Source: a virus. From it: a DNA stretch of 62,126 bases. Numbering within the stretch: position 1 is the stretch's first letter; each line of letters opens with the position of its first letter. The translations under genes were made by a program, and so were the position numbers. Positions 1-62,126 of this stretch are shown piece by piece. Under the pieces are notes generated by a model. That model did not search any database and was not told the DNA's origin. It saw only the letters and a list, made by a program, of their open reading frames with translations. The stretch lies in IMG/VR virus record IMGVR_UViG_3300034103_001401, positions 1-62,126 of that record; one strand, 5' to 3'.

Positions 1-28
1 CACGATCATCCAATTTTTGTTTTTTGAT

Positions 29-57
29 TTGACTTATACTATGTATTGGTGTAAGAT
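29..57 (+). promoter_or_regulatory. sigma70-like promoter of the tRNA/tmRNA cluster
   Basis: TTGACT at 29-34, a 17-base spacer, then TAAGAT at 52-57. This is close to the bacterial sigma70 consensus. The predicted start, about 7 bases later, falls at the first base of tRNA-Ala (66). The T4-late-like box seen before structural genes is absent here, so host polymerase probably transcribes the RNA genes early. Confidence 0.7.
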
Positions 58-65
58 TTTTAAAT

Positions 66-140
66 GGGCTGTTAGTGATAGTGGTAGCACGGGAGCTTTG
101 CAAGCTTTAGGGAAGAGTTCGATTCTCTTACGGTCCACCA
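66..140 (+). tRNA. tRNA-Ala (anticodon UGC)
   Basis: A full cloverleaf can be drawn. The acceptor stem pairs 66-72 with 130-136 and includes a G3-U70 wobble, the alanine identity element. The anticodon loop TTTGCAA gives UGC, the T arm is AAGAG-TTCGATT-CTCTT, the discriminator is A137, and CCA (138-140) is encoded. Alanine is also the residue loaded on the neighbouring tmRNA. Confidence 0.93.
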
Positions 141-192
141 TTTTAAATTAATGTATGTTGGATAGTTTCAACTATATATTAATGTTGAGAGC

Positions 193-266
193 GCGGGTAT
201 GATGTAGTGGTAGCCTGCAACCTTGCCAAGGTCGATGTGCCGGTTCGATTCCGGCTACCCGCTCCA
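193..266 (+). tRNA. tRNA-Gly (anticodon GCC)
   Basis: The acceptor stem pairs 193-199 (GCGGGTA) with 256-262 (TACCCGC), followed by discriminator T263 and an encoded CCA (264-266). The anticodon loop is TTGCCAA, giving GCC, and the T arm is CCGG-TTCGATT-CCGG. The anticodon stem carries one A-C mismatch. It is probably cotranscribed with tRNA-Ala. Confidence 0.93.
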
Positions 267-288
267 ATTTCAGTTCTTTAAAATTTAT

Positions 289-673
289 GGGCGCGTACTG
301 GTATCGATTTAATAGTACACGTATGTTAGGCACGTAGAGGATGATAGTTGGCCTCTTTAATACACCTATCGAAACATTAACTGCTGAAGATAACGTAGTT
401 AGCTATGACTTCTCTTACGATGACGTTGTAGCCCTTGCAGCCTAAGTTGTTGCACATTCAATACAATGAAGTCTGATATTTGTGTTGGGTGAAAATTATT
501 GGACTGGACCAAATATTTGATTTGCGTAAATGGTCAAGATATTAGTAAATCTTAAGGGTAATATTTTTAGATATTTTTCATTATTATTCCCTAACAATTT
601 AAAATATATAAGCGTGTAGTCTGATGTAAGTTATCTGTTAAAGACGGCGGTTCAACTCCGCCCGCGTCCACCA
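289..673 (+). ncRNA. ssrA: tmRNA (transfer-messenger RNA)
   Basis: This 385-base RNA has a tRNA-Ala-like end: GGGCGCG (289-295) pairs with CGCGTCC (663-669) including a G3-U70 wobble, there is a T arm GGCGG-TTCAACT-CCGCC, and A670 plus CCA (671-673) are encoded. The internal reading frame resumes at GCT 383 and stops at TAA 443-445, giving the tag AEDNVVSYDFSYDDVVALAA. The Ala-Leu-Ala-Ala end is the usual protease-recognition end of tmRNA tags. Bases 446-640 would hold the pseudoknots. tmRNA with SmpB rescues stalled ribosomes; a phage copy could replace or add to the host RNA and send stalled products to host proteases. No smpB is visible in this window. Confidence 0.95.
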
Positions 674-675
674 TT

Positions 676-891
676 TTATTCTGGTTCAAAATCAATGTAG
701 CTATCAATAATCAACACTCCACTATCATTGATGTAACCTTCTTCAATTAAATACTTCGTGATTCGTTCTCTACAACAATCATCCTCGTATAGATCACATT
801 TTTCTGGATGTCTTAGTACAACAAATCTATTAGCCCAAACTGTTATATCGTGATTGTTTATACTAACTTGGTGAAAATTAATCTCTTCCAT
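676..891 (-). CDS. small hypothetical protein (71 aa)
   Basis: An acidic 71-residue protein with two adjacent cysteines (DCC) and no motif I recognise. Its stop lies only three bases from the tmRNA 3' end on the opposite strand, so readthrough would make antisense tmRNA. Upstream of its ATG on its own strand is TATAAATATAC, which overlaps the box of the divergent gene at 917. The ORF fills the gap between two well-supported features, which favours it being real. Function unknown. Confidence 0.55.
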   Translation of the reverse strand: MEEINFHQVSINNHDITVWANRFVVLRHPEKCDLYEDDCCRERITKYLIEEGYINDSGVLIIDSYIDFEPE

Positions 892-902
892 TAACTATAA
901 GT

Positions 903-911
903 ATATTTATA
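903..911 (+). promoter_or_regulatory. late-promoter-like box, ATATTTATA
   Basis: ATATTTATA ends 6 bases before the ATG at 917. On the reverse strand the same bases contain TATAAATA, which matches the T4 late promoter, so this one site might serve both divergent genes. Confidence 0.5.
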
Positions 912-916
912 CAGCA

Positions 917-1327
917 ATGAAAAGATATAGTTTATTATACGAATCTAGCATATATGATTATCTAGTATGGGAACCAACTGGAAAATTACAAGATATCGCC
1001 GATGAGTTAGATAAAATTCCTACGGATAGTACTAAACTTTATAGAGGGATGTCTGAGAAAGAGTATAATATTTTGAAGAGTACTGGTAAAGTTACGTCAA
1101 AAGGTAAAGGAAATACCCGAAACATTGTGGGTAGTTATCTAGCGAGTGATTTTAAATTGGCAGCTAGGTTTGCGTTGGTCAATTACAGAGACAAAGGTGA
1201 GGGTATAGTAGTAGTAATAGATAAAAGTAAGTTACCCGATTTAAAAAATGTAGATCCAGGCAATTATGTTACTAGTTATATACCGATAGAAGCAGTAACC
1301 AAAATTATAGACTTAAAACAGTTATGA
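917..1327 (+). CDS. putative ADP-ribosyltransferase-fold protein
   Basis: A 136-residue protein. The order LYRGMS (about residue 42), a SYLASD strand (about 78), a long hydrophobic strand GIVVVID, and IPIEAV near the C-terminus resembles the R - S/T - E layout of small ADP-ribosyltransferase-fold proteins. I cannot confirm catalytic residues, so this is a fold-level guess. The N-terminus MKRYSLLYES contains Leu-Tyr-Glu, which fits the (L/I)-X-E cleavage rule of T4-type prohead protease, as in the T4 capsid-packaged transferase Alt. It overlaps the next gene by ATGA. If correct, it could modify host proteins at infection. Confidence 0.4.
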   Translation: MKRYSLLYESSIYDYLVWEPTGKLQDIADELDKIPTDSTKLYRGMSEKEYNILKSTGKVTSKGKGNTRNIVGSYLASDFKLAARFALVNYRDKGEGIVVVIDKSKLPDLKNVDPGNYVTSYIPIEAVTKIIDLKQL

Positions 1328-1509
1328 GTAATATTAAACTAACAAAGGCCGAAGCCGAAAAGAAAGTATATCAACTAACAGAAGATCTCTTACACGTTAA
1401 GAAAGACTTCAAGGATGTAGCTGCTGGCTACAAAGATCGCATGAAAGAAATTGAATCTGAAATTAAAGCGATTGTAGAAGAAGCTTCAATTGGAGATCCA
1501 ACTAAGTAA
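1324..1509 (+). CDS. small coiled-coil hypothetical protein (61 aa)
   Basis: A charged 61-residue protein, almost certainly helical, with heptad-like spacing of Leu/Val (for example around LTEDLLHVKKDF). Its ATGA overlap with the preceding candidate ADP-ribosyltransferase gene indicates translational coupling and perhaps a shared role such as chaperone or immunity partner, but nothing in the sequence proves that. A strong terminator follows. Confidence 0.6.
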   Translation: MSNIKLTKAEAEKKVYQLTEDLLHVKKDFKDVAAGYKDRMKEIESEIKAIVEEASIGDPTK

Positions 1510-1514
1510 AACAA

Positions 1515-1536
1515 AACCCGGTCTTTCGACCGGGTT
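1515..1536. terminator. bidirectional intrinsic terminator
   Basis: A 9-bp stem AACCCGGTC / GACCGGGTT with a TTTC loop is followed by T's on the + strand and by T's (AAAACAAAA complement) on the - strand. It separates the convergent genes ending at 1509 and 1543. Confidence 0.9.
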
Positions 1537-1542
1537 TTTTAT

Positions 1543-1824
1543 TTATTGTTTAGGTACTGGTTTAAACGTACCGTCTTTTAAATTCAGACTTCCATCTCCA
1601 TATTTTTGACTCAACGAGTTTAGTAAATTATCTTCTTCTTGTTGAGTTTTCTTCCAATTTTCAAATACTTCGGTTCTACGAAGTGTCAATTCTTTAATTT
1701 GTTGTTCCAAATCGGTTTTCTCCAAATCAACTTGACCCAAAGTAAAGATGTGTTGTTGATAATCGTTTTGCAATTTAGCTATCGATTGCATTTCTTGTTC
1801 TGTAAACTTAATAACGTCACTCAT
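1543..1824 (-). CDS. coiled-coil hypothetical protein (93 aa)
   Basis: A soluble helical protein with a long Gln/Leu/Glu-rich coiled coil (about residues 10-75) and a short C-terminal tail ending in VPKQ. It resembles small conserved proteins of T4-like environmental phages, but I cannot name a family. It lies downstream of the 901-residue collagen-like protein on the same strand (55 bases apart). Its own upstream region has TATATAAAAATA near the start. Confidence 0.65.
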   Translation of the reverse strand: MSDVIKFTEQEMQSIAKLQNDYQQHIFTLGQVDLEKTDLEQQIKELTLRRTEVFENWKKTQQEEDNLLNSLSQKYGDGSLNLKDGTFKPVPKQ

Positions 1825-1879
1825 AGTATTTTTATATACATATGAGTGTCGTTATTTTTTTAGTTTTTATAATCGATTA

Positions 1880-4585
1880 TTATTTGTTTATATTTTTTAA
1901 TAAATTACCAAGTTTTGTTATCGATTCTGCTGCGCCTTTAGTGTCTCCTTTGGACTGAATACCAAAACCTTTTACTTGTGGTTCAGAAGTACTCGTTGGT
2001 TCTGGTTTGATAGATTTAGGTTTCTTGGAACCTTTTGGTTGTTCTTCTGGTTTGTTAGGAGTTATTTGACTGCCGTCTTCTTCAAGAATGAACGTTCTAG
2101 CTGTAGTTACAGCGAATATAAATTTAGGTTTATATTTTTCGTTCATTGGATCATCGATGAATTTAGATATAAATCTAGTATGGGTTTGTAACATACTAGA
2201 AATTTCGCCACTCAATTGATCGTCGCCTTGAATACACTCATTAACTTTATCAAATAGAACTTGATACGAAGCTTGACTTTGGAACTTATATTTTTTAGGA
2301 TTAAAAGTAGGATCTTTCATTATTCCATTTGTAAGAGCCATTACAAAGTGAGAAGTAAATTCTTTTTTCATTGACTCAACAGATAGATTAACTACAGCTT
2401 CTTTCAATTTTCCTTTGAATGAATCTACATATGTTTTTGATATGAGATTTTTATTACCGATTCTAAATGCCATCGGTTTTCCATTCATCAAAATTGTGTA
2501 TCTAGCACTTACATTTGATGAATTTTTGATATAATAAACAACATTTACCTTGTCTGGACCTGTTAATTTTGGTTTCGTATAATCTCCACCTTGAGGAATT
2601 ACGAATCCTTGTAAACGCAACGCGAATACTTGTTTACGAGCAATTTTTCTAATCTTGTCACAATCTTCTGGACCAAATAGATTATCATCGCCTGGTTGTC
2701 CTGGTTTTGGAGGAGTAACTAGTCCAGGTTGTGGTGGTTGTGGAACTGGTGTTGGACCAGGTTGTGGGGTAGGAGTAACTGGTTCTGGTACAATTGGAGT
2801 TGGGCCAGGAGGAGTTGGAGTTGGTTGTGGAGCTGGTACTTTATCTGGAAGTGCTTCTTTATCTGATTTACGTGGATACAACCAATCTTTAACTTTCATC
2901 AAGTAGTCATAAACGTTTTTATCAGTTTCTAATATTTTTTTCTCAACGTCTGCTCTTGTTGGATTTTTAAGTTTGAGTAATATACCAGCATTTGTTAAGA
3001 ACTTATTATAAGCACTTTCGACTGATTTATAATCCATTCTTTCAGCACCCATATTTGCGCCTCTAGTACCAAACGCATATTGAAGAGGATTTGCTTCGGC
3101 TAATAATTCAGCTTTAATCACATCTAGTTCCAAAGCTTCTTGTATACCGAATTTCTTGCTAAACATACTCAATAGTCCTTTTCGCATAAGTTGTTGTCTT
3201 ATGCCAGGAGCATTTATTAATTGTTTTGCTTCACCTACGTCTTTTATGGAATTTATCCACATTTCTAATGCTTCTTTAGGTTGTACATATTGACCATTAA
3301 GAAGTTTTACAACGTCTTGGGTTAACTGGCCAGCTTTTAAAGAAGTCCAATCTGGTAAATTATTCAATGCATTTATTTTTGATTGAATTGTATCGCTTGT
3401 TATTGATGGTACAGTGGTTGTAGTAACTCCTCCAGTGCCACCACCAAATGATGTTCCAGCAGGTCCTGCTGGACCTTGTGGCCCAGCTGGGCCTTGTGGT
3501 CCCGCAGGTCCAGGTCCACTCTCTCCTGGTACTCCAGGTTCACCAGCTGCTCCTGCTGGGCCTTGTGGACCTGCTGGACCCATTCCGCCTGCTGGGCCTT
3601 GTGGTCCCATTGCTCCAGCTGGTCCTTGAAATTTATACATCAACCATTCCATTATTTTTGGAATGTATTTTGTGAACAGATCGCTAATTCCAATTGCTGC
3701 AGCAGTAACGGTTGCACCTTTAACACCGGCACGTACAGGTTCTTCTCCTTTTAGTATGCCCACTATGGTTCTTAATGCGGTGCCCAATATAAATGTTGAT
3801 ATCTTTGGAATCAATGCTAATGGACCAAGTTTAACAACGAGCAAACTAACGAGTGCGCCAATAAGTATATTGGTTATATAAGGATGTTCTCTTGCAAAAA
3901 TACCAATTTCATCTAAAGCATCATTGAATGATTGTGGCAATTTAGCACGTAGTTTATTCAACAATTGTTCTACTTTAGATTGTTTTGCAGCAATTTCTTC
4001 TGGAGTGCCTGCTGACCATTGTAGTTTAGGATTTGGTCTTAAATTTGCAAATCTTTTGCCAAATAGTACACCTAAACCAGGAATGCCTTGTTTAGTATTT
4101 TGTGTATTTGCGGTACCTCCGAATTTATCGGCACTTGTTTCTGGATCTGGTGCATATTGACTTGGACCAGGACCAACTCCTCGATAATTTTGAAGTGCAG
4201 CGGAAACATTAGCTGGCATACCTGAAAGCGCAGGCGGAGGAGATGTTGTAACGTAAGGTTCGGTTTGTTGTTTAAACGTCTGAAAATAGGTATCTAATTT
4301 AGTTTTAGCGTCTCCAGCTTTAAATATATTTTTGAAACCAGCGGTTGCTCTTTGAAATATATCTTCGCTTAATTTAGAATCTTGTTTTATTATTTCGTAT
4401 AAAACCTCTGTTTGTAATTCTATACCCTGATTGATACCCTCTTGATATAATTTATAGAATTTTGATTTTTTACTAACTCCTAAATATGATTCGGTCAAAG
4501 ACTTCTTAGAATTAAATTCTGTATATATAAATTCTCTTAAAATGTCTTTTATTACAGCTTCTTTATGATTTAAATTTTGGTCCAT
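1880..4585 (-). CDS. collagen-like, membrane-segment-containing structural protein
   Basis: A 901-residue mosaic protein. Residues 1-110 are helical. Residues 238-306 hold hydrophobic segments ([36 protein letters not shown]). Residues 320-377 are collagen-like Gly-Pro-Ala/Gln triplets. Residues 400-575 are helical, 580-633 form a Pro/Thr-rich linker, and 636-800 form a mixed alpha/beta domain containing several Cys and Lys. Collagen-like triplets in phage proteins usually form trimeric stalks of fibres or virion-associated proteins, so a trimeric virion or injected protein is plausible. The hydrophobic part beside the stalk is odd for a simple fibre. The function is not established. It is transcribed opposite to nearly all other structural genes, from its own box just upstream. 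Confidence 0.8.
3455..3628 (-). repeat. collagen-like Gly-X-Y triplet tract
   Basis: About 19 Gly-X-Y triplets, mostly GPA and GPQ with a central GEPGVPGES interruption, encoded by nearly repetitive CCAGCTGGTCCT-type DNA. Its high GC contrasts with the AT-rich surroundings. Such tracts change length easily by slippage. Confidence 0.9.
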
Positions 4586-4589
4586 ATTA

Positions 4590-4598
4590 AATAAATAT
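4590..4598 (-). promoter_or_regulatory. late-promoter-like box, ATATTTATT (reverse strand)
   Basis: Read on the reverse strand, ATATTTATT ends 5 bases before the ATG of the 901-residue gene. It shows that the box orientation follows the gene, not the genome strand. Confidence 0.55.
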
Positions 4599-4626
4599 AG
4601 ATTTGATCTAGAACTTTAAAATAATA

Positions 4627-4655
4627 TTGACATCTTCAGCTTCTGTATATATACT
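4627..4655 (+). promoter_or_regulatory. sigma70-like promoter
   Basis: TTGACA (4627-4632), 17 bases, TATACT (4650-4655): an almost perfect sigma70 promoter. The predicted start near 4662 leaves a 74-base leader before the gene at 4736. Confidence 0.75.
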
Positions 4656-4735
4656 TGAGTGAATATGAGACTGGTAATCTTGTATTTCTAATTATATATA
4701 CCAACAGTTAAACACTTAAAAAGTAATAATATAGT

Positions 4736-4930
4736 ATGTCAGTAGTCAAAAATAACATATCAATGGAGAGACAGAGTAAATACGTTGTTATTCGTAATGG
4801 TCTAAGAGTATCCGATTTAGAATATTCGAATAAAGAAGAAGCTAAAGTGGAATATGATCATTGGAAGAATATCATTACACGTTGGCCAGATGGAAGTAAA
4901 CTAGAAATTCTCGAAACGAAAGGTAGGTAA
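4736..4930 (+). CDS. small hypothetical protein (64 aa)
   Basis: A short soluble protein containing the motif RNGLRVSDLEY and a central WPDG. No family recognised. It is the first gene after a strong sigma70-like promoter, so early expression is likely, and it is followed after 2 bases by another small gene, suggesting a two-gene operon ended by the terminator at 5183-5210. Confidence 0.65.
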   Translation: MSVVKNNISMERQSKYVVIRNGLRVSDLEYSNKEEAKVEYDHWKNIITRWPDGSKLEILETKGR

Positions 4931-4932
4931 TT

Positions 4933-5160
4933 ATGGGATTAAAAGAACAAATTAAAAATGCAAGTTCCGAATCGGAGATTTCCTCTTTATTGACAAAAGG
5001 AAAATCTTTTGAATTTGCAAACGAATCCACAAAACGGTCATGGAAATCAGCAGCTAGAGTTAGGTTAACTTCATTAACTGGCAATGACGTTACTCAAACT
5101 CCTGAAAAAGAAGTTGTTGCAAAAAAGACTCCAAAAAAGAAAAAAGATAAAGTTGGTTAA
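4933..5160 (+). CDS. small basic-tailed hypothetical protein (75 aa)
   Basis: The N-terminal 45 residues are helical. The last 20 are strongly basic (KKTPKKKKDK), which suggests binding to nucleic acid or another anionic partner. Second gene of the early-type operon with 4736. No family recognised. Confidence 0.65.
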   Translation: MGLKEQIKNASSESEISSLLTKGKSFEFANESTKRSWKSAARVRLTSLTGNDVTQTPEKEVVAKKTPKKKKDKVG

Positions 5161-5182
5161 CTATAAATAAATCACTCGAAAT

Positions 5183-5210
5183 AAAGGCGTTACGTAATGG
5201 TAACGCCTTT
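5183..5210 (+). terminator. intrinsic terminator
   Basis: An 11-bp stem AAAGGCGTTAC / GTAACGCCTTT with loop GTAATG, followed by a T tract. It closes the 4736-5160 operon. Confidence 0.92.
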
Positions 5211-5225
5211 TTTGTTTTTATTTTT

Positions 5226-5234
5226 CTATTTATT
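5226..5234 (+). promoter_or_regulatory. late-promoter-like box, CTATTTATT
   Basis: It lies between the terminator and the ATG at 5241 (7 bases from its end). The terminator-box-gene order supports a promoter role. Confidence 0.55.
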
Positions 5235-5240
5235 GAATGA

Positions 5241-5600
5241 ATGGATAAATCATTTAGTGTAATGTCTTTACCGTTTGAGTATGATGAAATGGAATCATTT
5301 ATTCAAACATACAAAGATAAGTTAATGGAACAAATTGTATCATCGGTACAATATGCGTTGGACAATGATTATCCTACTGTCGAGGTATTTTCTTTTAAAA
5401 ATTCAGATTTTATTGTTATATTAACCCAATCGGAATTCAAGGATAATATTGATAATGTCTTTGAATATTATGTGAATACGGAGCAATATGAATTTTGTTC
5501 CCGTTTAGTAAAATTAAAAAAACAAATAGAACAACATGAGCAAAAACAACAAGAAAGACACAAGCCCAAAAGTTCATCAAAACGCAAAGATCAGAGATGA
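5241..5600 (+). CDS. hypothetical protein upstream of phoH (119 aa)
   Basis: An acidic N-terminal 90 residues (DYPTVEVFSFKNSDFIVILTQSEF looks like beta-strands) and a very basic C-tail rich in Lys/Gln/Arg. Its last 65 bases overlap phoH in another frame, so the basic tail and the PhoH N-terminus are encoded by the same DNA. No family recognised. The overlap implies coupled translation with PhoH. Confidence 0.65.
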   Translation: MDKSFSVMSLPFEYDEMESFIQTYKDKLMEQIVSSVQYALDNDYPTVEVFSFKNSDFIVILTQSEFKDNIDNVFEYYVNTEQYEFCSRLVKLKKQIEQHEQKQQERHKPKSSSKRKDQR

Positions 5601-6252
5601 TATCAAGATCGATAAACGTGAATTAACACCAAAACAAAAAGAATTATTAGAATTATTACAAAATAAGAATACAAAGTGTGTCTTTATTGCTGGACCAGCC
5701 GGTACATCAAAAACTTATACATCTGTTTTAGCCGGTCTGAATTTATTGAATCAAAAAAGAGTAAGTGAAATAGTATATGTTAGAAGTATAGTTGAAAGTA
5801 GCGATAGTAAGTTAGGATTTTTGCCTGGGGAAATGGATGAAAAAATGAGTCCATATATTCAACCACTTATTGATAAGTTAGAAGAATTGGTACCAAAACA
5901 CGATATTGATAAGTTGAAAAAAGAAGAACGTATCCATGGATTTCCAATAAACTTTTTACGTGGTTTGAGTTGGAATGCTAAATGTATTGTAGCGGATGAA
6001 GCACAAAACATGACTAAGAAAGAACTTACTACGTTAATTACACGTGTAGGTGAATTTAGTAAATTGTTTATTTGCGGTGATCCAGATCAAAGCGATATTA
6101 ATGGTAAAAGTGGATTTGTACCAATGATGAATGTATTTGACGACGAAGAAAGTAGAAATAATGGTGTATATGTATTTAGATTCGAAGAAGAAGATATTGT
6201 GAGAAGTGGATTAGTTAAATTTGTATTAAAAAAACTAAAAACTCTGCAATAA
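5536..6252 (+). CDS. phoH: PhoH-like P-loop ATPase
   Basis: A 238-residue PhoH-family ATPase. Walker A is GPAGTSKT (residues 53-60) and Walker B is IVADEAQN (D154, E155); the later motif FICGDPDQSD is typical of PhoH and related SF1-like ATPases. Phage PhoH proteins are widespread in marine phages; their exact role (RNA metabolism or phosphate stress) is unsettled. The start at 5536 is the only ATG before the ATPase core, so the 65-base overlap with the upstream gene is probably genuine. The N-terminal 25 residues are basic and probably disordered. Confidence 0.93.
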   Translation: MSKNNKKDTSPKVHQNAKIRDDIKIDKRELTPKQKELLELLQNKNTKCVFIAGPAGTSKTYTSVLAGLNLLNQKRVSEIVYVRSIVESSDSKLGFLPGEMDEKMSPYIQPLIDKLEELVPKHDIDKLKKEERIHGFPINFLRGLSWNAKCIVADEAQNMTKKELTTLITRVGEFSKLFICGDPDQSDINGKSGFVPMMNVFDDEESRNNGVYVFRFEEEDIVRSGLVKFVLKKLKTLQ

Positions 6253-6254
6253 TT

Positions 6255-6263
6255 ATATTTATA
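6255..6263 (+). promoter_or_regulatory. late-promoter-like box, ATATTTATA
   Basis: Directly after phoH and 8 bases before the first fibre gene's ATG at 6271, so the fibre genes may be uncoupled from phoH. Confidence 0.5.
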
Positions 6264-6270
6264 TAATATT

Positions 6271-7782
6271 ATGCCAGTCTTATCTAATAACGGAAGATTA
6301 ATTTCGTCACTGCCTATAACTTCGACTGTAAGTGGACAAGATGAATTACTTTTACAGTCAAATGGAGTTACCAAACGAATAAGTTATGCATCTTTAAGCG
6401 GATCGATACTTAGTTCTAATAATTTCAGTCCATTCAATGCAACTGTAAATTTCACTAGTCCAACTAATAAATTCACAGGTAGTTTTTATAATGAAAATAA
6501 TTATTCATGTAATTTTTATACAGTTGCGGTTAGAAATACACTGACGGGTAATACTATTATTGCAACCTCTGGTTTTTCTGGAAATGTAACTGGCAACATA
6601 ACATCTACTGGAACAAGTACATTTAGTAGTATTGATGTTAATGGAGGCGCTATAGATGGCACTATTATAGGAGCTGCATCTGCTACAACTATAACTGGCA
6701 CAACTATAACGGCTACAACTGGATTCAGTGGTAATATAACATCTGTAGGAACAAGTACATTTTCTAATATTGATGTTAATGGTGGTACTATAGATGGTAC
6801 GTCTATAGGAAATTCATCCGAATCAACTATAAAAGGAACGAGAATAAGCGCTAGTATAGGTTTCAGAGGTAATATAACAGGTTCGATAAGAGGAGATGTA
6901 TATAGCCAAAATGGTGACAAAGTATTAGAAAATGGTACCAGTGCAAATCCAAACGGGAATGTACCTACAGCATATTTTTACGGAACAAGCTCATATGCTA
7001 TACAAGCACTAACAGCGGCTTATGCAGCTGCTGGTGGATCAGCAATAAATGGTGTGCCAATAGGAGGTAATCAATATCAAATATTAGCTAAAAATACTAA
7101 TACTAATTATGATGTTGGATGGACCAATCCTATTAGCAGAAGCGGATCTCCATCTCAGTATGATATGACAATGTGGAACAGTGCATACGTAATTAAAAAT
7201 GCTCCTGGATTCACGTATTCAGCTGGATCCGATTTATATATTTACAATAAAAGTATTAATGTAAATAATAGATTAACAGCTAATTCAATAACTAGTAGTT
7301 TTTATGGTGGTCCTGGTGGATTCAAAAAACAAGGAACTATAGATGTAAGTTTTTGGGGCACAGGTAGTCATGCTGTTACCGCGAGTTATGTGAGTTCACT
7401 TGCACCTGTAGTAAATACTAGTACCGGCACAGTAGCTGACTTTGTAGGTGGAACAAACGAAGGAGGAGTTGGTACTTATTGTTATGCTATCACACACGGA
7501 TTCGGTGCATCTCCATCATCAATAAGAGCTACTTTATACTGTGATAGTAGTGATGCTGGGGTAGGATACGTAGCCGGTGATGAAGTTGATTTAAATGTCG
7601 TAGAATCAAATCAACTAGATGCAAATATATTTTCAACATGGACCAATTCAACTTATGCGGCTGTATCTGTTGCCGGCAATACAGGTTTCCCAAATGATTT
7701 ATACATTCCGGCTAAAACAGGTGGTACATGGCCTGCAATTGACAAGAGTAAATGGAAATTTAAAATTAGAGTTTGGAAATAA
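6271..7782 (+). CDS. tail-fibre-like structural protein (503 aa)
   Basis: The N-terminal 45 residues (LISSLP...SGQDELLLQSNG...SYASL) match the start of the next two genes, suggesting a common attachment module. Residues 101-200 contain two and a half 46-50-residue repeats rich in Thr/Gly/Ile (STFSSIDVNGG, IDGT) typical of beta-helical fibre shafts. The last 120 residues contain YCYAITHGFGASP and WKFKIRVWK and probably form a globular tip. It therefore looks like a trimeric fibre with anchor, shaft and receptor-binding tip. Function inferred from architecture. Confidence 0.7.
   Translation: MPVLSNNGRLISSLPITSTVSGQDELLLQSNGVTKRISYASLSGSILSSNNFSPFNATVNFTSPTNKFTGSFYNENNYSCNFYTVAVRNTLTGNTIIATSGFSGNVTGNITSTGTSTFSSIDVNGGAIDGTIIGAASATTITGTTITATTGFSGNITSVGTSTFSNIDVNGGTIDGTSIGNSSESTIKGTRISASIGFRGNITGSIRGDVYSQNGDKVLENGTSANPNGNVPTAYFYGTSSYAIQALTAAYAAAGGSAINGVPIGGNQYQILAKNTNTNYDVGWTNPISRSGSPSQYDMTMWNSAYVIKNAPGFTYSAGSDLYIYNKSINVNNRLTANSITSSFYGGPGGFKKQGTIDVSFWGTGSHAVTASYVSSLAPVVNTSTGTVADFVGGTNEGGVGTYCYAITHGFGASPSSIRATLYCDSSDAGVGYVAGDEVDLNVVESNQLDANIFSTWTNSTYAAVSVAGNTGFPNDLYIPAKTGGTWPAIDKSKWKFKIRVWK
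6571..6858 (+). repeat. coding repeats in fibre shaft
   Basis: In-frame units start at 6571 (50 codons) and 6721 (46 codons), with a degenerate third beginning at 6859. Each contains G-F-S-G-N, then TSTFS-IDVNGG, then a TxITGT-type stretch. Divergence between copies shows they are old. Confidence 0.75.
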
Positions 7783-7793
7783 CACATTATTGT

Positions 7794-7802
7794 ATACTTA
7801 TA
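7794..7802 (+). promoter_or_regulatory. variant late-promoter-like box, ATACTTATA
   Basis: One mismatch from ATATTTATA, ending 5 bases before the ATG at 7807. A similar variant (53892-53900) lies before the portal gene. Confidence 0.35.
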
Positions 7803-7806
7803 ATAT

Positions 7807-8151
7807 ATGGCAATAAGTCCCTGTAACACTTTAAATGTAAAAACGCTTAGAATAAGTCAATTAGCTTCTTCTGCTATTAGTTCCAATGATGTATTGATGA
7901 TTTCTCAGTATGATAGTATCAATAACGTATATTATTCTAAAAAAGCTACATTTGGAAATTTAATAACATATTTTGGTACCGTTAACGCTTCTTACAAAGG
8001 TTCATTTACAGGTAGTTTGGATATAACTTCTGGATTCACAGGATCTACCGTGGTAATATCTCCTAGCGCTGGTACATTTTTAAATGATAATTTTCTACCA
8101 ATATTTTTGAACGGAAATCCTTACAAAATACCATTGTATCCAAACGTTTAA
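7807..8151 (+). CDS. short fibre-like paralogue (114 aa)
   Basis: It has the same N-terminal module as its neighbours (LRISQLA...SNDVLMISQYD...KKATFGNLITYF) followed by one SYKGSFTGSL segment and a short end. Compared with the 503- and 392-residue paralogues it lacks shaft and tip. It may be a minor virion protein, an adaptor, or the remnant of a longer fibre gene. The stop codon TAA overlaps the next box. Confidence 0.6.
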   Translation: MAISPCNTLNVKTLRISQLASSAISSNDVLMISQYDSINNVYYSKKATFGNLITYFGTVNASYKGSFTGSLDITSGFTGSTVVISPSAGTFLNDNFLPIFLNGNPYKIPLYPNV

Positions 8152-8159
8152 TATTTATT
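8151..8159 (+). promoter_or_regulatory. late-promoter-like box, ATATTTATT
   Basis: It overlaps the last base of the preceding stop codon and ends 5 bases before the ATG at 8164. Confidence 0.5.
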
Positions 8160-8163
8160 ATAT

Positions 8164-9342
8164 ATGCCTTTACCATGCAACAACGTCAGTGTAACTCCAA
8201 TTAAAGTAAGTCAACTAGTTAGATATTCAAATTTAGACGGAGGCGATATATTGTTGACAGTGGAATCAGGTTCTTTACTTTGGTCGAGACGCAGTACTGT
8301 TAATGATTTAAAAGTTTCCATGGGAAAACTTACAGGATCATATTCAGGTAGTTTTACTGGAAGTTTTAAGGGAAAATCAAGCGGTAGTTTTAGTGGTAGT
8401 TATTGGGGAAAAGTTATAAGCAAAAATACTAAAGCTACAGGCAGTTTTAGCGGAAGTCACTGGGGTAGTTTAATAAGTAAAAACACTAATGCTACAGGTA
8501 GTTTTAGCGGAAGTTATTGGGGAAGTATAGTAAGTAAAAATACAAAGGCTACAGGCAGTTTTAGAGGTTCAATTGTGAGTGTAAATACGATTGCTAGTGG
8601 CAGTTTCAGTGGAAGTTACTGGGGTAGAATATTAAGCAAAAATACTGTAGCTAGCGGCAGCTTTAGTGGGAGTAATTATGGTAAACTTTTTAGTAAAAAT
8701 GCTATAGCTTCTGGAAGCTTTAGTGGTAGTCATTACGGAAAGGTTATTGGAGCTAATGGATCTTTAGTTACAGGATCTTTTAGAGGTATAGATAATATTA
8801 CAAACTTCAACGGCACGGGAAAAAAAGTATCATTCAATGGTACGGCTAGTTACGCTATAAGTTCTAGTTATGTTAGTGGACCCGCTAGACTATTCAATGT
8901 ATATACCAGACCGTCTCAAACCACAGGCACACCTCCAACTGATATAACCGTTTCGGTAACTAAACCTAGTTCCGCAACTTGGTACGACTTTGAAATATTT
9001 CTTAGTTCAAATGCAAGAACCGATAACGGACTGAGCTTAGAAGGTAAAATTAATTTCAATACAGGAATAATCGCGGGAACTTCAGTTAGTGAACAATACA
9101 ATGCTGGTACTTCAAGTCCCAATATATTACCAAGTACAGGTATAGGAAATGTATTACAACAATGGCAAGGAACTGTTGATAATGATAGTTGTTTATGTAG
9201 ATGGGAACACACTGGATTGGTACCATCGGTTATCAGTTCTACTAATACAATATCATTTATATGTGGTGTAAACGTTTTAGGCGGAGGATATGATGGAAAC
9301 GGATATCAAGTATCTGGTTTGAAAGCATCGTATTATTTCTGA
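8164..9342 (+). CDS. tail-fibre-like protein with 19-residue Ser/Gly repeats (392 aa)
   Basis: An N-terminal attachment-like module (VSQLVRYSNLDGGDILLTVESG...STVNDLKVSM) is followed from residue 57 by SGSF/SGSY motifs, with regular repeats at residues 74-203, mostly 19 residues of the form GSFSGSYWGxxxSKNTxAx. A C-terminal domain of about 150 residues (NVYTRPSQTTG to KASYYF) is beta-rich and probably the tip. The repeats are rich in serine and regular enough for a beta-solenoid. A 19-residue Ser-rich repeat is also the unit of AIDA-I-type autotransporters modified by bacterial heptosyltransferases, and a domain of that kind is encoded at 42846-44948. Function inferred. Confidence 0.72.
   Translation: MPLPCNNVSVTPIKVSQLVRYSNLDGGDILLTVESGSLLWSRRSTVNDLKVSMGKLTGSYSGSFTGSFKGKSSGSFSGSYWGKVISKNTKATGSFSGSHWGSLISKNTNATGSFSGSYWGSIVSKNTKATGSFRGSIVSVNTIASGSFSGSYWGRILSKNTVASGSFSGSNYGKLFSKNAIASGSFSGSHYGKVIGANGSLVTGSFRGIDNITNFNGTGKKVSFNGTASYAISSSYVSGPARLFNVYTRPSQTTGTPPTDITVSVTKPSSATWYDFEIFLSSNARTDNGLSLEGKINFNTGIIAGTSVSEQYNAGTSSPNILPSTGIGNVLQQWQGTVDNDSCLCRWEHTGLVPSVISSTNTISFICGVNVLGGGYDGNGYQVSGLKASYYF
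8383..8772 (+). repeat. seven tandem in-frame repeats, mostly 57 bp
   Basis: Units begin at 8383, 8440, 8497, 8554 (45 bp, short), 8599, 8656 and 8713 (60 bp). Each encodes G-S-F-S-G-S, then an aromatic-Gly pair, then V/I-x-S-K-N-T. Third-base differences between units show that the amino acids, not the DNA, are conserved. Confidence 0.92.
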
Positions 9343-9349
9343 AATTTTC

Positions 9350-9378
9350 TTGGCATTTTTCAAAAACTAATTTATATA
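9350..9378 (+). promoter_or_regulatory. sigma70-like promoter of hsp20
   Basis: TTGGCA (9350-9355), 17 bases, TATATA (9373-9378). The predicted leader of about 90 bases contains the palindrome CACTATAGTG and a strong Shine-Dalgarno AAAGGA before the ATG at 9476. The long leader contrasts with the box-driven genes. Confidence 0.55.
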
Positions 9379-9475
9379 TATTCTTGAATGGCACAGATGT
9401 GTTATTCACTATAGTGCTCGAGTGAGGCTATTAGGTTAATAAGTTCAATAGAATTATTAAAAGAAAGGAAAATAT

Positions 9476-9958
9476 ATGTCAGTAATTAGATACAATCCGG
9501 CGTTTCGCCATTTAAATCGTGATGAGTTTTTAACTCCATTCGATAAGTTGTTTGATGAAGTATTCACTTCACAATTCCCAGAAATCACAAAAGAACTAGG
9601 TATAGGATTCTTTGAAAAACAAAGTTATCCCCGTGTAGATGTGATTGATTACAATGATCGTGTAGAAATTTTAGCAGAAATTCCAGGTCTGTCTAAAGAA
9701 GAAGTATCAGTTGATGTACAAGAAAATGTACTTACTATTAGCGGTCAAAAGATTCGAAAACTTGAAGATACAGATCTACAAGATCGCAGATACATTCGTA
9801 GAGAATTAAAACATAGTAGTTTCAAACGTAGTTTTACATTAGGCGATATCATTGATAAAGACGAACCATTGGCTAAATTTGAAAATGGTTTGTTGACAGT
9901 CACTCTTAATAAGTTGAAACCAACTGTACCGACAAGTAAGAAAGTAAAGATTGATTAA
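9476..9958 (+). CDS. hsp20: Hsp20 / alpha-crystallin small heat-shock protein
   Basis: A 160-residue small heat-shock protein. The alpha-crystallin domain spans about residues 50-140, with VDVIDYNDRVEILAEIPGLSKEEV, a conserved SGQK turn, and the ending F-x-N-G-L-L-T-V-T-L. The C-terminal I-x-V-like tail is present as KVKID. These proteins hold unfolding proteins in solution; in T4-like aquatic phages they are thought to assist virion assembly or host takeover. Monocistronic: its own sigma70-like promoter and a terminator flank it. Confidence 0.95.
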   Translation: MSVIRYNPAFRHLNRDEFLTPFDKLFDEVFTSQFPEITKELGIGFFEKQSYPRVDVIDYNDRVEILAEIPGLSKEEVSVDVQENVLTISGQKIRKLEDTDLQDRRYIRRELKHSSFKRSFTLGDIIDKDEPLAKFENGLLTVTLNKLKPTVPTSKKVKID

Positions 9959-9982
9959 TTAATATTCAATCAAGGTTATATT

Positions 9983-10008
9983 AACCCCGTTATTAAATTA
10001 ACGGGGTT
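9983..10008 (+). terminator. intrinsic terminator after hsp20
   Basis: A 10-bp stem AACCCCGTTA / TAACGGGGTT with a 6-base loop, then a T-rich tail. Confidence 0.92.
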
Positions 10009-10020
10009 TTTATTTTACAG

Positions 10021-10029
10021 ATATTTATA
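10021..10029 (+). promoter_or_regulatory. late-promoter-like box, ATATTTATA
   Basis: 12 bases after the hsp20 terminator and 4 bases before the ATG at 10033, leaving no room for a normal Shine-Dalgarno. Confidence 0.6.
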
Positions 10030-10032
10030 TAT

Positions 10033-11046
10033 ATGATAAAATTTCAACATTTGGTACTATTTACTTCACTTTTGATAGCTGGATGTGCAGCTTACTTTAG
10101 TGTATATGGTATAGGACTATTATTCTCTGGCGCAACTATTGCTGCTATGGTAATGGCATCTTCTTTGGAACTCGGTAAACTTGTAACAACTTCTTGGTTA
10201 TTTAGATATTGGAATAAATCCAATGTTTTGATGAAGACTTATATGATCGTAGCTATATTTGCTTTGATGGGTATAACTTCATTGGGTATATTTGGATTTT
10301 TAACAGCGGCTTTTCAAAAGTCATCGTTAGAAACAGAATTGTCCGTAAATAAAATCTCTACATTAGAAACTCAAAAAATTGAAGAAAAGTTAAAAATGGA
10401 CTCTGTAAAAAAGTCTATTGAAAAAATTTATGCATTGAGAAGTTCTCAAGAATCTAGATTAACCGAAGTGTTAACGAATACATTGATCGCTAGAAATCCT
10501 ATTCAATTACAGAATATACAAAATCAAATTAATGATCAAATTGGCGACTTAAACAAACAATTAGAATCTGAAAACGAAAAGTCTAAAATATATGGAGACA
10601 AAGTTTCAAAAATTGATGAAGAAATTTTCAAGTTAAAAGTTGATAATAGTCAGAAAAAAGATATTACCACTTTTAAATTCGTAGCGGATCAATTTAGTAC
10701 AACTATTCAAAATGTTGTTAAGTGGTTTATTGCTGTATTAATTGCGGTATTTGATCCATTGGCAGTAATACTACTATTAGCATATAACATTTCTTCCAAT
10801 AGAGTTTACGATGAAGAAAAATCAGAAAGTATTCAAGAAAACAAAGATATTTCCCAAAATAAACCCGAACAAATCATCATAGAAAAGATAGTGGAGAAGC
10901 CTGTTGAGGTTGAAAAGATTATTGAAAAACCAGTAGAAATTGAAAAAATAGTAGAGAAGCCTGTTGAGGTTGAAAAGATAGTGGAGAAAATAATAGAGAA
11001 ACCTGCTAAAAAATCTACGGGTGTAAGAGGAATGTTCAGTTTTTAA
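10033..11046 (+). CDS. membrane protein with periplasm/cytoplasm coiled coil
   Basis: A 337-residue protein. Likely membrane segments lie at residues 6-27, 28-44, 71-94 and about 226-252, with a roughly 125-residue coiled coil (95-220) between the third and fourth. The C-tail is a repeated E-K-P-V-E-V/I-E-K-I motif ending in basic KKSTGVRGMF. Proteins with an ASLELGKL-type first loop and this layout recur in T4-like aquatic phages, but no function is known to me. An inner-membrane role during infection, such as lysis control, superinfection exclusion or a membrane anchor, is possible. Confidence 0.8.
   Translation: MIKFQHLVLFTSLLIAGCAAYFSVYGIGLLFSGATIAAMVMASSLELGKLVTTSWLFRYWNKSNVLMKTYMIVAIFALMGITSLGIFGFLTAAFQKSSLETELSVNKISTLETQKIEEKLKMDSVKKSIEKIYALRSSQESRLTEVLTNTLIARNPIQLQNIQNQINDQIGDLNKQLESENEKSKIYGDKVSKIDEEIFKLKVDNSQKKDITTFKFVADQFSTTIQNVVKWFIAVLIAVFDPLAVILLLAYNISSNRVYDEEKSESIQENKDISQNKPEQIIIEKIVEKPVEVEKIIEKPVEIEKIVEKPVEVEKIVEKIIEKPAKKSTGVRGMFSF
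10882..11004 (+). repeat. 30-bp coding repeats (EKPVE/VEKII)
   Basis: About four in-frame 10-codon units. Two of them share GAGAAGCCTGTTGAGGTTGA, indicating fairly recent duplication. The encoded tail alternates acidic/basic and proline and is probably extended. Confidence 0.8.
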
Positions 11047-11095
11047 ATAAAAAAATAATTTTTCTTTATTCTACTATATATGTAAATACACGTAT

Positions 11096-11245
11096 ATGGA
11101 CGAAGAAGAAATTTTTAAATTATATAAGAATCTAAAAAGAGGATTCGATTTATCTGATTGGGACTTAGTAGAAGAATCAATTGAGTATTTAGCTGAATAC
11201 ATTGACTTAGGTAACGAAGACGAAACTTTTGACGAATTAAACTAA
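11096..11245 (+). CDS. small acidic protein (49 aa)
   Basis: ATG at 11096, TAA at 11243-11245. The protein is highly acidic and helical (begins MDEEEIFKLYKN, ends DETFDELN). It shares the A of its stop with the ATG of the next gene (TAATG), so it is translated in a coupled series. No family recognised; a small acidic protein next to transcription genes could be an RNA-polymerase or sigma-factor partner, but that is speculation. Confidence 0.6.
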   Translation: MDEEEIFKLYKNLKRGFDLSDWDLVEESIEYLAEYIDLGNEDETFDELN

Positions 11246-11559
11246 TGATATATGTTATATTGATAGCATTATTGGCATCACTAATAGTGAATATTTTTTT
11301 ATTAGTGGCCCTTAAAAAGTCTTTTGAACAAATAGACCAATTGGAGTCTTGGTTATTAGAATTCAAATTGCTTGTAAAAAATACATATAATAAGTTGAAA
11401 TTTGTTGATGATCGGGGTATCTTTGTTAAAGATGATGATGTTGGCTTTTTATTTACAGATCTGCTTAATATCATCGAACTAACGAATAAAAGAATTCAAA
11501 CTGATGATAATGATAAACCTACCGCTATTAATGAAAAAAACAAAATCGAAACCTTCTAA
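11245..11559 (+). CDS. membrane-anchored small protein (104 aa)
   Basis: Residues 2-24 form one hydrophobic helix (VILIALLASLIVNIFLLVAL), followed by a soluble helical part with acidic residues. A single-pass membrane protein with its C-terminus probably in the cytoplasm. It overlaps the start of the candidate sigma factor by 29 bases. No family recognised. Confidence 0.65.
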   Translation: MIYVILIALLASLIVNIFLLVALKKSFEQIDQLESWLLEFKLLVKNTYNKLKFVDDRGIFVKDDDVGFLFTDLLNIIELTNKRIQTDDNDKPTAINEKNKIETF

Positions 11560-12493
11560 AAAAATAAAGAAGATCGCTGTTACTAAAGACAGTGTTAAAA
11601 AAATTAAGAAAGTAGTAAAGAAGGTTAAATCGGTAAAAAAACCTAAAATTACCATCGATATTGTTATTACAAAAAAAGAAAAAACTCCCAAGACTATTTC
11701 TAATATAGAAGTTCCAAGAACAATTCAAATAGAACATATATCAGATAACGCCTCTGACTCACACGAAGAATCTGCTTTTGACATTAACGGAGAACGTAAA
11801 AAACGTCGTGGTAGAAATAAGAAAGAAAAGATATATTTTTCTAAAAAAACTGAAGATGCTATTATTGAATACAACAATGAAGAAGATGAAGTAAGACGAA
11901 ATGAAATTTATGAAACAAAGATAAAGTTTAGTTTTGATAAATTAGTAGAAAATATATTTAATACATTTAAATTCACGTATTTTGACAATAGTCCATTGGA
12001 AATTCAGAAAGAAACTGTTTCACATTTAGTAACAAATATTCATAAATTTCAAGCTGGAAAAGGAAAAGCATTTAGTTATTTCAGTATTGTAGCTAAAAAT
12101 TATTTGATATTTCACAACAATAACAATTATAAGAAATTCAACCAACACGTAGATATTAGTGAAACACCAAGCGAATCATCGGTTTGTTTACAAACAGAAG
12201 ATGCACATCATAAAGATATTCAGACTCAAGAATTTATGAAGTTGATTGTAAATTATTGGGAAGCAAATATAACTAAGATTTTCAATAAACAAAAAGATTT
12301 AAACATCGCATACGCTGTTATAGAACTATTCAGAAACTGTGAAAGAATAGAAAATTTCAACAAAAAAACTTTGTACCTGTATATCAGAGAATTGAGTAAT
12401 TGTAAAACCCAACAAATTACAAAAGTTATCAACAAAATGAAAACATATCAAAACCTCGTAATGAGAAATTATAGTAATAGAGGAACATTATAA
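11531..12493 (+). CDS. candidate late-transcription sigma factor (gp55-like)
   Basis: The start at 11531 (MKKTKSKPSKKIKK) is preferred over 11504 because it gives less overlap with the upstream gene; the protein is then 320 residues. The first 80 residues are Lys-rich and disordered. At about 132-208, KAFSYFSIVAKNYLIFHNN followed by KKFNQHVDISE resembles sigma region 2 as it appears in T4 gp55 and in small ECF-like sigma factors. T4 gp55 is 185 residues, so this would be an extended relative. If right, it would recognise the late promoters, here perhaps the recurrent TATTTATA box. Weak similarity by eye only. Confidence 0.55.
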   Translation: MKKTKSKPSKKIKKIAVTKDSVKKIKKVVKKVKSVKKPKITIDIVITKKEKTPKTISNIEVPRTIQIEHISDNASDSHEESAFDINGERKKRRGRNKKEKIYFSKKTEDAIIEYNNEEDEVRRNEIYETKIKFSFDKLVENIFNTFKFTYFDNSPLEIQKETVSHLVTNIHKFQAGKGKAFSYFSIVAKNYLIFHNNNNYKKFNQHVDISETPSESSVCLQTEDAHHKDIQTQEFMKLIVNYWEANITKIFNKQKDLNIAYAVIELFRNCERIENFNKKTLYLYIRELSNCKTQQITKVINKMKTYQNLVMRNYSNRGTL

Positions 12494-12510
12494 TATCTAA
12501 ATTGTTAATA

Positions 12511-12534
12511 AAACCACTCCAATCGGAGTGGTTT
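12511..12534 (+). terminator. intrinsic terminator
   Basis: A 10-bp stem AAACCACTCC / GGAGTGGTTT with loop AATC, then T's. It ends the 10033-12493 operon. Confidence 0.92.
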
Positions 12535-12536
12535 TT

Positions 12537-12545
12537 CTATTTATA
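12537..12545 (+). promoter_or_regulatory. late-promoter-like box, CTATTTATA
   Basis: It begins 3 bases after the terminator stem and ends 6 bases before the ATG at 12551, making it the likely start of the large baseplate operon. Confidence 0.6.
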
Positions 12546-12550
12546 GGTAT

Positions 12551-12892
12551 ATGGACTTAAATTTTGAAATTTACAAAGGGAAGAATTTTTCTGGTCTTTG
12601 TAAAGACATAGTAAAAAATTCAGAGAATAAGAAAGATCAAATTGATATTTTGATCTCAGAATTACGTACTTTAATTAAAACTGTAAATGACGCTGTAATC
12701 ATCGTGCCTCTTATAAAAGACTACTATGATGTGGGAATTAAAAACGACGAACAGTTAGTTAAATTAGCAGCCGTGGTACAACGATTGGTCGCAAAAGGAG
12801 AATCTACTGGAGAAGGCAATGCTATGGTTCTCAGTGAAGATGAAAGAAAACAGTTAATGGAAGAAGTTATAACAATTAGCAAAGGAGAATAA
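12551..12892 (+). CDS. hypothetical protein at head of baseplate operon (113 aa)
   Basis: A soluble helical protein; the region around VPLIKDYYDVGIKNDEQLVKLAAVVQRL looks like a compact helical bundle. It shares one base with the next ATG (TAATG). Its position directly before the spike gene suggests an assembly or baseplate role, but I recognise no family. Confidence 0.65.
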   Translation: MDLNFEIYKGKNFSGLCKDIVKNSENKKDQIDILISELRTLIKTVNDAVIIVPLIKDYYDVGIKNDEQLVKLAAVVQRLVAKGESTGEGNAMVLSEDERKQLMEEVITISKGE

Positions 12893-14598
12893 TGAGTACG
12901 AATGTATCAAGTATAGTTAGATCGTTAAATCCTTCTACTTCAACTGTTATGAATACATCTATTAGTAATATAGATGCTAATTTTTTGAAATTGGCGGTTG
13001 TAGTTGATATTATTTTAGATGACAAACATCCATTTTTTGGAAAAACTACAACAGATAAAAATTCACAACCTCCTCCGACCGTAAGATACCAACAGATACC
13101 GGTAAATTACGATAATAAAATACCAGTGGCAACAGATACCGATTTTAGTTATATTGGAAGAGCTAAAATTCGTGTTTTAAGTGAGGAAAAACAAACTGCT
13201 TATGATAAGCTACCATGGGCTATTCCGTTGGAGAACACTATTACTCAGTTTCCATTATTAAACGAAACAGTTTTAGTTATAAAAATAGGAGATAACTATT
13301 ACTACACGAAACCATTTAATCGTTTAAACTTTTTGGGTACAAATGGAGAGTTTATAACTGAAAAATCAAGTAGTGACGATGGTAAAAGTGCAATTGCATA
13401 CTTACAACCCAAGAGCCGAAAAAGCTATGTAAGTCATCCAGCATTTATAAATCAAAATCAAACGGGGTATTTTGGTAATTATTTTATATGTAATCCATTC
13501 ATACGTAGTGTACGTCAATTTGAAGGAGATACCATAGTAGAAAGTAGGTTTGGACAATCTATAAGATTTAGTGCGTATGATGATAATCGTTCGAATGATA
13601 AAGGTGCTTATCCATCTTATGCTTTGAATGGAAATCTATTTAAAGATTCAGTTGATGGTGGATATGGAAATCCTAAACTAACTATACGCAATAGACAACG
13701 TAATATTGCTCAAAAAACCGCACAACAGTTACATCCTAAATTACCTCCTATACCTGCTATAACCGAAAAGGAAAAAAACTACGGAGGTCAGATTGATGAA
13801 GATATAAATAACGATGGTAGTACTATTCAGTTTACCAGTGGAAATACTTTAAGTACTTGGCAAACAACTGTATATAAAAGTATATTCGGGATTAATAGTG
13901 AAAATAAGCCTACAGAAGAACAACCACGATTTAATCCTAAAGGATCAACATCTTTTAAGTTTCCCACTTTAGATCGTGATCAAATTGTAATAAATTCTGA
14001 TAGATTAATATTAAGTAGTAGATTTGCAGAGACCCTACACTTTAGTAAAAAACGATATGCTGTAACTACCGATAGTGAATATACCGTTGATGCTAATGAT
14101 CAGGTTGTTATCACTACAAATAATACTGCTACTATAAATGCTCCGCAAATATTTTTGGGTCAATACGGTGAAACTAATGAACCTGCTTTGTTGGGTCAAA
14201 CAACTGTAGATTGGATGTATGATCTTTGCAATTGGTTGTTGGATCACGTACACTGGTATCATCACGTTCATCCACATCCACACGGTCACGTAGATGCTGG
14301 TAAAATTGATGCGGAAAATACGAATGATGCAAATCCAGATCAAACACAAATACCAGTACAACAAATTAAGCTTAAATTACTAAGAGATAATTTACATAAA
14401 ACGTTAAGTAGACGAGTATTTGTTACTGGAGGTGGATATGCTCCTGGTAGCAATGGAGTCAAACCTACTGGTAGTGGTGGTGAATGTAAAGACCCAGTAG
14501 AAATTAATACTGTTACAGGAACTGGAGTTGTGGGTGATTTCAAAGGTAGAAATCGTCGTGAAGGTCCAGTACAAGTTGAATTTGAATTTGAGGATTAA
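12892..14598 (+). CDS. gp5-like baseplate spike/hub protein
   Basis: A 568-residue protein. Residues 80-150 (IGRAKIRVLSEEK...LNETVLVIKIGDNYYY) look like the OB-fold domain of T4 gp5 / phage spike proteins. The later segment TVDANDQVVITTNNTATINAPQIFLG then EPALLGQTTVDWMYDLCNWL is the usual beta-helix-to-C-terminus transition of spike proteins. A histidine cluster (eight His in 452-466, H-x-H patterns) could bind metal, as H-x-H motifs do in other phage spikes. I see no lysozyme domain, unlike T4 gp5. It sits in the centre of the baseplate and helps pierce the outer membrane. Confidence 0.75.
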   Translation: MSTNVSSIVRSLNPSTSTVMNTSISNIDANFLKLAVVVDIILDDKHPFFGKTTTDKNSQPPPTVRYQQIPVNYDNKIPVATDTDFSYIGRAKIRVLSEEKQTAYDKLPWAIPLENTITQFPLLNETVLVIKIGDNYYYTKPFNRLNFLGTNGEFITEKSSSDDGKSAIAYLQPKSRKSYVSHPAFINQNQTGYFGNYFICNPFIRSVRQFEGDTIVESRFGQSIRFSAYDDNRSNDKGAYPSYALNGNLFKDSVDGGYGNPKLTIRNRQRNIAQKTAQQLHPKLPPIPAITEKEKNYGGQIDEDINNDGSTIQFTSGNTLSTWQTTVYKSIFGINSENKPTEEQPRFNPKGSTSFKFPTLDRDQIVINSDRLILSSRFAETLHFSKKRYAVTTDSEYTVDANDQVVITTNNTATINAPQIFLGQYGETNEPALLGQTTVDWMYDLCNWLLDHVHWYHHVHPHPHGHVDAGKIDAENTNDANPDQTQIPVQQIKLKLLRDNLHKTLSRRVFVTGGGYAPGSNGVKPTGSGGECKDPVEINTVTGTGVVGDFKGRNRREGPVQVEFEFED

Positions 14599-14601
14599 TA
14601 T

Positions 14602-16242
14602 ATGGCATTACAAGTAGTAGACATATTTGGCAATTTACAACCAGCAACAGGTAGAGTTTTTCCGAAAAACTCTTTGGAAATAATTCCATATTTTAACAAA
14701 TACAAAACAGGCGTAGGATCAGTTTTTAAAATAAATTCACAAGGCACATCTGTAAGTAACGATAATAAAATAACGCCGGAGTCTTATCAATCGTTATATG
14801 AATTTTATAGTCCTACTGAATTATTGAATAATGGGTATGCACAAATTGGGGATAATAAGTATATTAAAACTTATAAAAAATACGATAGAACTTTTCAGTT
14901 TTTTCAAAATTATTTTACAGAAACTTATACGCCAAAATCAGGAGGAACTCCTAAAATAAACGTATTCGTCGATTTGGAGAAATATCCAATATTCAATGAA
15001 AGCATAGGCGATAGACTTTCTTGTTTAGCACAATATGATTCTATCAAATCTTCGACACTATCCAATACACAACTTGGTTTTAGACGATTTTTTAACGTTC
15101 AAGCATTCAACTGGCCAACTGTTACAGACGCATCCAATTACGAATTTTCGTATAATAGATCATTAAATAGTGTTAAAGCTGACGTAAATTATATATTTGA
15201 AGAAATTAAAAATAAAGTTTCTTCGGGTCAACTTGATAAGAAACTGGTACCAGATTGCTTTTTATCTGATCCTGATCCAGCTTTGCCAGGACCTCCTACA
15301 CAAACAATTAATGGTGTAGCAAATAAAGCTCCTGTAGTAGATAATCCCAACATAAAACTTCCATCTCAAGAAGTAAAGGGGCTAGACGCAAATGCAGCAC
15401 AACAAGCAGCCTCACAAGCGCAAGGCGCAGCAAGTAATGCAGCATCTCAACTTAAAAGTGCGGCCGGTGGATTGACTAATCAAGTACAAGGCGCAGCTGG
15501 TCAAGCTCAAGGTGCAATTGGTGGTGCTCAAGAATCTGCAGGAGGCGTACTTAGTAATCTTTCATCGGGCGTTAAAGGTGCAATTGGAGGAGGAGCTTTA
15601 GGAGCTGGTATTGGAGCATTAGCCGGTGGTGGTAAAGGAGCATTAATAGGAGCAGGCGCTGGATTGGTAGCTGGTGGAATAGCTGGTAGTGTTGTTGATA
15701 AACTCAATCCAAAAGGAATCAAACCAGATGGACTAGGTAAAGATTGGTCTCCAGATAAGTTTAGTCCTGAATCTATAGCTGGAAATGATAAATTTGTAAA
15801 TGCTAAAACAGGTATGGTTGAATCCACATCTAAATTGGCTAGTGGCTTGAAAGGTGGTTTATTGGGCGGAGCACTTGGAGCCGGTGTGGGAGCATTAGCT
15901 GGGGGTGGTAAAGGAGCATTAATAGGTGGATTAAGTGGTACTGCACTTGGCGCTGGATTATCTGTTGGTGGTGTAACAGGAGGAGCTTTAGCAGGTGGTG
16001 GGTTAGGGGCCGGAATCGGAGGAATAGTGGGAGGTGGAAAAGGAGCTGTAATTGGTGCCGTTTCAGGAGGAGCAGTTGGGGCGGCTGCAGCTAAATTAGC
16101 GAGTGTACAAAAAGGAATGCCTAAACCAAATATACCAAAACCACCTAGTACACCACGCATCAAGACAGTCAAAATACCAAGACCATCAAATCCAAAAGGT
16201 GCAACAGATTTATTAAATTTACCTAAATCTCCGTTGGGTTAA
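14602..16242 (+). CDS. baseplate-associated protein with glycine-zipper membrane domain
   Basis: A 546-residue protein. Residues 1-230 are a mixed soluble domain of no known family. Residues 270-320 are Ala/Gln-rich. Residues about 325-500 contain three blocks of GxxxG glycine-zipper sequence (GALGAGIGALAGGGKGAL and variants) separated by a short hydrophilic linker near 395. The C-tail is Pro/Lys-rich. Glycine zippers pack membrane helices and are found in pore-forming and outer-membrane proteins. Lying between the spike and gp25, it may be a tail-tip protein delivered to the cell envelope. This is inference. Confidence 0.65.
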   Translation: MALQVVDIFGNLQPATGRVFPKNSLEIIPYFNKYKTGVGSVFKINSQGTSVSNDNKITPESYQSLYEFYSPTELLNNGYAQIGDNKYIKTYKKYDRTFQFFQNYFTETYTPKSGGTPKINVFVDLEKYPIFNESIGDRLSCLAQYDSIKSSTLSNTQLGFRRFFNVQAFNWPTVTDASNYEFSYNRSLNSVKADVNYIFEEIKNKVSSGQLDKKLVPDCFLSDPDPALPGPPTQTINGVANKAPVVDNPNIKLPSQEVKGLDANAAQQAASQAQGAASNAASQLKSAAGGLTNQVQGAAGQAQGAIGGAQESAGGVLSNLSSGVKGAIGGGALGAGIGALAGGGKGALIGAGAGLVAGGIAGSVVDKLNPKGIKPDGLGKDWSPDKFSPESIAGNDKFVNAKTGMVESTSKLASGLKGGLLGGALGAGVGALAGGGKGALIGGLSGTALGAGLSVGGVTGGALAGGGLGAGIGGIVGGGKGAVIGAVSGGAVGAAAAKLASVQKGMPKPNIPKPPSTPRIKTVKIPRPSNPKGATDLLNLPKSPLG

Positions 16243-16259
16243 TAATTATATATAATAGT

Positions 16260-16730
16260 ATGAAAATAGAAGTATTAAAAGAATTCATCAAGAAAACGGT
16301 ACAACAAGAAGTACGTAATGTAATACACTCTGAAATTAAACTTCAATTGGCAGAAATATTTTCCAAAGAAGTTGGTCAGAATAAGAAAAAGTCATCTGAA
16401 TCTGACTTGGAACAACAAATTCTCAAAGAGTTGGAAACTATGGATGATGTTCAAGTTATCGAAGAGGAAGTTAAACCGGTCAAAAAGTTTGTAAAATATA
16501 CAAACAATCCAATGTTGAATGATATTTTGAATCAAACTACAGGCGGAGTACCACAAGAAGGTGGTTTGGTTAGTATGATGGGAGGACTTGGCGGTGGATC
16601 AACACAAGTAATTGCGGAATCAAAAGCTCCAGCGAATGCTCCTGAACCAGTAAAAAGTGTTTATAGTGCTATGAATAGAGATTATAGATCACTAATGAAA
16701 GCGGTAAACAAAAAACGTGGTGACAAGTAA
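16260..16730 (+). CDS. hypothetical baseplate-operon protein (156 aa)
   Basis: The N-terminal 45 residues form an amphipathic helix (KEFIKKTVQQEVRNVIHSEIKLQL). An acidic stretch follows, then a Gly/Met-rich loop (GLVSMMGGLGGG) and a basic C-terminal helix (RDYRSLMKAVNKKRGDK). It lies 5 bases before gp25. Possibly a small baseplate assembly factor; no family recognised. Confidence 0.65.
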   Translation: MKIEVLKEFIKKTVQQEVRNVIHSEIKLQLAEIFSKEVGQNKKKSSESDLEQQILKELETMDDVQVIEEEVKPVKKFVKYTNNPMLNDILNQTTGGVPQEGGLVSMMGGLGGGSTQVIAESKAPANAPEPVKSVYSAMNRDYRSLMKAVNKKRGDK

Positions 16731-16735
16731 AATAA

Positions 16736-17137
16736 ATGGCAACTCCAACCAAATCTATAGGTTTATCATTACCAATACAACTTGGTAATCAAGGTTATTT
16801 TAGCACAAATAAAGATACGATCTCACAGATTGGTACAAATATTCAAAATTTATTGTTAACTATTCCTGGAGAAAGAAGATTTAATAATACATTTGGATCT
16901 GGATTATACAATTTATTATTTAATAATATAGGAGATGATATATCAAATGATATCATTATTGATGTAATTCAACGTGACGTTGACAAATTTATGCCTGGCA
17001 CAACAATATTGAAAGTGGAACTATCTCCAATTCAACCAGATAATAATAGTAAAAATTCGATATTTATAAGTATTACCTTTAGATATAATAATACTGTGGG
17101 TGAAACCGAGTTTAACTTGGAAACTAATAAAATCTAA
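16736..17137 (+). CDS. gp25: baseplate wedge protein gp25
   Basis: A 133-residue member of the GPW/gp25 family. TNIQNLLLTIPGERRFNNTFG is the family signature (the E-R-R here corresponds to the conserved E-P-R/E-R-x motif), followed by GLYNLLF and a C-terminal beta-hairpin. gp25 forms part of the wedge core with gp6 and gp53 and helps start sheath assembly. It overlaps gp6 by one base (TAATG), the same gene pair and order as in T4. Confidence 0.93.
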   Translation: MATPTKSIGLSLPIQLGNQGYFSTNKDTISQIGTNIQNLLLTIPGERRFNNTFGSGLYNLLFNNIGDDISNDIIIDVIQRDVDKFMPGTTILKVELSPIQPDNNSKNSIFISITFRYNNTVGETEFNLETNKI

Positions 17138-19116
17138 TGTCAACGCTAATTAACAAAACATTTGACGCGAATACAAAAGATGTAAATTATCTTAATAGAG
17201 ATTTTACGTCTTTACGTCAACAACTAATTGATTTCACAAAACAATACTATCCACAAAGTTATAAAGATTTTAGTGAAAGTTCTCCAGGTCAAATTTTTAT
17301 AGACCAAGCGGCTTATGTTGGAGATGTATTATCTTACTATACAGATCAGCAATTTTTTGAAAGTTATATTCAATTTGCTCAAGATCGTAGAAATATTATA
17401 AATTCGGCTAAATATTTGGGTTATAAACCAAAAGTGTCTTCAGCATCTTCATCTGATGTTGACGTATTCCAATTATTACCATCTATTCGTACCAGAGATA
17501 ATCAATATCTTCCGGATGAACGTTATTGTTTGATATTACAACCATTTTCACAACTATCTAGTACGCCAGGAGTTAATTTCGTAATAGAAGAAAGTATAGA
17601 CTTCAGTCAAGATACTAAATTTTCGCCTAGAGAAATATCTGTGTATAGTCGCGATAATACAGGTGCTCCTCAATTTTATCTAATCAAGAAAGCAGCTAAA
17701 GCTTATTCTGGAACGGTAATTACTAAACAAGTTAGTGTAACAGATCAAGTGCCTTTTTATAGTATAACATTAGATGAAACGAATGTTCTTAAAATCATAA
17801 GTGTCGTTGATAGTAATAATAATAATTACTACGAAGTAGATTATTTGGCTCAAGACACAATTCCAATTGAAGTGGATAACGTGCCACTAAACAATCAAAC
17901 TTTATCTCCATATAGAAGTGAAACTCCAAAAATTCTAAAGTATTTAAGAACGGAGAAAAGATATGTTACGGTTGTTAATGAGAATAATCAGACTACTTTA
18001 CAATTCGGCGCAAATACTGAGAATTTTGAAAATACTATTGTTATACCAAATCCAACTAATGTTGGGGTAGCATTATCTAATTTAAAAAATTTAAATATCT
18101 CATTGGATAATACCAATGTGTTAAAAGAAAAGTCGTATGGTATGTCTCCATCTAATACGACATTGACTATAACGTATGTTATAGGCGGAGGTTTAAATTC
18201 AAACGTAAACTCTGGGGAAATCAACAAGATTTTAGGAATTTCTTATTTAAATGATACTACATCATTAACTGACAGCGAAGTTATATTATTGAATACTATA
18301 AAAAATTCTTTAAGAGTAAATAATATAGAGGCTGCTACAGGCGGTGACGATGCTGAATCTGACGAAGAAATTAGACAAAATGCAATGTTGAATTTTTCCA
18401 CACAAAATCGTATGGTTACAGAAGACGATTTCTTGTTGAGAATTTATGCATTGCCACCGCAATTAGGCAATATAGCTAAAGCGTTTGTACAAAGTAATTT
18501 AACTAGAGAAGTTCAATATAATGGATTGATTAGTGGTATTTTAAATACAGAAAACAATTCAACTGTAAATTTAGCTCCATTAAATCCTCTTGACAGAAAG
18601 AAATTCTTACAGTCAAATAGCCCATTTACTAATAATTTATATTTGCTTGGATATGATGCAAATAAAAATTTAACACAAGTAAATCCAGCAACTCTTCAAA
18701 ATCTAACCACATATATTCAGAACTATAAGATTCTGACAGATAAGATTAATATCATCGATGGTTACATAATTAACATTGGAGTTGAATTTAAAATAACTGT
18801 ATTTAAAGGATTTAATAAATCTGAAGTGTTAAATAGCTGTATACAATCTGTAAAATCATTTTTTGATATAGATAAATGGAGTTTTAACCAACCAATAAAT
18901 TTAAGTCAAATAAATTTCGAGATAATGCAAAATGAAGGCGTTCAATCCGTGAGCGACATTGTTATAAAAAACTTAACTATTGATGACGGTAATTATTCTT
19001 CCGTTGCATACAATATTAGTATCGCGACACAAAATAATATAGTGTATCCACCAAAGGATCCTGCTGTATTTGAAGTTAAGTTTCCAGATTCTGACATAAA
19101 AGGACTTGTAGTATAA
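17137..19116 (+). CDS. gp6: baseplate wedge protein gp6 (baseplate J-like)
   Basis: 659 residues, almost exactly the length of T4 gp6 (660). The N-terminus (NYLNRDFTSLRQQLIDFTKQYYP) and the segment ESSPGQIFIDQAAYVGDVLSYYTDQQFFESY match the conserved gp6/J core; GGDDAESDEEIRQNAMLNFSTQNRMVTEDDFL is the later J-family motif. gp6 dimers form the inner ring of the baseplate and transmit the trigger to the sheath. The gene follows gp25 directly. Confidence 0.92.
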   Translation: MSTLINKTFDANTKDVNYLNRDFTSLRQQLIDFTKQYYPQSYKDFSESSPGQIFIDQAAYVGDVLSYYTDQQFFESYIQFAQDRRNIINSAKYLGYKPKVSSASSSDVDVFQLLPSIRTRDNQYLPDERYCLILQPFSQLSSTPGVNFVIEESIDFSQDTKFSPREISVYSRDNTGAPQFYLIKKAAKAYSGTVITKQVSVTDQVPFYSITLDETNVLKIISVVDSNNNNYYEVDYLAQDTIPIEVDNVPLNNQTLSPYRSETPKILKYLRTEKRYVTVVNENNQTTLQFGANTENFENTIVIPNPTNVGVALSNLKNLNISLDNTNVLKEKSYGMSPSNTTLTITYVIGGGLNSNVNSGEINKILGISYLNDTTSLTDSEVILLNTIKNSLRVNNIEAATGGDDAESDEEIRQNAMLNFSTQNRMVTEDDFLLRIYALPPQLGNIAKAFVQSNLTREVQYNGLISGILNTENNSTVNLAPLNPLDRKKFLQSNSPFTNNLYLLGYDANKNLTQVNPATLQNLTTYIQNYKILTDKINIIDGYIINIGVEFKITVFKGFNKSEVLNSCIQSVKSFFDIDKWSFNQPINLSQINFEIMQNEGVQSVSDIVIKNLTIDDGNYSSVAYNISIATQNNIVYPPKDPAVFEVKFPDSDIKGLVV

Positions 19117-19117
19117 T

Positions 19118-20785
19118 ATGCACACATTTATTTATCCATCTCAAGATACCTACATAAACAATTCGCCTGAATTTGTCAATAAAAATTTTGGCATTGATGA
19201 AATTTTAGAAATCTACGCTTCCAACATTGGTAATTCCGTAGTTTACACAGATCCAGTTTGGCACGATGCGCCACAGACTGCTTCCTCTTATGGAAACAAT
19301 GGATGGTTAGCCTATACAACATCCTCATTATTTATTTATTCAGGAAGTGCTTGGTATGCATATTCTTTAACTTCGTCTGTAATACCAAATACATCTTTTA
19401 TATCAAATTTTACCGGAAGATTATCTAATAAAACAAATCCTCCACGAAAACCACTTTACATTTCAGGATCAGCTACATTTGCATCTGGATCTTTTGTTGG
19501 ACAGTTTACTTCAGATCAATGTGTAACTTCTTCATTTAGCGGAAGTTTTAGTAGTTCTAGCTTTAAAGGAATCATCAGTACCAATACGTCTAGTAATTTA
19601 TACTATGTCGATGTAGTAAATTTCGCTGGATATTTTAAAGGCATTTATAGTGGATCATTTGAAAGACCATCTACAGCTACATATCTGAATAGACCTGAAT
19701 TTTCAAGAACATTGATAAAGTTTGATTTAACTGAGTTAAGTAAATCTGTATCAGATAATAATATAAGCGGCTCTAATATTAAATTTACTTTGAATTTAAA
19801 ATCATGTGGATCTAGAAATTTACCACTAAATTATAGTATATATGCTTATCCAGTAAGTCAAAGTTGGAATAATGGAAATGGAAGATATGCAGATGATGGA
19901 TCTCAGTTAGGATCTAGTTGGTTATACAGAAATTACGATGGAAATGGTTTATGGTATGGGAATTCGATATCAAATAGTTATCAACAAGTAGACTATTTGA
20001 CAAATCCATCTTATGCAAGTGCTAGTTTTCAAAATCAAGGAGGAACGTGGTATTATAAAGTACCAGCTTCTTACACAAACAAGCCAAAATGGATTTGCAA
20101 TTCAACGAAATATCCATCTTTGGTAAATGCAAGTTTAATTTGTAGTCAGTCATTTAGTTACGGACAACAAAGTGACGTTACTATGGATATAACTAAAATC
20201 GTTAGAGGATGGTTATGTGGATGCGTTCCAAATCAAGGACTTATGTTGTTGAGTTCTTTGGAAATTTCAACTCCTCCATTACAACCAACCAATGGACTAC
20301 TACAGTTTTTTAGTAAAGAAACAAATACTATTTATAGTCCATATATTGATATAGCCTGGGATGACAGTGTATTTAATACCGGAAGTTTGAAACCTGTTTC
20401 AGGATCAATTCAAAATTTAATTACATTGAATTACTTGAAAGAAGCCTATAAAGCTGGAAGTTTACCAAAAATATTTGTATTTGCTAGAGATAGATATCCG
20501 TTGAAAAACTTCCAAAAAGCTTATCAACAACCAGCTATGGTTACGCCGCAGTATCTTCCAACTAGCTCATATTATATGATTAAGGACGCTGAATCAGAAG
20601 AAGTTTTAGTAGGATTTGATCAATATACAAAGTTGAGTTGTGATCCAAATCAAGGTAATTATTTTAAATTACAAACAACTGGATTGCCACAAGAAAGATA
20701 TTTGAAAATATTTATAAAATCGGAATATAAAGATGGAACTATAGATATAACAGATACCCAAAAAATATTTAAGATAACAAGATAA
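19118..20785 (+). CDS. DNRLRE-like domain structural protein
   Basis: A 555-residue protein. The opening FIYPSQDTYINNSPEFVNKNFG, then RTLIKFDLTEL and YSIYAYPVSQSWNNGNGRY, then TMDITKIVRGWLCG are the blocks of a DNRLRE domain, a beta-sandwich known from surface proteins. An insertion at about 85-185 is rich in SGSF/SGSY motifs like those of the fibre at 8164. The last 130 residues are a separate beta domain. In T4 this position is occupied by gp7/gp8-type wedge proteins; here it may be a baseplate-peripheral or sugar-binding component. Confidence 0.65.
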   Translation: MHTFIYPSQDTYINNSPEFVNKNFGIDEILEIYASNIGNSVVYTDPVWHDAPQTASSYGNNGWLAYTTSSLFIYSGSAWYAYSLTSSVIPNTSFISNFTGRLSNKTNPPRKPLYISGSATFASGSFVGQFTSDQCVTSSFSGSFSSSSFKGIISTNTSSNLYYVDVVNFAGYFKGIYSGSFERPSTATYLNRPEFSRTLIKFDLTELSKSVSDNNISGSNIKFTLNLKSCGSRNLPLNYSIYAYPVSQSWNNGNGRYADDGSQLGSSWLYRNYDGNGLWYGNSISNSYQQVDYLTNPSYASASFQNQGGTWYYKVPASYTNKPKWICNSTKYPSLVNASLICSQSFSYGQQSDVTMDITKIVRGWLCGCVPNQGLMLLSSLEISTPPLQPTNGLLQFFSKETNTIYSPYIDIAWDDSVFNTGSLKPVSGSIQNLITLNYLKEAYKAGSLPKIFVFARDRYPLKNFQKAYQQPAMVTPQYLPTSSYYMIKDAESEEVLVGFDQYTKLSCDPNQGNYFKLQTTGLPQERYLKIFIKSEYKDGTIDITDTQKIFKITR

Positions 20786-20786
20786 T

Positions 20787-21260
20787 ATGGCGGATATACA
20801 ATTAAATTATGATGTAGCTATAGATGAAGTTTCAAGCTTTAAAAATTTTGGAACATTCACTAACAATTTAGATTCTTTTGGCAATTTCCAATTGGTATTT
20901 TCTGTGGCTCAGTCTGTTAATGGAAATGTTAATTATGTTAAAGTTCCATTAAAAACATTCTTATACAACGAGAATAAAATTCTTGATGCAAATACTGCAG
21001 ATTTTACTGAACTTCAAACTGTTCAACAAGAAGAAAAACGCAATGTGGATGAAGTTTTGAATCAATATAATAATCTACTTGAAGAAAATAGAATTCTCAA
21101 TCAGACGGTTAATGAACTGGTTGAGAAGTATGAGAACAATGATGATAAACAAGTAATCGCAGAACAAAAGAGAACAATAATCGGCCTTAGAATTCAATTG
21201 GGACAGGGATCTGTTCCATCAGACTTTTCAGATGACTTTCCGTTTTTACCACTAGTATAA
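20787..21260 (+). CDS. coiled-coil baseplate-region protein (157 aa)
   Basis: Residues 1-60 are beta-rich (VAIDEVSSFKNFGTFTNN), 65-130 form an acidic coiled coil (NQYNNLLEENRILNQTVNELVEK), and the C-tail is DFSDDFPFLPLV. It sits between two large structural proteins with one-base spacing on each side. It may form a short trimeric connector. No family recognised. Confidence 0.65.
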   Translation: MADIQLNYDVAIDEVSSFKNFGTFTNNLDSFGNFQLVFSVAQSVNGNVNYVKVPLKTFLYNENKILDANTADFTELQTVQQEEKRNVDEVLNQYNNLLEENRILNQTVNELVEKYENNDDKQVIAEQKRTIIGLRIQLGQGSVPSDFSDDFPFLPLV

Positions 21261-21261
21261 T

Positions 21262-24200
21262 ATGCCTTACGACTATTTAACAATTAATGAACTTGATCTC
21301 GCTAATGGTATAGCAAGTGCTTCGTATTTTCAACAAGACTTACAATCTTTATACGAACAACAAGTTTTAAACTCTGAGAACTTTTTCGGGGACACGAATG
21401 ATGATATATTAGAATTAAGCGTTTATAATAGTAACCAAGAGCCAATTCTTTTTAATAGGGTAATACCGAAAACAACTTATAGCATCGTACAATCGTCGTA
21501 TAAAGATATAAACAACGTTCAACGATCATATAAAGTTGCAAATCCATTTACAAATTATGCTTTATATGGCAATGAATTGTTGTTACACAGTCAATTTGAT
21601 CTTAAGTTTGATGAATTAAGCTCTGGTTTGTATTATGTTCTATATAATCCAATTAGAAACATTGCTGGTAATACGTCTAATAGATTATTTATAAAAGAAA
21701 TATCTCCAAGTCGAACCGAATTAAGATTGTCTTACGCATTTGATCCAACTCTTAATGAAGCCAATAGAGTAGATTCAGTAAAAATATCAGCATTTGCGGA
21801 TAAAAAATTTGTTTTCTTACAAGTAATAGACCAAATTATTCCTATCGTAGATAGAAACCCTATAGACGAATCATTTAACGCAAATTCTCCTAATTTTAAT
21901 TATTTGAAATATGCACAACTACTTGGGTTTAAATCTTCGGCTGAATTGCAAGAATTTATAAATTCAGTTTACGTTGGCTATAATAAAGTTATAAATCTAT
22001 CTAATGATCCTGATTCTGTAATTAGTCAGAATATAAAATTTGCAGGAATTGCCGAACAAATAAAAAACTTTGTTTACACTTATAATGAAACTGAATTTTC
22101 CCAGGACGAAATACTGACGGCTATTTCATTGATTGCGGCAAAAGTAAGTCAAGACGCAATATTACAAAGAACAACTTTAACAGACACAGATCTCGCCGAA
22201 ACAGTAAATGTATTTGTAGAAATCGCATACAGATATTGGTTGCAACCAAAGATTACAGAATTATTAAATGACTATAGTCTAAAGTTTTATGGATTTTATA
22301 AAAACGCGTTAAATTTTGATAATGGAAATTTAGTAAAAATATTAACTCACACAAGTTATTTAAATGTAGTAGATAATCGTATTAACGTTCAAATTAAATT
22401 AGATAGTCCACTTCCATCTGAGTATTCTATAAGAGACACTTGTTGGATTTCTAACATTTCATTGGCTCCTTTATATTTTAAAATTAACTTATATACTGCT
22501 CCAATTTCACGAAAAGTTTATTTGAATGGGGTTAATTTTACAGTTGCAGTACCGTCTGTTAATCCAACGAATGACAAGTTTAACGCTACAAATGATAATA
22601 CATTATTTGCAGCTAAAGCTAGAACTCAACAAAAAATAAATGATTTGTTGATTAACTATAATGATTTCAGCAATTTTATTAATTTTTCTTCTGCTGAATT
22701 AAGAACTAAGATAGCTAAAAGTAAAATTTCTAAATATGACTCGTATGAAACGTCCAAGAGTCAAATAAAGAACCAAGCATCCGCAACATCTAACATTTCT
22801 ATATCTGCTTCGTATTCAAATGATTTTACCAAGATTATAAACGAACAAATTTCATTACTAGATAGCTTCGATGAATATGAATCTTATCTATTTTATTCTA
22901 CATCTAGTATAGATCAAAAAATAGAAGATGGCATAAGTTTTGATAAAAGTAATTACAATTCTTTATTTTATCAATTGCCAGAGTATATTAAGACCGAAGA
23001 ATCCAATGCTGATTATATAAAGTTTACAGCAATGGTTGGACATTTCTTCGACAACATTTTAATTTTTGTTAAGAAGTTTCCGAAATCTTATCCAATTAAT
23101 TGGGACGATAACAATAGTTATCCTAAAAATTATATAGAAGAATTATTAAATAATTTTAACTGGGATGTTACTGATTTTAAGTTTAACAAAAGCGATGTAA
23201 ATCAATTGTTGTTTAACAATACGCAAATGTCTGGAAGTTTATCATCCTCATATTTTGATTATGCTAAATCTATATTTAATAGAATAACAAATAATTTAAG
23301 TTACATATATAAAACTAAAGGAACGTCTACATCGTTTAATCTTATCCGTTCAATTTTTGGAATATCTTCAGATTTGATTAATGTAGTTGAATATAGCAGT
23401 CCAAATGTTTTAATAAATAGAAATGTTTACTACGATTTTGATGATATCGTGTATGCTACTAAGTATGAAGACGATCAATTTGTTAAATTTAATTTTACTA
23501 GTAGTGAATTCAAATATTTAGCTACTCAAGATAGTTTGAGTGGAAGTTATATAGGAAGTTATACCGGAGATACAATATATTTAACAAGATCTTATATAGA
23601 AAATTTCACAGGCATTTCTACTGTAGAATGCACATTTAGATCAAATGAATGGAATAAATATAATTATAAAGATAAAATTCCACTTATTAAGAAACTAAGA
23701 AATGATAATTTAGACTGGCAAGTTTATTTGTATAAAACAAAACAAAGAGAATCTGCAAAATTAATTTTTGAATTAAGTCCTATAGGATCCACAACAGCTA
23801 CATCCAGTATAGAAAGTATTGAAATGCCTTATTTAAATGGCGATTTTTATACTTTCATGGTTAGAAAAGAACCAAATGATTCAATAAGATTTGATGCGTT
23901 GTCACCGTCATCCTCAATGACATCAAGCATTGGATATTATGGAAATTATAATGTAACTCAATCTATCTGTGAAACTTTTTATCCAAATGCTTACAAGTAT
24001 ATACCTCAGACATATACATTATATGTAAATCAATATTATGGAAGTTTATTAAATTTCACAGATAAAAAAACCAAGACGATATTGTATGATCAAAATCAAT
24101 ATTTCTCTTCTGGAAGTTACTATGTTGGAAACTTTTCATCTTCTATTCAATTTAATGGAAATATAGATAAAATTAAAGTTCAAAAATATGCATTGAGCGA

Positions 24201-25761
24201 TGCTGATTTCCAAGAACACTCTTATAATTTGAGTTCGATTTCAATACCCGAAAAGTCTTTGGTGTATGAAAATATGTATTATTTATGGAGTTTTGATACT
24301 CCTGTAAATTTGTATGGAAATCCATCTGTTATTCCCAATCAAAATAATAGATACAACACAGAATTCCATGCGTATAATTTTCAAAGAACACCAGTGGTAT
24401 GTGGAGCTCCCATTTGTGATACCATATTATCTGATATTTTCCCATATCAATTTGATAAATTTAATGTTAAACAAGCTATTAACTCAAATCGATTTGGGCC
24501 AAATTATAAAGACAATGCTAATATCAATAAAATAATACAGGACGTAAGTTCTAATTTGTTACCATACGAATATTCCACATATACAAGAGATATAATCGGA
24601 AGCGATTCTAACTTGGTAGGATATTATATTTCTCCATATAGATATTTAAACGAAAATATAGAAGACTTTTTAGGAAAAGAAGGAATATCTGATATCATTG
24701 GAGATCCTAAATATCTCACATCAAGAAACTATCCGGAATTAAAACTAAGACAACGAGAATTTGCGGAATCAAATAAAAAATATATTTATCCACAAGAATA
24801 TTATAGTACCTATAAGTTTTATATCGATTTTTCAATATTTGATTTTATTAAAAAATTGACTCCGACCCGTGGTACTTTAAAGAGAGGACTTTTATTGGAA
24901 CCTTCTATATTTGAACGAGTAAAGTTTAATTATAAAGATGCCGTATTTTCCCCTCTTGATCCAAATACAACATCTAGCTTAATGTTATATGAAATCAGAC
25001 CGTCATTCTTATCTTCGCTAATAGATACAGTCAATTCATCAAGTAATACGGTTATAAACATTGAATCTGTTAATGGAATTGATACTGATCGTGATACTTA
25101 TAATTTTTCAAGATTTGAAATCAAAGATAAAGTGGATGATAGAGATTTTATATTTGCTAAATATGGTAAATACGTAAATGTTAATAAAAACGGATACATT
25201 GTACGAAATACTATAAATTATTCTGAAAATGATTATTATCAATCCCATAATAATACAGGTTCTATTGTAACATTCACATCAAGTTATAAATCCGTACAAA
25301 CTATTGGTTCCGGATCGGGAGATTTAAATAATCAAATTACAGGTAGTCGTTCATTAACAGACATTTATTACGGAGACATGAGTAGTGGTTATTCCCAAAG
25401 ACATTTAAGTAAATTTGTACGAGTTGGTAGTAGACTAAAAAGACAAGCCGTTTCTGGATCTTATTACGTTATTAACAATGGTATAAAAACATTGGCTAAT
25501 GGTAAATTATCATACTACACTTATACAAAAGGTCAAAACGATTATACAACCACAGTGAACAGACAAGGTTTACCAAATGGATCATCTCCTATTATATCAA
25601 TACCAGGATATTTGTCAGTTGACATTGAAAGCGATAATTTCCCTAAATATGGTATTCTAACTGGATCGGTTGGATCGCCAAATAGTTTATTTATACAACA
25701 ACCACTTACATGTTCTACGTGTACCAGTGCTAGTATGAATATGTATATTATGAATTTATAA
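21262..25761 (+). CDS. giant baseplate/tail structural protein with lectin-like domain (1499 aa)
   Basis: The largest protein in the window. The N-terminal 350 residues contain several mixed segments (ELSVYNSNQEPILFNRVIP); 350-720 are helical and Asn/Lys-rich. Residues about 725-995 look like a concanavalin A-like/LamG jelly roll, ending in IQFNGNIDKIKVQKYALSDADF, the usual closing motif of that fold. The C-terminal 350 residues include GSGSGDLNNQITGSRSL and a final Cys-x-x-Cys pair (TCSTCTS). Position after gp6 corresponds to T4 gp7 (1032 aa), the outer wedge protein; homology to gp7 is not visible by eye. A lectin-like domain would suit contact with host glycans. Confidence 0.75.
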   Translation: MPYDYLTINELDLANGIASASYFQQDLQSLYEQQVLNSENFFGDTNDDILELSVYNSNQEPILFNRVIPKTTYSIVQSSYKDINNVQRSYKVANPFTNYALYGNELLLHSQFDLKFDELSSGLYYVLYNPIRNIAGNTSNRLFIKEISPSRTELRLSYAFDPTLNEANRVDSVKISAFADKKFVFLQVIDQIIPIVDRNPIDESFNANSPNFNYLKYAQLLGFKSSAELQEFINSVYVGYNKVINLSNDPDSVISQNIKFAGIAEQIKNFVYTYNETEFSQDEILTAISLIAAKVSQDAILQRTTLTDTDLAETVNVFVEIAYRYWLQPKITELLNDYSLKFYGFYKNALNFDNGNLVKILTHTSYLNVVDNRINVQIKLDSPLPSEYSIRDTCWISNISLAPLYFKINLYTAPISRKVYLNGVNFTVAVPSVNPTNDKFNATNDNTLFAAKARTQQKINDLLINYNDFSNFINFSSAELRTKIAKSKISKYDSYETSKSQIKNQASATSNISISASYSNDFTKIINEQISLLDSFDEYESYLFYSTSSIDQKIEDGISFDKSNYNSLFYQLPEYIKTEESNADYIKFTAMVGHFFDNILIFVKKFPKSYPINWDDNNSYPKNYIEELLNNFNWDVTDFKFNKSDVNQLLFNNTQMSGSLSSSYFDYAKSIFNRITNNLSYIYKTKGTSTSFNLIRSIFGISSDLINVVEYSSPNVLINRNVYYDFDDIVYATKYEDDQFVKFNFTSSEFKYLATQDSLSGSYIGSYTGDTIYLTRSYIENFTGISTVECTFRSNEWNKYNYKDKIPLIKKLRNDNLDWQVYLYKTKQRESAKLIFELSPIGSTTATSSIESIEMPYLNGDFYTFMVRKEPNDSIRFDALSPSSSMTSSIGYYGNYNVTQSICETFYPNAYKYIPQTYTLYVNQYYGSLLNFTDKKTKTILYDQNQYFSSGSYYVGNFSSSIQFNGNIDKIKVQKYALSDADFQEHSYNLSSISIPEKSLVYENMYYLWSFDTPVNLYGNPSVIPNQNNRYNTEFHAYNFQRTPVVCGAPICDTILSDIFPYQFDKFNVKQAINSNRFGPNYKDNANINKIIQDVSSNLLPYEYSTYTRDIIGSDSNLVGYYISPYRYLNENIEDFLGKEGISDIIGDPKYLTSRNYPELKLRQREFAESNKKYIYPQEYYSTYKFYIDFSIFDFIKKLTPTRGTLKRGLLLEPSIFERVKFNYKDAVFSPLDPNTTSSLMLYEIRPSFLSSLIDTVNSSSNTVINIESVNGIDTDRDTYNFSRFEIKDKVDDRDFIFAKYGKYVNVNKNGYIVRNTINYSENDYYQSHNNTGSIVTFTSSYKSVQTIGSGSGDLNNQITGSRSLTDIYYGDMSSGYSQRHLSKFVRVGSRLKRQAVSGSYYVINNGIKTLANGKLSYYTYTKGQNDYTTTVNRQGLPNGSSPIISIPGYLSVDIESDNFPKYGILTGSVGSPNSLFIQQPLTCSTCTSASMNMYIMNL

Positions 25762-25808
25762 TATAATTTTTGATTAAAAACCGAAAAGATTTGATAATTA
25801 TTTAATAT

Positions 25809-26450
25809 ATGGCATACCTTAATAATAACGTTCTCACTGTTAACGCGATATTGACGAAAAAAGGTCGTGAAGTATTAGCAAAAACAGGCGGATTGAACAT
25901 TACAGCATTCGCTTTAGCTGATGACGAAATCGATTACACACAGTTTAACCCAAATCACCCATTGGGCAGTGCATATTACGATATCGCTATTCGTAATACT
26001 CCAATCATGGAACCTATTACAGATGAATCACAGACGATGAAATATAAGTTGGTCACTCTAAATGATGGAGTCACATCTGTACCAACCATAAGCATCGCCC
26101 CTCCATTAATTTCTGTACCACGTACTTATTCAGCGGCAATTGATATTATTCCTAGTACAACTCCTGTTTATAACGTAACATTGGGATATACAGCAATATT
26201 ATCTAATAAAAACGTAGGTACTTTAGTAGTTACTGAAACAAATAGTTTGAACTCTACCTCAGCAACCATTCCAGCATTTACCGGAGATTTAGCGTCACAA
26301 GCTTCACAGGTTGTCATAGGTAATAAGTTTAGATTTATCCCAAATAGTTCTTTGTCTAAGACAACTACTACTAATATTACTATTATCGGTAATGAAAGTG
26401 GCGGAAGTTCTTCCATCAACGTAACTGTCAGTGTTCCTACCACAACTTAA
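25809..26450 (+). CDS. structural protein with conserved phage N-terminal domain (213 aa)
   Basis: The N-terminus, with AILTKKGREVLAKTGGLNITAFALADDEIDYTQF, is a recurrent module of T4-like environmental phage structural proteins. Residues 85-213 are Thr/Ser/Val-rich with the look of one or two Ig-like beta-sandwich domains. Such proteins are usually tail or fibre accessory proteins. The SD is poor: AATATATGG only. Confidence 0.7.
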   Translation: MAYLNNNVLTVNAILTKKGREVLAKTGGLNITAFALADDEIDYTQFNPNHPLGSAYYDIAIRNTPIMEPITDESQTMKYKLVTLNDGVTSVPTISIAPPLISVPRTYSAAIDIIPSTTPVYNVTLGYTAILSNKNVGTLVVTETNSLNSTSATIPAFTGDLASQASQVVIGNKFRFIPNSSLSKTTTTNITIIGNESGGSSSINVTVSVPTTT

Positions 26451-26456
26451 TAATAT

Positions 26457-27566
26457 ATGATATTCACCCCATTTACTCCAGACGATATAGTAGCAGGCAG
26501 AATTAACCAAGTATCATCGGGTATGTTTGGTACTGGTAGTTTAACAGTAGCACAATCATCCTTCGTAACATCATCTGCTCAAGCAAATGTCATGACAGGA
26601 TCAAGTCCATATGATGTTAAAAATGGACAGTACTATGTAGATATTTATAGCGGAGCCGATCAATATTTTGCTATTGCTTATGGAGATTATTATAATTCGG
26701 GAAGTAGCTATTTTGATTGGCCAGGTCAGTCCGTAGCAAATGTATATACCAATGAAACCAAAATTATATACAGTCAATATAAAAATACACTTCTTCAACC
26801 AGGCGACACATTTTTTAGTTTTGCCTCTGGCAGTGTAGATTCTCCAACCGATAGTTCGGCTATATTCGTACTAAACTACGTAACAGATAAATTCCAAGAT
26901 CAAATTGATCCTGGTCAAATTCAATTAAATTTTACAGGCTCTTTAGGTCAATTCTCATATATTGACGATTCACAAGTAGTTAATACACAACAAAACGTTT
27001 ATAATTTGATCTCGGGATCAGTTATTAATGGCGTCCCTACTCCATATACCAAAGGAGGAACAGTTTCGGCTGTTTACGAAGGAATTGGTTTATTTTATCC
27101 AACAAACGGAGTTGTTATATTAAATGCACTAAAGTTAGATGCAAAAGTTGGTATTACCGGAAATCCTCCCGAAATTACTAGTGCTAGAACCACAAATCAG
27201 TATTCAGTTAACTGGAAAAGTTACTGGAGAAATTGGTTGCGTAAATTTTATTTAAGTCTTAGAAGATCGAATAAATACATGTCAATTCGTAAATCCGAAT
27301 TTGTACCATCTACGAATTACTTCATAAGAGTTAAAAATAAAGAGTTCAACTATAGTAACAATCCAACATTTGTGTCAGATGGCACTGATGGTCAAACAAA
27401 GGGGACTATTATCTATCCAGAATTGATTAGTAATCCTCGTACTTATATTACTACAATTGGATTGTATGATTCCAATAATGAATTACTTGCAGTTGGTAAA
27501 TTAAGTAGACCTACGCAAAAATCATTTGATAATGAATTGTTAATTAAGTGTCGTATTGATTTTTAA
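26457..27566 (+). CDS. tail/fibre structural protein with shared C-terminal module (369 aa)
   Basis: A beta-rich protein without signal peptide. Its last 45 residues (PRTYITTIGLYDSNNELLAVGKLSRP) match the C-terminus of the 887-residue protein at 28357 (APYITTVGLYSGAELVAIAKLAQP), so the two share a terminal domain, probably for assembly onto a common partner. A middle basic stretch SYWRNWLRKFYLSLRRSNKY precedes it. No enzyme motif. Confidence 0.7.
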   Translation: MIFTPFTPDDIVAGRINQVSSGMFGTGSLTVAQSSFVTSSAQANVMTGSSPYDVKNGQYYVDIYSGADQYFAIAYGDYYNSGSSYFDWPGQSVANVYTNETKIIYSQYKNTLLQPGDTFFSFASGSVDSPTDSSAIFVLNYVTDKFQDQIDPGQIQLNFTGSLGQFSYIDDSQVVNTQQNVYNLISGSVINGVPTPYTKGGTVSAVYEGIGLFYPTNGVVILNALKLDAKVGITGNPPEITSARTTNQYSVNWKSYWRNWLRKFYLSLRRSNKYMSIRKSEFVPSTNYFIRVKNKEFNYSNNPTFVSDGTDGQTKGTIIYPELISNPRTYITTIGLYDSNNELLAVGKLSRPTQKSFDNELLIKCRIDF

Positions 27567-27588
27567 TCTAAATACGTTGAAATCTTCC

Positions 27589-27597
27589 TATTTATAT
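27589..27597 (+). promoter_or_regulatory. late-promoter-like box, CTATTTATA
   Basis: Ends 5 bases before the ATG at 27602, in the only gap of the baseplate/fibre region with a clear box. Confidence 0.5.
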
Positions 27598-27601
27598 TGG
27601 G

Positions 27602-28345
27602 ATGATTAAATTTCTTAAAAATCAAGACATACAAATCACTACATTTTCAGTAGCAAAAGAAAAGATTGCTAATAACATCTTTTCCGATTTGATTTTGGCT
27701 AGCGATGGAACTTATAACTTTCCATTGATTATTCCTGTACAAGAATGTGATTACAATTTTAATTCATTGTCTACAGGATCTTTTACCACAGTTAATACAC
27801 AAGTTTGTGACGCATCGATTGTTAATGATAATGGATTTTTAGCTTGTTCTCCGATAAACGACCCAAACAATCCACAGTTTCAACTTGGTTTAAAATTGCC
27901 AACTGGATCAGTATTTTATCCAGTCGATAATATTCATTATAATGCTGAAACTAATCCTACTAATTTAGACGGCACTTATCAAGGACAGGTTTATAATACT
28001 ATTAAGAAAATGTATTATAATAATTATAACAACGCCTACAATATTTTTGGATTTGATAGTTATGATATATCTAAAGCTAGTTTGAATCTAGATGATAAAT
28101 TTGTAAGTTATACATTAAATGTCACTCAAAGTGGAGATAGAATCAGTCCATTCAGTGTATTAATTACTAATCAGACAGGCGATATAGTTGCTGATATTTT
28201 AGATGATGGGAATAATAATTTGTATTTGTCCGGCTCATATTTTATCAGTGATTTTGAAATTTATTCAACTAACACACAAAGTGTAGTTAATTATGGCATA
28301 ACAGGACTAGGACAATATTTGTATTATGGATCAATATCCACATAA
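27602..28345 (+). CDS. hypothetical tail/fibre protein (247 aa)
   Basis: Begins MIKFLKNQDIQITTFSVAKEK and is beta-rich throughout, with four cysteines in residues 55-100. No family recognised. Flanked by two proteins with a common C-terminal module, so probably part of the same tail appendage. Confidence 0.65.
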   Translation: MIKFLKNQDIQITTFSVAKEKIANNIFSDLILASDGTYNFPLIIPVQECDYNFNSLSTGSFTTVNTQVCDASIVNDNGFLACSPINDPNNPQFQLGLKLPTGSVFYPVDNIHYNAETNPTNLDGTYQGQVYNTIKKMYYNNYNNAYNIFGFDSYDISKASLNLDDKFVSYTLNVTQSGDRISPFSVLITNQTGDIVADILDDGNNNLYLSGSYFISDFEIYSTNTQSVVNYGITGLGQYLYYGSIST

Positions 28346-28356
28346 GTATATAAAGT

Positions 28357-31020
28357 ATGAATTTGGAAAATATATATAATCAAAATTACGGTAGTGTAGT
28401 AACTACTAATGGAGATCTTGTTGCTGTTGGAAATCCACCATCGGGTGTATATAACACATGTGAGGGTTTTAGTAAAGTAGGTCAAGTTTATTTAGTTAAA
28501 AAGGATAATTTTAAAACAAACTATTCTATATCTAAAATATTAAAGAAAAAGATTTTCCCACAAAATGGCGCATTAGTTCCGTATTATACGGAACAAAGTT
28601 CCAGCGCCGCATTAACAGCTTCTCTTATAATTGAAAGTGGTTCTAAAAATGATTCTTTATCAAATTGTGATTTTATCGTTGTAGAATCGGACAATTTAAA
28701 AGTAGATCAATCCAATTATGGATCGTCTATTGATTTATCCACATATTTCTTGGCAGTAGGAGATACAGGAGTATCATCTAGTTATTATCTTGGACATACA
28801 AATAACTTTGCATGTGTAGATATATTTAAGATTAATCCAAACTATACTTTTAATAATACAGATGGAATTACTCCTTCTTCCCCAGAAAATTCTATACCAG
28901 TTGATCAATATAATATAAGTGATATTCCATTTTGTACTATTACAGGATCAATTTCTGATAAATTTGGGAGTTCTGTATCAATTACTAACAACTATTTAGC
29001 AGTTGGATCTCCAGAATATAATAATGGACGAGGAGCAGTTTATATATACAAATATACAGATGCCGATTGTACGTATTCTTTTCAGAGAATATTAAGTTGT
29101 AGTATTACTAACTATCCGCATCAATATGGATTTGGATATTCAATTTCTTTAGACAAAAAGAATGAAGACACATTGGTAGTTGGAAGCAATCAACTATCGC
29201 AATCGAATGTTTATTTGTTTCTTTTAAGTTCAGGTTCTTCAGACGATTGGAAATTAAGTCAAGTATTATCTCAAAATACAAGTTCACAATATTACACTAT
29301 TCAAAATACGAACTTTGAATTAATTCCTAGTGGAAGTCAAATTAATAGTAGATATGGATATTCTGTATCATTATATGATACAGTTCTAGCTGTAGGTGCT
29401 CCCAACGATTTAGTTTATTGGGAATATTCTGGTTCAAATGTTTTGAGACAACGTGGATCTGTTTACGTATATAATAATCAACAATGTCCAGCTGACATTA
29501 ATTGTGGATTCCAACTTATAACAAAATTATATGGCGACGATGTAACGTTTAAAGATAATTTGTTTGGATATTCAGTGTCTGTTTTTAATAAAAAAATATT
29601 GATAGGTTCTCCAAAACCATATTTTCCATTTAGTTCATTATTTATTTCAAATTCTATAAACTATTACGATAAAACGTTTAATCAATATGACTTTGGAGAA
29701 TCTACATATTGCGGACAAACGCTTCTTTATCAAGTTACAGAGTCACTTGTAAATGGAAAAATATTTAGTTCATCGTTGATTTATCAGATGACAACCGATC
29801 CTATATCAAAACGAAAAGAAATAGGAAAGCCATTTACAGCTTACGGTTATTCAGTATCACTATCAGATACAAATTTAGTAGTAGGTGCTCCTATTCCACT
29901 AAATAACGACTTTTATTTATCTGCTCCATTAATAACTGAGTCCGGTAGCATTAATGATTTAAATTATATTTATACATCTTCATATCAAAGTGAAGATTGT
30001 TTTATTACTTCTAGTTTTGTTTATTTACAGATGGAAGATTGTCTAAGTTGTAACGGATCGGTACCTATTTCAGGCGCATTTTCAGGCGCGTGTGATAATC
30101 TGATAATATTTGTAGACGAACAAGGGGAATATTCCTATGCATCTAGTAAGATATTCGGAAAATCATACATTTATGATATGTCCGATTTACAAACCAATTT
30201 TAACGTTGGTAATGTATTTTATAATAATAATAAGTTGATAATAAATAATACAGGAAGCGTATTAAAAAACTTAACACTTGATCCTACCGATCCAAATAAT
30301 ACATATTTGTATATGAAATACAATAGTCAGATAACATTGCACGAAAAGCAATATATCTGTACTGTGGAGCCAGGCGAGTTTAATGTTTCAACCAATCCAA
30401 CTGCAATAACATCTTCTTTATTTGACTATGGAGTGATTAATACTGAGACATTTAATTTTGATAACTTGGATATAATTTTGAGATATATCAATACCAGAAT
30501 TACTGTTAATAACTCGGAAAAATGGTGGAATAATTTTGTGTCAGGAGACATTGAAGAATCTATTTTCAATTTTTACTCATCTTCTTACACGAATTATCAA
30601 GCAAATAGATTAACAAACGAATTGAAATCAAAGTGTAGTACTTTAAACTTCGATATCAACGGAGACGGTACAGCTAATTACCAAGATGCAACAACTATTT
30701 GGAAGTATTTTATTCAAGATTTTACAATAAACAATTATCAGAATTATTTGAACCCACGTTCTAGACGTAATAATTACGATGATATGGTTTCTTTTTTAAA
30801 TGATAAAACAGGAAAATCAAACAAAAAATTAGTAAAACAAGAGTTCTTTGGATACAACTATAGCAGTTCGTTGGATCCAACTGGATCTTATTTGGCGCCA
30901 TATATAACAACTGTTGGATTATATAGTGGCGCAGAATTGGTTGCTATAGCTAAATTAGCTCAACCAATTAAAAATACAGGCGAGATTCCTATTAATATTG
31001 TAGTTAAATGGGACACTTAA
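28357..31020 (+). CDS. FG-GAP beta-propeller / dockerin-like structural protein (887 aa)
   Basis: Seven FG-GAP-like repeats start near residues 9, 118, 203, 256, 332, 402 and 494, each of the form Y/F-G-x-S-V-S followed by L-A-V-G-A/S-P; together they predict a seven-bladed propeller. At 766-777 D-I-N-G-D-G-T-A-N-Y-Q-D matches a calcium-binding EF-hand loop of the dockerin type (D766, N768, D770, D777). The last 45 residues share the YITTVGLY module with the protein at 26457. FG-GAP propellers and dockerin-type loops are cell-surface adhesion modules; in a phage tail they probably act in receptor contact. No signal peptide. Confidence 0.78.
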   Translation: MNLENIYNQNYGSVVTTNGDLVAVGNPPSGVYNTCEGFSKVGQVYLVKKDNFKTNYSISKILKKKIFPQNGALVPYYTEQSSSAALTASLIIESGSKNDSLSNCDFIVVESDNLKVDQSNYGSSIDLSTYFLAVGDTGVSSSYYLGHTNNFACVDIFKINPNYTFNNTDGITPSSPENSIPVDQYNISDIPFCTITGSISDKFGSSVSITNNYLAVGSPEYNNGRGAVYIYKYTDADCTYSFQRILSCSITNYPHQYGFGYSISLDKKNEDTLVVGSNQLSQSNVYLFLLSSGSSDDWKLSQVLSQNTSSQYYTIQNTNFELIPSGSQINSRYGYSVSLYDTVLAVGAPNDLVYWEYSGSNVLRQRGSVYVYNNQQCPADINCGFQLITKLYGDDVTFKDNLFGYSVSVFNKKILIGSPKPYFPFSSLFISNSINYYDKTFNQYDFGESTYCGQTLLYQVTESLVNGKIFSSSLIYQMTTDPISKRKEIGKPFTAYGYSVSLSDTNLVVGAPIPLNNDFYLSAPLITESGSINDLNYIYTSSYQSEDCFITSSFVYLQMEDCLSCNGSVPISGAFSGACDNLIIFVDEQGEYSYASSKIFGKSYIYDMSDLQTNFNVGNVFYNNNKLIINNTGSVLKNLTLDPTDPNNTYLYMKYNSQITLHEKQYICTVEPGEFNVSTNPTAITSSLFDYGVINTETFNFDNLDIILRYINTRITVNNSEKWWNNFVSGDIEESIFNFYSSSYTNYQANRLTNELKSKCSTLNFDINGDGTANYQDATTIWKYFIQDFTINNYQNYLNPRSRRNNYDDMVSFLNDKTGKSNKKLVKQEFFGYNYSSSLDPTGSYLAPYITTVGLYSGAELVAIAKLAQPIKNTGEIPINIVVKWDT

Positions 31021-31022
31021 TT

Positions 31023-31031
31023 ATATTTATT
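31023..31031 (+). promoter_or_regulatory. late-promoter-like box, ATATTTATT
   Basis: Ends 16 bases before the ATG at 31047, a slightly longer gap than at most sites. Confidence 0.5.
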
Positions 31032-31046
31032 ATAAAATAGACATTT

Positions 31047-31541
31047 ATGGCAACAATCGCTTCAGATACTTCAAAAATAAATCGTACATCATTATTTAAA
31101 GGAATTTTAGATCTTTATTATTCCAAAGCTCCAGCAGGAGGAGCATTTTCCGCATATGATTCTGGAAAGAATACTATGATTAAAGGTGTAACCGCTCCAT
31201 ATGGATTTACACAAAAATCAGTGGAATATACAGTTGAACCTGGTTTTGGCGTAGGAGCTAATACAGGTACAGAAAACTTTAATAGCAAGGCTTTGAATTA
31301 TAGTGATAAAACAAGTAATGGTCCTGTTCTAAAAACCGGAGTAAATAAAATTTCTACAAATTGGAATGGAAATGCTTCATTGCAAGATGCTCTATATACT
31401 AAAGATCCTGGTTTTAGACTACAAACTTCACTTGGAGCTAGTCAGTTTAAAGACGTAGCTGGACAAAGAAGTTTAGAATTATCCAGATACGTTAAAGGAT
31501 TTAATGACAAAAAATATACCAACGGATCATTTACCCGTTGA
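31047..31541 (+). CDS. hypothetical structural protein (164 aa)
   Basis: A Gly/Ser/Asn-rich soluble protein (GFGVGANTGTENFNSK, YGFTQKSVEYTVEPG). No family recognised. It ends the tail block; the next gene is a nuclease, so this boundary separates virion genes from DNA metabolism genes. Confidence 0.6.
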   Translation: MATIASDTSKINRTSLFKGILDLYYSKAPAGGAFSAYDSGKNTMIKGVTAPYGFTQKSVEYTVEPGFGVGANTGTENFNSKALNYSDKTSNGPVLKTGVNKISTNWNGNASLQDALYTKDPGFRLQTSLGASQFKDVAGQRSLELSRYVKGFNDKKYTNGSFTR

Positions 31542-31553
31542 TATATATTTTAA

Positions 31554-32063
31554 ATGGTTATATTAGGATTAGATTCATCAACATCTACAACTGGTTGGTC
31601 TTTCTGTGAAAATGGAAAGATTCTTTCTGCTGGTTTCGTAGATACAAAAAAATTAGAAACTACAAAAGAAAAAACTTTTCATGTTATTTCGTATCTCGAA
31701 AAGACAAAAGAGATTGAAAGATTTGATGAAATTAATCTTGAAGCTGCATTAAGCGGATTTGCAGGAGGATTTACTAGTCAACAAGTTATTATTACATTAG
31801 CCAGACATAATGCTGTTTTTGCATATATTATAGAAGAACATTTTAAAAAGAAAGTTAATTTGTTATCGGTTAATACCATGAGAAAACAATTGTTTGGTAA
31901 ATGTAGAATCAAAGGAATCAAGTCAAAAGATTTTGTCAAACAAGAACTTGAATCGTTAATCCCAGATGTATTGAATTTTACTGCTAAAAATAAAAAAGGT
32001 AATTGGGATGAACGTAATGGCGATATGTATGACGCTATAGTTGCAGGTTTGTATAAGAATTAA
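31554..32063 (+). CDS. RuvC-like Holliday-junction resolvase
   Basis: A 169-residue RNase H-fold nuclease. Motif GLDSSTSTTGW supplies D7, NLEAAL gives E63, and the C-terminal DERNGDMYDAIV gives D157 and D160, so the four acidic metal ligands of RuvC are present. RuvC-type enzymes cut branched DNA. T4 uses endonuclease VII (gp49) for this step, so this phage may use a different enzyme to trim DNA before packaging. First of three genes for DNA metabolism. Confidence 0.85.
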   Translation: MVILGLDSSTSTTGWSFCENGKILSAGFVDTKKLETTKEKTFHVISYLEKTKEIERFDEINLEAALSGFAGGFTSQQVIITLARHNAVFAYIIEEHFKKKVNLLSVNTMRKQLFGKCRIKGIKSKDFVKQELESLIPDVLNFTAKNKKGNWDERNGDMYDAIVAGLYKN

Positions 32064-32105
32064 AAGACTTGATTTTATTTAAATCATCTGTTATTCTAAG
32101 ATGAA

Positions 32106-33020
32106 ATGATTAATAGTTCGGTTATAGAAACACTATCAAAGTTGTTTAAGCAAAAACCACACATTCAAAAAGGTGGCGCTGAAATACTTGTGTTTTGTAC
32201 AAACTGCAATCATCACAAACGTAAACTGAACATTAATACTACAACTGGATATTACCAGTGTTGGGTATGTGGATTTAGCGGCAAGAGTTTTACATCTCTT
32301 CTTAAGAAACTAAAAGCGTCTTCTGAATATTATCAGATTTTATGTAAGAATAAAATCAGAGTAAGTTATGTACCCGAAGAGAAAAAGACACTAACTTTAC
32401 CAATTGAATTTAAACCATTATACAAATCAAATGGCGATTTGATATATAAACACGCACTTAATTATTGTTTCAAACGAAATTTAACTATACACGAAATTGT
32501 ACGTTACAATATAGGATATTGTGCGTCCGGTCAATTTGCTAATAGAGTAATAGTGCCGTCATATGATAAAGATGGAAATTTAAATTTTTATTGTGGCAGA
32601 GATTTTTATAGCAGTAAGCTCAAATACAGATTGTGTGATGGTAGTAAAGACATTATCGGATTTGAACTGTTTACCGATTTTACTAAACCCATTACAATCG
32701 TTGAAGGACCATTTGATGCACTTTCTGTAAAGTATAATGTTGTGCCTTTATTTGGGAAAACTATGTCTCGGAAGTTAAAAATGAAACTAATGGAATATAG
32801 ACCGCCATATGTAAATGTTTTGTTGGATAATGATGCTTTGGGATCTAGTTTGAAAATATGTGAATTTTTAATTTCTAATGATATTGAAGCTCGTCTAATT
32901 TTACTGGACGGAAAAGATCCGAATGAAATAGGACATATAAAAACTTGGCAAACCATCAACAGCAGTGTTATAATGGATGAAAGTCTACTATACAGATATA
33001 AATTAACAAATAAACTATGA
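32106..33020 (+). CDS. DnaG-type DNA primase (gp61-like)
   Basis: A 304-residue primase. The N-terminal zinc ribbon has C31-x2-C34 and C52-x2-C55 (CTNC, CWVC). The TOPRIM core contains IVEGPFDAL (E near residue 200) and LLDNDALGSSL. T4 gp61 (342 aa) has the same zinc-plus-TOPRIM plan. It makes RNA primers for lagging-strand synthesis; the matching helicase gp41 is not in the window. Its stop overlaps the next ATG by 4 bases. Confidence 0.88.
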   Translation: MINSSVIETLSKLFKQKPHIQKGGAEILVFCTNCNHHKRKLNINTTTGYYQCWVCGFSGKSFTSLLKKLKASSEYYQILCKNKIRVSYVPEEKKTLTLPIEFKPLYKSNGDLIYKHALNYCFKRNLTIHEIVRYNIGYCASGQFANRVIVPSYDKDGNLNFYCGRDFYSSKLKYRLCDGSKDIIGFELFTDFTKPITIVEGPFDALSVKYNVVPLFGKTMSRKLKMKLMEYRPPYVNVLLDNDALGSSLKICEFLISNDIEARLILLDGKDPNEIGHIKTWQTINSSVIMDESLLYRYKLTNKL

Positions 33021-36000
33021 TCGTATTAAAAAATACCGACGACAAAATCAATTGTGTGATGCATATTGCAGATATTCACATTCGTTTGACAAAACGACAT
33101 GATGAGTATACATCTGTATTTGAAAGGTTTTATAATGCATTAGACAAAGCTAAGACTTTAAATGCAATCTTAGTTATTGCTGGCGATGTTTTTCACAACA
33201 AATCAGATTTAAGTCCCGAGTGCGTTAAAATTGGAAGCGACTTTCTAAAAAGTTGTGCTGATCGTGTACCCGTAATTTTAACAGCTGGAAATCACGATGC
33301 TACGTTGGCAAACAAGTCAAGATTGGATTGTTTAACTCCAATTGTACAGGCATTAAATCACCCAAATCTTTATTATCTAAAGGATACCGAGGTATATCGT
33401 TATCAAAATATATTGTTTAATAACTTCAGTGTATTTGATGATCCCGATAAGTACATTCGATATAAGGATATTCCATCTAAACATCGTGTAGAAACAAATC
33501 ATCACATTGCGTTATTCCACGGTCCAGTAAACCACGCTGTTACTGATGTTGGATATACTGTAAGTAATCGTGCTATTACAAATGAACTATTTGATGGACA
33601 TCACATTGCAATGTTGGGTGACATTCATAAACATCAAATTCTACAAGAATATGATGAAACTGAAAGTAAACCTGTAATTGTATACGCTGGATCTATGATT
33701 CAACAGAATCACGGCGAAGATCTTAAAGGACACGGATTTTTGATGTGGGATCTAAAGAGAAAAGTTTATAAACACTATGAACTTAAGAATGATTATGGTT
33801 TTTATACAATTGAAATCAATAAAGGTAAATTAGTCACAGACATCAGCAATATTCCATCAAAAGTTCGCATTCGTACACTTTGTTGTGAATCTATTCCATC
33901 TCAGGTAAAAGAAATCATCAATGAGGTGAAGAATAAGTGTGATATCATTGAGACCACATTTAATCGAATTGATGAACCCACAACAGATTTGACTTTAAAA
34001 TCTGGGCAAATATTTGATATCCATAATATCTTTGATGTAGACTATCAAAATAAACTGATTGAAGAAAATCTTCTATCAAAGAGTGTTTCAACTGATTTGA
34101 TTTATAAAGTCAAAGAGTTGAATAAAACTATTAATTTGGAAATACCAAAAGATAAAGCTCCAAAGAATATTCGTTGGAAGCCAAAGATTTTTGAATTTGA
34201 TAATATGTTTAGTTATGGTGAAGGAAACTTAATTGACTTTACTAAATTAAAAGGTACTATTGGATTATTTGCACCAAATGCAAGTGGTAAGTCTAGTATT
34301 ATGGACGCACTTGCTTTTTGTGTGTTTGACAAGTTTAGTAAGGGGTATAAAGCCGTACACGTTTTGAATACTCAAAAAATGAGTTTTCGTTGTAAGTTTA
34401 ACTTTGAAGTAAACGGGATGGATTATTTCATTGAACGTGAAGGTAAGGCTGATAAAAAAGGAAATGTCAAAGTAGATGTCAAGTTTTATAAAATTGAAAA
34501 TGGCAACGAAGTCCCATTAAATGGTGAAGCTCGCCGTAGTACCAACGATATTATCAGAGATTATGTTGGTACATATGAAGATTTTATTCTTACTGTACTG
34601 AGTATTCAGAATAGTAAATCTGGATCATTTATTGATTTGGGCCAAACTGAACGTAAAGACTTATTGTGCCAATTTATGGGTCTAACTGTATTTGATCAGT
34701 TATACACTATTGCAAACGATAAGTTTAAAGAAACAAATACATTACTTAAGAACATCAGCAAAGATAGTTTAATTGAAGATTTACAAAATGTTTCTGGTAG
34801 TATTGATCTAAATAATAAAAATATATCACAGTATAATTGTGATATTAAAGATTTAGAGGTCAAAAAAGAAGATCAGAATAATAAGCTTCTAGAGTTGTCT
34901 AATAATATCATTAAAACAGCTAATTTTGATTTTGATATTATAGAATTGGAATCTGAAAAGATACAATTGGGATCTAAGATCGATACATTTGAAACTGATA
35001 TAAACCAGAAGAAAACTAAGTTTTCTTCAATTGAAACACAACTTTCAAATTTATCTTCTTCTTTGAAGAGTTGTGAAAATATAGAAAGCGATTATGATCA
35101 ATATAAAATCTGTAAAGATAACGAGTCTAAAAAGTCTTCTGAAATAGAAAAACTTAAGGTAGTAGTTAAGAATAAAATTGATAAGTTAAAAAAGTTAGAG
35201 GAACACAAGTATGATCCTAATTGCACTTACTGCGTAAATAACGTATTCGTAAAAGATGCTATCAAAACTAAGGAAGAACTTGAACTTGATAAAAACAAGG
35301 GCAAAATCTTAGTAGAAGAATTTAATGTTATCAAATCTAAGTTGGATTCGTTTGGAGATATTGAATCTCGTTATAAGGAATGTCAACGTGTAGATGCTGA
35401 AAAAGTTAAATTAGAAAAGACCAAGGAAGTTTTATCTACGGCAATATTGCGTGATGAAAACTTCAAGATCCGATTGCAAAATGATTTGAACAGGGTAATT
35501 CAAAATATTGATACTTTTTATAAGAACAAAGATATTATTGAAAACAATTCTAAACTACTTGTTAGTGTTAATGAAGTAAAAACTATTGTTAAAAATATTG
35601 AATCGGAGATTAAATCAGTAAATAATAGATTGTTTACCTCTTCTACTGAAAAAGGCAAGTTAGAATTACAATATAAAAATACTACAGAACAACTAAATAA
35701 AGTTAAGGAACTTGAAGCTTCATATGAGGCTTATAAGTTGTATACTAATATTATTAGTCGAGATGGCATTCCGTATGAAATCATCACCAAAACATTGCCT
35801 GAAATTGAAAAAGAGGTAAATAATATTCTACAACAACTTGTTGAATTCTCTATCACTCTTCAGACAGACGGCAAGAACATTATGACTAACATTGTTTATG
35901 ATGATAAACGTTGGCCATTAGAAATGGCTAGTGGCATGGAGAAGTTTGTCAGTGGTTTGGCTATTAGAGTAGCTTTAATCAATATTAGTAATCTACCAAG

Positions 36001-36202
36001 ACCAAATATTATTTGTATCGATGAAGGATTCGGATGTGCAGATAGTGATCATTTGGGTCAGATGGGAGCTTTGTTTAGTTATTTGAAACATCAATTTGAT
36101 TTTATTTGGGTAATTAGTCATTTGGATCAAATGCGAGACATGGTAGACGAACAAATCGAAATAAAAAAAGATAATGGGCTTAGTAAAGTAGTATATAAAT
36201 AA
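33017..36202 (+). CDS. fused gp47-gp46 (Mre11-Rad50/SbcD-SbcC-like) recombination nuclease
   Basis: One 1061-residue ORF joins two proteins that are separate in T4. N-terminal nuclease: ADIH (D19, H21), GDVFHN (56-61), GNHD (91-94), later HGPV and LGDIHKH, the metallophosphoesterase motifs of gp47/Mre11. From about residue 390 comes the ATPase: Walker A APNASGKS (419-426), a long coiled coil, a zinc-hook C736-x2-C739, ABC signature about 968-975 (EMASGMEKFVSG), Walker B IICIDEG (D1002, E1003). The complex resects DNA ends for recombination-dependent replication and degrades host DNA. The open frame continues without break, so the fusion is real in this sequence unless the assembly is wrong. 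Confidence 0.93.
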   Translation: MIVLKNTDDKINCVMHIADIHIRLTKRHDEYTSVFERFYNALDKAKTLNAILVIAGDVFHNKSDLSPECVKIGSDFLKSCADRVPVILTAGNHDATLANKSRLDCLTPIVQALNHPNLYYLKDTEVYRYQNILFNNFSVFDDPDKYIRYKDIPSKHRVETNHHIALFHGPVNHAVTDVGYTVSNRAITNELFDGHHIAMLGDIHKHQILQEYDETESKPVIVYAGSMIQQNHGEDLKGHGFLMWDLKRKVYKHYELKNDYGFYTIEINKGKLVTDISNIPSKVRIRTLCCESIPSQVKEIINEVKNKCDIIETTFNRIDEPTTDLTLKSGQIFDIHNIFDVDYQNKLIEENLLSKSVSTDLIYKVKELNKTINLEIPKDKAPKNIRWKPKIFEFDNMFSYGEGNLIDFTKLKGTIGLFAPNASGKSSIMDALAFCVFDKFSKGYKAVHVLNTQKMSFRCKFNFEVNGMDYFIEREGKADKKGNVKVDVKFYKIENGNEVPLNGEARRSTNDIIRDYVGTYEDFILTVLSIQNSKSGSFIDLGQTERKDLLCQFMGLTVFDQLYTIANDKFKETNTLLKNISKDSLIEDLQNVSGSIDLNNKNISQYNCDIKDLEVKKEDQNNKLLELSNNIIKTANFDFDIIELESEKIQLGSKIDTFETDINQKKTKFSSIETQLSNLSSSLKSCENIESDYDQYKICKDNESKKSSEIEKLKVVVKNKIDKLKKLEEHKYDPNCTYCVNNVFVKDAIKTKEELELDKNKGKILVEEFNVIKSKLDSFGDIESRYKECQRVDAEKVKLEKTKEVLSTAILRDENFKIRLQNDLNRVIQNIDTFYKNKDIIENNSKLLVSVNEVKTIVKNIESEIKSVNNRLFTSSTEKGKLELQYKNTTEQLNKVKELEASYEAYKLYTNIISRDGIPYEIITKTLPEIEKEVNNILQQLVEFSITLQTDGKNIMTNIVYDDKRWPLEMASGMEKFVSGLAIRVALINISNLPRPNIICIDEGFGCADSDHLGQMGALFSYLKHQFDFIWVISHLDQMRDMVDEQIEIKKDNGLSKVVYK

Positions 36203-36210
36203 GAGAATAT

Positions 36211-38886
36211 ATGAAAATACTATTTATAGCTCCACATTTATCTACAGGCGGCGCTCCACAATATCTACTTAAAAAAATTCAGTTGTTGAACAATCAACAT
36301 GAAATATATTGTGTAGAATATAGTGACATTACAGGTGGTAAATTAGTAGTTCAAAGAAATCAACTAGTAGAATTGTTGAAAGAGAAATTAATTACACTAG
36401 GTGTTAATAAATTCGATTTACTAGATCTAATTCAAAAAATTAATCCAGATATAATCCATTTCGAAGAAATGCCAGAATTTTTTTGTGACATTAATTTGGC
36501 AAAACAAATTTATAATAAAAATAGAACTTATAAAATAATTGAAACTTCTCACGATAGTAGTTTTGAAGCTAAAAATAAATTATTTTTTCCTGATAGATTT
36601 GCTTTTATTAGTGAACATCAAAGAAAAACATTATCTTGTTTAAACGTTCCTATTACAATAGTTGAATACCCAATTGAGTACAAGAAAAAAAATGATAGAA
36701 CCCAGTCTTTAATAAATTTAGGATTGGATCCAAACAAAACACACTTTTTAAATGTAGGATTATTTACAGCTCGTAAAAATCAAGATGAAATTATTAATTA
36801 TGCTAAATCTCTTTTACACGAAAATGTTCAGTTTCACTTCGTCGGTAATCAAGCAGACAATTTTAAGTGGTATTGGGAACCTTTAATGAAAGAATTTCCG
36901 GCTAATTGTAAATGGTGGGGTGAACGCAAAGACGTTGATACTTTTTACAATGCAATGGATGTATTTCTATTTACTTCAAAAGGCAACAATCATGATAAAG
37001 AAACAAGTCCACTTGTATTACGTGAAGCTATAGGGTGGGAAATGCCAATATTGATGTATAATTTGCCAGTTTATTGTGGTATGTACGATAAATATAAAAA
37101 TATTTCCTGGTTAAATGAAGATACTAATGACAACCTTAATTTGATTAAATCAAAAGTAATAAGCTCAAACGTTTCAACTTTAATAAATTTTGATGACATA
37201 TTCGATGTTAACTTTGAACCACAACTGAACAAGTTCAATTTTAATTATAAAAAATCTGACAGTGCTTTTTATTATGTGGTTTTCAAAGACATTGATTCTA
37301 ACGCATCAATGTATTATTATAGCGCCAACTTTGCAAATAATAATTGGATGTGGTCTATACCAATTCCAATACACGCATATTCATTTATCGATCAACCATC
37401 GATGAGAGGTGTGAAAATAGAAGTTTATGATAAAGATAAAAAATTGGTATCTTATAAAGACCTATTTATAAAAGATGTTCCGAAGACAAGAACAGTTGTT
37501 TTAGATACTATAGATCCATTTGATTGTTTGTTTAATAATTACAATGAAATGTTTGTACACAATAGATACGATTGTTTTCAATTTGAAAAGTATTTGGATA
37601 TAGTTTTAGACGTAGGAGCCAATTCCGGGTTATTTACAAAATTGTGTTTGCAAAAAGGAGCAAAACGAGTATTTTCTATTGAACCAAATAATAAATGTTT
37701 ACAAAATTTAAGACATCTTACTCGAAATGATAGTAATGTAACTGTAATAGATAAAGCTATAGCAGGTGAACGTAAAAAAATAAAGTTTTACATAACAGAC
37801 GATAATTCTACGATTGGTTCCATATTCGCAGATCATTTGAAAAATGAAACACATTCTATTCGTGAAATAGAAGTTGATTGTATTACTGTGGACGATGTAA
37901 TTAATGATTATAATTTGCCAAAAATAACAATGTTGAAATTGGATGTCGAGGCAGCGGAATATGAAATTTTGCACTCGCTTGGAGAATCAACTTTTAAAAA
38001 GATAGACTCAATATTAGTCGAATACCATGATAATTTTGATAAAAGGGTGATTTCTTTGGTTAAACATTTAGAAAAGTTTGGATATAATATATCAGTTGTA
38101 CAAAATCAAGCTTCTCTTATAAAGGAAGACTTTAAAGACAATTATGTAGATTTTCACAATGGTACAATTTTCTTTACCAAGACAGTCGATCCTCTTAAAA
38201 TTAAATTAGTACATTTACAAACAACTCTAAATGATGACAGGGAAGTTGCTTCAAGAAAGTCGTTGGAGTCTTTAAAACAATATGGTGTAAATTACGTATT
38301 ACATACAAATGAATTATATTCAAGCTTACCACCGTCACACAATTGTAGAAGACCACATGATGTATCATTAACAAAACAACATAATGATTCTCTGACAGCA
38401 GCTCATTATGGGTGTTTTGAATCGTTCAAGTTGGGAATTTTAAGTGAATTTGATGACGATTTGGATTACATAATTTTATGTGAAGGAGATTGTTTATTGG
38501 AAGTGGATTTAACGGATTTTATTAAAACTATAAAATCTCTTGATGAAATACTAAGAAAAGAAAACATCGATTATTTTTCGTTTGGGGATACAAAGACACT
38601 TGATACTGGAATTTTACAATCTAACATAGTATATAAACCTGAAAATCAAGATATGTGTTATGTAACTGATAGAATTATAGGTTTACAATGTATTATGTTT
38701 TCAAAACGAGTACGTAAAACGTTATTTGAATATTTGAGAACGGCTAAGTGGGACGCCGCCGACATATATTTTAACAATTTTAGTTGGGAAAAAAATGTAA
38801 AACGTGGTATACTAACTGAGAGACTTGCCACACAGTGTGACGGTTATTCTATTTTAGATAAAACTTATAAAACATTTATAAAATAA
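36211..38886 (+). CDS. trifunctional glycosyltransferase / FkbM methyltransferase / glycosyltransferase
   Basis: An 891-residue protein with three parts. Residues 1-330 form a GT-B (GT4-like) glycosyltransferase: MKILFIAPHLSTGG, FISEHQR, HFLNVGLFTARKNQ, and SPLVLREAI. Residues 345-425 form a small beta domain also seen in the protein at 42846. Residues 430-630 form an FkbM methyltransferase with D467-VGANSG-473 (SAM loop) and MLKLDVEAAEYE. Residues 655-891 form a third domain with ILCEGDCLLEVD, similar to GT-A/GT25-like transferases. It probably adds a sugar and methylates it, on a glycan of the virion or host surface. It begins the island, 8 bases after gp47-46. Confidence 0.8.
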   Translation: MKILFIAPHLSTGGAPQYLLKKIQLLNNQHEIYCVEYSDITGGKLVVQRNQLVELLKEKLITLGVNKFDLLDLIQKINPDIIHFEEMPEFFCDINLAKQIYNKNRTYKIIETSHDSSFEAKNKLFFPDRFAFISEHQRKTLSCLNVPITIVEYPIEYKKKNDRTQSLINLGLDPNKTHFLNVGLFTARKNQDEIINYAKSLLHENVQFHFVGNQADNFKWYWEPLMKEFPANCKWWGERKDVDTFYNAMDVFLFTSKGNNHDKETSPLVLREAIGWEMPILMYNLPVYCGMYDKYKNISWLNEDTNDNLNLIKSKVISSNVSTLINFDDIFDVNFEPQLNKFNFNYKKSDSAFYYVVFKDIDSNASMYYYSANFANNNWMWSIPIPIHAYSFIDQPSMRGVKIEVYDKDKKLVSYKDLFIKDVPKTRTVVLDTIDPFDCLFNNYNEMFVHNRYDCFQFEKYLDIVLDVGANSGLFTKLCLQKGAKRVFSIEPNNKCLQNLRHLTRNDSNVTVIDKAIAGERKKIKFYITDDNSTIGSIFADHLKNETHSIREIEVDCITVDDVINDYNLPKITMLKLDVEAAEYEILHSLGESTFKKIDSILVEYHDNFDKRVISLVKHLEKFGYNISVVQNQASLIKEDFKDNYVDFHNGTIFFTKTVDPLKIKLVHLQTTLNDDREVASRKSLESLKQYGVNYVLHTNELYSSLPPSHNCRRPHDVSLTKQHNDSLTAAHYGCFESFKLGILSEFDDDLDYIILCEGDCLLEVDLTDFIKTIKSLDEILRKENIDYFSFGDTKTLDTGILQSNIVYKPENQDMCYVTDRIIGLQCIMFSKRVRKTLFEYLRTAKWDAADIYFNNFSWEKNVKRGILTERLATQCDGYSILDKTYKTFIK

Positions 38887-38887
38887 T

Positions 38888-39517
38888 ATGGCACAAGGTG
38901 TATATAAAATAACAGAGGAATTTGAAGAACAACTAAGTAAGTATACAGGTGCGCCATACGTAATTACGGTTGACAACGCATCCAACGCTATATTTTTATC
39001 ATTAATGTATGAAAATGTTAAAGATCAAACTATAACAATTCCATCAAGAACCTATCCATCGGTTCCATGTGAAATCATTCATGCGGGTGCGAAGGTTAAA
39101 TTTACTCCGGTAGAAGGAAAAACTATTAAAGGAGCGTATCAACTTGCACCTACAAAAGTATGGGATGCCGCATTAAGATTTACACACAACATGTATATTA
39201 AAAATACTCATATGTGTATATCTTTTACAGGTCCATACAAACATTTCAAGTTATCTAAAGGCGGCGCAATTTTAACAGATAATTATGATGCACATTTGTG
39301 GTTTAAACGAGCTCGTTATAGTGGTCGTAGAGAATGTTCGTATCATACTGACAACTTTGATATGTTGGGTTGGAATTTTTATATGATGCCTGAATTGGCA
39401 GCTCGTGGATTACTTATGATGAATCAATTTTATAATACGGATGGAACGCCTAAACATAATGAGGATTTAGAACTCCCATATCCAGATTTGTCAAAATTTG
39501 AAATTTATAAACAATGA
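38888..39517 (+). CDS. short DegT/DnrJ/EryC1-family aminotransferase
   Basis: 209 residues compared with roughly 360-400 for full DegT enzymes. The PLP domain features are present: an N-terminal YVITVDNASNAIFLSL, W92-D93-AAL (position of the cofactor-binding Asp), and SFTGPYKHFK with K118 in the catalytic-lysine position before GGAILTDN. The C-terminal small domain is absent. Full-length relatives transfer an amino group to a keto-sugar nucleotide. Whether the short form is active, needs a partner, or is a remnant is unclear. ATGA overlap with the formyltransferase implies coupled expression. Confidence 0.7.
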   Translation: MAQGVYKITEEFEEQLSKYTGAPYVITVDNASNAIFLSLMYENVKDQTITIPSRTYPSVPCEIIHAGAKVKFTPVEGKTIKGAYQLAPTKVWDAALRFTHNMYIKNTHMCISFTGPYKHFKLSKGGAILTDNYDAHLWFKRARYSGRRECSYHTDNFDMLGWNFYMMPELAARGLLMMNQFYNTDGTPKHNEDLELPYPDLSKFEIYKQ

Positions 39518-40185
39518 ACATATTGGTCATATGCGACAACAATATGGTGTTGGAAAAGATTGAAGGTATCTTTTTGAAAAACAAAGAACGATATCAGTAT
39601 CAATACGTTATCACAAGCAGTGACCAGATATGTTTTGATGATTGTATTAATCGTTATGATTTGATAATATCAGCACATTGTAAAAAGATCATACCATCAA
39701 AAGTTATTAACAATGTAAGATGTATAAACATACATCCAGGCTATAATCCTATTAATCGTGGTTGGTTTCCACACATATTTTCTATTGTCAACAAACAAAC
39801 TGCTGGTGCAACAATACATCTGATTGATGATAAAGTAGATCACGGTCCTATCATTGCGAGAAAGTCGGTTAATATAGAAACGACAGATGATTCATACAGT
39901 CTATATCTCAAAATACTAAAGTGTGAGTTTGAATTGTTTGAAGAATATTTTGACTGTATAATCAACAATACGTGTTCTACATTTATGCCAGAGAGTGAAG
40001 GTAATCTAAATAAAAAGAAAGATTATGAGATGTTGCGTAAGTTGGATTTACAAAATGTTGATACTCTTGAGAATCATATCAATCTGTTGAGATCATTGAC
40101 TCACGATAATTATAACAATGGATATTTTGTTGATGGTGATGGTAACAAGATATACTTGAAATTGAAACTGGAAAAAGAAACATGA
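39514..40185 (+). CDS. formyltransferase (sugar N-formyltransferase-like)
   Basis: A 223-residue protein of the methionyl-tRNA/sugar formyltransferase fold. N72-I-H74-PGYNPINRG and V-D109-H-G-P-I supply the N-H-D catalytic set that transfers a formyl group from N10-formyl-THF. The R-G-W-F-P segment and linkage to an aminotransferase favour an amino-sugar substrate over Met-tRNA, as in N-formylated O-antigen sugars. It lacks the C-terminal tRNA-binding domain of Fmt. Together with the preceding gene it suggests an N-formyl amino sugar on the final glycan. Confidence 0.75.
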   Translation: MNILVICDNNMVLEKIEGIFLKNKERYQYQYVITSSDQICFDDCINRYDLIISAHCKKIIPSKVINNVRCINIHPGYNPINRGWFPHIFSIVNKQTAGATIHLIDDKVDHGPIIARKSVNIETTDDSYSLYLKILKCEFELFEEYFDCIINNTCSTFMPESEGNLNKKKDYEMLRKLDLQNVDTLENHINLLRSLTHDNYNNGYFVDGDGNKIYLKLKLEKET

Positions 40186-40343
40186 ATAACAATCCAAAAG
40201 TAGCTGTATGTTTATGGGGAACAATGCGATCACCCAATAGTTGTCTTCACACATTGTATAAAAACATCATAGAACCATTTGATGTTATCGCTGGCACACC
40301 TGCTAAATTTATTAAAAAAAGAAAGAATATATATTTGTCATGA
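40182..40343 (+). pseudogene. 53-residue chimeric remnant: transferase start joined to hexapeptide-acyltransferase end
   Basis: ATG at 40182 (ATGA with the formyltransferase), TGA at 40341 (ATGA with the next gene). Residues 1-34 (PKVAVCLWGTMRSP...KNIIEPFD) look like the beginning of a sugar-transferase-like protein. Residues 35-53 (VIAGTPAKFIKKRK) look like the C-terminal end of hexapeptide-repeat acetyltransferases (V-x-A-G-x-P-A-K-x-I-K-K-R). The two halves belong to different families, which points to an in-frame deletion that fused the start of one gene to the end of another. It remains translatable, so it may be an inert remnant or a small peptide that only preserves coupling. Confidence 0.6.
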
Positions 40344-42076
40344 AACTGAGTGTTATAATTCCGTGTTTTAATTTTAAAAACTATATAGAAGAATGTATAG
40401 ATTCAATATTAAATCAAAATGTTAATTTTGATTTCGAAATTATTGTTAGAGACGATTTTTCAAATGATGGAACTCAAGAACTTTTGATAAAAAAATATTC
40501 GAATAATTCCAAGGTTAAAATATTACTTCCTGATGTTAATATAGGAGCCGTTAATAATTTAAATATTCTATTAGAAACCGCAACAGGAGAATATGTTGCT
40601 GTTTTAGACGGCGACGATTATTTATCAGATACGAACTATTATCAAAGAGCAGTAGACTTTTTAGATTTAAATAAAACATATTCATTATATTGTTCTGGGT
40701 ATAGATATTTTGAAAATAATAAATTTAATCCAGAACATGGATTTCTTACAGGTTTAAAAACAGAAATTCATTTGCAAGACATGTTTTATACAAATTATGT
40801 TAGTTTTGGTAGAGTATTTAGAAACTATAAAAACATAATAAAAAACTGGATGGAAGAATTACCGTATCCAGATTGGGCAATAAATTGTGAAATACTGGTA
40901 CACGGACCAGCAAAATGTGATTTGAATCATTGTGTTGGAGTTTATAGAATTACTAATACAGGAATGATTACAGCTTTTGATGAAGATACCAAAAGAAAAA
41001 AACACGATGAAACATTAAATGAGATTAAAAAACGATATACAAATCGAACAATATCAATCATAGATTGTTTTGTTTATAAGAATGAAATAAAAGAAAAATT
41101 AATTTTAGCAATTGAACGTTTAAGAAAATTGGGGAAAGATATATTTTTAATTACAAATACTACTGTAGATAAAGATATTAGTTGTTTAGTAGATTATATT
41201 TTTTATGATTCTAATAATAGATTATTTACAAATGATAAATACGTACACAGTGATATTGTGTTTTATAAATCTATGGGGTGGTTTTCTATCAATGAAGTAG
41301 TGCCACATTTACAAAGGCATGGTCTTTCTGTATTAATAAATATATTTAGATCACTCACGATTGTTAAAACACTTGGTTATACTCATTTTCAAAGATTTGA
41401 AGTAGATGATTTGTTTGGAGAAAAATCTTTGGACTGGATAAAACAGGTGGATGTAATGTGTTTTAATGAAAAAAAGAGAGGGTTATTTTATATAAATAGA
41501 AATAATACTCCGCCCGATTTTTCATTTCATTATTACTACTGTGATATAGAATACTTTTTGAACAAATGTCATAATATTTTCAGAGAACGTGATTATGATG
41601 AATTCATTAAAAAATATAACAATAATAATACTTTTATTATGGCAGAAGAATTCATGTATTTAAACTTTCACGATTCAGAAGACGTAATATTACGTGATGG
41701 ACATTTGATGTTTCAAGATTTTTCGGATACTATATGGAATACCGAGGTATCAACATGTAATTTGGAAAAGAAATATAATTTTTGTTCAACTAAAGTTTAT
41801 ACAAATTGTAAAAAAGATGAAAATGGCAATTTTATTGAACAAAATAATTATGTATTGTTATCTTATAATTACTCTGATTATATACGATCAAGAAATGTAG
41901 TAATAAAATTAGACGACAATACAGAATACACTGTTTATCAAAGTTTAGGTGGTAGAGATAGTTGGACATTTGAATATATTCCAAAAAATATAAAATCTAT
42001 TGGGGTTTTTGAAAATGAAAAGTTAATTTTTACAGAAGAAATTACAAAACCAAAATCAATAATTTATTTTAACTGA
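40340..42076 (+). CDS. bipartite glycosyltransferase (GT2 N-terminal domain)
   Basis: A 578-residue protein. Residues 1-225 form a GT2 GT-A fold with SVIIPCFNF, ATGEYVAVLDGDDYL (D90-G-D92-D93 binds the metal and sugar nucleotide). Residues 230-470 form a second, unrecognised transferase-like domain (SIIDCFVYKNEIKEKL, FEVDDLFGEKS). The last 90 residues form a beta domain (YTVYQSLGGRDSWTF). It probably builds a glycan step of the island. Overlaps its neighbours by ATGA and by one base, so it is expressed with them. Confidence 0.8.
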   Translation: MKLSVIIPCFNFKNYIEECIDSILNQNVNFDFEIIVRDDFSNDGTQELLIKKYSNNSKVKILLPDVNIGAVNNLNILLETATGEYVAVLDGDDYLSDTNYYQRAVDFLDLNKTYSLYCSGYRYFENNKFNPEHGFLTGLKTEIHLQDMFYTNYVSFGRVFRNYKNIIKNWMEELPYPDWAINCEILVHGPAKCDLNHCVGVYRITNTGMITAFDEDTKRKKHDETLNEIKKRYTNRTISIIDCFVYKNEIKEKLILAIERLRKLGKDIFLITNTTVDKDISCLVDYIFYDSNNRLFTNDKYVHSDIVFYKSMGWFSINEVVPHLQRHGLSVLINIFRSLTIVKTLGYTHFQRFEVDDLFGEKSLDWIKQVDVMCFNEKKRGLFYINRNNTPPDFSFHYYYCDIEYFLNKCHNIFRERDYDEFIKKYNNNNTFIMAEEFMYLNFHDSEDVILRDGHLMFQDFSDTIWNTEVSTCNLEKKYNFCSTKVYTNCKKDENGNFIEQNNYVLLSYNYSDYIRSRNVVIKLDDNTEYTVYQSLGGRDSWTFEYIPKNIKSIGVFENEKLIFTEEITKPKSIIYFN

Positions 42077-42840
42077 TGAAAGCTTTAACTATAACATCTT
42101 GCAAAAGACCCGAACATTTTAAAAAAACATTAACATCTTTTCACAAATATTGCAAGGATAAAGATATAATCGATTTAATAATTTGGTATGACGACAATTC
42201 TAAATCGGAAGATCGTATCGAAATGTTAAAAACACTACTGGAGATTTTTGGCAATAAAAAAATTATTACAAACTTTTTCTCGGAAAATACTTTTAATACG
42301 AAAAAAAGACACAAGGAAATTATGAATTTGTGGAAAAAAGACATTTCAAATCTATCTATAGATTATGTTTTTCACACAGAAGACGATTTTGAATATGTGT
42401 CTGAGTTTTTTATCGGCGAAGCTATACAACTATTGAATGATAAAGAAGATGTAGCCTTAGTTGGTTTTTCACAAGAAAAAAGAGAAATTCCAAAAGAAGT
42501 AGGTGAAATTAATATTCAAGGAAATTTTTGGGAATGGTTTTACTTAAAAGATAGACCATTATGTGACGGATTATTTTTTGACGAGGTTATTATGAAAAAA
42601 AATCCAGATCTTTCTTATTGGTGTAAATATATCAATTGGCCATACTTTGGGTTCAGACCAGGATTACACGATGTAAAAAAATTAGAAAAATTAGAAAAAT
42701 TTGGCGAGGTTGATGGTTCTTTTGAACTTGAATTTGCGGTTAGATTTGCCAAATTATATAAAAGTTTTTGTCATGTTAATGAAATATGTAAACATATAGG
42801 GGACATAAGTGCATACGATTTAAATGTTTCTTCTAGATAA
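42076..42840 (+). CDS. GT-A glycosyltransferase (254 aa)
   Basis: ITSCKRPEHFKKTLTSF opens a GT-A fold of the GT2 type, and HTEDDFEYV near residue 100 is the metal-binding acidic motif. The second half contains WCKYINWPYFGFRPGLHD, seen in transferases for protein- or lipid-linked glycans. Target unknown. Starts on the last base of the upstream stop codon and is followed by the heptosyltransferase-like gene after 5 bases. Confidence 0.75.
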   Translation: MKALTITSCKRPEHFKKTLTSFHKYCKDKDIIDLIIWYDDNSKSEDRIEMLKTLLEIFGNKKIITNFFSENTFNTKKRHKEIMNLWKKDISNLSIDYVFHTEDDFEYVSEFFIGEAIQLLNDKEDVALVGFSQEKREIPKEVGEINIQGNFWEWFYLKDRPLCDGLFFDEVIMKKNPDLSYWCKYINWPYFGFRPGLHDVKKLEKLEKFGEVDGSFELEFAVRFAKLYKSFCHVNEICKHIGDISAYDLNVSSR

Positions 42841-42845
42841 ATTTT

Positions 42846-44948
42846 ATGAAAATAGTACAAGTACATCCTGGAATTTTACCAATTCCACCCAACGGTTGGG
42901 GAGCAGTAGAAAAAATCATTTGGGAATATAAACTTTCACTCGAAAGACAAGGGCATACATGTGATATATTGTATCTAAATGATATAGATCCTTCAAAATA
43001 TGATGTGATTCATATACACATGGCAAATCTAGCTTTAGAAGCACATCAGCGTGGAATGAAGTATTATTTTACTTGCCATGATCATCACACCTACATTTAT
43101 GGAAAAGACAGTTGGCTCTATAATCAAAATAGAGATGCTATGAAATATTCGGTTAAATCATTTGTACCTGCAAAATATCTAGTGGAATATTTTGATCTGC
43201 CAAATGTAGTATATCAAACTCACGGTGTTAATAATCAATATTTCGAATATGTAGATAAACCTTTTACAGGACACAAGTTGTTATGTGTTGCTAATAATGG
43301 AATTGGACATGATAATACACATGATAGAAAAGGATTTGGATTTGCTATTAAAGCTGCCGCTGAACTTGGTTTGCCTATAACTATAGCGGGTCCGTCTAAT
43401 AATAAAAATTTCTTTAACGCATTTGATTTTAAATATAATAAACTAACCACATTGTTTGATATAAGTGAAAAAGAATTGTTGGAGTTATATCAAAGTCATA
43501 CAATATTCTTACATTTATCAGATTTAGAAGCGGGACATCCAAATCTTACATTGTTAGAGGCTATGAGTTGTGGAATGCCTGTAATTGCGACACTGGAAGA
43601 TAATAATGAATTGTTAGGTTTAAAAAAGTCGTCGAGAAATGTAAATAGAGTAGTTGAAGATTTAAAAGAAGTTATACTTAACTATGAAAAATATAAAATA
43701 GATTCGATACAAACCGCGAAAGAAAAAAATTGGGATTTTATAATAAATGATATTGTAAAAAATTACACACCATATATGGATGAAGTTTTAAATTATATAT
43801 ACCGAATTACTGAAATAAGTTATAAACCGTCTTTAGAATCGTCGAATCAATTCAATATAGACTATAACAATGGTTGTAAAGTTGAAATTTTAGGAAATGT
43901 TTCTAAAAAGTATCATATATCTTTTATTGATAACGCTTCTAACGTTTGTTTATATGAAACCGAATTATCCAATAACATGTGGGCGGCAACTTCTATTAAA
44001 TATTTTGTTGACTATAGTATTAACGTAACAGATTTAGAAACAAATATTACATATGTTAATAAACTTGATTTTAAAGATCAACATATAAAAATTGTAAATG
44101 AATCACCGTCGCTCGGCGATTATATTGCGTGGGTGCCGTTTGTTGATTTATTTCAGAAAAAACATAATTGTATAGTAGACTTTTATACTCCAAATAAAGA
44201 TCTATTTAAAGAAAATTATAAAAACTTAAATTTCTATAATTATAATGAAAACATTGATCAAAAGTACGTAGCCACTTATAGATTAGGGTATTTTGATCCA
44301 ACTGATAGAGATTTATCACCAACTGACAATAGAACTATTAATTTACAAAAAACTGCAGCGGATATTTTAGGATTAGACTATAAAGATACACGCGCAAAAG
44401 CAGTTATTAAAAATAAAACTAGACCTTTAAATGAAAAATACGTTTGTATATCTACTGCATCTACAGCGGGCGCTAAACATTGGCAATATGACGGTGGATG
44501 GCAAAAAACCGTAGATTATTTAAATTCTTTGGGATATAAGGTAGTTGTTATACAAAAAGAACCACTCAATTATATGGATTTAAAACAGTTAAATAATGTT
44601 TTACATCCAAAAACCAATACACTAGATGAAGCAATTAATTGGCTTTTCAATTGTGAATTTTTTATAGGATTGGGATCGGGAATTAGTTGGTTAACATGGT
44701 CGTTAAATAAAAAAGTGGTATTAATAAGTGGGTTTTCTAAAAAATTTGCTGAATTTGAAACTCCATATCGGATTATTAATGAATCTGTGTGTAACGGATG
44801 TTGGAATAACCAGAATCATAAATTTAACCCAGGCGATTGGAATTGGTGTCCGGAACACAAAAATACAATTAGACAGTTTGAATGTACTAAACAGATATCA
44901 TTTGATATGGTAAAAGAACAAATTGACCGAGTTATACAAGAATTATAA
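42846..44948 (+). CDS. GT4 fused to a BAHT-like (TibC/Aah-type) O-heptosyltransferase domain
   Basis: A 700-residue protein. Residues 1-320 form a GT-B GT4 domain (HPGILPIPPNGWGAVEK; E-A-G-H-P-N-L-T-L-L-E-A-M). Residues 330-410 form a beta domain shared with the 36211 protein. Residues 415-700 match autotransporter O-heptosyltransferases: SPSLGDYIAWVPF, KHWQYDGGWQ, IGLGSGISWLTWSLNKKVVLISGF, then a cysteine cluster C649-x2-C652, C668, C680. In TibC the equivalent cysteines bind iron, and the enzyme puts heptose from ADP-heptose onto serines of 19-residue repeats. The host would need ADP-heptose. Possible target: the Ser-rich 19-residue repeats at 8383-8772 (inference). Confidence 0.82.
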   Translation: MKIVQVHPGILPIPPNGWGAVEKIIWEYKLSLERQGHTCDILYLNDIDPSKYDVIHIHMANLALEAHQRGMKYYFTCHDHHTYIYGKDSWLYNQNRDAMKYSVKSFVPAKYLVEYFDLPNVVYQTHGVNNQYFEYVDKPFTGHKLLCVANNGIGHDNTHDRKGFGFAIKAAAELGLPITIAGPSNNKNFFNAFDFKYNKLTTLFDISEKELLELYQSHTIFLHLSDLEAGHPNLTLLEAMSCGMPVIATLEDNNELLGLKKSSRNVNRVVEDLKEVILNYEKYKIDSIQTAKEKNWDFIINDIVKNYTPYMDEVLNYIYRITEISYKPSLESSNQFNIDYNNGCKVEILGNVSKKYHISFIDNASNVCLYETELSNNMWAATSIKYFVDYSINVTDLETNITYVNKLDFKDQHIKIVNESPSLGDYIAWVPFVDLFQKKHNCIVDFYTPNKDLFKENYKNLNFYNYNENIDQKYVATYRLGYFDPTDRDLSPTDNRTINLQKTAADILGLDYKDTRAKAVIKNKTRPLNEKYVCISTASTAGAKHWQYDGGWQKTVDYLNSLGYKVVVIQKEPLNYMDLKQLNNVLHPKTNTLDEAINWLFNCEFFIGLGSGISWLTWSLNKKVVLISGFSKKFAEFETPYRIINESVCNGCWNNQNHKFNPGDWNWCPEHKNTIRQFECTKQISFDMVKEQIDRVIQEL

Positions 44949-44998
44949 TAAAATAATAAAAGATATAATAAATAGTTTCATCTTCGATTTTTTTGTTT

Positions 44999-45007
44999 AT
45001 ATTTATA
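44999..45007 (+). promoter_or_regulatory. late-promoter-like box of the sheath gene, ATATTTATA
   Basis: 34 bases before the ATG, so the mRNA would have a leader of about 28 bases containing the Shine-Dalgarno AAAGGA (45025-45030). This is a different layout from the boxes lying next to the start codon. Confidence 0.6.
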
Positions 45008-45040
45008 GATTAAATATAACTTTGAAAGGATATTAAAATT

Positions 45041-48000
45041 ATGCCAATACAAGAAGGTGGAACATTCGCACCAACACAAAATATAGTAAGTCCAGGGGTT
45101 TTTACCCGTGAAAACGATCTTTCGGCACTAGCACAAGGTGTCGCAAATATAGGTGGAGCTATAGTAGCTCCATTTGCTGACGGACCAGCATTCTTCCCAG
45201 CAACAATTTCCGAAGTAGCTACTTTAGAAAGTACTTTCGGTTTAGCTGACGGAGTATATTATGGTCCATATACCGCAAAAGAATATCTACAACAACAAGG
45301 TATCGTTACAGTTGTTCGTGTAGGTGGTCTAACTGGTTACTGGCAAAAGAGTCCATTGATCGTTTATGCTCAACCAGGATCATGGGATCGTGGAACAGAC
45401 GCAGGTGCTATTACAACAGCATCATTCATGTATTTAGATGATACTAGTTATACTACCAATATTAATTATCAACAAAGTAGTTCCGTGTTGTATTCATCTG
45501 GTAGTCAATCAAGTAGTGAATTTAAAGGATTAAATGGTAAAATTACAGTAACCAAAGCATCTACCAGTGAAATTTCATCGTTTTTGTTGAATAATATCAG
45601 TGGTTTGCCATATTATTTATCACTATCAAGTTCATTGGCTTCTTCTGGAAGTAAAGGTAAAGTATTAAAAATAACCACTACCGATTATTACAATCAATTT
45701 ACCGCATCTGTACAAAGACGCAATTTTACGTTGGGTAAAACGTCTGGATATAGTTTGGCAAATTTTGATTTTCAAAAATCACGTTTTTCTGGATCCATTT
45801 CGTCCAGTGCAACTACAGACTCGATGGTATTTGATACAAATACATTCGGAACTGTTGGTGGTACTCAAAATAATGCTCCATATTCTACAACCTATCCGTA
45901 TTATAGTTATTTGACCGCTTCATATACATTAAGCGGAAATGTTATTACATACGGATTAGTATTTGCTAAATTGCCAAGTAATCAAACAACCAATTTCTCT
46001 TCGGTTACTTACAATTTAACCAAATCTACAGGAAGTTATGAGTTCCGTGTAGACAATTCAAGATTGTCATTGAGCGGCGCAATTAATGTAAAATTCGGAT
46101 CCGTAGCTGCTACAAGTTTAGTAAATGCGGCATCAACAGATGGCACAGGAACACTAAGTGGTAGCGTATTATACGCCGGTCAACAATTGAATTTGGGTAG
46201 TATTGGTCCTATTTTATTCACTAAGAAAGGCGCACCAGGTAATTCAAGTTATCCATATTACTATCTAAGCTCTAGTGTACAAGCACAAGATGTAAGTGCC
46301 GAAACTGCAATTTCTACAGCATTCGCTGAAAGCACAACTACAGTAGCTCTATTTTCTAGTTCTTACTTCGGAAATACAGCTGGAAATGTAATAGTTGATT
46401 ATGACCCAGATGTATTGAATGTTTCCAGTAACACTGTGAGACTCATAAGTGGTAGCGTTGAGTCTTTACGTGGTTCAGGAACATGTGTTGCTGGTCTACA
46501 ACTTAAAGGTGTAATCAGTGGTAATTTTGCTAAATATACAGGAACATTTAGTCCAAATGGTACGAATAGCAACGATCCATGTAATCCAAATACATCAGGT
46601 CGTCAAAATATGATATTGGCAGTGTTAGCAAATACCCAAAATGCTTCTACACAATTTAGTAACGACTATGAAGTGTATGGATTTAATGGTACAACATTAA
46701 GTCAATTAACAAGTAGCGTATTCCCATATAAGAACTTGATTAATCCAAACGAAAACGTTTATAACTTGGCATTGAGATATAGTTTCTCAAATCCAAATGG
46801 CAGTGTTTCTTCCGGTATATATGGATATTATGATTTCAGTCTAAATGAAAATGATAATAACTATATTAAAGATGTATTCGGAATCGATCCAACTGTTGGA
46901 AATCCAGACAAACAAATTGCCGGTCAAAAAGTTGAAGCTGCTTACAACTATGTTCTATTTGAAGACAGTATCAAGAAGTTCGTATCTGAAAAGACCAGTA
47001 CTTTGGGTTGGAGATTGCAAGTTGGTACCAATAGTCTATCTGGAAGTACAATTGTAGGCGAACCTCTAAAGTTTGTCGATCAATATAGTACCAATTTAAA
47101 TGCTGGAGATAGTCAATTTGGTATCACAAACGCTTATACTCCATGGGTATATTCACAAAAGATTGCTCCATTCAAAGGTAGTGCAAACGAAGCTGCTGTT
47201 CCAACTAAGTTCCAATTGTTTAAAGCTCACACTTTGAGTGATGGTACATTGAGTAACAAGAAATACAAGATTGAAATTAGCAACGTTAAGTTGGCTGGTA
47301 CAGTTCCAGGAAGCGATTGGGGTTCATTTACTCTAGGTGTTCGTGCTTATAGTGATACTGATAAGAAACCTAAGTATTTGGAAATCTTCCAAAACTTGAA
47401 TCTAGATCCAGACAGTGCAAACTTTATTGCACGTAGAATTGGTGATAGATATGCTTATATTACTTATGCTGGTAAGATCATTCAATATGGTACTTATGCT
47501 AACTTGAGTAGATATATCAGAATCGAAATGTCTGATGTAGCATATCCAGTTGTTTGTATACCATATGGATTTGAATCTTATAGTACTCCGATCAATAGTA
47601 CTGCAAACATCTATGTGCCATACGTACAATATAGTAAAGCAAGTATTTACGGTCTAGCTCCTGGTAAGTATCCATCTGGCACTGTATTCGGTGCAGTTCC
47701 AGGAACTGATTCCGAAATTCAATCTCTATATCCAACTTCTTCTTTTGGAGTTGGTGTAGATAACAACACTAAACAATATTTCAATCCATTGCCATACTAT
47801 GGTAGCACCGATAGTAATGGTTTGAATATCGACTTCGATCTTGAAGATAAAGTTTACGGTACATCTACCGCTAAATATTATGCTCAAGGTACATCAGCAA
47901 GTACTGGTTCATTACTAAACCCAAGCTTGAGCGGTAGTATTCCAAGTGTTTATGACGCTGTGAATGAATCTACATATGTAAAACTACGTAAGTTCGTACT

Positions 48001-48982
48001 TGGATTCCAAGGTGGATTTGAAGGTCAATGGCCAGCAATTCCAATCAATGTTGGTAGTAACATTACTCCAGGCAACACTCAAGGTCTAGATTGTACAAAC
48101 ATTAATAGTCCAGGTAGTATTGCTTACAAACAATGTATTGCTGCTCTAGGTAACGCAGATGAATTTGATATTAATTTGATCGTGTTGCCTGGTATCTTCC
48201 GTTCTCTACACAGTTATGTCACCGAATTGGTAATTGATATGTGTGGAACTCGTCAAGATTGTTTCTACATCATGGATAACGTAGTATTCCCAGCAAGTAA
48301 TCAAACTGTAGGATTGATCGATGCTGCTATCAACAGTGTCGCAGACATTGACAGTAACTATGTAGGTACTTATTATCCTTGGGTTAAGATTCTAGATACT
48401 AATACCAACAAGATTATTAGTGTTCCTCCTTCAGTAGTATTGCCAGCAGTTTACGCTGCTAACGATAACTCCGCTGCTGAATGGTACGCTCCTGCCGGTC
48501 TAAACCGTGGTGGTATTCCAACCGCAGTACAAGTACTTGATCGTGTAACTCACAGTGAACGTGATACCTTGTACGAAGGCCGTGTAAATCCAATCGCAGC
48601 ATTCCCTGGTCAAGGTATTTGTGTATGGGGTCAAAAAACTCTACAAATCGCTCCAAGCGCTTTGGATCGTATCAATGTACGTCGTTTGTTGATCAACTTG
48701 AAGAAGTTTATCGCAAGTTCAAGCAACTACTTGGTATTCGAACAAAATGTTGCTTCTACACGTAACCGTTTCTTGAGTATCGTAACACCATACTTGGAAT
48801 CAGTACAACAACGTAACGGTATCTACGCATTCCAAGTCAAGATGGATGCTGAAAACAATACTCCTGACTTGATTGATCGTAACATCCTCTACGGACAAAT
48901 CTATATCCAACCAACTAGAACCGCTGAGTTTATTATACTCGATTTTAATATACTCCCAACGGGCGCTCAATTTTCTGCCTAA
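45041..48982 (+). CDS. gp18: tail sheath protein gp18
   Basis: 1313 residues, twice T4 gp18 (659). The N-terminus (ISVSPGVF-type VSPGVFTRENDLS, VGGLTGYW) and the C-terminal half (WYAPAGLNRGGIP, LDRINVRRLLINLKKFI, DRNILYGQIYIQPTRTAEFI) are the conserved contractile-sheath core. Residues about 120-590 are an extra Ser/Thr/Tyr-rich beta region with more AT-rich codons (TTT, AAT, ATT) than the core (TTC, AAC, ATC), suggesting separately evolving, surface-exposed domains. The sheath contracts to drive the tube through the envelope. Monocistronic with own box, SD and terminator. Confidence 0.93.
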   Translation: MPIQEGGTFAPTQNIVSPGVFTRENDLSALAQGVANIGGAIVAPFADGPAFFPATISEVATLESTFGLADGVYYGPYTAKEYLQQQGIVTVVRVGGLTGYWQKSPLIVYAQPGSWDRGTDAGAITTASFMYLDDTSYTTNINYQQSSSVLYSSGSQSSSEFKGLNGKITVTKASTSEISSFLLNNISGLPYYLSLSSSLASSGSKGKVLKITTTDYYNQFTASVQRRNFTLGKTSGYSLANFDFQKSRFSGSISSSATTDSMVFDTNTFGTVGGTQNNAPYSTTYPYYSYLTASYTLSGNVITYGLVFAKLPSNQTTNFSSVTYNLTKSTGSYEFRVDNSRLSLSGAINVKFGSVAATSLVNAASTDGTGTLSGSVLYAGQQLNLGSIGPILFTKKGAPGNSSYPYYYLSSSVQAQDVSAETAISTAFAESTTTVALFSSSYFGNTAGNVIVDYDPDVLNVSSNTVRLISGSVESLRGSGTCVAGLQLKGVISGNFAKYTGTFSPNGTNSNDPCNPNTSGRQNMILAVLANTQNASTQFSNDYEVYGFNGTTLSQLTSSVFPYKNLINPNENVYNLALRYSFSNPNGSVSSGIYGYYDFSLNENDNNYIKDVFGIDPTVGNPDKQIAGQKVEAAYNYVLFEDSIKKFVSEKTSTLGWRLQVGTNSLSGSTIVGEPLKFVDQYSTNLNAGDSQFGITNAYTPWVYSQKIAPFKGSANEAAVPTKFQLFKAHTLSDGTLSNKKYKIEISNVKLAGTVPGSDWGSFTLGVRAYSDTDKKPKYLEIFQNLNLDPDSANFIARRIGDRYAYITYAGKIIQYGTYANLSRYIRIEMSDVAYPVVCIPYGFESYSTPINSTANIYVPYVQYSKASIYGLAPGKYPSGTVFGAVPGTDSEIQSLYPTSSFGVGVDNNTKQYFNPLPYYGSTDSNGLNIDFDLEDKVYGTSTAKYYAQGTSASTGSLLNPSLSGSIPSVYDAVNESTYVKLRKFVLGFQGGFEGQWPAIPINVGSNITPGNTQGLDCTNINSPGSIAYKQCIAALGNADEFDINLIVLPGIFRSLHSYVTELVIDMCGTRQDCFYIMDNVVFPASNQTVGLIDAAINSVADIDSNYVGTYYPWVKILDTNTNKIISVPPSVVLPAVYAANDNSAAEWYAPAGLNRGGIPTAVQVLDRVTHSERDTLYEGRVNPIAAFPGQGICVWGQKTLQIAPSALDRINVRRLLINLKKFIASSSNYLVFEQNVASTRNRFLSIVTPYLESVQQRNGIYAFQVKMDAENNTPDLIDRNILYGQIYIQPTRTAEFIILDFNILPTGAQFSA

Positions 48983-49006
48983 TCTAGGATAAAGAAAATT
49001 AAACAG

Positions 49007-49032
49007 AACCCCGCTTAGAAATAAGCGGGGTT
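49007..49032 (+). terminator. intrinsic terminator after sheath gene
   Basis: An 11-bp stem AACCCCGCTTA / TAAGCGGGGTT with a GAAA tetraloop followed by a T6 tract. Confidence 0.93.
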
Positions 49033-49047
49033 TTTTGTTTGATCTGT

Positions 49048-49056
49048 ATATTTATA
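49048..49056 (+). promoter_or_regulatory. late-promoter-like box, ATATTTATA
   Basis: Follows the sheath terminator and ends 4 bases before the ATG at 49060. A TTG at 49039 in the same frame is therefore a less likely start. Confidence 0.6.
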
Positions 49057-49059
49057 TTT

Positions 49060-49350
49060 ATGATACTATTAACACGAATCGTTGAGGATTTAACTAACCC
49101 ACAAGTTAAAAACGCCGTAGATCCATCTCTTTTAAAGTTAATTGACAAGGTAATCGATGACACAAATGTTTTGGTAGTTAATAACTTAAAAATGGTAAAG
49201 GATATTTTATCAAAAGAACCAATTGATAAGGCTAGATTAGACGTTGCACTAAGCAATTATAAACGTTATTTTAATAGAGACAATGGCGGCACACCTGAAG
49301 TCATTCGTGGTATGACAATGCAAAATAAACTAGACGAGTTAGCAAAATGA
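49060..49350 (+). CDS. hypothetical protein (96 aa)
   Basis: A soluble helical protein beginning MILLTRIVEDL; the end GGTPEVIRGMTMQNKLDELAK overlaps the next gene by ATGA. The ATG after the box is preferred as start over the TTG at 49039, which would place the box inside the gene. No family recognised; position between sheath and head genes. Confidence 0.6.
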   Translation: MILLTRIVEDLTNPQVKNAVDPSLLKLIDKVIDDTNVLVVNNLKMVKDILSKEPIDKARLDVALSNYKRYFNRDNGGTPEVIRGMTMQNKLDELAK

Positions 49351-49868
49351 TTAGTTTAACTGACATTTTAAATGAAGTTTTATCTGAGTCTGATCCAAAA
49401 GTTGGAACTGGTAAAAAGCCAAAAGGATCTGATAGACGATTATATACCGATGAAAATCCGAAGGATACGGTTAGAGTAAAATTTAGAACATCCCAAGACA
49501 TTAAAGATACACTAGCTAGTAGTGGTTTTAAATCAAAAAGTCACAAAAGACAATCTCAAATTATAAATCTTATACATCAGAGAGTTAGAGCAGCTTATCA
49601 AAATGCTAAAGATCCAAATGTTAAAATCAGATTGAAAAGTGCTTTAGACTATGCTATACAACGTAAAGAGGCCTCAAAAGCAAAAACAATAAAATTAAAT
49701 AAAGAAACATCCAATCCAGAATCTGGTAAATCATCTCCATATGGTTCTGGATATGGAGTGGTTGAAAATAATATAGAAGAGAAATGTTGGAAGGGATATA
49801 CGCAAAAAGGTATGAAAACATTGTTTGGTAAAAAATATCCCAACTGCGTTAAAAAAACAAACAAATAA
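49347..49868 (+). CDS. candidate capsid-targeted protein with CWKGY C-terminal module (173 aa)
   Basis: N-terminus MISLTDILNE-VLSE has Leu-Asn-Glu, fitting the (L/I)-X-E prohead-protease site. The middle is basic (SKSHKRQSQIINLIHQRVRAAYQNAK) and could bind DNA. The C-terminus EEKCWKGYTQKGMKTLFGKK...PNCVKK is a short Cys-containing module known at the ends of many T4-like aquatic phage proteins, function unknown. A packaged, basic internal protein is plausible. Confidence 0.6.
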   Translation: MISLTDILNEVLSESDPKVGTGKKPKGSDRRLYTDENPKDTVRVKFRTSQDIKDTLASSGFKSKSHKRQSQIINLIHQRVRAAYQNAKDPNVKIRLKSALDYAIQRKEASKAKTIKLNKETSNPESGKSSPYGSGYGVVENNIEEKCWKGYTQKGMKTLFGKKYPNCVKKTNK

Positions 49869-49887
49869 TTTTATACCAATTATCAAA

Positions 49888-50661
49888 ATGATTAGTTTAA
49901 ACGATTTATTATTAGAAGCCAAACTTCCTCAAAGCGAGCAAGATATGGATCTTTATGCTCGTAAATACAAGAAGACTATAGATTATTTACGTACCAAGAA
50001 CAAAGTACTATTGTTAACTACCAGTAATAGATGGAGTGGTCACAAAGACGATATTGCTAAGAGTACACAATTAGCAATTAAAATGCAAGAATTATTAGGT
50101 AAAGAAAAAGTATCATTGATAGATACTACCAAATTAAATATAGTTCCGTGTGAGGGCAATGTATCGTCAAAATGGGGAAATCATTGTGGTACAAAAGATT
50201 CATCTTTAAAAGATAAAGAAAAAAACCCAACAGGAGAACATCGTTGTTGGGCTAGTATTAATAATAAGAACGATGAATTATGGAAAGTAAGTAAAGAGCT
50301 ATTTGAAAGTGATACCGTTTTATTTTTTGCTAGTGTGAGATGGGGTCAAGCCAATGGTTTTTATCAAAAATTGATCGAAAGATTGACTTGGATTGAAAAC
50401 AGACATTCTACGTTGGGAGAAAGTAATATTGTTAAAAATATTGATTCAGGATTCATTGCAACTGGACAAAATTGGAATGGCAAAGATGTTACACAAACAC
50501 AAAAAGAAGTACTTCAGTTTTTTGGATTCAAAACACCAGACCAATTATTTTGGAATTGGCAATTTACTGATAATAGTCTAGACGAAACTAAGAGTTCTTA
50601 CAAAAAAGCAATTACTGTATTTGATAAAACATTTTTAAAACCATATGATAAGACTAAATAA
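49888..50661 (+). CDS. flavodoxin-fold NAD(P)H-dependent FMN-reductase-like protein
   Basis: The ATG at 49888 is chosen because it restores the N-terminus MISLNDLLLEA shared with its neighbours; the protein is then 257 residues. VLLLTTSNRWSGHKDDIAKSTQLA is the FMN-binding loop position of a flavodoxin fold, and LFFASVRWGQANGFYQKLIERL is the second flavin-contact region of NADPH-dependent FMN reductases. Cys/His residues lie in between (CEGN, NHCG, HRCW). It probably binds FMN and is an electron-transfer or reductase protein. Leu-Leu-Leu-Glu at the N-terminus fits capsid targeting. Confidence 0.7.
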   Translation: MISLNDLLLEAKLPQSEQDMDLYARKYKKTIDYLRTKNKVLLLTTSNRWSGHKDDIAKSTQLAIKMQELLGKEKVSLIDTTKLNIVPCEGNVSSKWGNHCGTKDSSLKDKEKNPTGEHRCWASINNKNDELWKVSKELFESDTVLFFASVRWGQANGFYQKLIERLTWIENRHSTLGESNIVKNIDSGFIATGQNWNGKDVTQTQKEVLQFFGFKTPDQLFWNWQFTDNSLDETKSSYKKAITVFDKTFLKPYDKTK

Positions 50662-51679
50662 CATTTTAAGTGAAGTAATACAAGAAGGTGGTGCCGGAGG
50701 TCATATGGCACATCCATTTGATTTTGTAAATACTGGCGCTAAATTGGTAGATGTATTTGCGAAAGCAGTAAAGTCTCTGAAGCAAGGCGCCGGTAGTGTA
50801 AAGATTGACGGTGTTAATGCAAGTATCCGTATGGTAAACGGTCAATTTGTAATGGATCGTGGATCAGCAAAACCACTTGATATCAAAGGAATGAGGCCTG
50901 AAGATTTGGAGACAAGATTTGGGGCTGGTCACGGATTTGTTAATATAGGTGCTAAAGTTATTAATATTTTTGACGCTGCAGTTCCGTCTACGCAATCTGA
51001 ATTGAAAACGCTTGGGTTACTAGATAATCCTAATATACTATTCAACATTGAATATGTAGAGGGACAAACAAATGTGTTGGGATATGGTGAAATTGGAAAC
51101 TTTTTAGCTATCCACGGATTAAAAGAAATTAAACCAAAAACATTTGGTAAAGACGGAAGTGTTAAATCAAGAGAAGCTGTTGAAATACCATATGATAAAA
51201 CCGCAATGCAGTCTTATATAAACAAATTAAATAAGGTTGCTATGAAGAGTGGTTTTAAGGTATTGGGTAGCATTGACACTACTTTCAAATCAGAACCAAA
51301 ACTAGCAAGCGTTTTGACGCAACAAGTTACATTGTATCCCACTGGCGAAGCTGTAACTAAGTCTTTGAAAGATTGGTTAAAAGGATTAAAGTTTAAAACT
51401 CCTCTTATTACCCGTGAACAATTTTTAAAAGCGGTAGATAGTAAGAATATCAGTCAAGATTTTCCAGGTCAAGATGTAAATAAAATAGTTAATGATACTA
51501 TTGTTTATTTAACCACAATTAAATTGGGAGATGAAATATTAAAAAATGCTACCAGTGAAATTGGAGACTTAGAAAAACACGAAGGTATAGTTGTAAGAGA
51601 CTCAAGTATTTATGGTAATCCATTTAAAATTACAGGAAGTTTTATTATAAAAGGTCTCGGCAGTAAGTTTAAGAAATAA
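50645..51679 (+). CDS. ligase/nucleotidyltransferase-like phage protein (DUF6267-like)
   Basis: A 344-residue protein. The start has MIRLNNILSE-V then GGAGGHMAHPFDF, a signature of a conserved T4-like phage family. K53-I-D55-G56 with following N-A-S-I-R looks like motif I of ATP-dependent ligases (K-x-D-G); NIEYVEG resembles motif III, E313-GIVVRD motif IV and FIIKG motif V. I infer a covalent nucleotidyltransferase/ligase fold; enzyme activity is not established. Overlaps the flavoprotein gene by 17 bases. Confidence 0.65.
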   Translation: MIRLNNILSEVIQEGGAGGHMAHPFDFVNTGAKLVDVFAKAVKSLKQGAGSVKIDGVNASIRMVNGQFVMDRGSAKPLDIKGMRPEDLETRFGAGHGFVNIGAKVINIFDAAVPSTQSELKTLGLLDNPNILFNIEYVEGQTNVLGYGEIGNFLAIHGLKEIKPKTFGKDGSVKSREAVEIPYDKTAMQSYINKLNKVAMKSGFKVLGSIDTTFKSEPKLASVLTQQVTLYPTGEAVTKSLKDWLKGLKFKTPLITREQFLKAVDSKNISQDFPGQDVNKIVNDTIVYLTTIKLGDEILKNATSEIGDLEKHEGIVVRDSSIYGNPFKITGSFIIKGLGSKFKK

Positions 51680-51697
51680 ATTAAATACATATTTGTT

Positions 51698-52339
51698 ATG
51701 AAGAAAGCATCAGGTAAAAGCAATTTATCAATTGTAAAAGATTACTTATCGGGCGAACGTCCATTCGTACAAGTTGGCTATGATGCCAATTTGGAGAACA
51801 ATAAACGCAAAGAAGGTGAAGAATGGGAGGACGGTCAAGGTAGAAAATGGGTTTGGAAAAATGGAAGCAAACGAAGAATTTCAAAACGTGCTACCATTAT
51901 CAATGAACAACGTTGTAAATGTTGTAATATGGATGTTCGTTGGGGTAACTATTTGGATGATCGTGTGTGGCCAAAAACAGGATATTGTTATGATTGTTTT
52001 ATCAATTTTCAAACTGAACTAAAAATGATGGGAATGTTTGAAGTATATAACGAACTACAAGATCTTAAAAACGAACGTAGTATTTTAGAGGACTATAAAA
52101 GAAAGTTTGAAGAAAGTCAAACGTTCTGTCAAAAAAATCAAGGCAAACCAGTTGAATTCTTAGAAGAAGATGGTTCATTTGAACGATGGGAAGGTGTTCA
52201 AGATTATACTAAAATTCTTGAAGATGTAACCAATGATTTAGTTAAAATCAATGTAGGTTTGGCAGAGATTAATGTTAAAATAAAAGAGTACGAAGAAAAG
52301 TATGAGTCAGCCAAATCTCAGAGAAATAATAAAAAGTGA
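51698..52339 (+). CDS. zinc-finger protein at the small-terminase position (213 aa)
   Basis: C73-x2-C76 and C97-x2-C100 form a likely zinc site (CKCCNMD...GYCYDCF) after a Lys-rich N-terminus containing WEDGQGRKWVWKNG. Residues 115-210 form a coiled coil. The gene ends 38 bases inside the large-terminase frame, so translation is coupled to gp17. T4 has the small terminase gp16 here. A zinc plus coiled-coil protein could do the gp16 job, but no helix-turn-helix is evident. Confidence 0.6.
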   Translation: MKKASGKSNLSIVKDYLSGERPFVQVGYDANLENNKRKEGEEWEDGQGRKWVWKNGSKRRISKRATIINEQRCKCCNMDVRWGNYLDDRVWPKTGYCYDCFINFQTELKMMGMFEVYNELQDLKNERSILEDYKRKFEESQTFCQKNQGKPVEFLEEDGSFERWEGVQDYTKILEDVTNDLVKINVGLAEINVKIKEYEEKYESAKSQRNNKK

Positions 52340-53891
52340 GTATAAGAAGTGTATAGAAGATCCTATATACTTCATGAAAAAATATGTCAAGATTCAACAT
52401 CCTATTAGAGGTACTGTTGGATTTGAATTGTATCCATTTCAAGAAGACGCTTTACAAGACTTCGTTGATAATCAATTAAACATTGTTCTTAAGAGTCGTC
52501 AGATGGGTATTAGTACTCTTACTGCGGCTTATAGTTTGTGGTTAATGACGTTTCATAACGATAAGAATATTCTTTGTATTAGTATTACTCAAGAAACCGC
52601 CAAGGAAATTGTTACCAAAGTACGTTTTGCTAATGACAACTTACCAAGTTGGCTTAAGGTACCTTGTGTAGAAGACAATCGTTTGTCGTTACGTTTAAAG
52701 AATGGTTCTCAAATCAAAGCAGTATCATCTGCCGGCACAGCAGGTCGTTCATCTGCACTATCGTTACTAATCATTGACGAAGCTGCGTTTATTGATGGTA
52801 TCGAAGAAATTTGGTTGTCTGCTCAATATACGTTGTCTACGGGTGGCAGAGCTATTATATTGAGTACTCCAAATGGCGTTGGCAATTTCTTCCACAAAAC
52901 TTGGGTCGAAGCTGAAGAAGGAAAGAATAATTTCAAGACTATAAGATTACCATGGCATTTGCATCCAGAAAGAGATCAAGCTTGGAGAGATAAACAGACA
53001 GAATTATCCGGTGTAAAAGGTGCAGCGCAAGAATGTGATTGTGACTTTAGTACATCTGGCAATCAAGTTGTTAGTGTAGAGGTTCTTGAGTTTTATAAAC
53101 AAACGTATCTAAAAGATCCTGTAGAAAAACGTGGTAATAATCAAGATTTATGGATTTGGGATTATCCTAATTATACCAAAAATTACATATTGACTGCTGA
53201 CTGTGCTAGAGGAGATGGCGGAGATTTTAGTGCATTTCATGTTATTGATATTGAAACCATGGAACAAGTGGCTGAATATAAAGGTCAGTTAACTACAAAA
53301 GATTATGGCAATTTATTGGTTAGTGTAGCTACCGAATATAACAATGCTTTGTTAGTGGTAGAAAATAATAACGTAGGTTGGGGAACTCTTCAACAGATTA
53401 TAGATAGAGACTATCAAAATACATTTTACAGTGCAACAGATCTTACTATTGTAGACGTAGAGAAATCTTATAGCAATAAGTTACATGCACAAGATAAAAA
53501 ATTGGTAGCTGGATTTACAACGACCAGTAAAAATAGACCATTAATAGTAAGCAATTTGGAGTTATTTTTTAGACAAAAACAAGTAATTATGAAGTCTAAA
53601 AGATTGTATGAAGAATTGAACGTGTTTATTTGGAATGGTCCAAAAGCAGAAGCGATGCGGGGTTATAATGACGATTTGGTTATGTCTATAGGCATTGGAT
53701 TGTGGGTGCGAGAAACCGCATTGAGGCTTAGAAATGATCAAATCGCTTATAACAAAGCTATGATTTCTAAGATATCAAAAGTAACTAGTCCGGTTACTGT
53801 TCAGAAAGATGTAAGTCCTATTGCGGACCATCACAAAACCATGGAATTTACAGTAAACGATAAAAAAGAAAGTTTAACTTGGTTATTGTAA
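52302..53891 (+). CDS. gp17: large terminase subunit gp17
   Basis: 529 residues. ATPase: Q-motif region YPFQEDALQDF, Walker A K64-SRQMGIST-72, Walker B LLIID159-E160, and STPNG coupling motif. Nuclease: TAD300-CARGDGGDFSAF starts the RNase H-like domain, and GYNDDLVMSIGIGLW carries the last acidic ligands. It binds the portal, cuts concatemers and pumps DNA into the prohead. The start overlaps the upstream zinc-finger gene. Confidence 0.95.
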   Translation: MSQPNLREIIKSEYKKCIEDPIYFMKKYVKIQHPIRGTVGFELYPFQEDALQDFVDNQLNIVLKSRQMGISTLTAAYSLWLMTFHNDKNILCISITQETAKEIVTKVRFANDNLPSWLKVPCVEDNRLSLRLKNGSQIKAVSSAGTAGRSSALSLLIIDEAAFIDGIEEIWLSAQYTLSTGGRAIILSTPNGVGNFFHKTWVEAEEGKNNFKTIRLPWHLHPERDQAWRDKQTELSGVKGAAQECDCDFSTSGNQVVSVEVLEFYKQTYLKDPVEKRGNNQDLWIWDYPNYTKNYILTADCARGDGGDFSAFHVIDIETMEQVAEYKGQLTTKDYGNLLVSVATEYNNALLVVENNNVGWGTLQQIIDRDYQNTFYSATDLTIVDVEKSYSNKLHAQDKKLVAGFTTTSKNRPLIVSNLELFFRQKQVIMKSKRLYEELNVFIWNGPKAEAMRGYNDDLVMSIGIGLWVRETALRLRNDQIAYNKAMISKISKVTSPVTVQKDVSPIADHHKTMEFTVNDKKESLTWLL

Positions 53892-53914
53892 ATACTTATA
53901 TAATAGAATAATAT

Positions 53915-55813
53915 ATGGCAGATCAATCATTTCAGGAATTAAGAAATCGTTCATTATTTGCACGTTTGAAACGTTTGTTTTCAAACGATGTAATTGTTCG
54001 TAATATCGGCGGTAAAAAATTAAAGGTAATTGATACCGATGAAATTCAGTATGCTACAGATCGCAATAGTTTAAGAGATCGTTTTAATAGATTACGTACT
54101 ACATCATATAATCAATATACAAGAGATTTCAACCTATCATATCAAAGTAGTCGCGTAGAACTATTTCGTGATTATGATACCATGGATATGGATCCAATTC
54201 TTGCATCCGCACTTGACATTTATGCAGATGAATGTACAACCAGAAATGAAATGGGTGATATTTTACAGATTAAATCTACCAATGACGAAATCAAGAATAT
54301 TCTTCATAACTTATTCTATGATATTCTAAACATTGAATTCAACTTGTGGAGTTGGACACGTTGTATGGTTAAGTATGGAGATTTTTATCTTCGTTTACAC
54401 ATTAGTCCAGAATACGGCGTATATATGGTTGAACCATTGAGTACCTATTATGTTACCCGCGTTGAAAATGCACATATAACTAATAAAAACTTTGTTAAAT
54501 TCCAAGTTAATCTTCCATATGGAAATAAGTTAGAAGATTTAGAAAACTACCAAATTGCACATTTTAGATTATTGAGTGATAGCAATTTCTTGCCATATGG
54601 CAAGAGTATGTTGGAAGGCGCTCGTCGTGTTTGGAAACAATTAAGTTTGATGGAAGATGCAATGTTAATTCATCGTATCATGCGTGCTCCAGAAAAGAGA
54701 ATTTTCAAAGTTGATATTGGTAATATTCCTCCAAATGAAGTTGATAATCATATGGAACGAATAATGACCCAAATGAAAAAGACTCCATATTTGGATCAAC
54801 AAACAGGCGATTACAATTTACGTTTCAACCTACAAAACATGGTTGAAGACTTTTTCTTGCCAGTTCGTGGAAGTGATAGTGGTACTAGTATTGATAATTT
54901 ACCAGGTCTTGAATGGACCGGTACAGACGATATTGAATATCTTCGTAATAAGATGATGGCTGCCCTCAAGATTCCAAAAGCATTCTTGGGTTATGATGAA
55001 TCTTTGAGCGGTAAAGCTACTCTTGCGGCTGAAGATATTCGTTTTGCACGTACAATTCAACGTATTCAAAGAATTATTGTTAGTGAACTGAATAAGATCG
55101 CTGTCATTCATTTATATTCACAAGGATACCGTGATGAATCTTTAGTAGACTTTACACTAGAATTGACAAATCCATCTACAATCTTTGAAAAAGAAAAGAT
55201 CGATGTTTGGAAGAGCAAAGTTGAAGTCTCCAAAGACATGCAAGAAAATAAATTTTTTAGTAAAAAGTGGATTTATGAAAATGTATTTGGTTTAAGTGAC
55301 CAAGACATGATTGATTTGCAAAAGCAATTGGTTGATGATGCTAAGGGCACATATAGATTTAAACAGATCGAAGAAGAGGGTAACGATCCAGCAATTAAAT
55401 TCTTACAATCTAAAGACGAAGGTGATGGAGACGCTGGGGCCGGTCCAGCAGATGGATCCGCTGACACAGAAGCAGCCGATACAACGCCTCCAACAGAAAA
55501 ACCACCCGGTGAGAGCAAGCCATCTGATAAACAAAGCAAACCTAGTGAGCCGCCAGCAAAATTAGCGGAAAGAGATCAAACTGGAAGAAAGGATGCTAGT
55601 AAATATCCATTCGGAGAAGACCCATTAGGTGGTTTGGAAAATAATAGAAAGTCTGATTTATCCGTAACACATAAATACAAAAACAAATCTCCATTATCAT
55701 TAGAGTCGTTAAAAGGTCTGAGTGATTTGTTAAACACAGTTGAGGATGAAAAGAAAATTTTGAGAGAAGGTGAGGAAAAATCTTATATGGACGAAATAAA
55801 TATAAAAGAATAA
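53915..55813 (+). CDS. gp20: portal protein gp20
   Basis: A 632-residue T4-type portal. SRVELFRDYDTMDMDPILASALDIYADECTTRN and TRCMVKYGDFYLRLHI are the core signatures; LPGLEWTGTDDIEYLRNKMMAALKIPKAFLGYDE is the stem region. The last 150 residues are acidic, Pro/Ala/Lys-rich and probably disordered. It forms the dodecameric ring through which DNA enters and to which the neck attaches. An ATACTTATA variant box lies at 53892-53900. Follows gp17 as in T4. Confidence 0.94.
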   Translation: MADQSFQELRNRSLFARLKRLFSNDVIVRNIGGKKLKVIDTDEIQYATDRNSLRDRFNRLRTTSYNQYTRDFNLSYQSSRVELFRDYDTMDMDPILASALDIYADECTTRNEMGDILQIKSTNDEIKNILHNLFYDILNIEFNLWSWTRCMVKYGDFYLRLHISPEYGVYMVEPLSTYYVTRVENAHITNKNFVKFQVNLPYGNKLEDLENYQIAHFRLLSDSNFLPYGKSMLEGARRVWKQLSLMEDAMLIHRIMRAPEKRIFKVDIGNIPPNEVDNHMERIMTQMKKTPYLDQQTGDYNLRFNLQNMVEDFFLPVRGSDSGTSIDNLPGLEWTGTDDIEYLRNKMMAALKIPKAFLGYDESLSGKATLAAEDIRFARTIQRIQRIIVSELNKIAVIHLYSQGYRDESLVDFTLELTNPSTIFEKEKIDVWKSKVEVSKDMQENKFFSKKWIYENVFGLSDQDMIDLQKQLVDDAKGTYRFKQIEEEGNDPAIKFLQSKDEGDGDAGAGPADGSADTEAADTTPPTEKPPGESKPSDKQSKPSEPPAKLAERDQTGRKDASKYPFGEDPLGGLENNRKSDLSVTHKYKNKSPLSLESLKGLSDLLNTVEDEKKILREGEEKSYMDEINIKE

Positions 55814-55844
55814 CACAATTCCTATATATTTACATAGTTGATCT

Positions 55845-55853
55845 ATATTTATA
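55845..55853 (+). promoter_or_regulatory. late-promoter-like box, ATATTTATA
   Basis: Ends 13 bases before the ATG at 55866. Starts a transcription unit carrying head-assembly genes. Confidence 0.5.
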
Positions 55854-55865
55854 AATAATAATAAT

Positions 55866-56750
55866 ATGCACAAGAAAGCAAAACATTCAAAATTCAAGAA
55901 TGCTGGAATATTGTTTGAGCTTCTTACACGCCAAATAACTGCGGATATTTTGGCGGGTAGAGATGAATCGTTTACTAAAAATTTAATGTTTAAATACTTC
56001 CACGAAAGTAAAGAACTTGGTAAAGAAGCACAACTATACAATTTCATACTTCAACAATCCAGTAAGGATGCAAATTCTGCCGAACGTATTTTAAATGTAG
56101 TACTACAGACACGATCAAAATTAGACGAACGTGAGTTGAATAAACAAAAGTATAGTATTATTAAAGAGATAAAAGAAAAGTATAATATTGATGAATTTTT
56201 AAAGAACAAAATTCCAAATTATAAATTATACGCATCTGTATATAAACTATTTGAAAATCAAGCTGATCAAGAAGTCAAGTTTAATGTTGAAGAGTTACTA
56301 GAATCTAGAGAATACGTCGTTGAAAATTTAATTAAAGAAAAGAAGAGCAGCGAGGAAAGCTTGGATGTTTATGGAAGTCAAAGTGCAGAAGTAAGATTGT
56401 TAGCTTATAAATTCTTGATTGAAAATTTTAATACTAAGTATAGTAATTTGTTACCAGCACAAAAGAAACTACTTAAAGAGTACATCACAAATATTAGTAA
56501 TTCAAGCAAATTTACTAAGTTTGTTAATGAAGAATACAAGAGAGTTAGTCTCATTCTAAAGGATAATCTTCAAACAATTAATTCCGATATAGTAAAGATT
56601 AAAATTACAGAAGTTGTTAATCAGTTTTCCAACAAAAGTGTTATTGGTGTAGTAAAAGAAAATCAATTAACTTCATTGTTAAACGCTTACGAATTAGTTG
56701 AAGAAATCGAAAAGTTAAAGAATGAAACCCCATCTAAAAAAGAAGATTAA
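55866..56750 (+). CDS. hypothetical head-assembly-region protein (294 aa)
   Basis: Almost entirely helical. ILFELLTRQITADILAGRDE, then a middle with NISNSSKFTKFVNEEYKRV and IVKIKITEVVNQF looks like a conserved family of T4-like aquatic phages between portal and protease. Probably a prohead core or chaperone component; no function is proved. Overlaps the next gene by 29 bases. Confidence 0.7.
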   Translation: MHKKAKHSKFKNAGILFELLTRQITADILAGRDESFTKNLMFKYFHESKELGKEAQLYNFILQQSSKDANSAERILNVVLQTRSKLDERELNKQKYSIIKEIKEKYNIDEFLKNKIPNYKLYASVYKLFENQADQEVKFNVEELLESREYVVENLIKEKKSSEESLDVYGSQSAEVRLLAYKFLIENFNTKYSNLLPAQKKLLKEYITNISNSSKFTKFVNEEYKRVSLILKDNLQTINSDIVKIKITEVVNQFSNKSVIGVVKENQLTSLLNAYELVEEIEKLKNETPSKKED

Positions 56751-57720
56751 GTTACTCTTAAGCAAATTAAGAGCTAAAAACGAAGCTAGTACTACTGGTA
56801 CTGGCCCAGTTGCTTCTGGTCCTGTTTCTGTAGGCGGTGATGCTGCTAGAACGCCATTCGCTTTTTCTAGAAGAGGAGCAAGACCAGATACTTATACACA
56901 ATTGGGATATAAGTTAGCTAAACCAGTAAAAAGAAGCACTGGATATAAATTAGAAAATCAAATGTATAGTCAACCATCTTATGGAACTCCAGCACAAGCT
57001 ATTGAATTAGGTTCAACATACACAGATGAAAATGGATTGGTACAACACAACGATCCTGATATGGATCCTAATTTAGTTGGATATAAACAAGGCAGTTTAC
57101 CATTTACTGAAGGATTTAATGGTTTGAAATATGAACAAGAGGGACAACAATCTCCACAACCTGTTCAACAACCTGCTCCATCTGCCACTCCTCCTCAACA
57201 ACAACCAAAACAAAAAACAAACGTTAATCCAACAGTTGATGTTAAGAGTTACGATGTATTGCCTGATTTTACATCATTCGATACAAAATTAAAGAATAGT
57301 ACTGAAGTATTGAAGAATAATTTACAAAAAACTATTCAAGATAAAATTTTAGGTAAAAAGATTGTTGTAAGAGCTAGTAAGGGATACAAACAACCCGAAA
57401 CCGATTACACAATTAATGTTACTGGAGTAGCTATAGATTATTATTACGATAGATACGTAATCATAATTATAGGCCGTGAAGAAAATAAACAGAAAGTTGC
57501 TAAATTCTTTATTAAACCAGGATTTAAAATCAAAGTTCTAGGAAACGCTGATAATTTGAAACCAAGAGATCAATATCAAGTTGCTAAATCAAAAGCATTG
57601 GTAGAACCTCAACAATCAGCTACTCCAACAAATACCATTACATCTGATGAAGAGGATCAAAATCCCGATCAGCCAGAAGCTGGTGCTGAACAACAACCTT
57701 CTACACAACCAAAACAATAA
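56722..57720 (+). CDS. hypothetical head-region protein with flexible Pro/Gln linker (332 aa)
   Basis: A basic N-terminus (KPHLKKKIKLLLSKLRAKN) followed by an Ala/Gly-rich stretch ending TPFAFSRRG, a Pro/Gln linker at about 145-172, and a folded region at 180-290 (KKIVVRASKGYKQPETDYTINVTGVAIDYYYDRYVIIIIG). The C-tail is acidic. The fold could not be identified. The position suggests a virion-head or neck component processed with the prohead. Confidence 0.65.
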   Translation: MKPHLKKKIKLLLSKLRAKNEASTTGTGPVASGPVSVGGDAARTPFAFSRRGARPDTYTQLGYKLAKPVKRSTGYKLENQMYSQPSYGTPAQAIELGSTYTDENGLVQHNDPDMDPNLVGYKQGSLPFTEGFNGLKYEQEGQQSPQPVQQPAPSATPPQQQPKQKTNVNPTVDVKSYDVLPDFTSFDTKLKNSTEVLKNNLQKTIQDKILGKKIVVRASKGYKQPETDYTINVTGVAIDYYYDRYVIIIIGREENKQKVAKFFIKPGFKIKVLGNADNLKPRDQYQVAKSKALVEPQQSATPTNTITSDEEDQNPDQPEAGAEQQPSTQPKQ

Positions 57721-57721
57721 C

Positions 57722-58327
57722 ATGAAACAAGTACTAATCGATGTAATGCCATTTGAGTTTAAAAAGTCCGCCTTAAATGAGTCACTTAAGGACGGAAAAC
57801 TACTCGTTAGTGGCGTACTACAACGTGCTGATGCAAAAAATCAAAATGGCCGTGTATATCCAGTGGATGTATTAAAGAGAGAAGCCGAAAAATACATGCA
57901 AAACTTTGTAAAACAACGTCGTGCTATGGGTGAATTAGACCATCCAGAAAGTAGCGTTGTTAATTTGAAGAATGTAAGTCACAACATCACAGATATGGGC
58001 TGGGATGGAAAAGACTTGGTTGGAACAGTAGAAATTCTACCTACTCCAAGTGGTAATATATTAAGAGATTTATTGCAATCAGGAATTCTTTTGGGTATTA
58101 GTAGTCGTGGATTGGGTAGTGTTAAAAAAGACATGAGAGAAGGTGCCGACGTTGTTCAAGATGATTTTGATTTAATTGCATTTGACTTCGTAAGCAATCC
58201 AAGTACTCAAGGAGCTTTTATGTATCCACAAGGAAAGATTAATGAAAGTGTTGAACAACATAAAACAATTATTAACCCATATAGTAATGTTGAAAGAATT
58301 ATCCACAACATTCTATCAGAACTATAA
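57722..58327 (+). CDS. gp21: prohead core protease gp21
   Basis: The ATG at 57722 is chosen because it begins the conserved strand MKQVLIDVMPFEF; a start 75 bases earlier would lie within the upstream gene. The protein is 201 residues. RRAMGELDHPES gives H74 and LGISSRG gives S127/S128, the expected His and Ser of the T4-type serine protease; NGRVYPVDVL is also conserved. It cleaves scaffold, capsid and internal proteins after (L/I)-X-E. Confidence 0.93.
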   Translation: MKQVLIDVMPFEFKKSALNESLKDGKLLVSGVLQRADAKNQNGRVYPVDVLKREAEKYMQNFVKQRRAMGELDHPESSVVNLKNVSHNITDMGWDGKDLVGTVEILPTPSGNILRDLLQSGILLGISSRGLGSVKKDMREGADVVQDDFDLIAFDFVSNPSTQGAFMYPQGKINESVEQHKTIINPYSNVERIIHNILSEL

Positions 58328-58335
58328 TATTTATA
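58327..58335 (+). promoter_or_regulatory. late-promoter-like box, ATATTTATA
   Basis: Starts at the last base of the gp21 stop codon and ends 5 bases before the ATG at 58340. Confidence 0.5.
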
Positions 58336-58339
58336 AAGT

Positions 58340-58783
58340 ATGAAATTAAAACATTTACTAGAAAATTCTACTGAACACGCATATACTCCTCTTACCGTTT
58401 ATGAGAAGAAGAATATGGTTGAAACGATCAAATCATATAACGAATATCGTAAAGGTTTGAAAACAGACAGTGTATATGAAACCGCACAAAAAATAATGGA
58501 AGCTGTTAATTTAGCAGAACGTTATGCTTTGAAAGAATGTGGCGATTGGATGGAAGCCAAGATGGTAGAACGTGATATGAAAGAAATTAAACGTGATGCC
58601 GCAAAGATGTACGAAGAAGCTCAAAAAATGAAAGCTATTGAAAAACAACTTGAAATGTTGTACGAAGAAGTTGGTCGTCGTTTAGAAAGATATTTTGAAA
58701 TTGCTGATCCAATCAATGAAGATCCACAAGCTTATCAAACACAAAATCAACAAAGTTCAGTTAGTATCGATTCATTGGAATAG
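58340..58783 (+). CDS. coiled-coil prohead-core-like protein (147 aa)
   Basis: Begins MKLKHLLENS (Leu-Leu-Glu, a possible protease site) and continues as one long charged helix (MKEIKRDAAKMYEEAQKMKAIEKQLEMLYEEVGRRLERY). The location directly after the protease matches T4 core genes such as 22/67/68. It may be a small core protein. Its end overlaps the convergent reverse gene by 23 bases. Confidence 0.65.
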   Translation: MKLKHLLENSTEHAYTPLTVYEKKNMVETIKSYNEYRKGLKTDSVYETAQKIMEAVNLAERYALKECGDWMEAKMVERDMKEIKRDAAKMYEEAQKMKAIEKQLEMLYEEVGRRLERYFEIADPINEDPQAYQTQNQQSSVSIDSLE

Positions 58784-59228
58784 AATCGATATATTCTAAC
58801 ATTTTATCAAACGTTTCGAATACATATTTTCTATTAGTTTCCAAAACATAGCCTTCGTCAGTTTTATAGACGAAGGCTTTTATTTTTTCATTTTCTAATT
58901 GTAAAGCTGGAATTTCAATTTCAGAGAACATTTTATAGTCATCGTCGATTCTGAAATTCATCTCGCCTAACATATCCAACTCTGAAAAATTCCATCCGTT
59001 TGGATGATCCAAATCTTCTAACTTGTATATTTTAATATCTTCCTCAAAGTTATCGTTGTTTAAAAAATTAATCAACTTTGGACTTTTGTGGTTGTTATAA
59101 TTATTATTCATCGCACGAACGTCTGGATTAGAATATGGATTCTCATCGCCTTTTCTTTTGATATTTTTGTAATTATCCTTGGGTTGATTCATGTGTCTAT
59201 TAAAATTTGGATTGAAATTGTATGGCAT
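58761..59228 (-). CDS. hypothetical protein (155 aa)
   Basis: Asn-rich N-terminus (FNPNFNRHMNQPKDNYKN), then an acidic alpha/beta region (EIPALQLENEKIKAFVYKTDEGYVLET). No family recognised. Transcribed against the virion genes and coupled with the upstream gene at 59233-59826 (4 bases apart). The + strand terminator hairpin of the preceding operon is embedded in its coding sequence. Confidence 0.6.
   Translation of the reverse strand: MPYNFNPNFNRHMNQPKDNYKNIKRKGDENPYSNPDVRAMNNNYNNHKSPKLINFLNNDNFEEDIKIYKLEDLDHPNGWNFSELDMLGEMNFRIDDDYKMFSEIEIPALQLENEKIKAFVYKTDEGYVLETNRKYVFETFDKMLEYIDSIPMNRY
58850..58878 (+). terminator. intrinsic terminator inside the convergent gene
   Basis: Stem AGCCTTCGTC / GACGAAGGCT (10 bp, 9-base loop), followed on the + strand by TTTATTTTTT. 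It can stop transcripts of the portal-protease operon although it lies within the reverse-strand CDS. Confidence 0.75.
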
Positions 59229-59232
59229 AATA

Positions 59233-59826
59233 TTACATTGATCCTAATGTTGTATTAATTCTGTCGATGAAATCAGATAACGTTTTACTTTTTTCTGCAA
59301 GATTTTCGTTATCAAAACTGTTGCTTAATAGATCTAATATTTCTTTATCGGGTTTATCTGGAAATGTTCTTTGAATAATACAAGCGTATTTGTTTTGTTT
59401 ATCTTCGTTGTCTACCAACTTTTTAAACACATATTTTTTATTGGTACCATTACTATTGACTTCTGTAGAAACTTCGTTGGTACTTTTATTTTCTTTGAAT
59501 TTTGTTTTTCCAAATCCACTAAATCCATTTTGTTTGGTTTGAAATACTTGTAATTCTTTTAGATCAAATGGTACTCCAACTTGTTTAGATAAATGTTTTT
59601 TAAAACTTATACCGCTTACTTTTTTAATTTTACCCAAACTATATTCATTTTCTTTTAATTTGTGAATAATTTCTTTTACTTTAGTAAAATCTTTTACACT
59701 ACTTGGTTTTATAGTACGTGCCATTTTACGAACTTGTGGAGATACTTCTTTTGATTTAATTCCGCCTTTTTGTAAAGTTCTTACTAGTCTAAAAAGTTTT
59801 GCTTGTTTTTGCGATTTTGCAGGCAT
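59233..59826 (-). CDS. basic protein with DUF3008-like N-terminus (197 aa)
   Basis: The N-terminus MPAKSQKQAKLFRLVRTLQKGG...VRKMARTI resembles the small DUF3008-type motif (M-P-A-K-S-x-x-Q) found alone or as a lead segment in phage and bacterial proteins. The remainder is Lys-rich with FSGFGKTKFKENK in the middle and a helical end. Probably a DNA- or virion-associated basic protein. First gene of a two-gene reverse operon with its own box. Confidence 0.6.
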   Translation of the reverse strand: MPAKSQKQAKLFRLVRTLQKGGIKSKEVSPQVRKMARTIKPSSVKDFTKVKEIIHKLKENEYSLGKIKKVSGISFKKHLSKQVGVPFDLKELQVFQTKQNGFSGFGKTKFKENKSTNEVSTEVNSNGTNKKYVFKKLVDNEDKQNKYACIIQRTFPDKPDKEILDLLSNSFDNENLAEKSKTLSDFIDRINTTLGSM

Positions 59827-59831
59827 ATATC

Positions 59832-59840
59832 AATAAATAT
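59832..59840 (-). promoter_or_regulatory. late-promoter-like box, ATATTTATT (reverse strand)
   Basis: Reads ATATTTATT on the reverse strand and ends 6 bases before the ATG at 59826. Together with the + strand box at 59872 it forms a divergent promoter region. Confidence 0.55.
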
Positions 59841-59871
59841 AAAATATTTTTATTTATTTCCATTTTATATT

Positions 59872-59880
59872 ATATTTATT
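59872..59880 (+). promoter_or_regulatory. late-promoter-like box of the scaffold/capsid operon
   Basis: ATATTTATT preceded by T, 101 bases before the ATG at 59981. Predicted start near 59886. The long leader and Shine-Dalgarno AAAGG resemble the sheath layout and suit strong expression. Confidence 0.5.
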
Positions 59881-59888
59881 ATTCAAAT

Positions 59889-59905
59889 ACATCATTCTTT
59901 GATGT
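59889..59905 (+). promoter_or_regulatory. 5'-end stem-loop in the scaffold leader
   Basis: ACATCA / TGATGT with loop TTCTT. If transcription starts near 59886, the hairpin would lie at the extreme 5' end, where such structures protect mRNAs from decay. Inferred. Confidence 0.35.
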
Positions 59906-59980
59906 CATATCAATTTATCTTCTTTGGAGTTCTTCAATAGCTTCACCAACAAATAACAATAAGAAAGGCAAAATATAATT

Positions 59981-61045
59981 ATGAGCGATCTATTAAAAGA
60001 AAGCATTGCAGACGCAAAGGCTGTACGTGAAACAGCTTTGGCAAATGCAAAAACTTTCCTTGAAGAAAATTTTGCTGCTAGCATGAAGGAAATGTTCGCA
60101 GACAAACTCAAGGAAGAAATGGCAGAAGAAACCGGTGAAGAAGAAGGCAAGATCGATGAAAAGCTTGCATCTTCAAATATCGGTAAAGATGATAGTAACA
60201 TTGCTTCTAAGCAACATCCAACTAAACCATCTCCCGCTGCAAACAAAAACACAACTCCTGCTGGAAAGCAAGAATTTGATGTAACACTTGAAGAAGAAAC
60301 TGCAGTAGAAGAAGGTGCAGAAGTAACAAGCCAAGAACTAGATGAAATTCTAGCTGAATTGGAAAGTGAAGTATCTGAAGGCGATGATGCCGATGAAATG
60401 TCTGCACCATCCGATGACATGGAAGAAGTTAGCTTGGATGAACTTCTAGCAGAACTAGAAGAAGAAGAAGCTGCTGTTCCAGCACCAGCTCCAGCACCAG
60501 TAGATCCAATGCAAGCAGCAGCTCCAGCTCCAGCTCCAGCACCAGCTCCAGAAATGGGACAAGTTCCTTCTCCAGTAGCTGAAGGTGAAGAAGACGGAGT
60601 TACCGCTGAAGAAATGGCAGAAGCTTTGGTTGCTATCAACGAAGAAAACGAAGCTCTAAAGAAACAACTTGCAGAATCCCTAAGTACTGTTAAGTACATG
60701 AAGGGCGTTCTAGCAGAAACTAACCTATTGAATGCTAAGTTGCTTTATACCAACAAGTTGTTCAAGGGTAAGAGTTTGACCGAAGATCAAAAACTTAAGA
60801 TCATCAACACTTTCGACTTGACCAAGAATATTCGTGAAGTCAAGTTGGCATATACAGTTTTGGCCGAATCAATTAATTCCGGTGCATCAGTTGTCAAGAA
60901 AAAGACCAATACAACTGCTCAAACTATCACCGAAGGTTTGGCAAGCAAACCAGTATCATCAACAAAGCCTGCTTCTACCATTGTAGAACCTCAAGCTGAT
61001 GTGATGACTTCAAGATTCCAAAAACTCGCAGGAATCAAGAAGTAA
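59981..61045 (+). CDS. prohead scaffold protein (gp22-like)
   Basis: A 354-residue, very acidic, helical protein. Residues 1-60 are Ala/Lys/Glu-rich, 95-160 are strongly acidic, and 165-190 are Ala-Pro repeats. Residues 210-290 form the most conserved helical core (EALVAINEENEALKKQLAES, LLNAKLLYTNKLFKGK, LTEDQKLKIINTFDL), and the end RFQKLAGIKK is typical of T4-type scaffold/core proteins. Placement between gp21 and gp23 supports gp22 identity. Its codons are more optimised (AAC, TTC, CGT) than those of most genes. Confidence 0.85.
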   Translation: MSDLLKESIADAKAVRETALANAKTFLEENFAASMKEMFADKLKEEMAEETGEEEGKIDEKLASSNIGKDDSNIASKQHPTKPSPAANKNTTPAGKQEFDVTLEEETAVEEGAEVTSQELDEILAELESEVSEGDDADEMSAPSDDMEEVSLDELLAELEEEEAAVPAPAPAPVDPMQAAAPAPAPAPAPEMGQVPSPVAEGEEDGVTAEEMAEALVAINEENEALKKQLAESLSTVKYMKGVLAETNLLNAKLLYTNKLFKGKSLTEDQKLKIINTFDLTKNIREVKLAYTVLAESINSGASVVKKKTNTTAQTITEGLASKPVSSTKPASTIVEPQADVMTSRFQKLAGIKK

Positions 61046-61099
61046 AATTAGTTTGCGAGTAAAAACCTAACAGTAATTAATATAGAAAGAAATAAAAAT

Positions 61100-62126
61100 A
61101 TGAGTATGGATGTAAAAAGTCTATTGACAAACAATATGAATCCACAAGCCAAATTGATGGCTGAAACACGTGGACTACAAAACAAGTGGGAAAAGACAGG
61201 CCTCCTAGAAGGTTGCGCTGGTGTCGAAAAGGCACACATGTCAATCCTATTGGAAAACCAAGCAAAGCAATTGCTTGATGAAGCAACCACAACTGGTACT
61301 TCTACCAGTTCTGAACAATGGGCTGGCGTAGCTCTTCCATTGGTTCGTCGTGTGTTCGCTGAAATCGCTGCGAAGGAATTCGTAAGCGTTCAACCAATGA
61401 ACCTACCATCTGGTCTAATTTTCTATCTAGACTTCAAGTATGGTACAACCGCTCCAGGTCAAGACTTGCGTAACTTGAACAACGGTAGTTCCAAGACTAC
61501 CCGTGCAGGTAAGCAATTGAACGACAGTTTGTTCGGTGGTACAGGCAAGAAGTTGGGTTCAACTGATAGCGCAGTACGTGGTCTATATGGTCAAGGTGCT
61601 TATGCTTATTCAGTTCGTCCAGTAAGTAGCTCCGCTATTACTTTGACAAAGATCGCTGGTTCAACAAACAACGGTAACACAATTCAAACAGCATCATGGA
61701 ACGACGTTCAATTTGATGCTGATTTAAGCGCATCAGTTGTGGCTAAGAAGTTGTTCAAAGTTATTTTGAACCACGACGACAATACCTCTGGTATTGCTGC
61801 AAACGGATATGTATACAATGCTGATTTGAACGCAGTACGTTCATTCAACTTGATCTCTGGTTCAACCGCTCCACTTTCTCTAAGAAGTAGTGGTTTGGTA
61901 TTGAATACCTATAGCAAGGCAATCAACACTGGTAGTTTGGGTGATCCATTCTATCAATCAGTATACATCGTTTCCGCTTCTAACAGCGCATTCGCTGGTA
62001 CAGGAACAGCTGTTAAGTTGATCTATAGTCTACAACCTACCGATAACCTACGTGGTGACTTCGAAGCTGGTAAGACCCCAGGTGAAGGTTCCGGTACCGC
62101 TGGTAACGTTCCTACACAAAGCATCG
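61100..62126 (+). CDS. gp23: major capsid protein gp23 (partial, runs off the window)
   Basis: The 5' 342 codons are present. LLEGCAGVEKAHMSILLENQ, QLLDE-ATTTG, WAGVALPLVRRVFAEIAAKEF and PSGLIFYLDFKYG are T4-type capsid signatures. The N-terminal propeptide would be removed by gp21; QLLDE-A (residues 61-66, Leu-Asp-Glu) is a good cleavage site. Codon use is strongly optimised. It has SD-like AAAGAAAT but no box, so it is probably transcribed from the scaffold promoter. The C-terminal portion lies beyond 62126. Confidence 0.95.
   Translation, partial: MSMDVKSLLTNNMNPQAKLMAETRGLQNKWEKTGLLEGCAGVEKAHMSILLENQAKQLLDEATTTGTSTSSEQWAGVALPLVRRVFAEIAAKEFVSVQPMNLPSGLIFYLDFKYGTTAPGQDLRNLNNGSSKTTRAGKQLNDSLFGGTGKKLGSTDSAVRGLYGQGAYAYSVRPVSSSAITLTKIAGSTNNGNTIQTASWNDVQFDADLSASVVAKKLFKVILNHDDNTSGIAANGYVYNADLNAVRSFNLISGSTAPLSLRSSGLVLNTYSKAINTGSLGDPFYQSVYIVSASNSAFAGTGTAVKLIYSLQPTDNLRGDFEAGKTPGEGSGTAGNVPTQSI

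What the first reader, a model, noticed from the sequence alone, without database searches (positions are those of the whole stretch)
903..59880. A recurrent (A/C)TATTTAT(A/T) box placed so that transcripts would be leaderless
Fifteen boxes (903, 4590-, 5226, 6255, 8151, 10021, 12537, 27589, 31023, 44999, 49048, 55845, 58327, 59832-, 59872) lie on the coding strand of the next gene on both strands. Four follow directly after intrinsic terminators (5183, 9983, 12511, 49007). In eleven cases the box ends 4-8 bases before the A of the ATG. If transcription starts about 6 bases after the box, as with the T4 late promoter, the mRNAs would start on or next to the start codon. The sequence is not the T4 TATAAATA but its reverse-complement-like form.
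Basis: partly seen in the sequence, partly recalled or inferred. Interest (0 to 1): 0.75.

Follow-up and report, generated by a model that had tools for sequence, protein, structure and literature searches.

The report
Phage late promoter beside start codons
A freshwater relative of phage T4 appears to switch on its late genes from a short DNA box that sits only a few bases before the start codon, so that the messages would have almost no leader, and it carries a gene for a protein that looks like the factor reading that box.

Summary
All 15 boxes exist (one is off by a base); 11 end 3-7 nt before an ATG, 3 lie 12-33 nt away, one has no gene for 100 nt. Frequency alone is weak (28 matches, 17 expected); position is the signal: 10 of 54 called starts carry a box at 3-7 nt, shuffles give 0.12, and the equally common reverse complement gives none.

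Relatives show what it is. The same box precedes late genes in Flavobacterium phage immuto and many starts in IMG/VR relatives, on the coding strand, with no -35 element. Spacing is mostly 3-7 or 10 and more, and is kept between orthologues whose flanks diverged. In leadered copies A peaks at the fifth base after the box; at spacings 3-5 the A of ATG falls within one base of it.

The window also encodes a candidate reader (11504-12493): a predicted sigma-2 fold, T4 gp55 heading a list of sigma factors, found in 10 of 11 box-bearing records.

Best reading: a T4-type late promoter with its middle AA changed to TT, set against the ORF so that late mRNAs are leaderless. No RNA 5' end has been mapped. 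New variant of a known kind.

The parts
903..911 (+). box ATATTTATA, 5 nt before ATG 917 (ORF 917-1327, 136 aa, unknown)
   Evidence: same box and spacing in G011, 4 nt in G010 and G012
4590..4598 (-). box ATATTTATT, 4 nt before ATG 4585 (ORF 1880-4585 minus, tail-fibre-like)
5183..5210 (+). intrinsic terminator upstream of box 5226
5226..5234 (+). box CTATTTATT, 6 nt before ATG 5241 (ORF 5241-5600, just before the PhoH ORF 5536-6252)
6255..6263 (+). box ATATTTATA, 7 nt before ATG 6271 (503 aa, unknown)
8151..8159 (+). box ATATTTATT, 4 nt before ATG 8164 (392 aa, unknown)
9983..10008 (+). intrinsic terminator upstream of box 10021
10021..10029 (+). box ATATTTATA, 3 nt before ATG 10033 (337 aa); spacing 3 in five relatives' orthologues
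11504..12493 (+). candidate late sigma factor, 329 aa: disordered basic N-terminus (about 1-110), sigma-2-like domain (about 110-216), C-terminal helical domain (about 234-326)
   Evidence: orthologues, weak Sigma70_r2 in 21 of 90 family members, AlphaFold model, structure comparison, profile comparison with T4 gp55
12510..12535 (+). intrinsic terminator between the sigma gene and box 12537
12537..12545 (+). box CTATTTATA, 5 nt before ATG 12551 (113 aa, unknown; first ORF after the sigma gene)
27588..27596 (+). box CTATTTATA, 5 nt before ATG 27602 (247 aa, unknown)
31023..31031 (+). box ATATTTATT, 15 nt before ATG 31047 (leadered)
44999..45007 (+). box ATATTTATA, 33 nt before ATG 45041 (tail sheath; leadered, leader with a conserved GAAAGGATATTAA-like stretch)
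49005..49034 (+). intrinsic terminator upstream of box 49048
49048..49056 (+). box ATATTTATA, 3 nt before ATG 49060 (96 aa, unknown)
55845..55853 (+). box ATATTTATA, 12 nt before ATG 55866 (294 aa, directly after the portal gene; leadered)
58327..58335 (+). box ATATTTATA, 4 nt before ATG 58340 (147 aa, after the head protease)
59832..59840 (-). box ATATTTATT, 5 nt before ATG 59826 (ORF 59233-59826 minus, 197 aa)
59872..59880 (+). box ATATTTATT without a close start (next called start 59981, 100 nt); membership doubtful

Best explanation
The box is the -10-type element of the late promoters of a lineage of T4-related myoviruses. It corresponds to the T4 late box TATAAATA with the two middle bases changed (TATTTATA/T, preceded by A or C), stands alone without a -35 element, and is read on the coding strand, probably by the host RNA polymerase carrying the divergent gp55-like sigma factor that the window encodes at 11504-12493. 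In the window's clade most boxes have been placed so that RNA synthesis starts on, or within a base or two of, the A of the start codon, giving leaderless late mRNAs; a few genes (tail sheath among them) keep a leader. Shown from sequence: the box, its position, orientation, conservation and spacing classes, and the sigma-like protein family. Inferred: that it is a promoter, the start point, the leaderless mRNA, late timing, and that this sigma reads it.
For: Enrichment at 3-7 nt before ATG over shuffles, over other ATGs and over the reverse complement. Whole contigs of the clade: boxes at 7 nt or less are 10 of 12 (window), 12 of 15 (G010), 7 of 9 (G011), 18 of 26 (G001), 10 of 12 (G012), 8 of 14 (G013) of the boxes within 40 nt of a start; reverse complement 1, 1, 2, 1, 2, 1. 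155 sigma-bearing loci: 261 box hits against 25 reverse complements within 40 nt of 1,799 dereplicated starts. Counting gene families once: 48 of 75 (window side) and 8 of 38 (immuto side) at 7 nt or less, with at most 0.19 bits at any upstream position. Ortholog pairs at up to 95% identity: box in both 64 of 96, spacing equal within 1 nt in 62 of 64 while the 20 nt upstream are 56% identical; substitutions in codons 2-12 fall 94/70/228 on codon positions 1/2/3, so coding starts at that ATG. Boxes follow terminators. In immuto 19 of 81 starts of the structural half carry a box against 10 of 128 elsewhere (p 0.002). Leadered copies (150): A is 0.81 at the fifth base after the box. T4 control: 8 of 9 TATAAATA at late starts lie 24-28 nt away. 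Sigma: found in 10 of 11 box-bearing records, sigma-2-like model with T4 gp55 ranked first, profile match to gp55 above 40 decoys.
Against: No transcript data. At a spacing of 3 nt a start at the fifth base would fall on the T of ATG. About a third of ortholog pairs (32 of 96) do not both have the exact box. The window's sigma itself matches no Pfam or PHROG family; T4's gp55 family (phrog_234) is found in T4 only of 17 records; Foldseek has no match below E 0.001. The link between box and sigma is co-occurrence only. Mel-JY01 carries the sigma but shows weak enrichment (9 box vs 1 reverse complement at 230 starts). 16 of 51 window-side promoters after the sigma gene lack the exact box.
Confidence: 0.72

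Rival explanations
1. The box is the late promoter, but mRNAs are not leaderless: RNA starts a few bases inside the ORF or at varying points, and translation begins at a downstream AUG or on a very short leader.
For: For spacing 3 nt, a T4-like start (sixth base after the box) would lie on the G of ATG; start-codon calls are mine (first ATG).
Against: N-termini align from residue 1 in 64 of 96 ortholog pairs and codon constraint begins directly after the ATG; ORF 5241 aligns from residue 1 in relatives. Spacing is held within 1 nt in 62 of 64 pairs, which has no reason unless that ATG matters.
Confidence: 0.13
2. The box is a host-type promoter read by the host's own sigma factor.
For: The phages probably infect Bacteroidota (immuto does; one Chitinophagaceae MAG contig carries a related portal), whose promoters also rely on a -7 box.
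Against: The flavobacterial consensus is TAnnTTTG (passages of PMC9723704), not TATTTAT; TAnnTTTG is not enriched upstream of starts in the window (5 vs 2.7), G001 (5 vs 5.7), G002 (7 vs 5.2) or immuto; no -33 or -35 signal upstream of the boxes; the same box occurs in phages of Flavobacterium and, weakly, of Microcystis.
Confidence: 0.07
3. The box works in the mRNA, as a translation or processing signal, rather than as a promoter.
For: It lies where a ribosome-binding site would; Bacteroidota-type starts respond to bases upstream of AUG (abstract and passages of PMC6847099).
Against: Spacing to the ATG ranges from 3 to over 30 nt with the box unchanged; boxes stand directly behind terminators; internal operon genes lack it.
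Confidence: 0.05
4. The box is a normal T4 late promoter (TATAAATA) on the other strand, firing away from the gene.
For: TATTTATA is the reverse complement of TATAAATA, and T4 has such divergent pairs.
Against: The strand bias is absolute at short spacing and most upstream genes run in the same direction, so such transcripts would be antisense; immuto shows the same bias, 28 vs 3.
Confidence: 0.02
5. Chance in AT-rich sequence.
For: Total number of matches only modestly above expectation.
Against: Positional tests and conservation.
Confidence: 0.01

Closest known systems
T4 late promoter (TATAAATA, gp55/gp33/gp45)
   Same: Lone AT-rich 8-bp box with no -35, before late genes on either strand; keeps the bases at -13 to -11 and -8 to -6, including A-12 and A-8, which gp55 takes into deep pockets (passages of PMC7892883, PMC2988020, PMC1524935); candidate sigma with a gp55-like sigma-2 fold.
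   Different: Middle bases -10/-9 are TT instead of AA; box 3-7 nt from ATG in most cases instead of 24-28 nt; no gp55 family match by PHROG.
Variant late promoters of T4 relatives (Aeh1 CTAAATA; cyanophage NATAAATA)
   Same: Known in silico drifts of the T4 box in relatives (passages of PMC1524935, PMC2984593).
   Different: They change the first positions, this one the middle; no leaderless spacing is described in the passages I saw.
-10 motif next to ORFs in Deinococcus-Thermus
   Same: A -10 element a few bases before the ORF that yields leaderless mRNA with strict spacing (passages of PMC12340547).
   Different: Cellular housekeeping sigma and TANNNT, not a phage late system.
phiKZ late promoters (TATG)
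   Same: Phage late promoter overlapping the start-codon region; the passage in PMC5312081 gives TATG with G as start. Leaderless phage mRNAs are mentioned there as frequent.
   Different: Read by a phage multisubunit polymerase; no TATTTAT box.

Membership tests
T4-type late promoter | Lone -10-type 8-bp box TATAAATA | tested here: not met
   Box is TATTTAT(A/T); TATAAATA is not enriched before starts of the window (3 within 30 nt)
T4-type late promoter | No conserved -35 element | tested here: met
   At most 0.19 bits at any position from -48 to -9 relative to the last base of the box
T4-type late promoter | Located before late (structural) genes | tested here: met
   immuto structural half 19 of 81 vs 10 of 128; sheath, post-portal and post-protease genes in the window; timing itself not tested
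T4-type late promoter | RNA start about 6 bases after the box | not testable with these tools
   Only an A peak at the fifth base in leadered copies
gp55 sigma family | Match to the gp55 profile (phrog_234) | tested here: not met
   1 of 17 records, T4 itself; among 90 family proteins 5 with E up to 0.1, best 0.044
gp55 sigma family | Sigma-2 fold and remote sequence similarity to gp55 | tested here: met
   VIA rank 1 is gp55 7d7c_F, Z 10.7, rmsd 5.4, 117 residues, tied with other sigma factors; hhalign E 0.0039 over the sigma-2 domain, probability 8.6; trimmed score 28.2 vs decoy maximum 19.8. Suggestive, not strong
gp55 sigma family | Y97, which stacks on A-12 | tested here: met
   Aligned Y192 is Y in 90 of 90; the T99 equivalent is S 46, G 35, Q 9 of 90, so not conserved
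T4 late transcription system | gp45 sliding clamp as activator | tested here: inconclusive
   phrog_223 in T4 and G018 only of 14 records; a PHROG miss does not show absence
T4 late transcription system | gp33 co-activator | not tested
   -
Leaderless mRNA promoter | Primary 5' end at the start codon | not testable with these tools
   Spacing only
Bacteroidota host promoter | TAnnTTTG -7 box | tested here: not met
   Not enriched before starts

The most novel reading that the evidence does not exclude
A whole lineage of T4-related phages uses its own sigma factor (a gp55-like sigma-2 with a C-terminal domain of its own, in some members without a recognisable clamp system) and a TATTTAT late box, and evolves late translation by sliding this one box: against the ATG for leaderless mRNAs, 9-17 nt away for short A-rich leaders in the immuto group, and about 22 nt away with a GGAGG site in a few others. 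The same orthologous promoter behind the sigma gene shows all three states.
Probability: 0.45. Interest if true: 0.75.

Novelty: new variant of a known kind. Interest (0 to 1): 0.62.

Why it matters
T4 late transcription is a textbook system, and its promoters carry leaders with ribosome-binding sites. Here a related and apparently abundant freshwater and marine lineage seems to have changed the box, kept the architecture and moved it onto the start codon. Because orthologous promoters exist in leaderless and leadered form, and one relative (immuto) is in culture with its Flavobacterium host, how leaders are lost and how leaderless late mRNAs are translated in Bacteroidota can be tested directly. 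Flavobacterial hosts themselves make few leaderless mRNAs (5.5% in F. psychrophilum, passage of PMC9723704). It also offers a candidate function for a widespread family of unannotated phage proteins.

Tried and rejected
Frequency alone: 28 vs 17.3 expected is too weak to carry the claim. Reading the box as a reversed T4 promoter: rejected on strand bias, and T4's own TATTTATA strings near starts explained as divergent late promoters. Host promoter TAnnTTTG: not enriched. Shine-Dalgarno test: AGGA/GGAG/GAGG before box-free starts was near chance in immuto (7 of 149, expected 7.6), G010, G002 and G011, slightly raised in the window (5 of 36 vs 2.3), G001 (8 of 85 vs 5.4), G012 (6 of 37 vs 2.4) and G013 (5 of 27 vs 1.5), clearly raised in Mel-JY01 (56 of 208 vs 20.1) and T4 (20 of 35 vs 5.1); the 0 of 10 in leaderless starts of the window means nothing, since the box itself fills that stretch (expected 0.0). 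Other box spellings: TATTTAG is over-represented in the immuto group (27 vs 2 reverse complements), TACTTAT perhaps in the window group (4 vs 3, anagram mean 0.7), TATATAT 12 vs 9; single-mismatch cores in the window 9 vs 3.4 with a shuffle maximum of 9; not used in counts. RM378: distant sigma-like homologue (25%) but no box at 143 starts. LR756508: related portal, no box at 52 starts of a 49-kb stretch out of 484 kb. Sequence searches for the sigma: PDB phmmer and profile searches gave no sigma factor; PHROG best counts were to families of unknown function (9 members phrog_36140); no relatives of the Mel-JY01 protein were found by its own scan. C-terminal domain of the sigma: no clear fold (best Z 5.6; sigma-4 domains and TFIIB among the rows), so a sigma-4 role is not claimed. 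Host search: one MAG contig only. Literature: 10 searches of the PMC library showed no report of a TATTTAT late promoter or of leaderless late mRNAs in T4-like phages in their listings; subscription papers and the original immuto paper were not seen. One search was a useless alignment.

Limits: starts come from my own caller (first ATG, 60 aa or more, greedy), which missed 5241; loci were fetched by similarity and are related, G001/G004 and G002/G010 have identical sigma proteins and G003 has a 99% identical portal, so per-contig counts are not independent; reduce but do not remove this.
Full report
What the window is. A 62,126-base linear IMG/VR virus record, the whole record being the window. 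Its proteins include a gp20-like portal, large terminase, tail sheath, head protease, a baseplate wedge protein and tail fibre, i.e. a distant T4-type myovirus. By portal the nearest named phages are Microcystis phage Mel-JY01 (56%) and the Flavobacterium immuto phages (52.5%), followed by an uncultured 484-kb phage and Rhodothermus phage RM378.

The boxes. All 15 are present. Eleven lie 3-7 nt before an ATG, three 12, 15 and 33 nt, one 100 nt. The other 13 matches of the pattern in the window lie inside ORFs (12) or antisense between genes (1). The number of matches is only slightly above chance (28 vs 17.3); position is not: 10 of 54 called starts at 3-7 nt against 0.12 in shuffles and 2 of 1,931 other ATGs, one of these two being a real start, 5241. 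The reverse complement gives 0 at that spacing. Four boxes follow intrinsic terminators by 1-15 nt.

Relatives. In larger contigs of the clade the same peak appears at 3-5 nt, commonest 4, with next to no reverse complements. In immuto there are 28 boxes against 3 reverse complements within 40 nt of 210 starts, 5 of them at 1-4 nt and the rest at 10-30 nt, concentrated in the structural half (19 of 81 vs 10 of 128, p 0.002), for instance before terminase, portal, sheath, tube and tape-measure genes. Mel-JY01 shows 9 against 1 at 230 starts, mostly with leaders; of its 9 starts with a box 10-35 nt away 6 have a Shine-Dalgarno-like site. RM378 (143 starts) and a 49-kb stretch of LR756508 (52 starts) show none. 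In 155 loci fetched around the sigma gene there are 261 boxes against 25 reverse complements at 1,799 dereplicated starts. In T4's late region 8 of 9 TATAAATA boxes near starts lie 24-28 nt away.

Why leaderless. Counting each gene family once, 48 of 75 on the window side and 8 of 38 on the immuto side have the box 7 nt or less from ATG (difference p 2e-5). In ortholog pairs both box and spacing persist (64 of 96 with the box in both, 62 of these within 1 nt) while the 20 nt before the box are only 56% identical; codon positions 1, 2, 3 of codons 2-12 carry 94, 70 and 228 changes, so the reading frame really begins there (alignments). In 150 leadered copies, A reaches 0.81 at the fifth base after the box and 0.84 in the immuto-side families; at spacings 3, 4 and 5 the A of ATG is at the fourth, fifth and sixth base. 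This is a consistency argument from composition in A-rich sequence, not a mapped start.

One promoter in several states. Behind the sigma gene, 116 distinct upstream sequences were read from 145 of 155 loci: on the immuto side 65 of 65 have the box 9-17 nt from ATG; on the window side 24 of 51 have it at 3-6, 2 at 9-17, 6 at 18-22, 3 further, and 16 lack the exact box. Three of the 22-nt cases contain GGAGG. A second promoter (gene beginning MKLD-, immuto 81525) has spacing 3 in most immuto-side loci that carry it, so both classes occur within one phage.

A candidate reader. ORF 11504-12493 has orthologues in 10 of the 11 box-bearing records examined (not in the 48-kb fragment G013) and a distant homologue in RM378. 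The window protein itself matches no Pfam or PHROG family, but 21 of 90 family members reach Sigma70_r2 weakly (best E 0.0063). The AlphaFold model has confident helices at 114-216 and 234-326 and a disordered basic N-terminus. Structure comparison lists sigma factors throughout, T4 gp55 in its open complex first (Z 10.7, tied with others within 1); Foldseek alone gives nothing below E 0.001, and the tool warns that helical models can reach such Z by chance. Profile comparison with 15 gp55 sequences aligns the sigma-2 regions in register (E 0.0039, probability 8.6; trimmed 28.2 against a decoy maximum of 19.8 in 40). The tyrosine that in gp55 stacks on A-12 is aligned with Y192, present in 90 of 90; the T99 position is variable. 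TATTTATA keeps A-12 and A-8 and loses A-9, which sits in the shallow pocket of gp55 (passages of PMC7892883). Together these make a gp55-like sigma likely, not proven. T4's own gp55 profile finds only T4. A T4-type clamp was found in one relative besides T4 (G018) and gp44-type loaders in several, but neither in immuto; a miss by profile is no proof of absence. The C-terminal domain has no clear fold match.

Known and new. Drifted late boxes in T4 relatives are known (CTAAATA, NATAAATA; passages of PMC1524935 and PMC2984593), leaderless promoters with a -10 box by the ORF are known in Deinococcus-Thermus (passages of PMC12340547), and leaderless phage mRNAs are known in general (passage of PMC5312081). 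I found no report of the TATTTAT box or of leaderless late genes in T4-like phages in ten searches of an open-access library (listings only, apart from the passages named). Hence: new variant of a known kind.

Noticed in passing
window 289-673 (+), with tRNAs at 66-140 and 193-266: A phage-borne tmRNA (Rfam RF00023, 118.6 bits; tag AEDNVVSYDFSYDDVVALAA) beside tRNA-Ala and tRNA-Gly genes.
   Followed up: partly
window 33017-36202 (+): A 1,061-aa protein with a calcineurin-like phosphoesterase domain followed by an SbcC/SMC-like domain, as if the gp47 and gp46 nuclease subunits were fused.
   Followed up: no
window 9476-9958 (+): A small heat-shock protein of the Hsp20 family.
   Followed up: no
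window 45041-48982 (+): The tail sheath protein has 1,313 aa, with the known sheath profile only in about the last 340 residues, and a conserved leader.
   Followed up: no
LR756508.1 145784-149500 and L299 4355-6928: The portal match is spread over about 3.7 kb (three pieces) and 2.6 kb, as if the gene were interrupted by an intron or intein.
   Followed up: no
immuto group loci (L219-L298): TATTTAG is over-represented 4-30 nt before starts (27 vs 2 for its reverse complement), perhaps a second spelling of the box.
   Followed up: no
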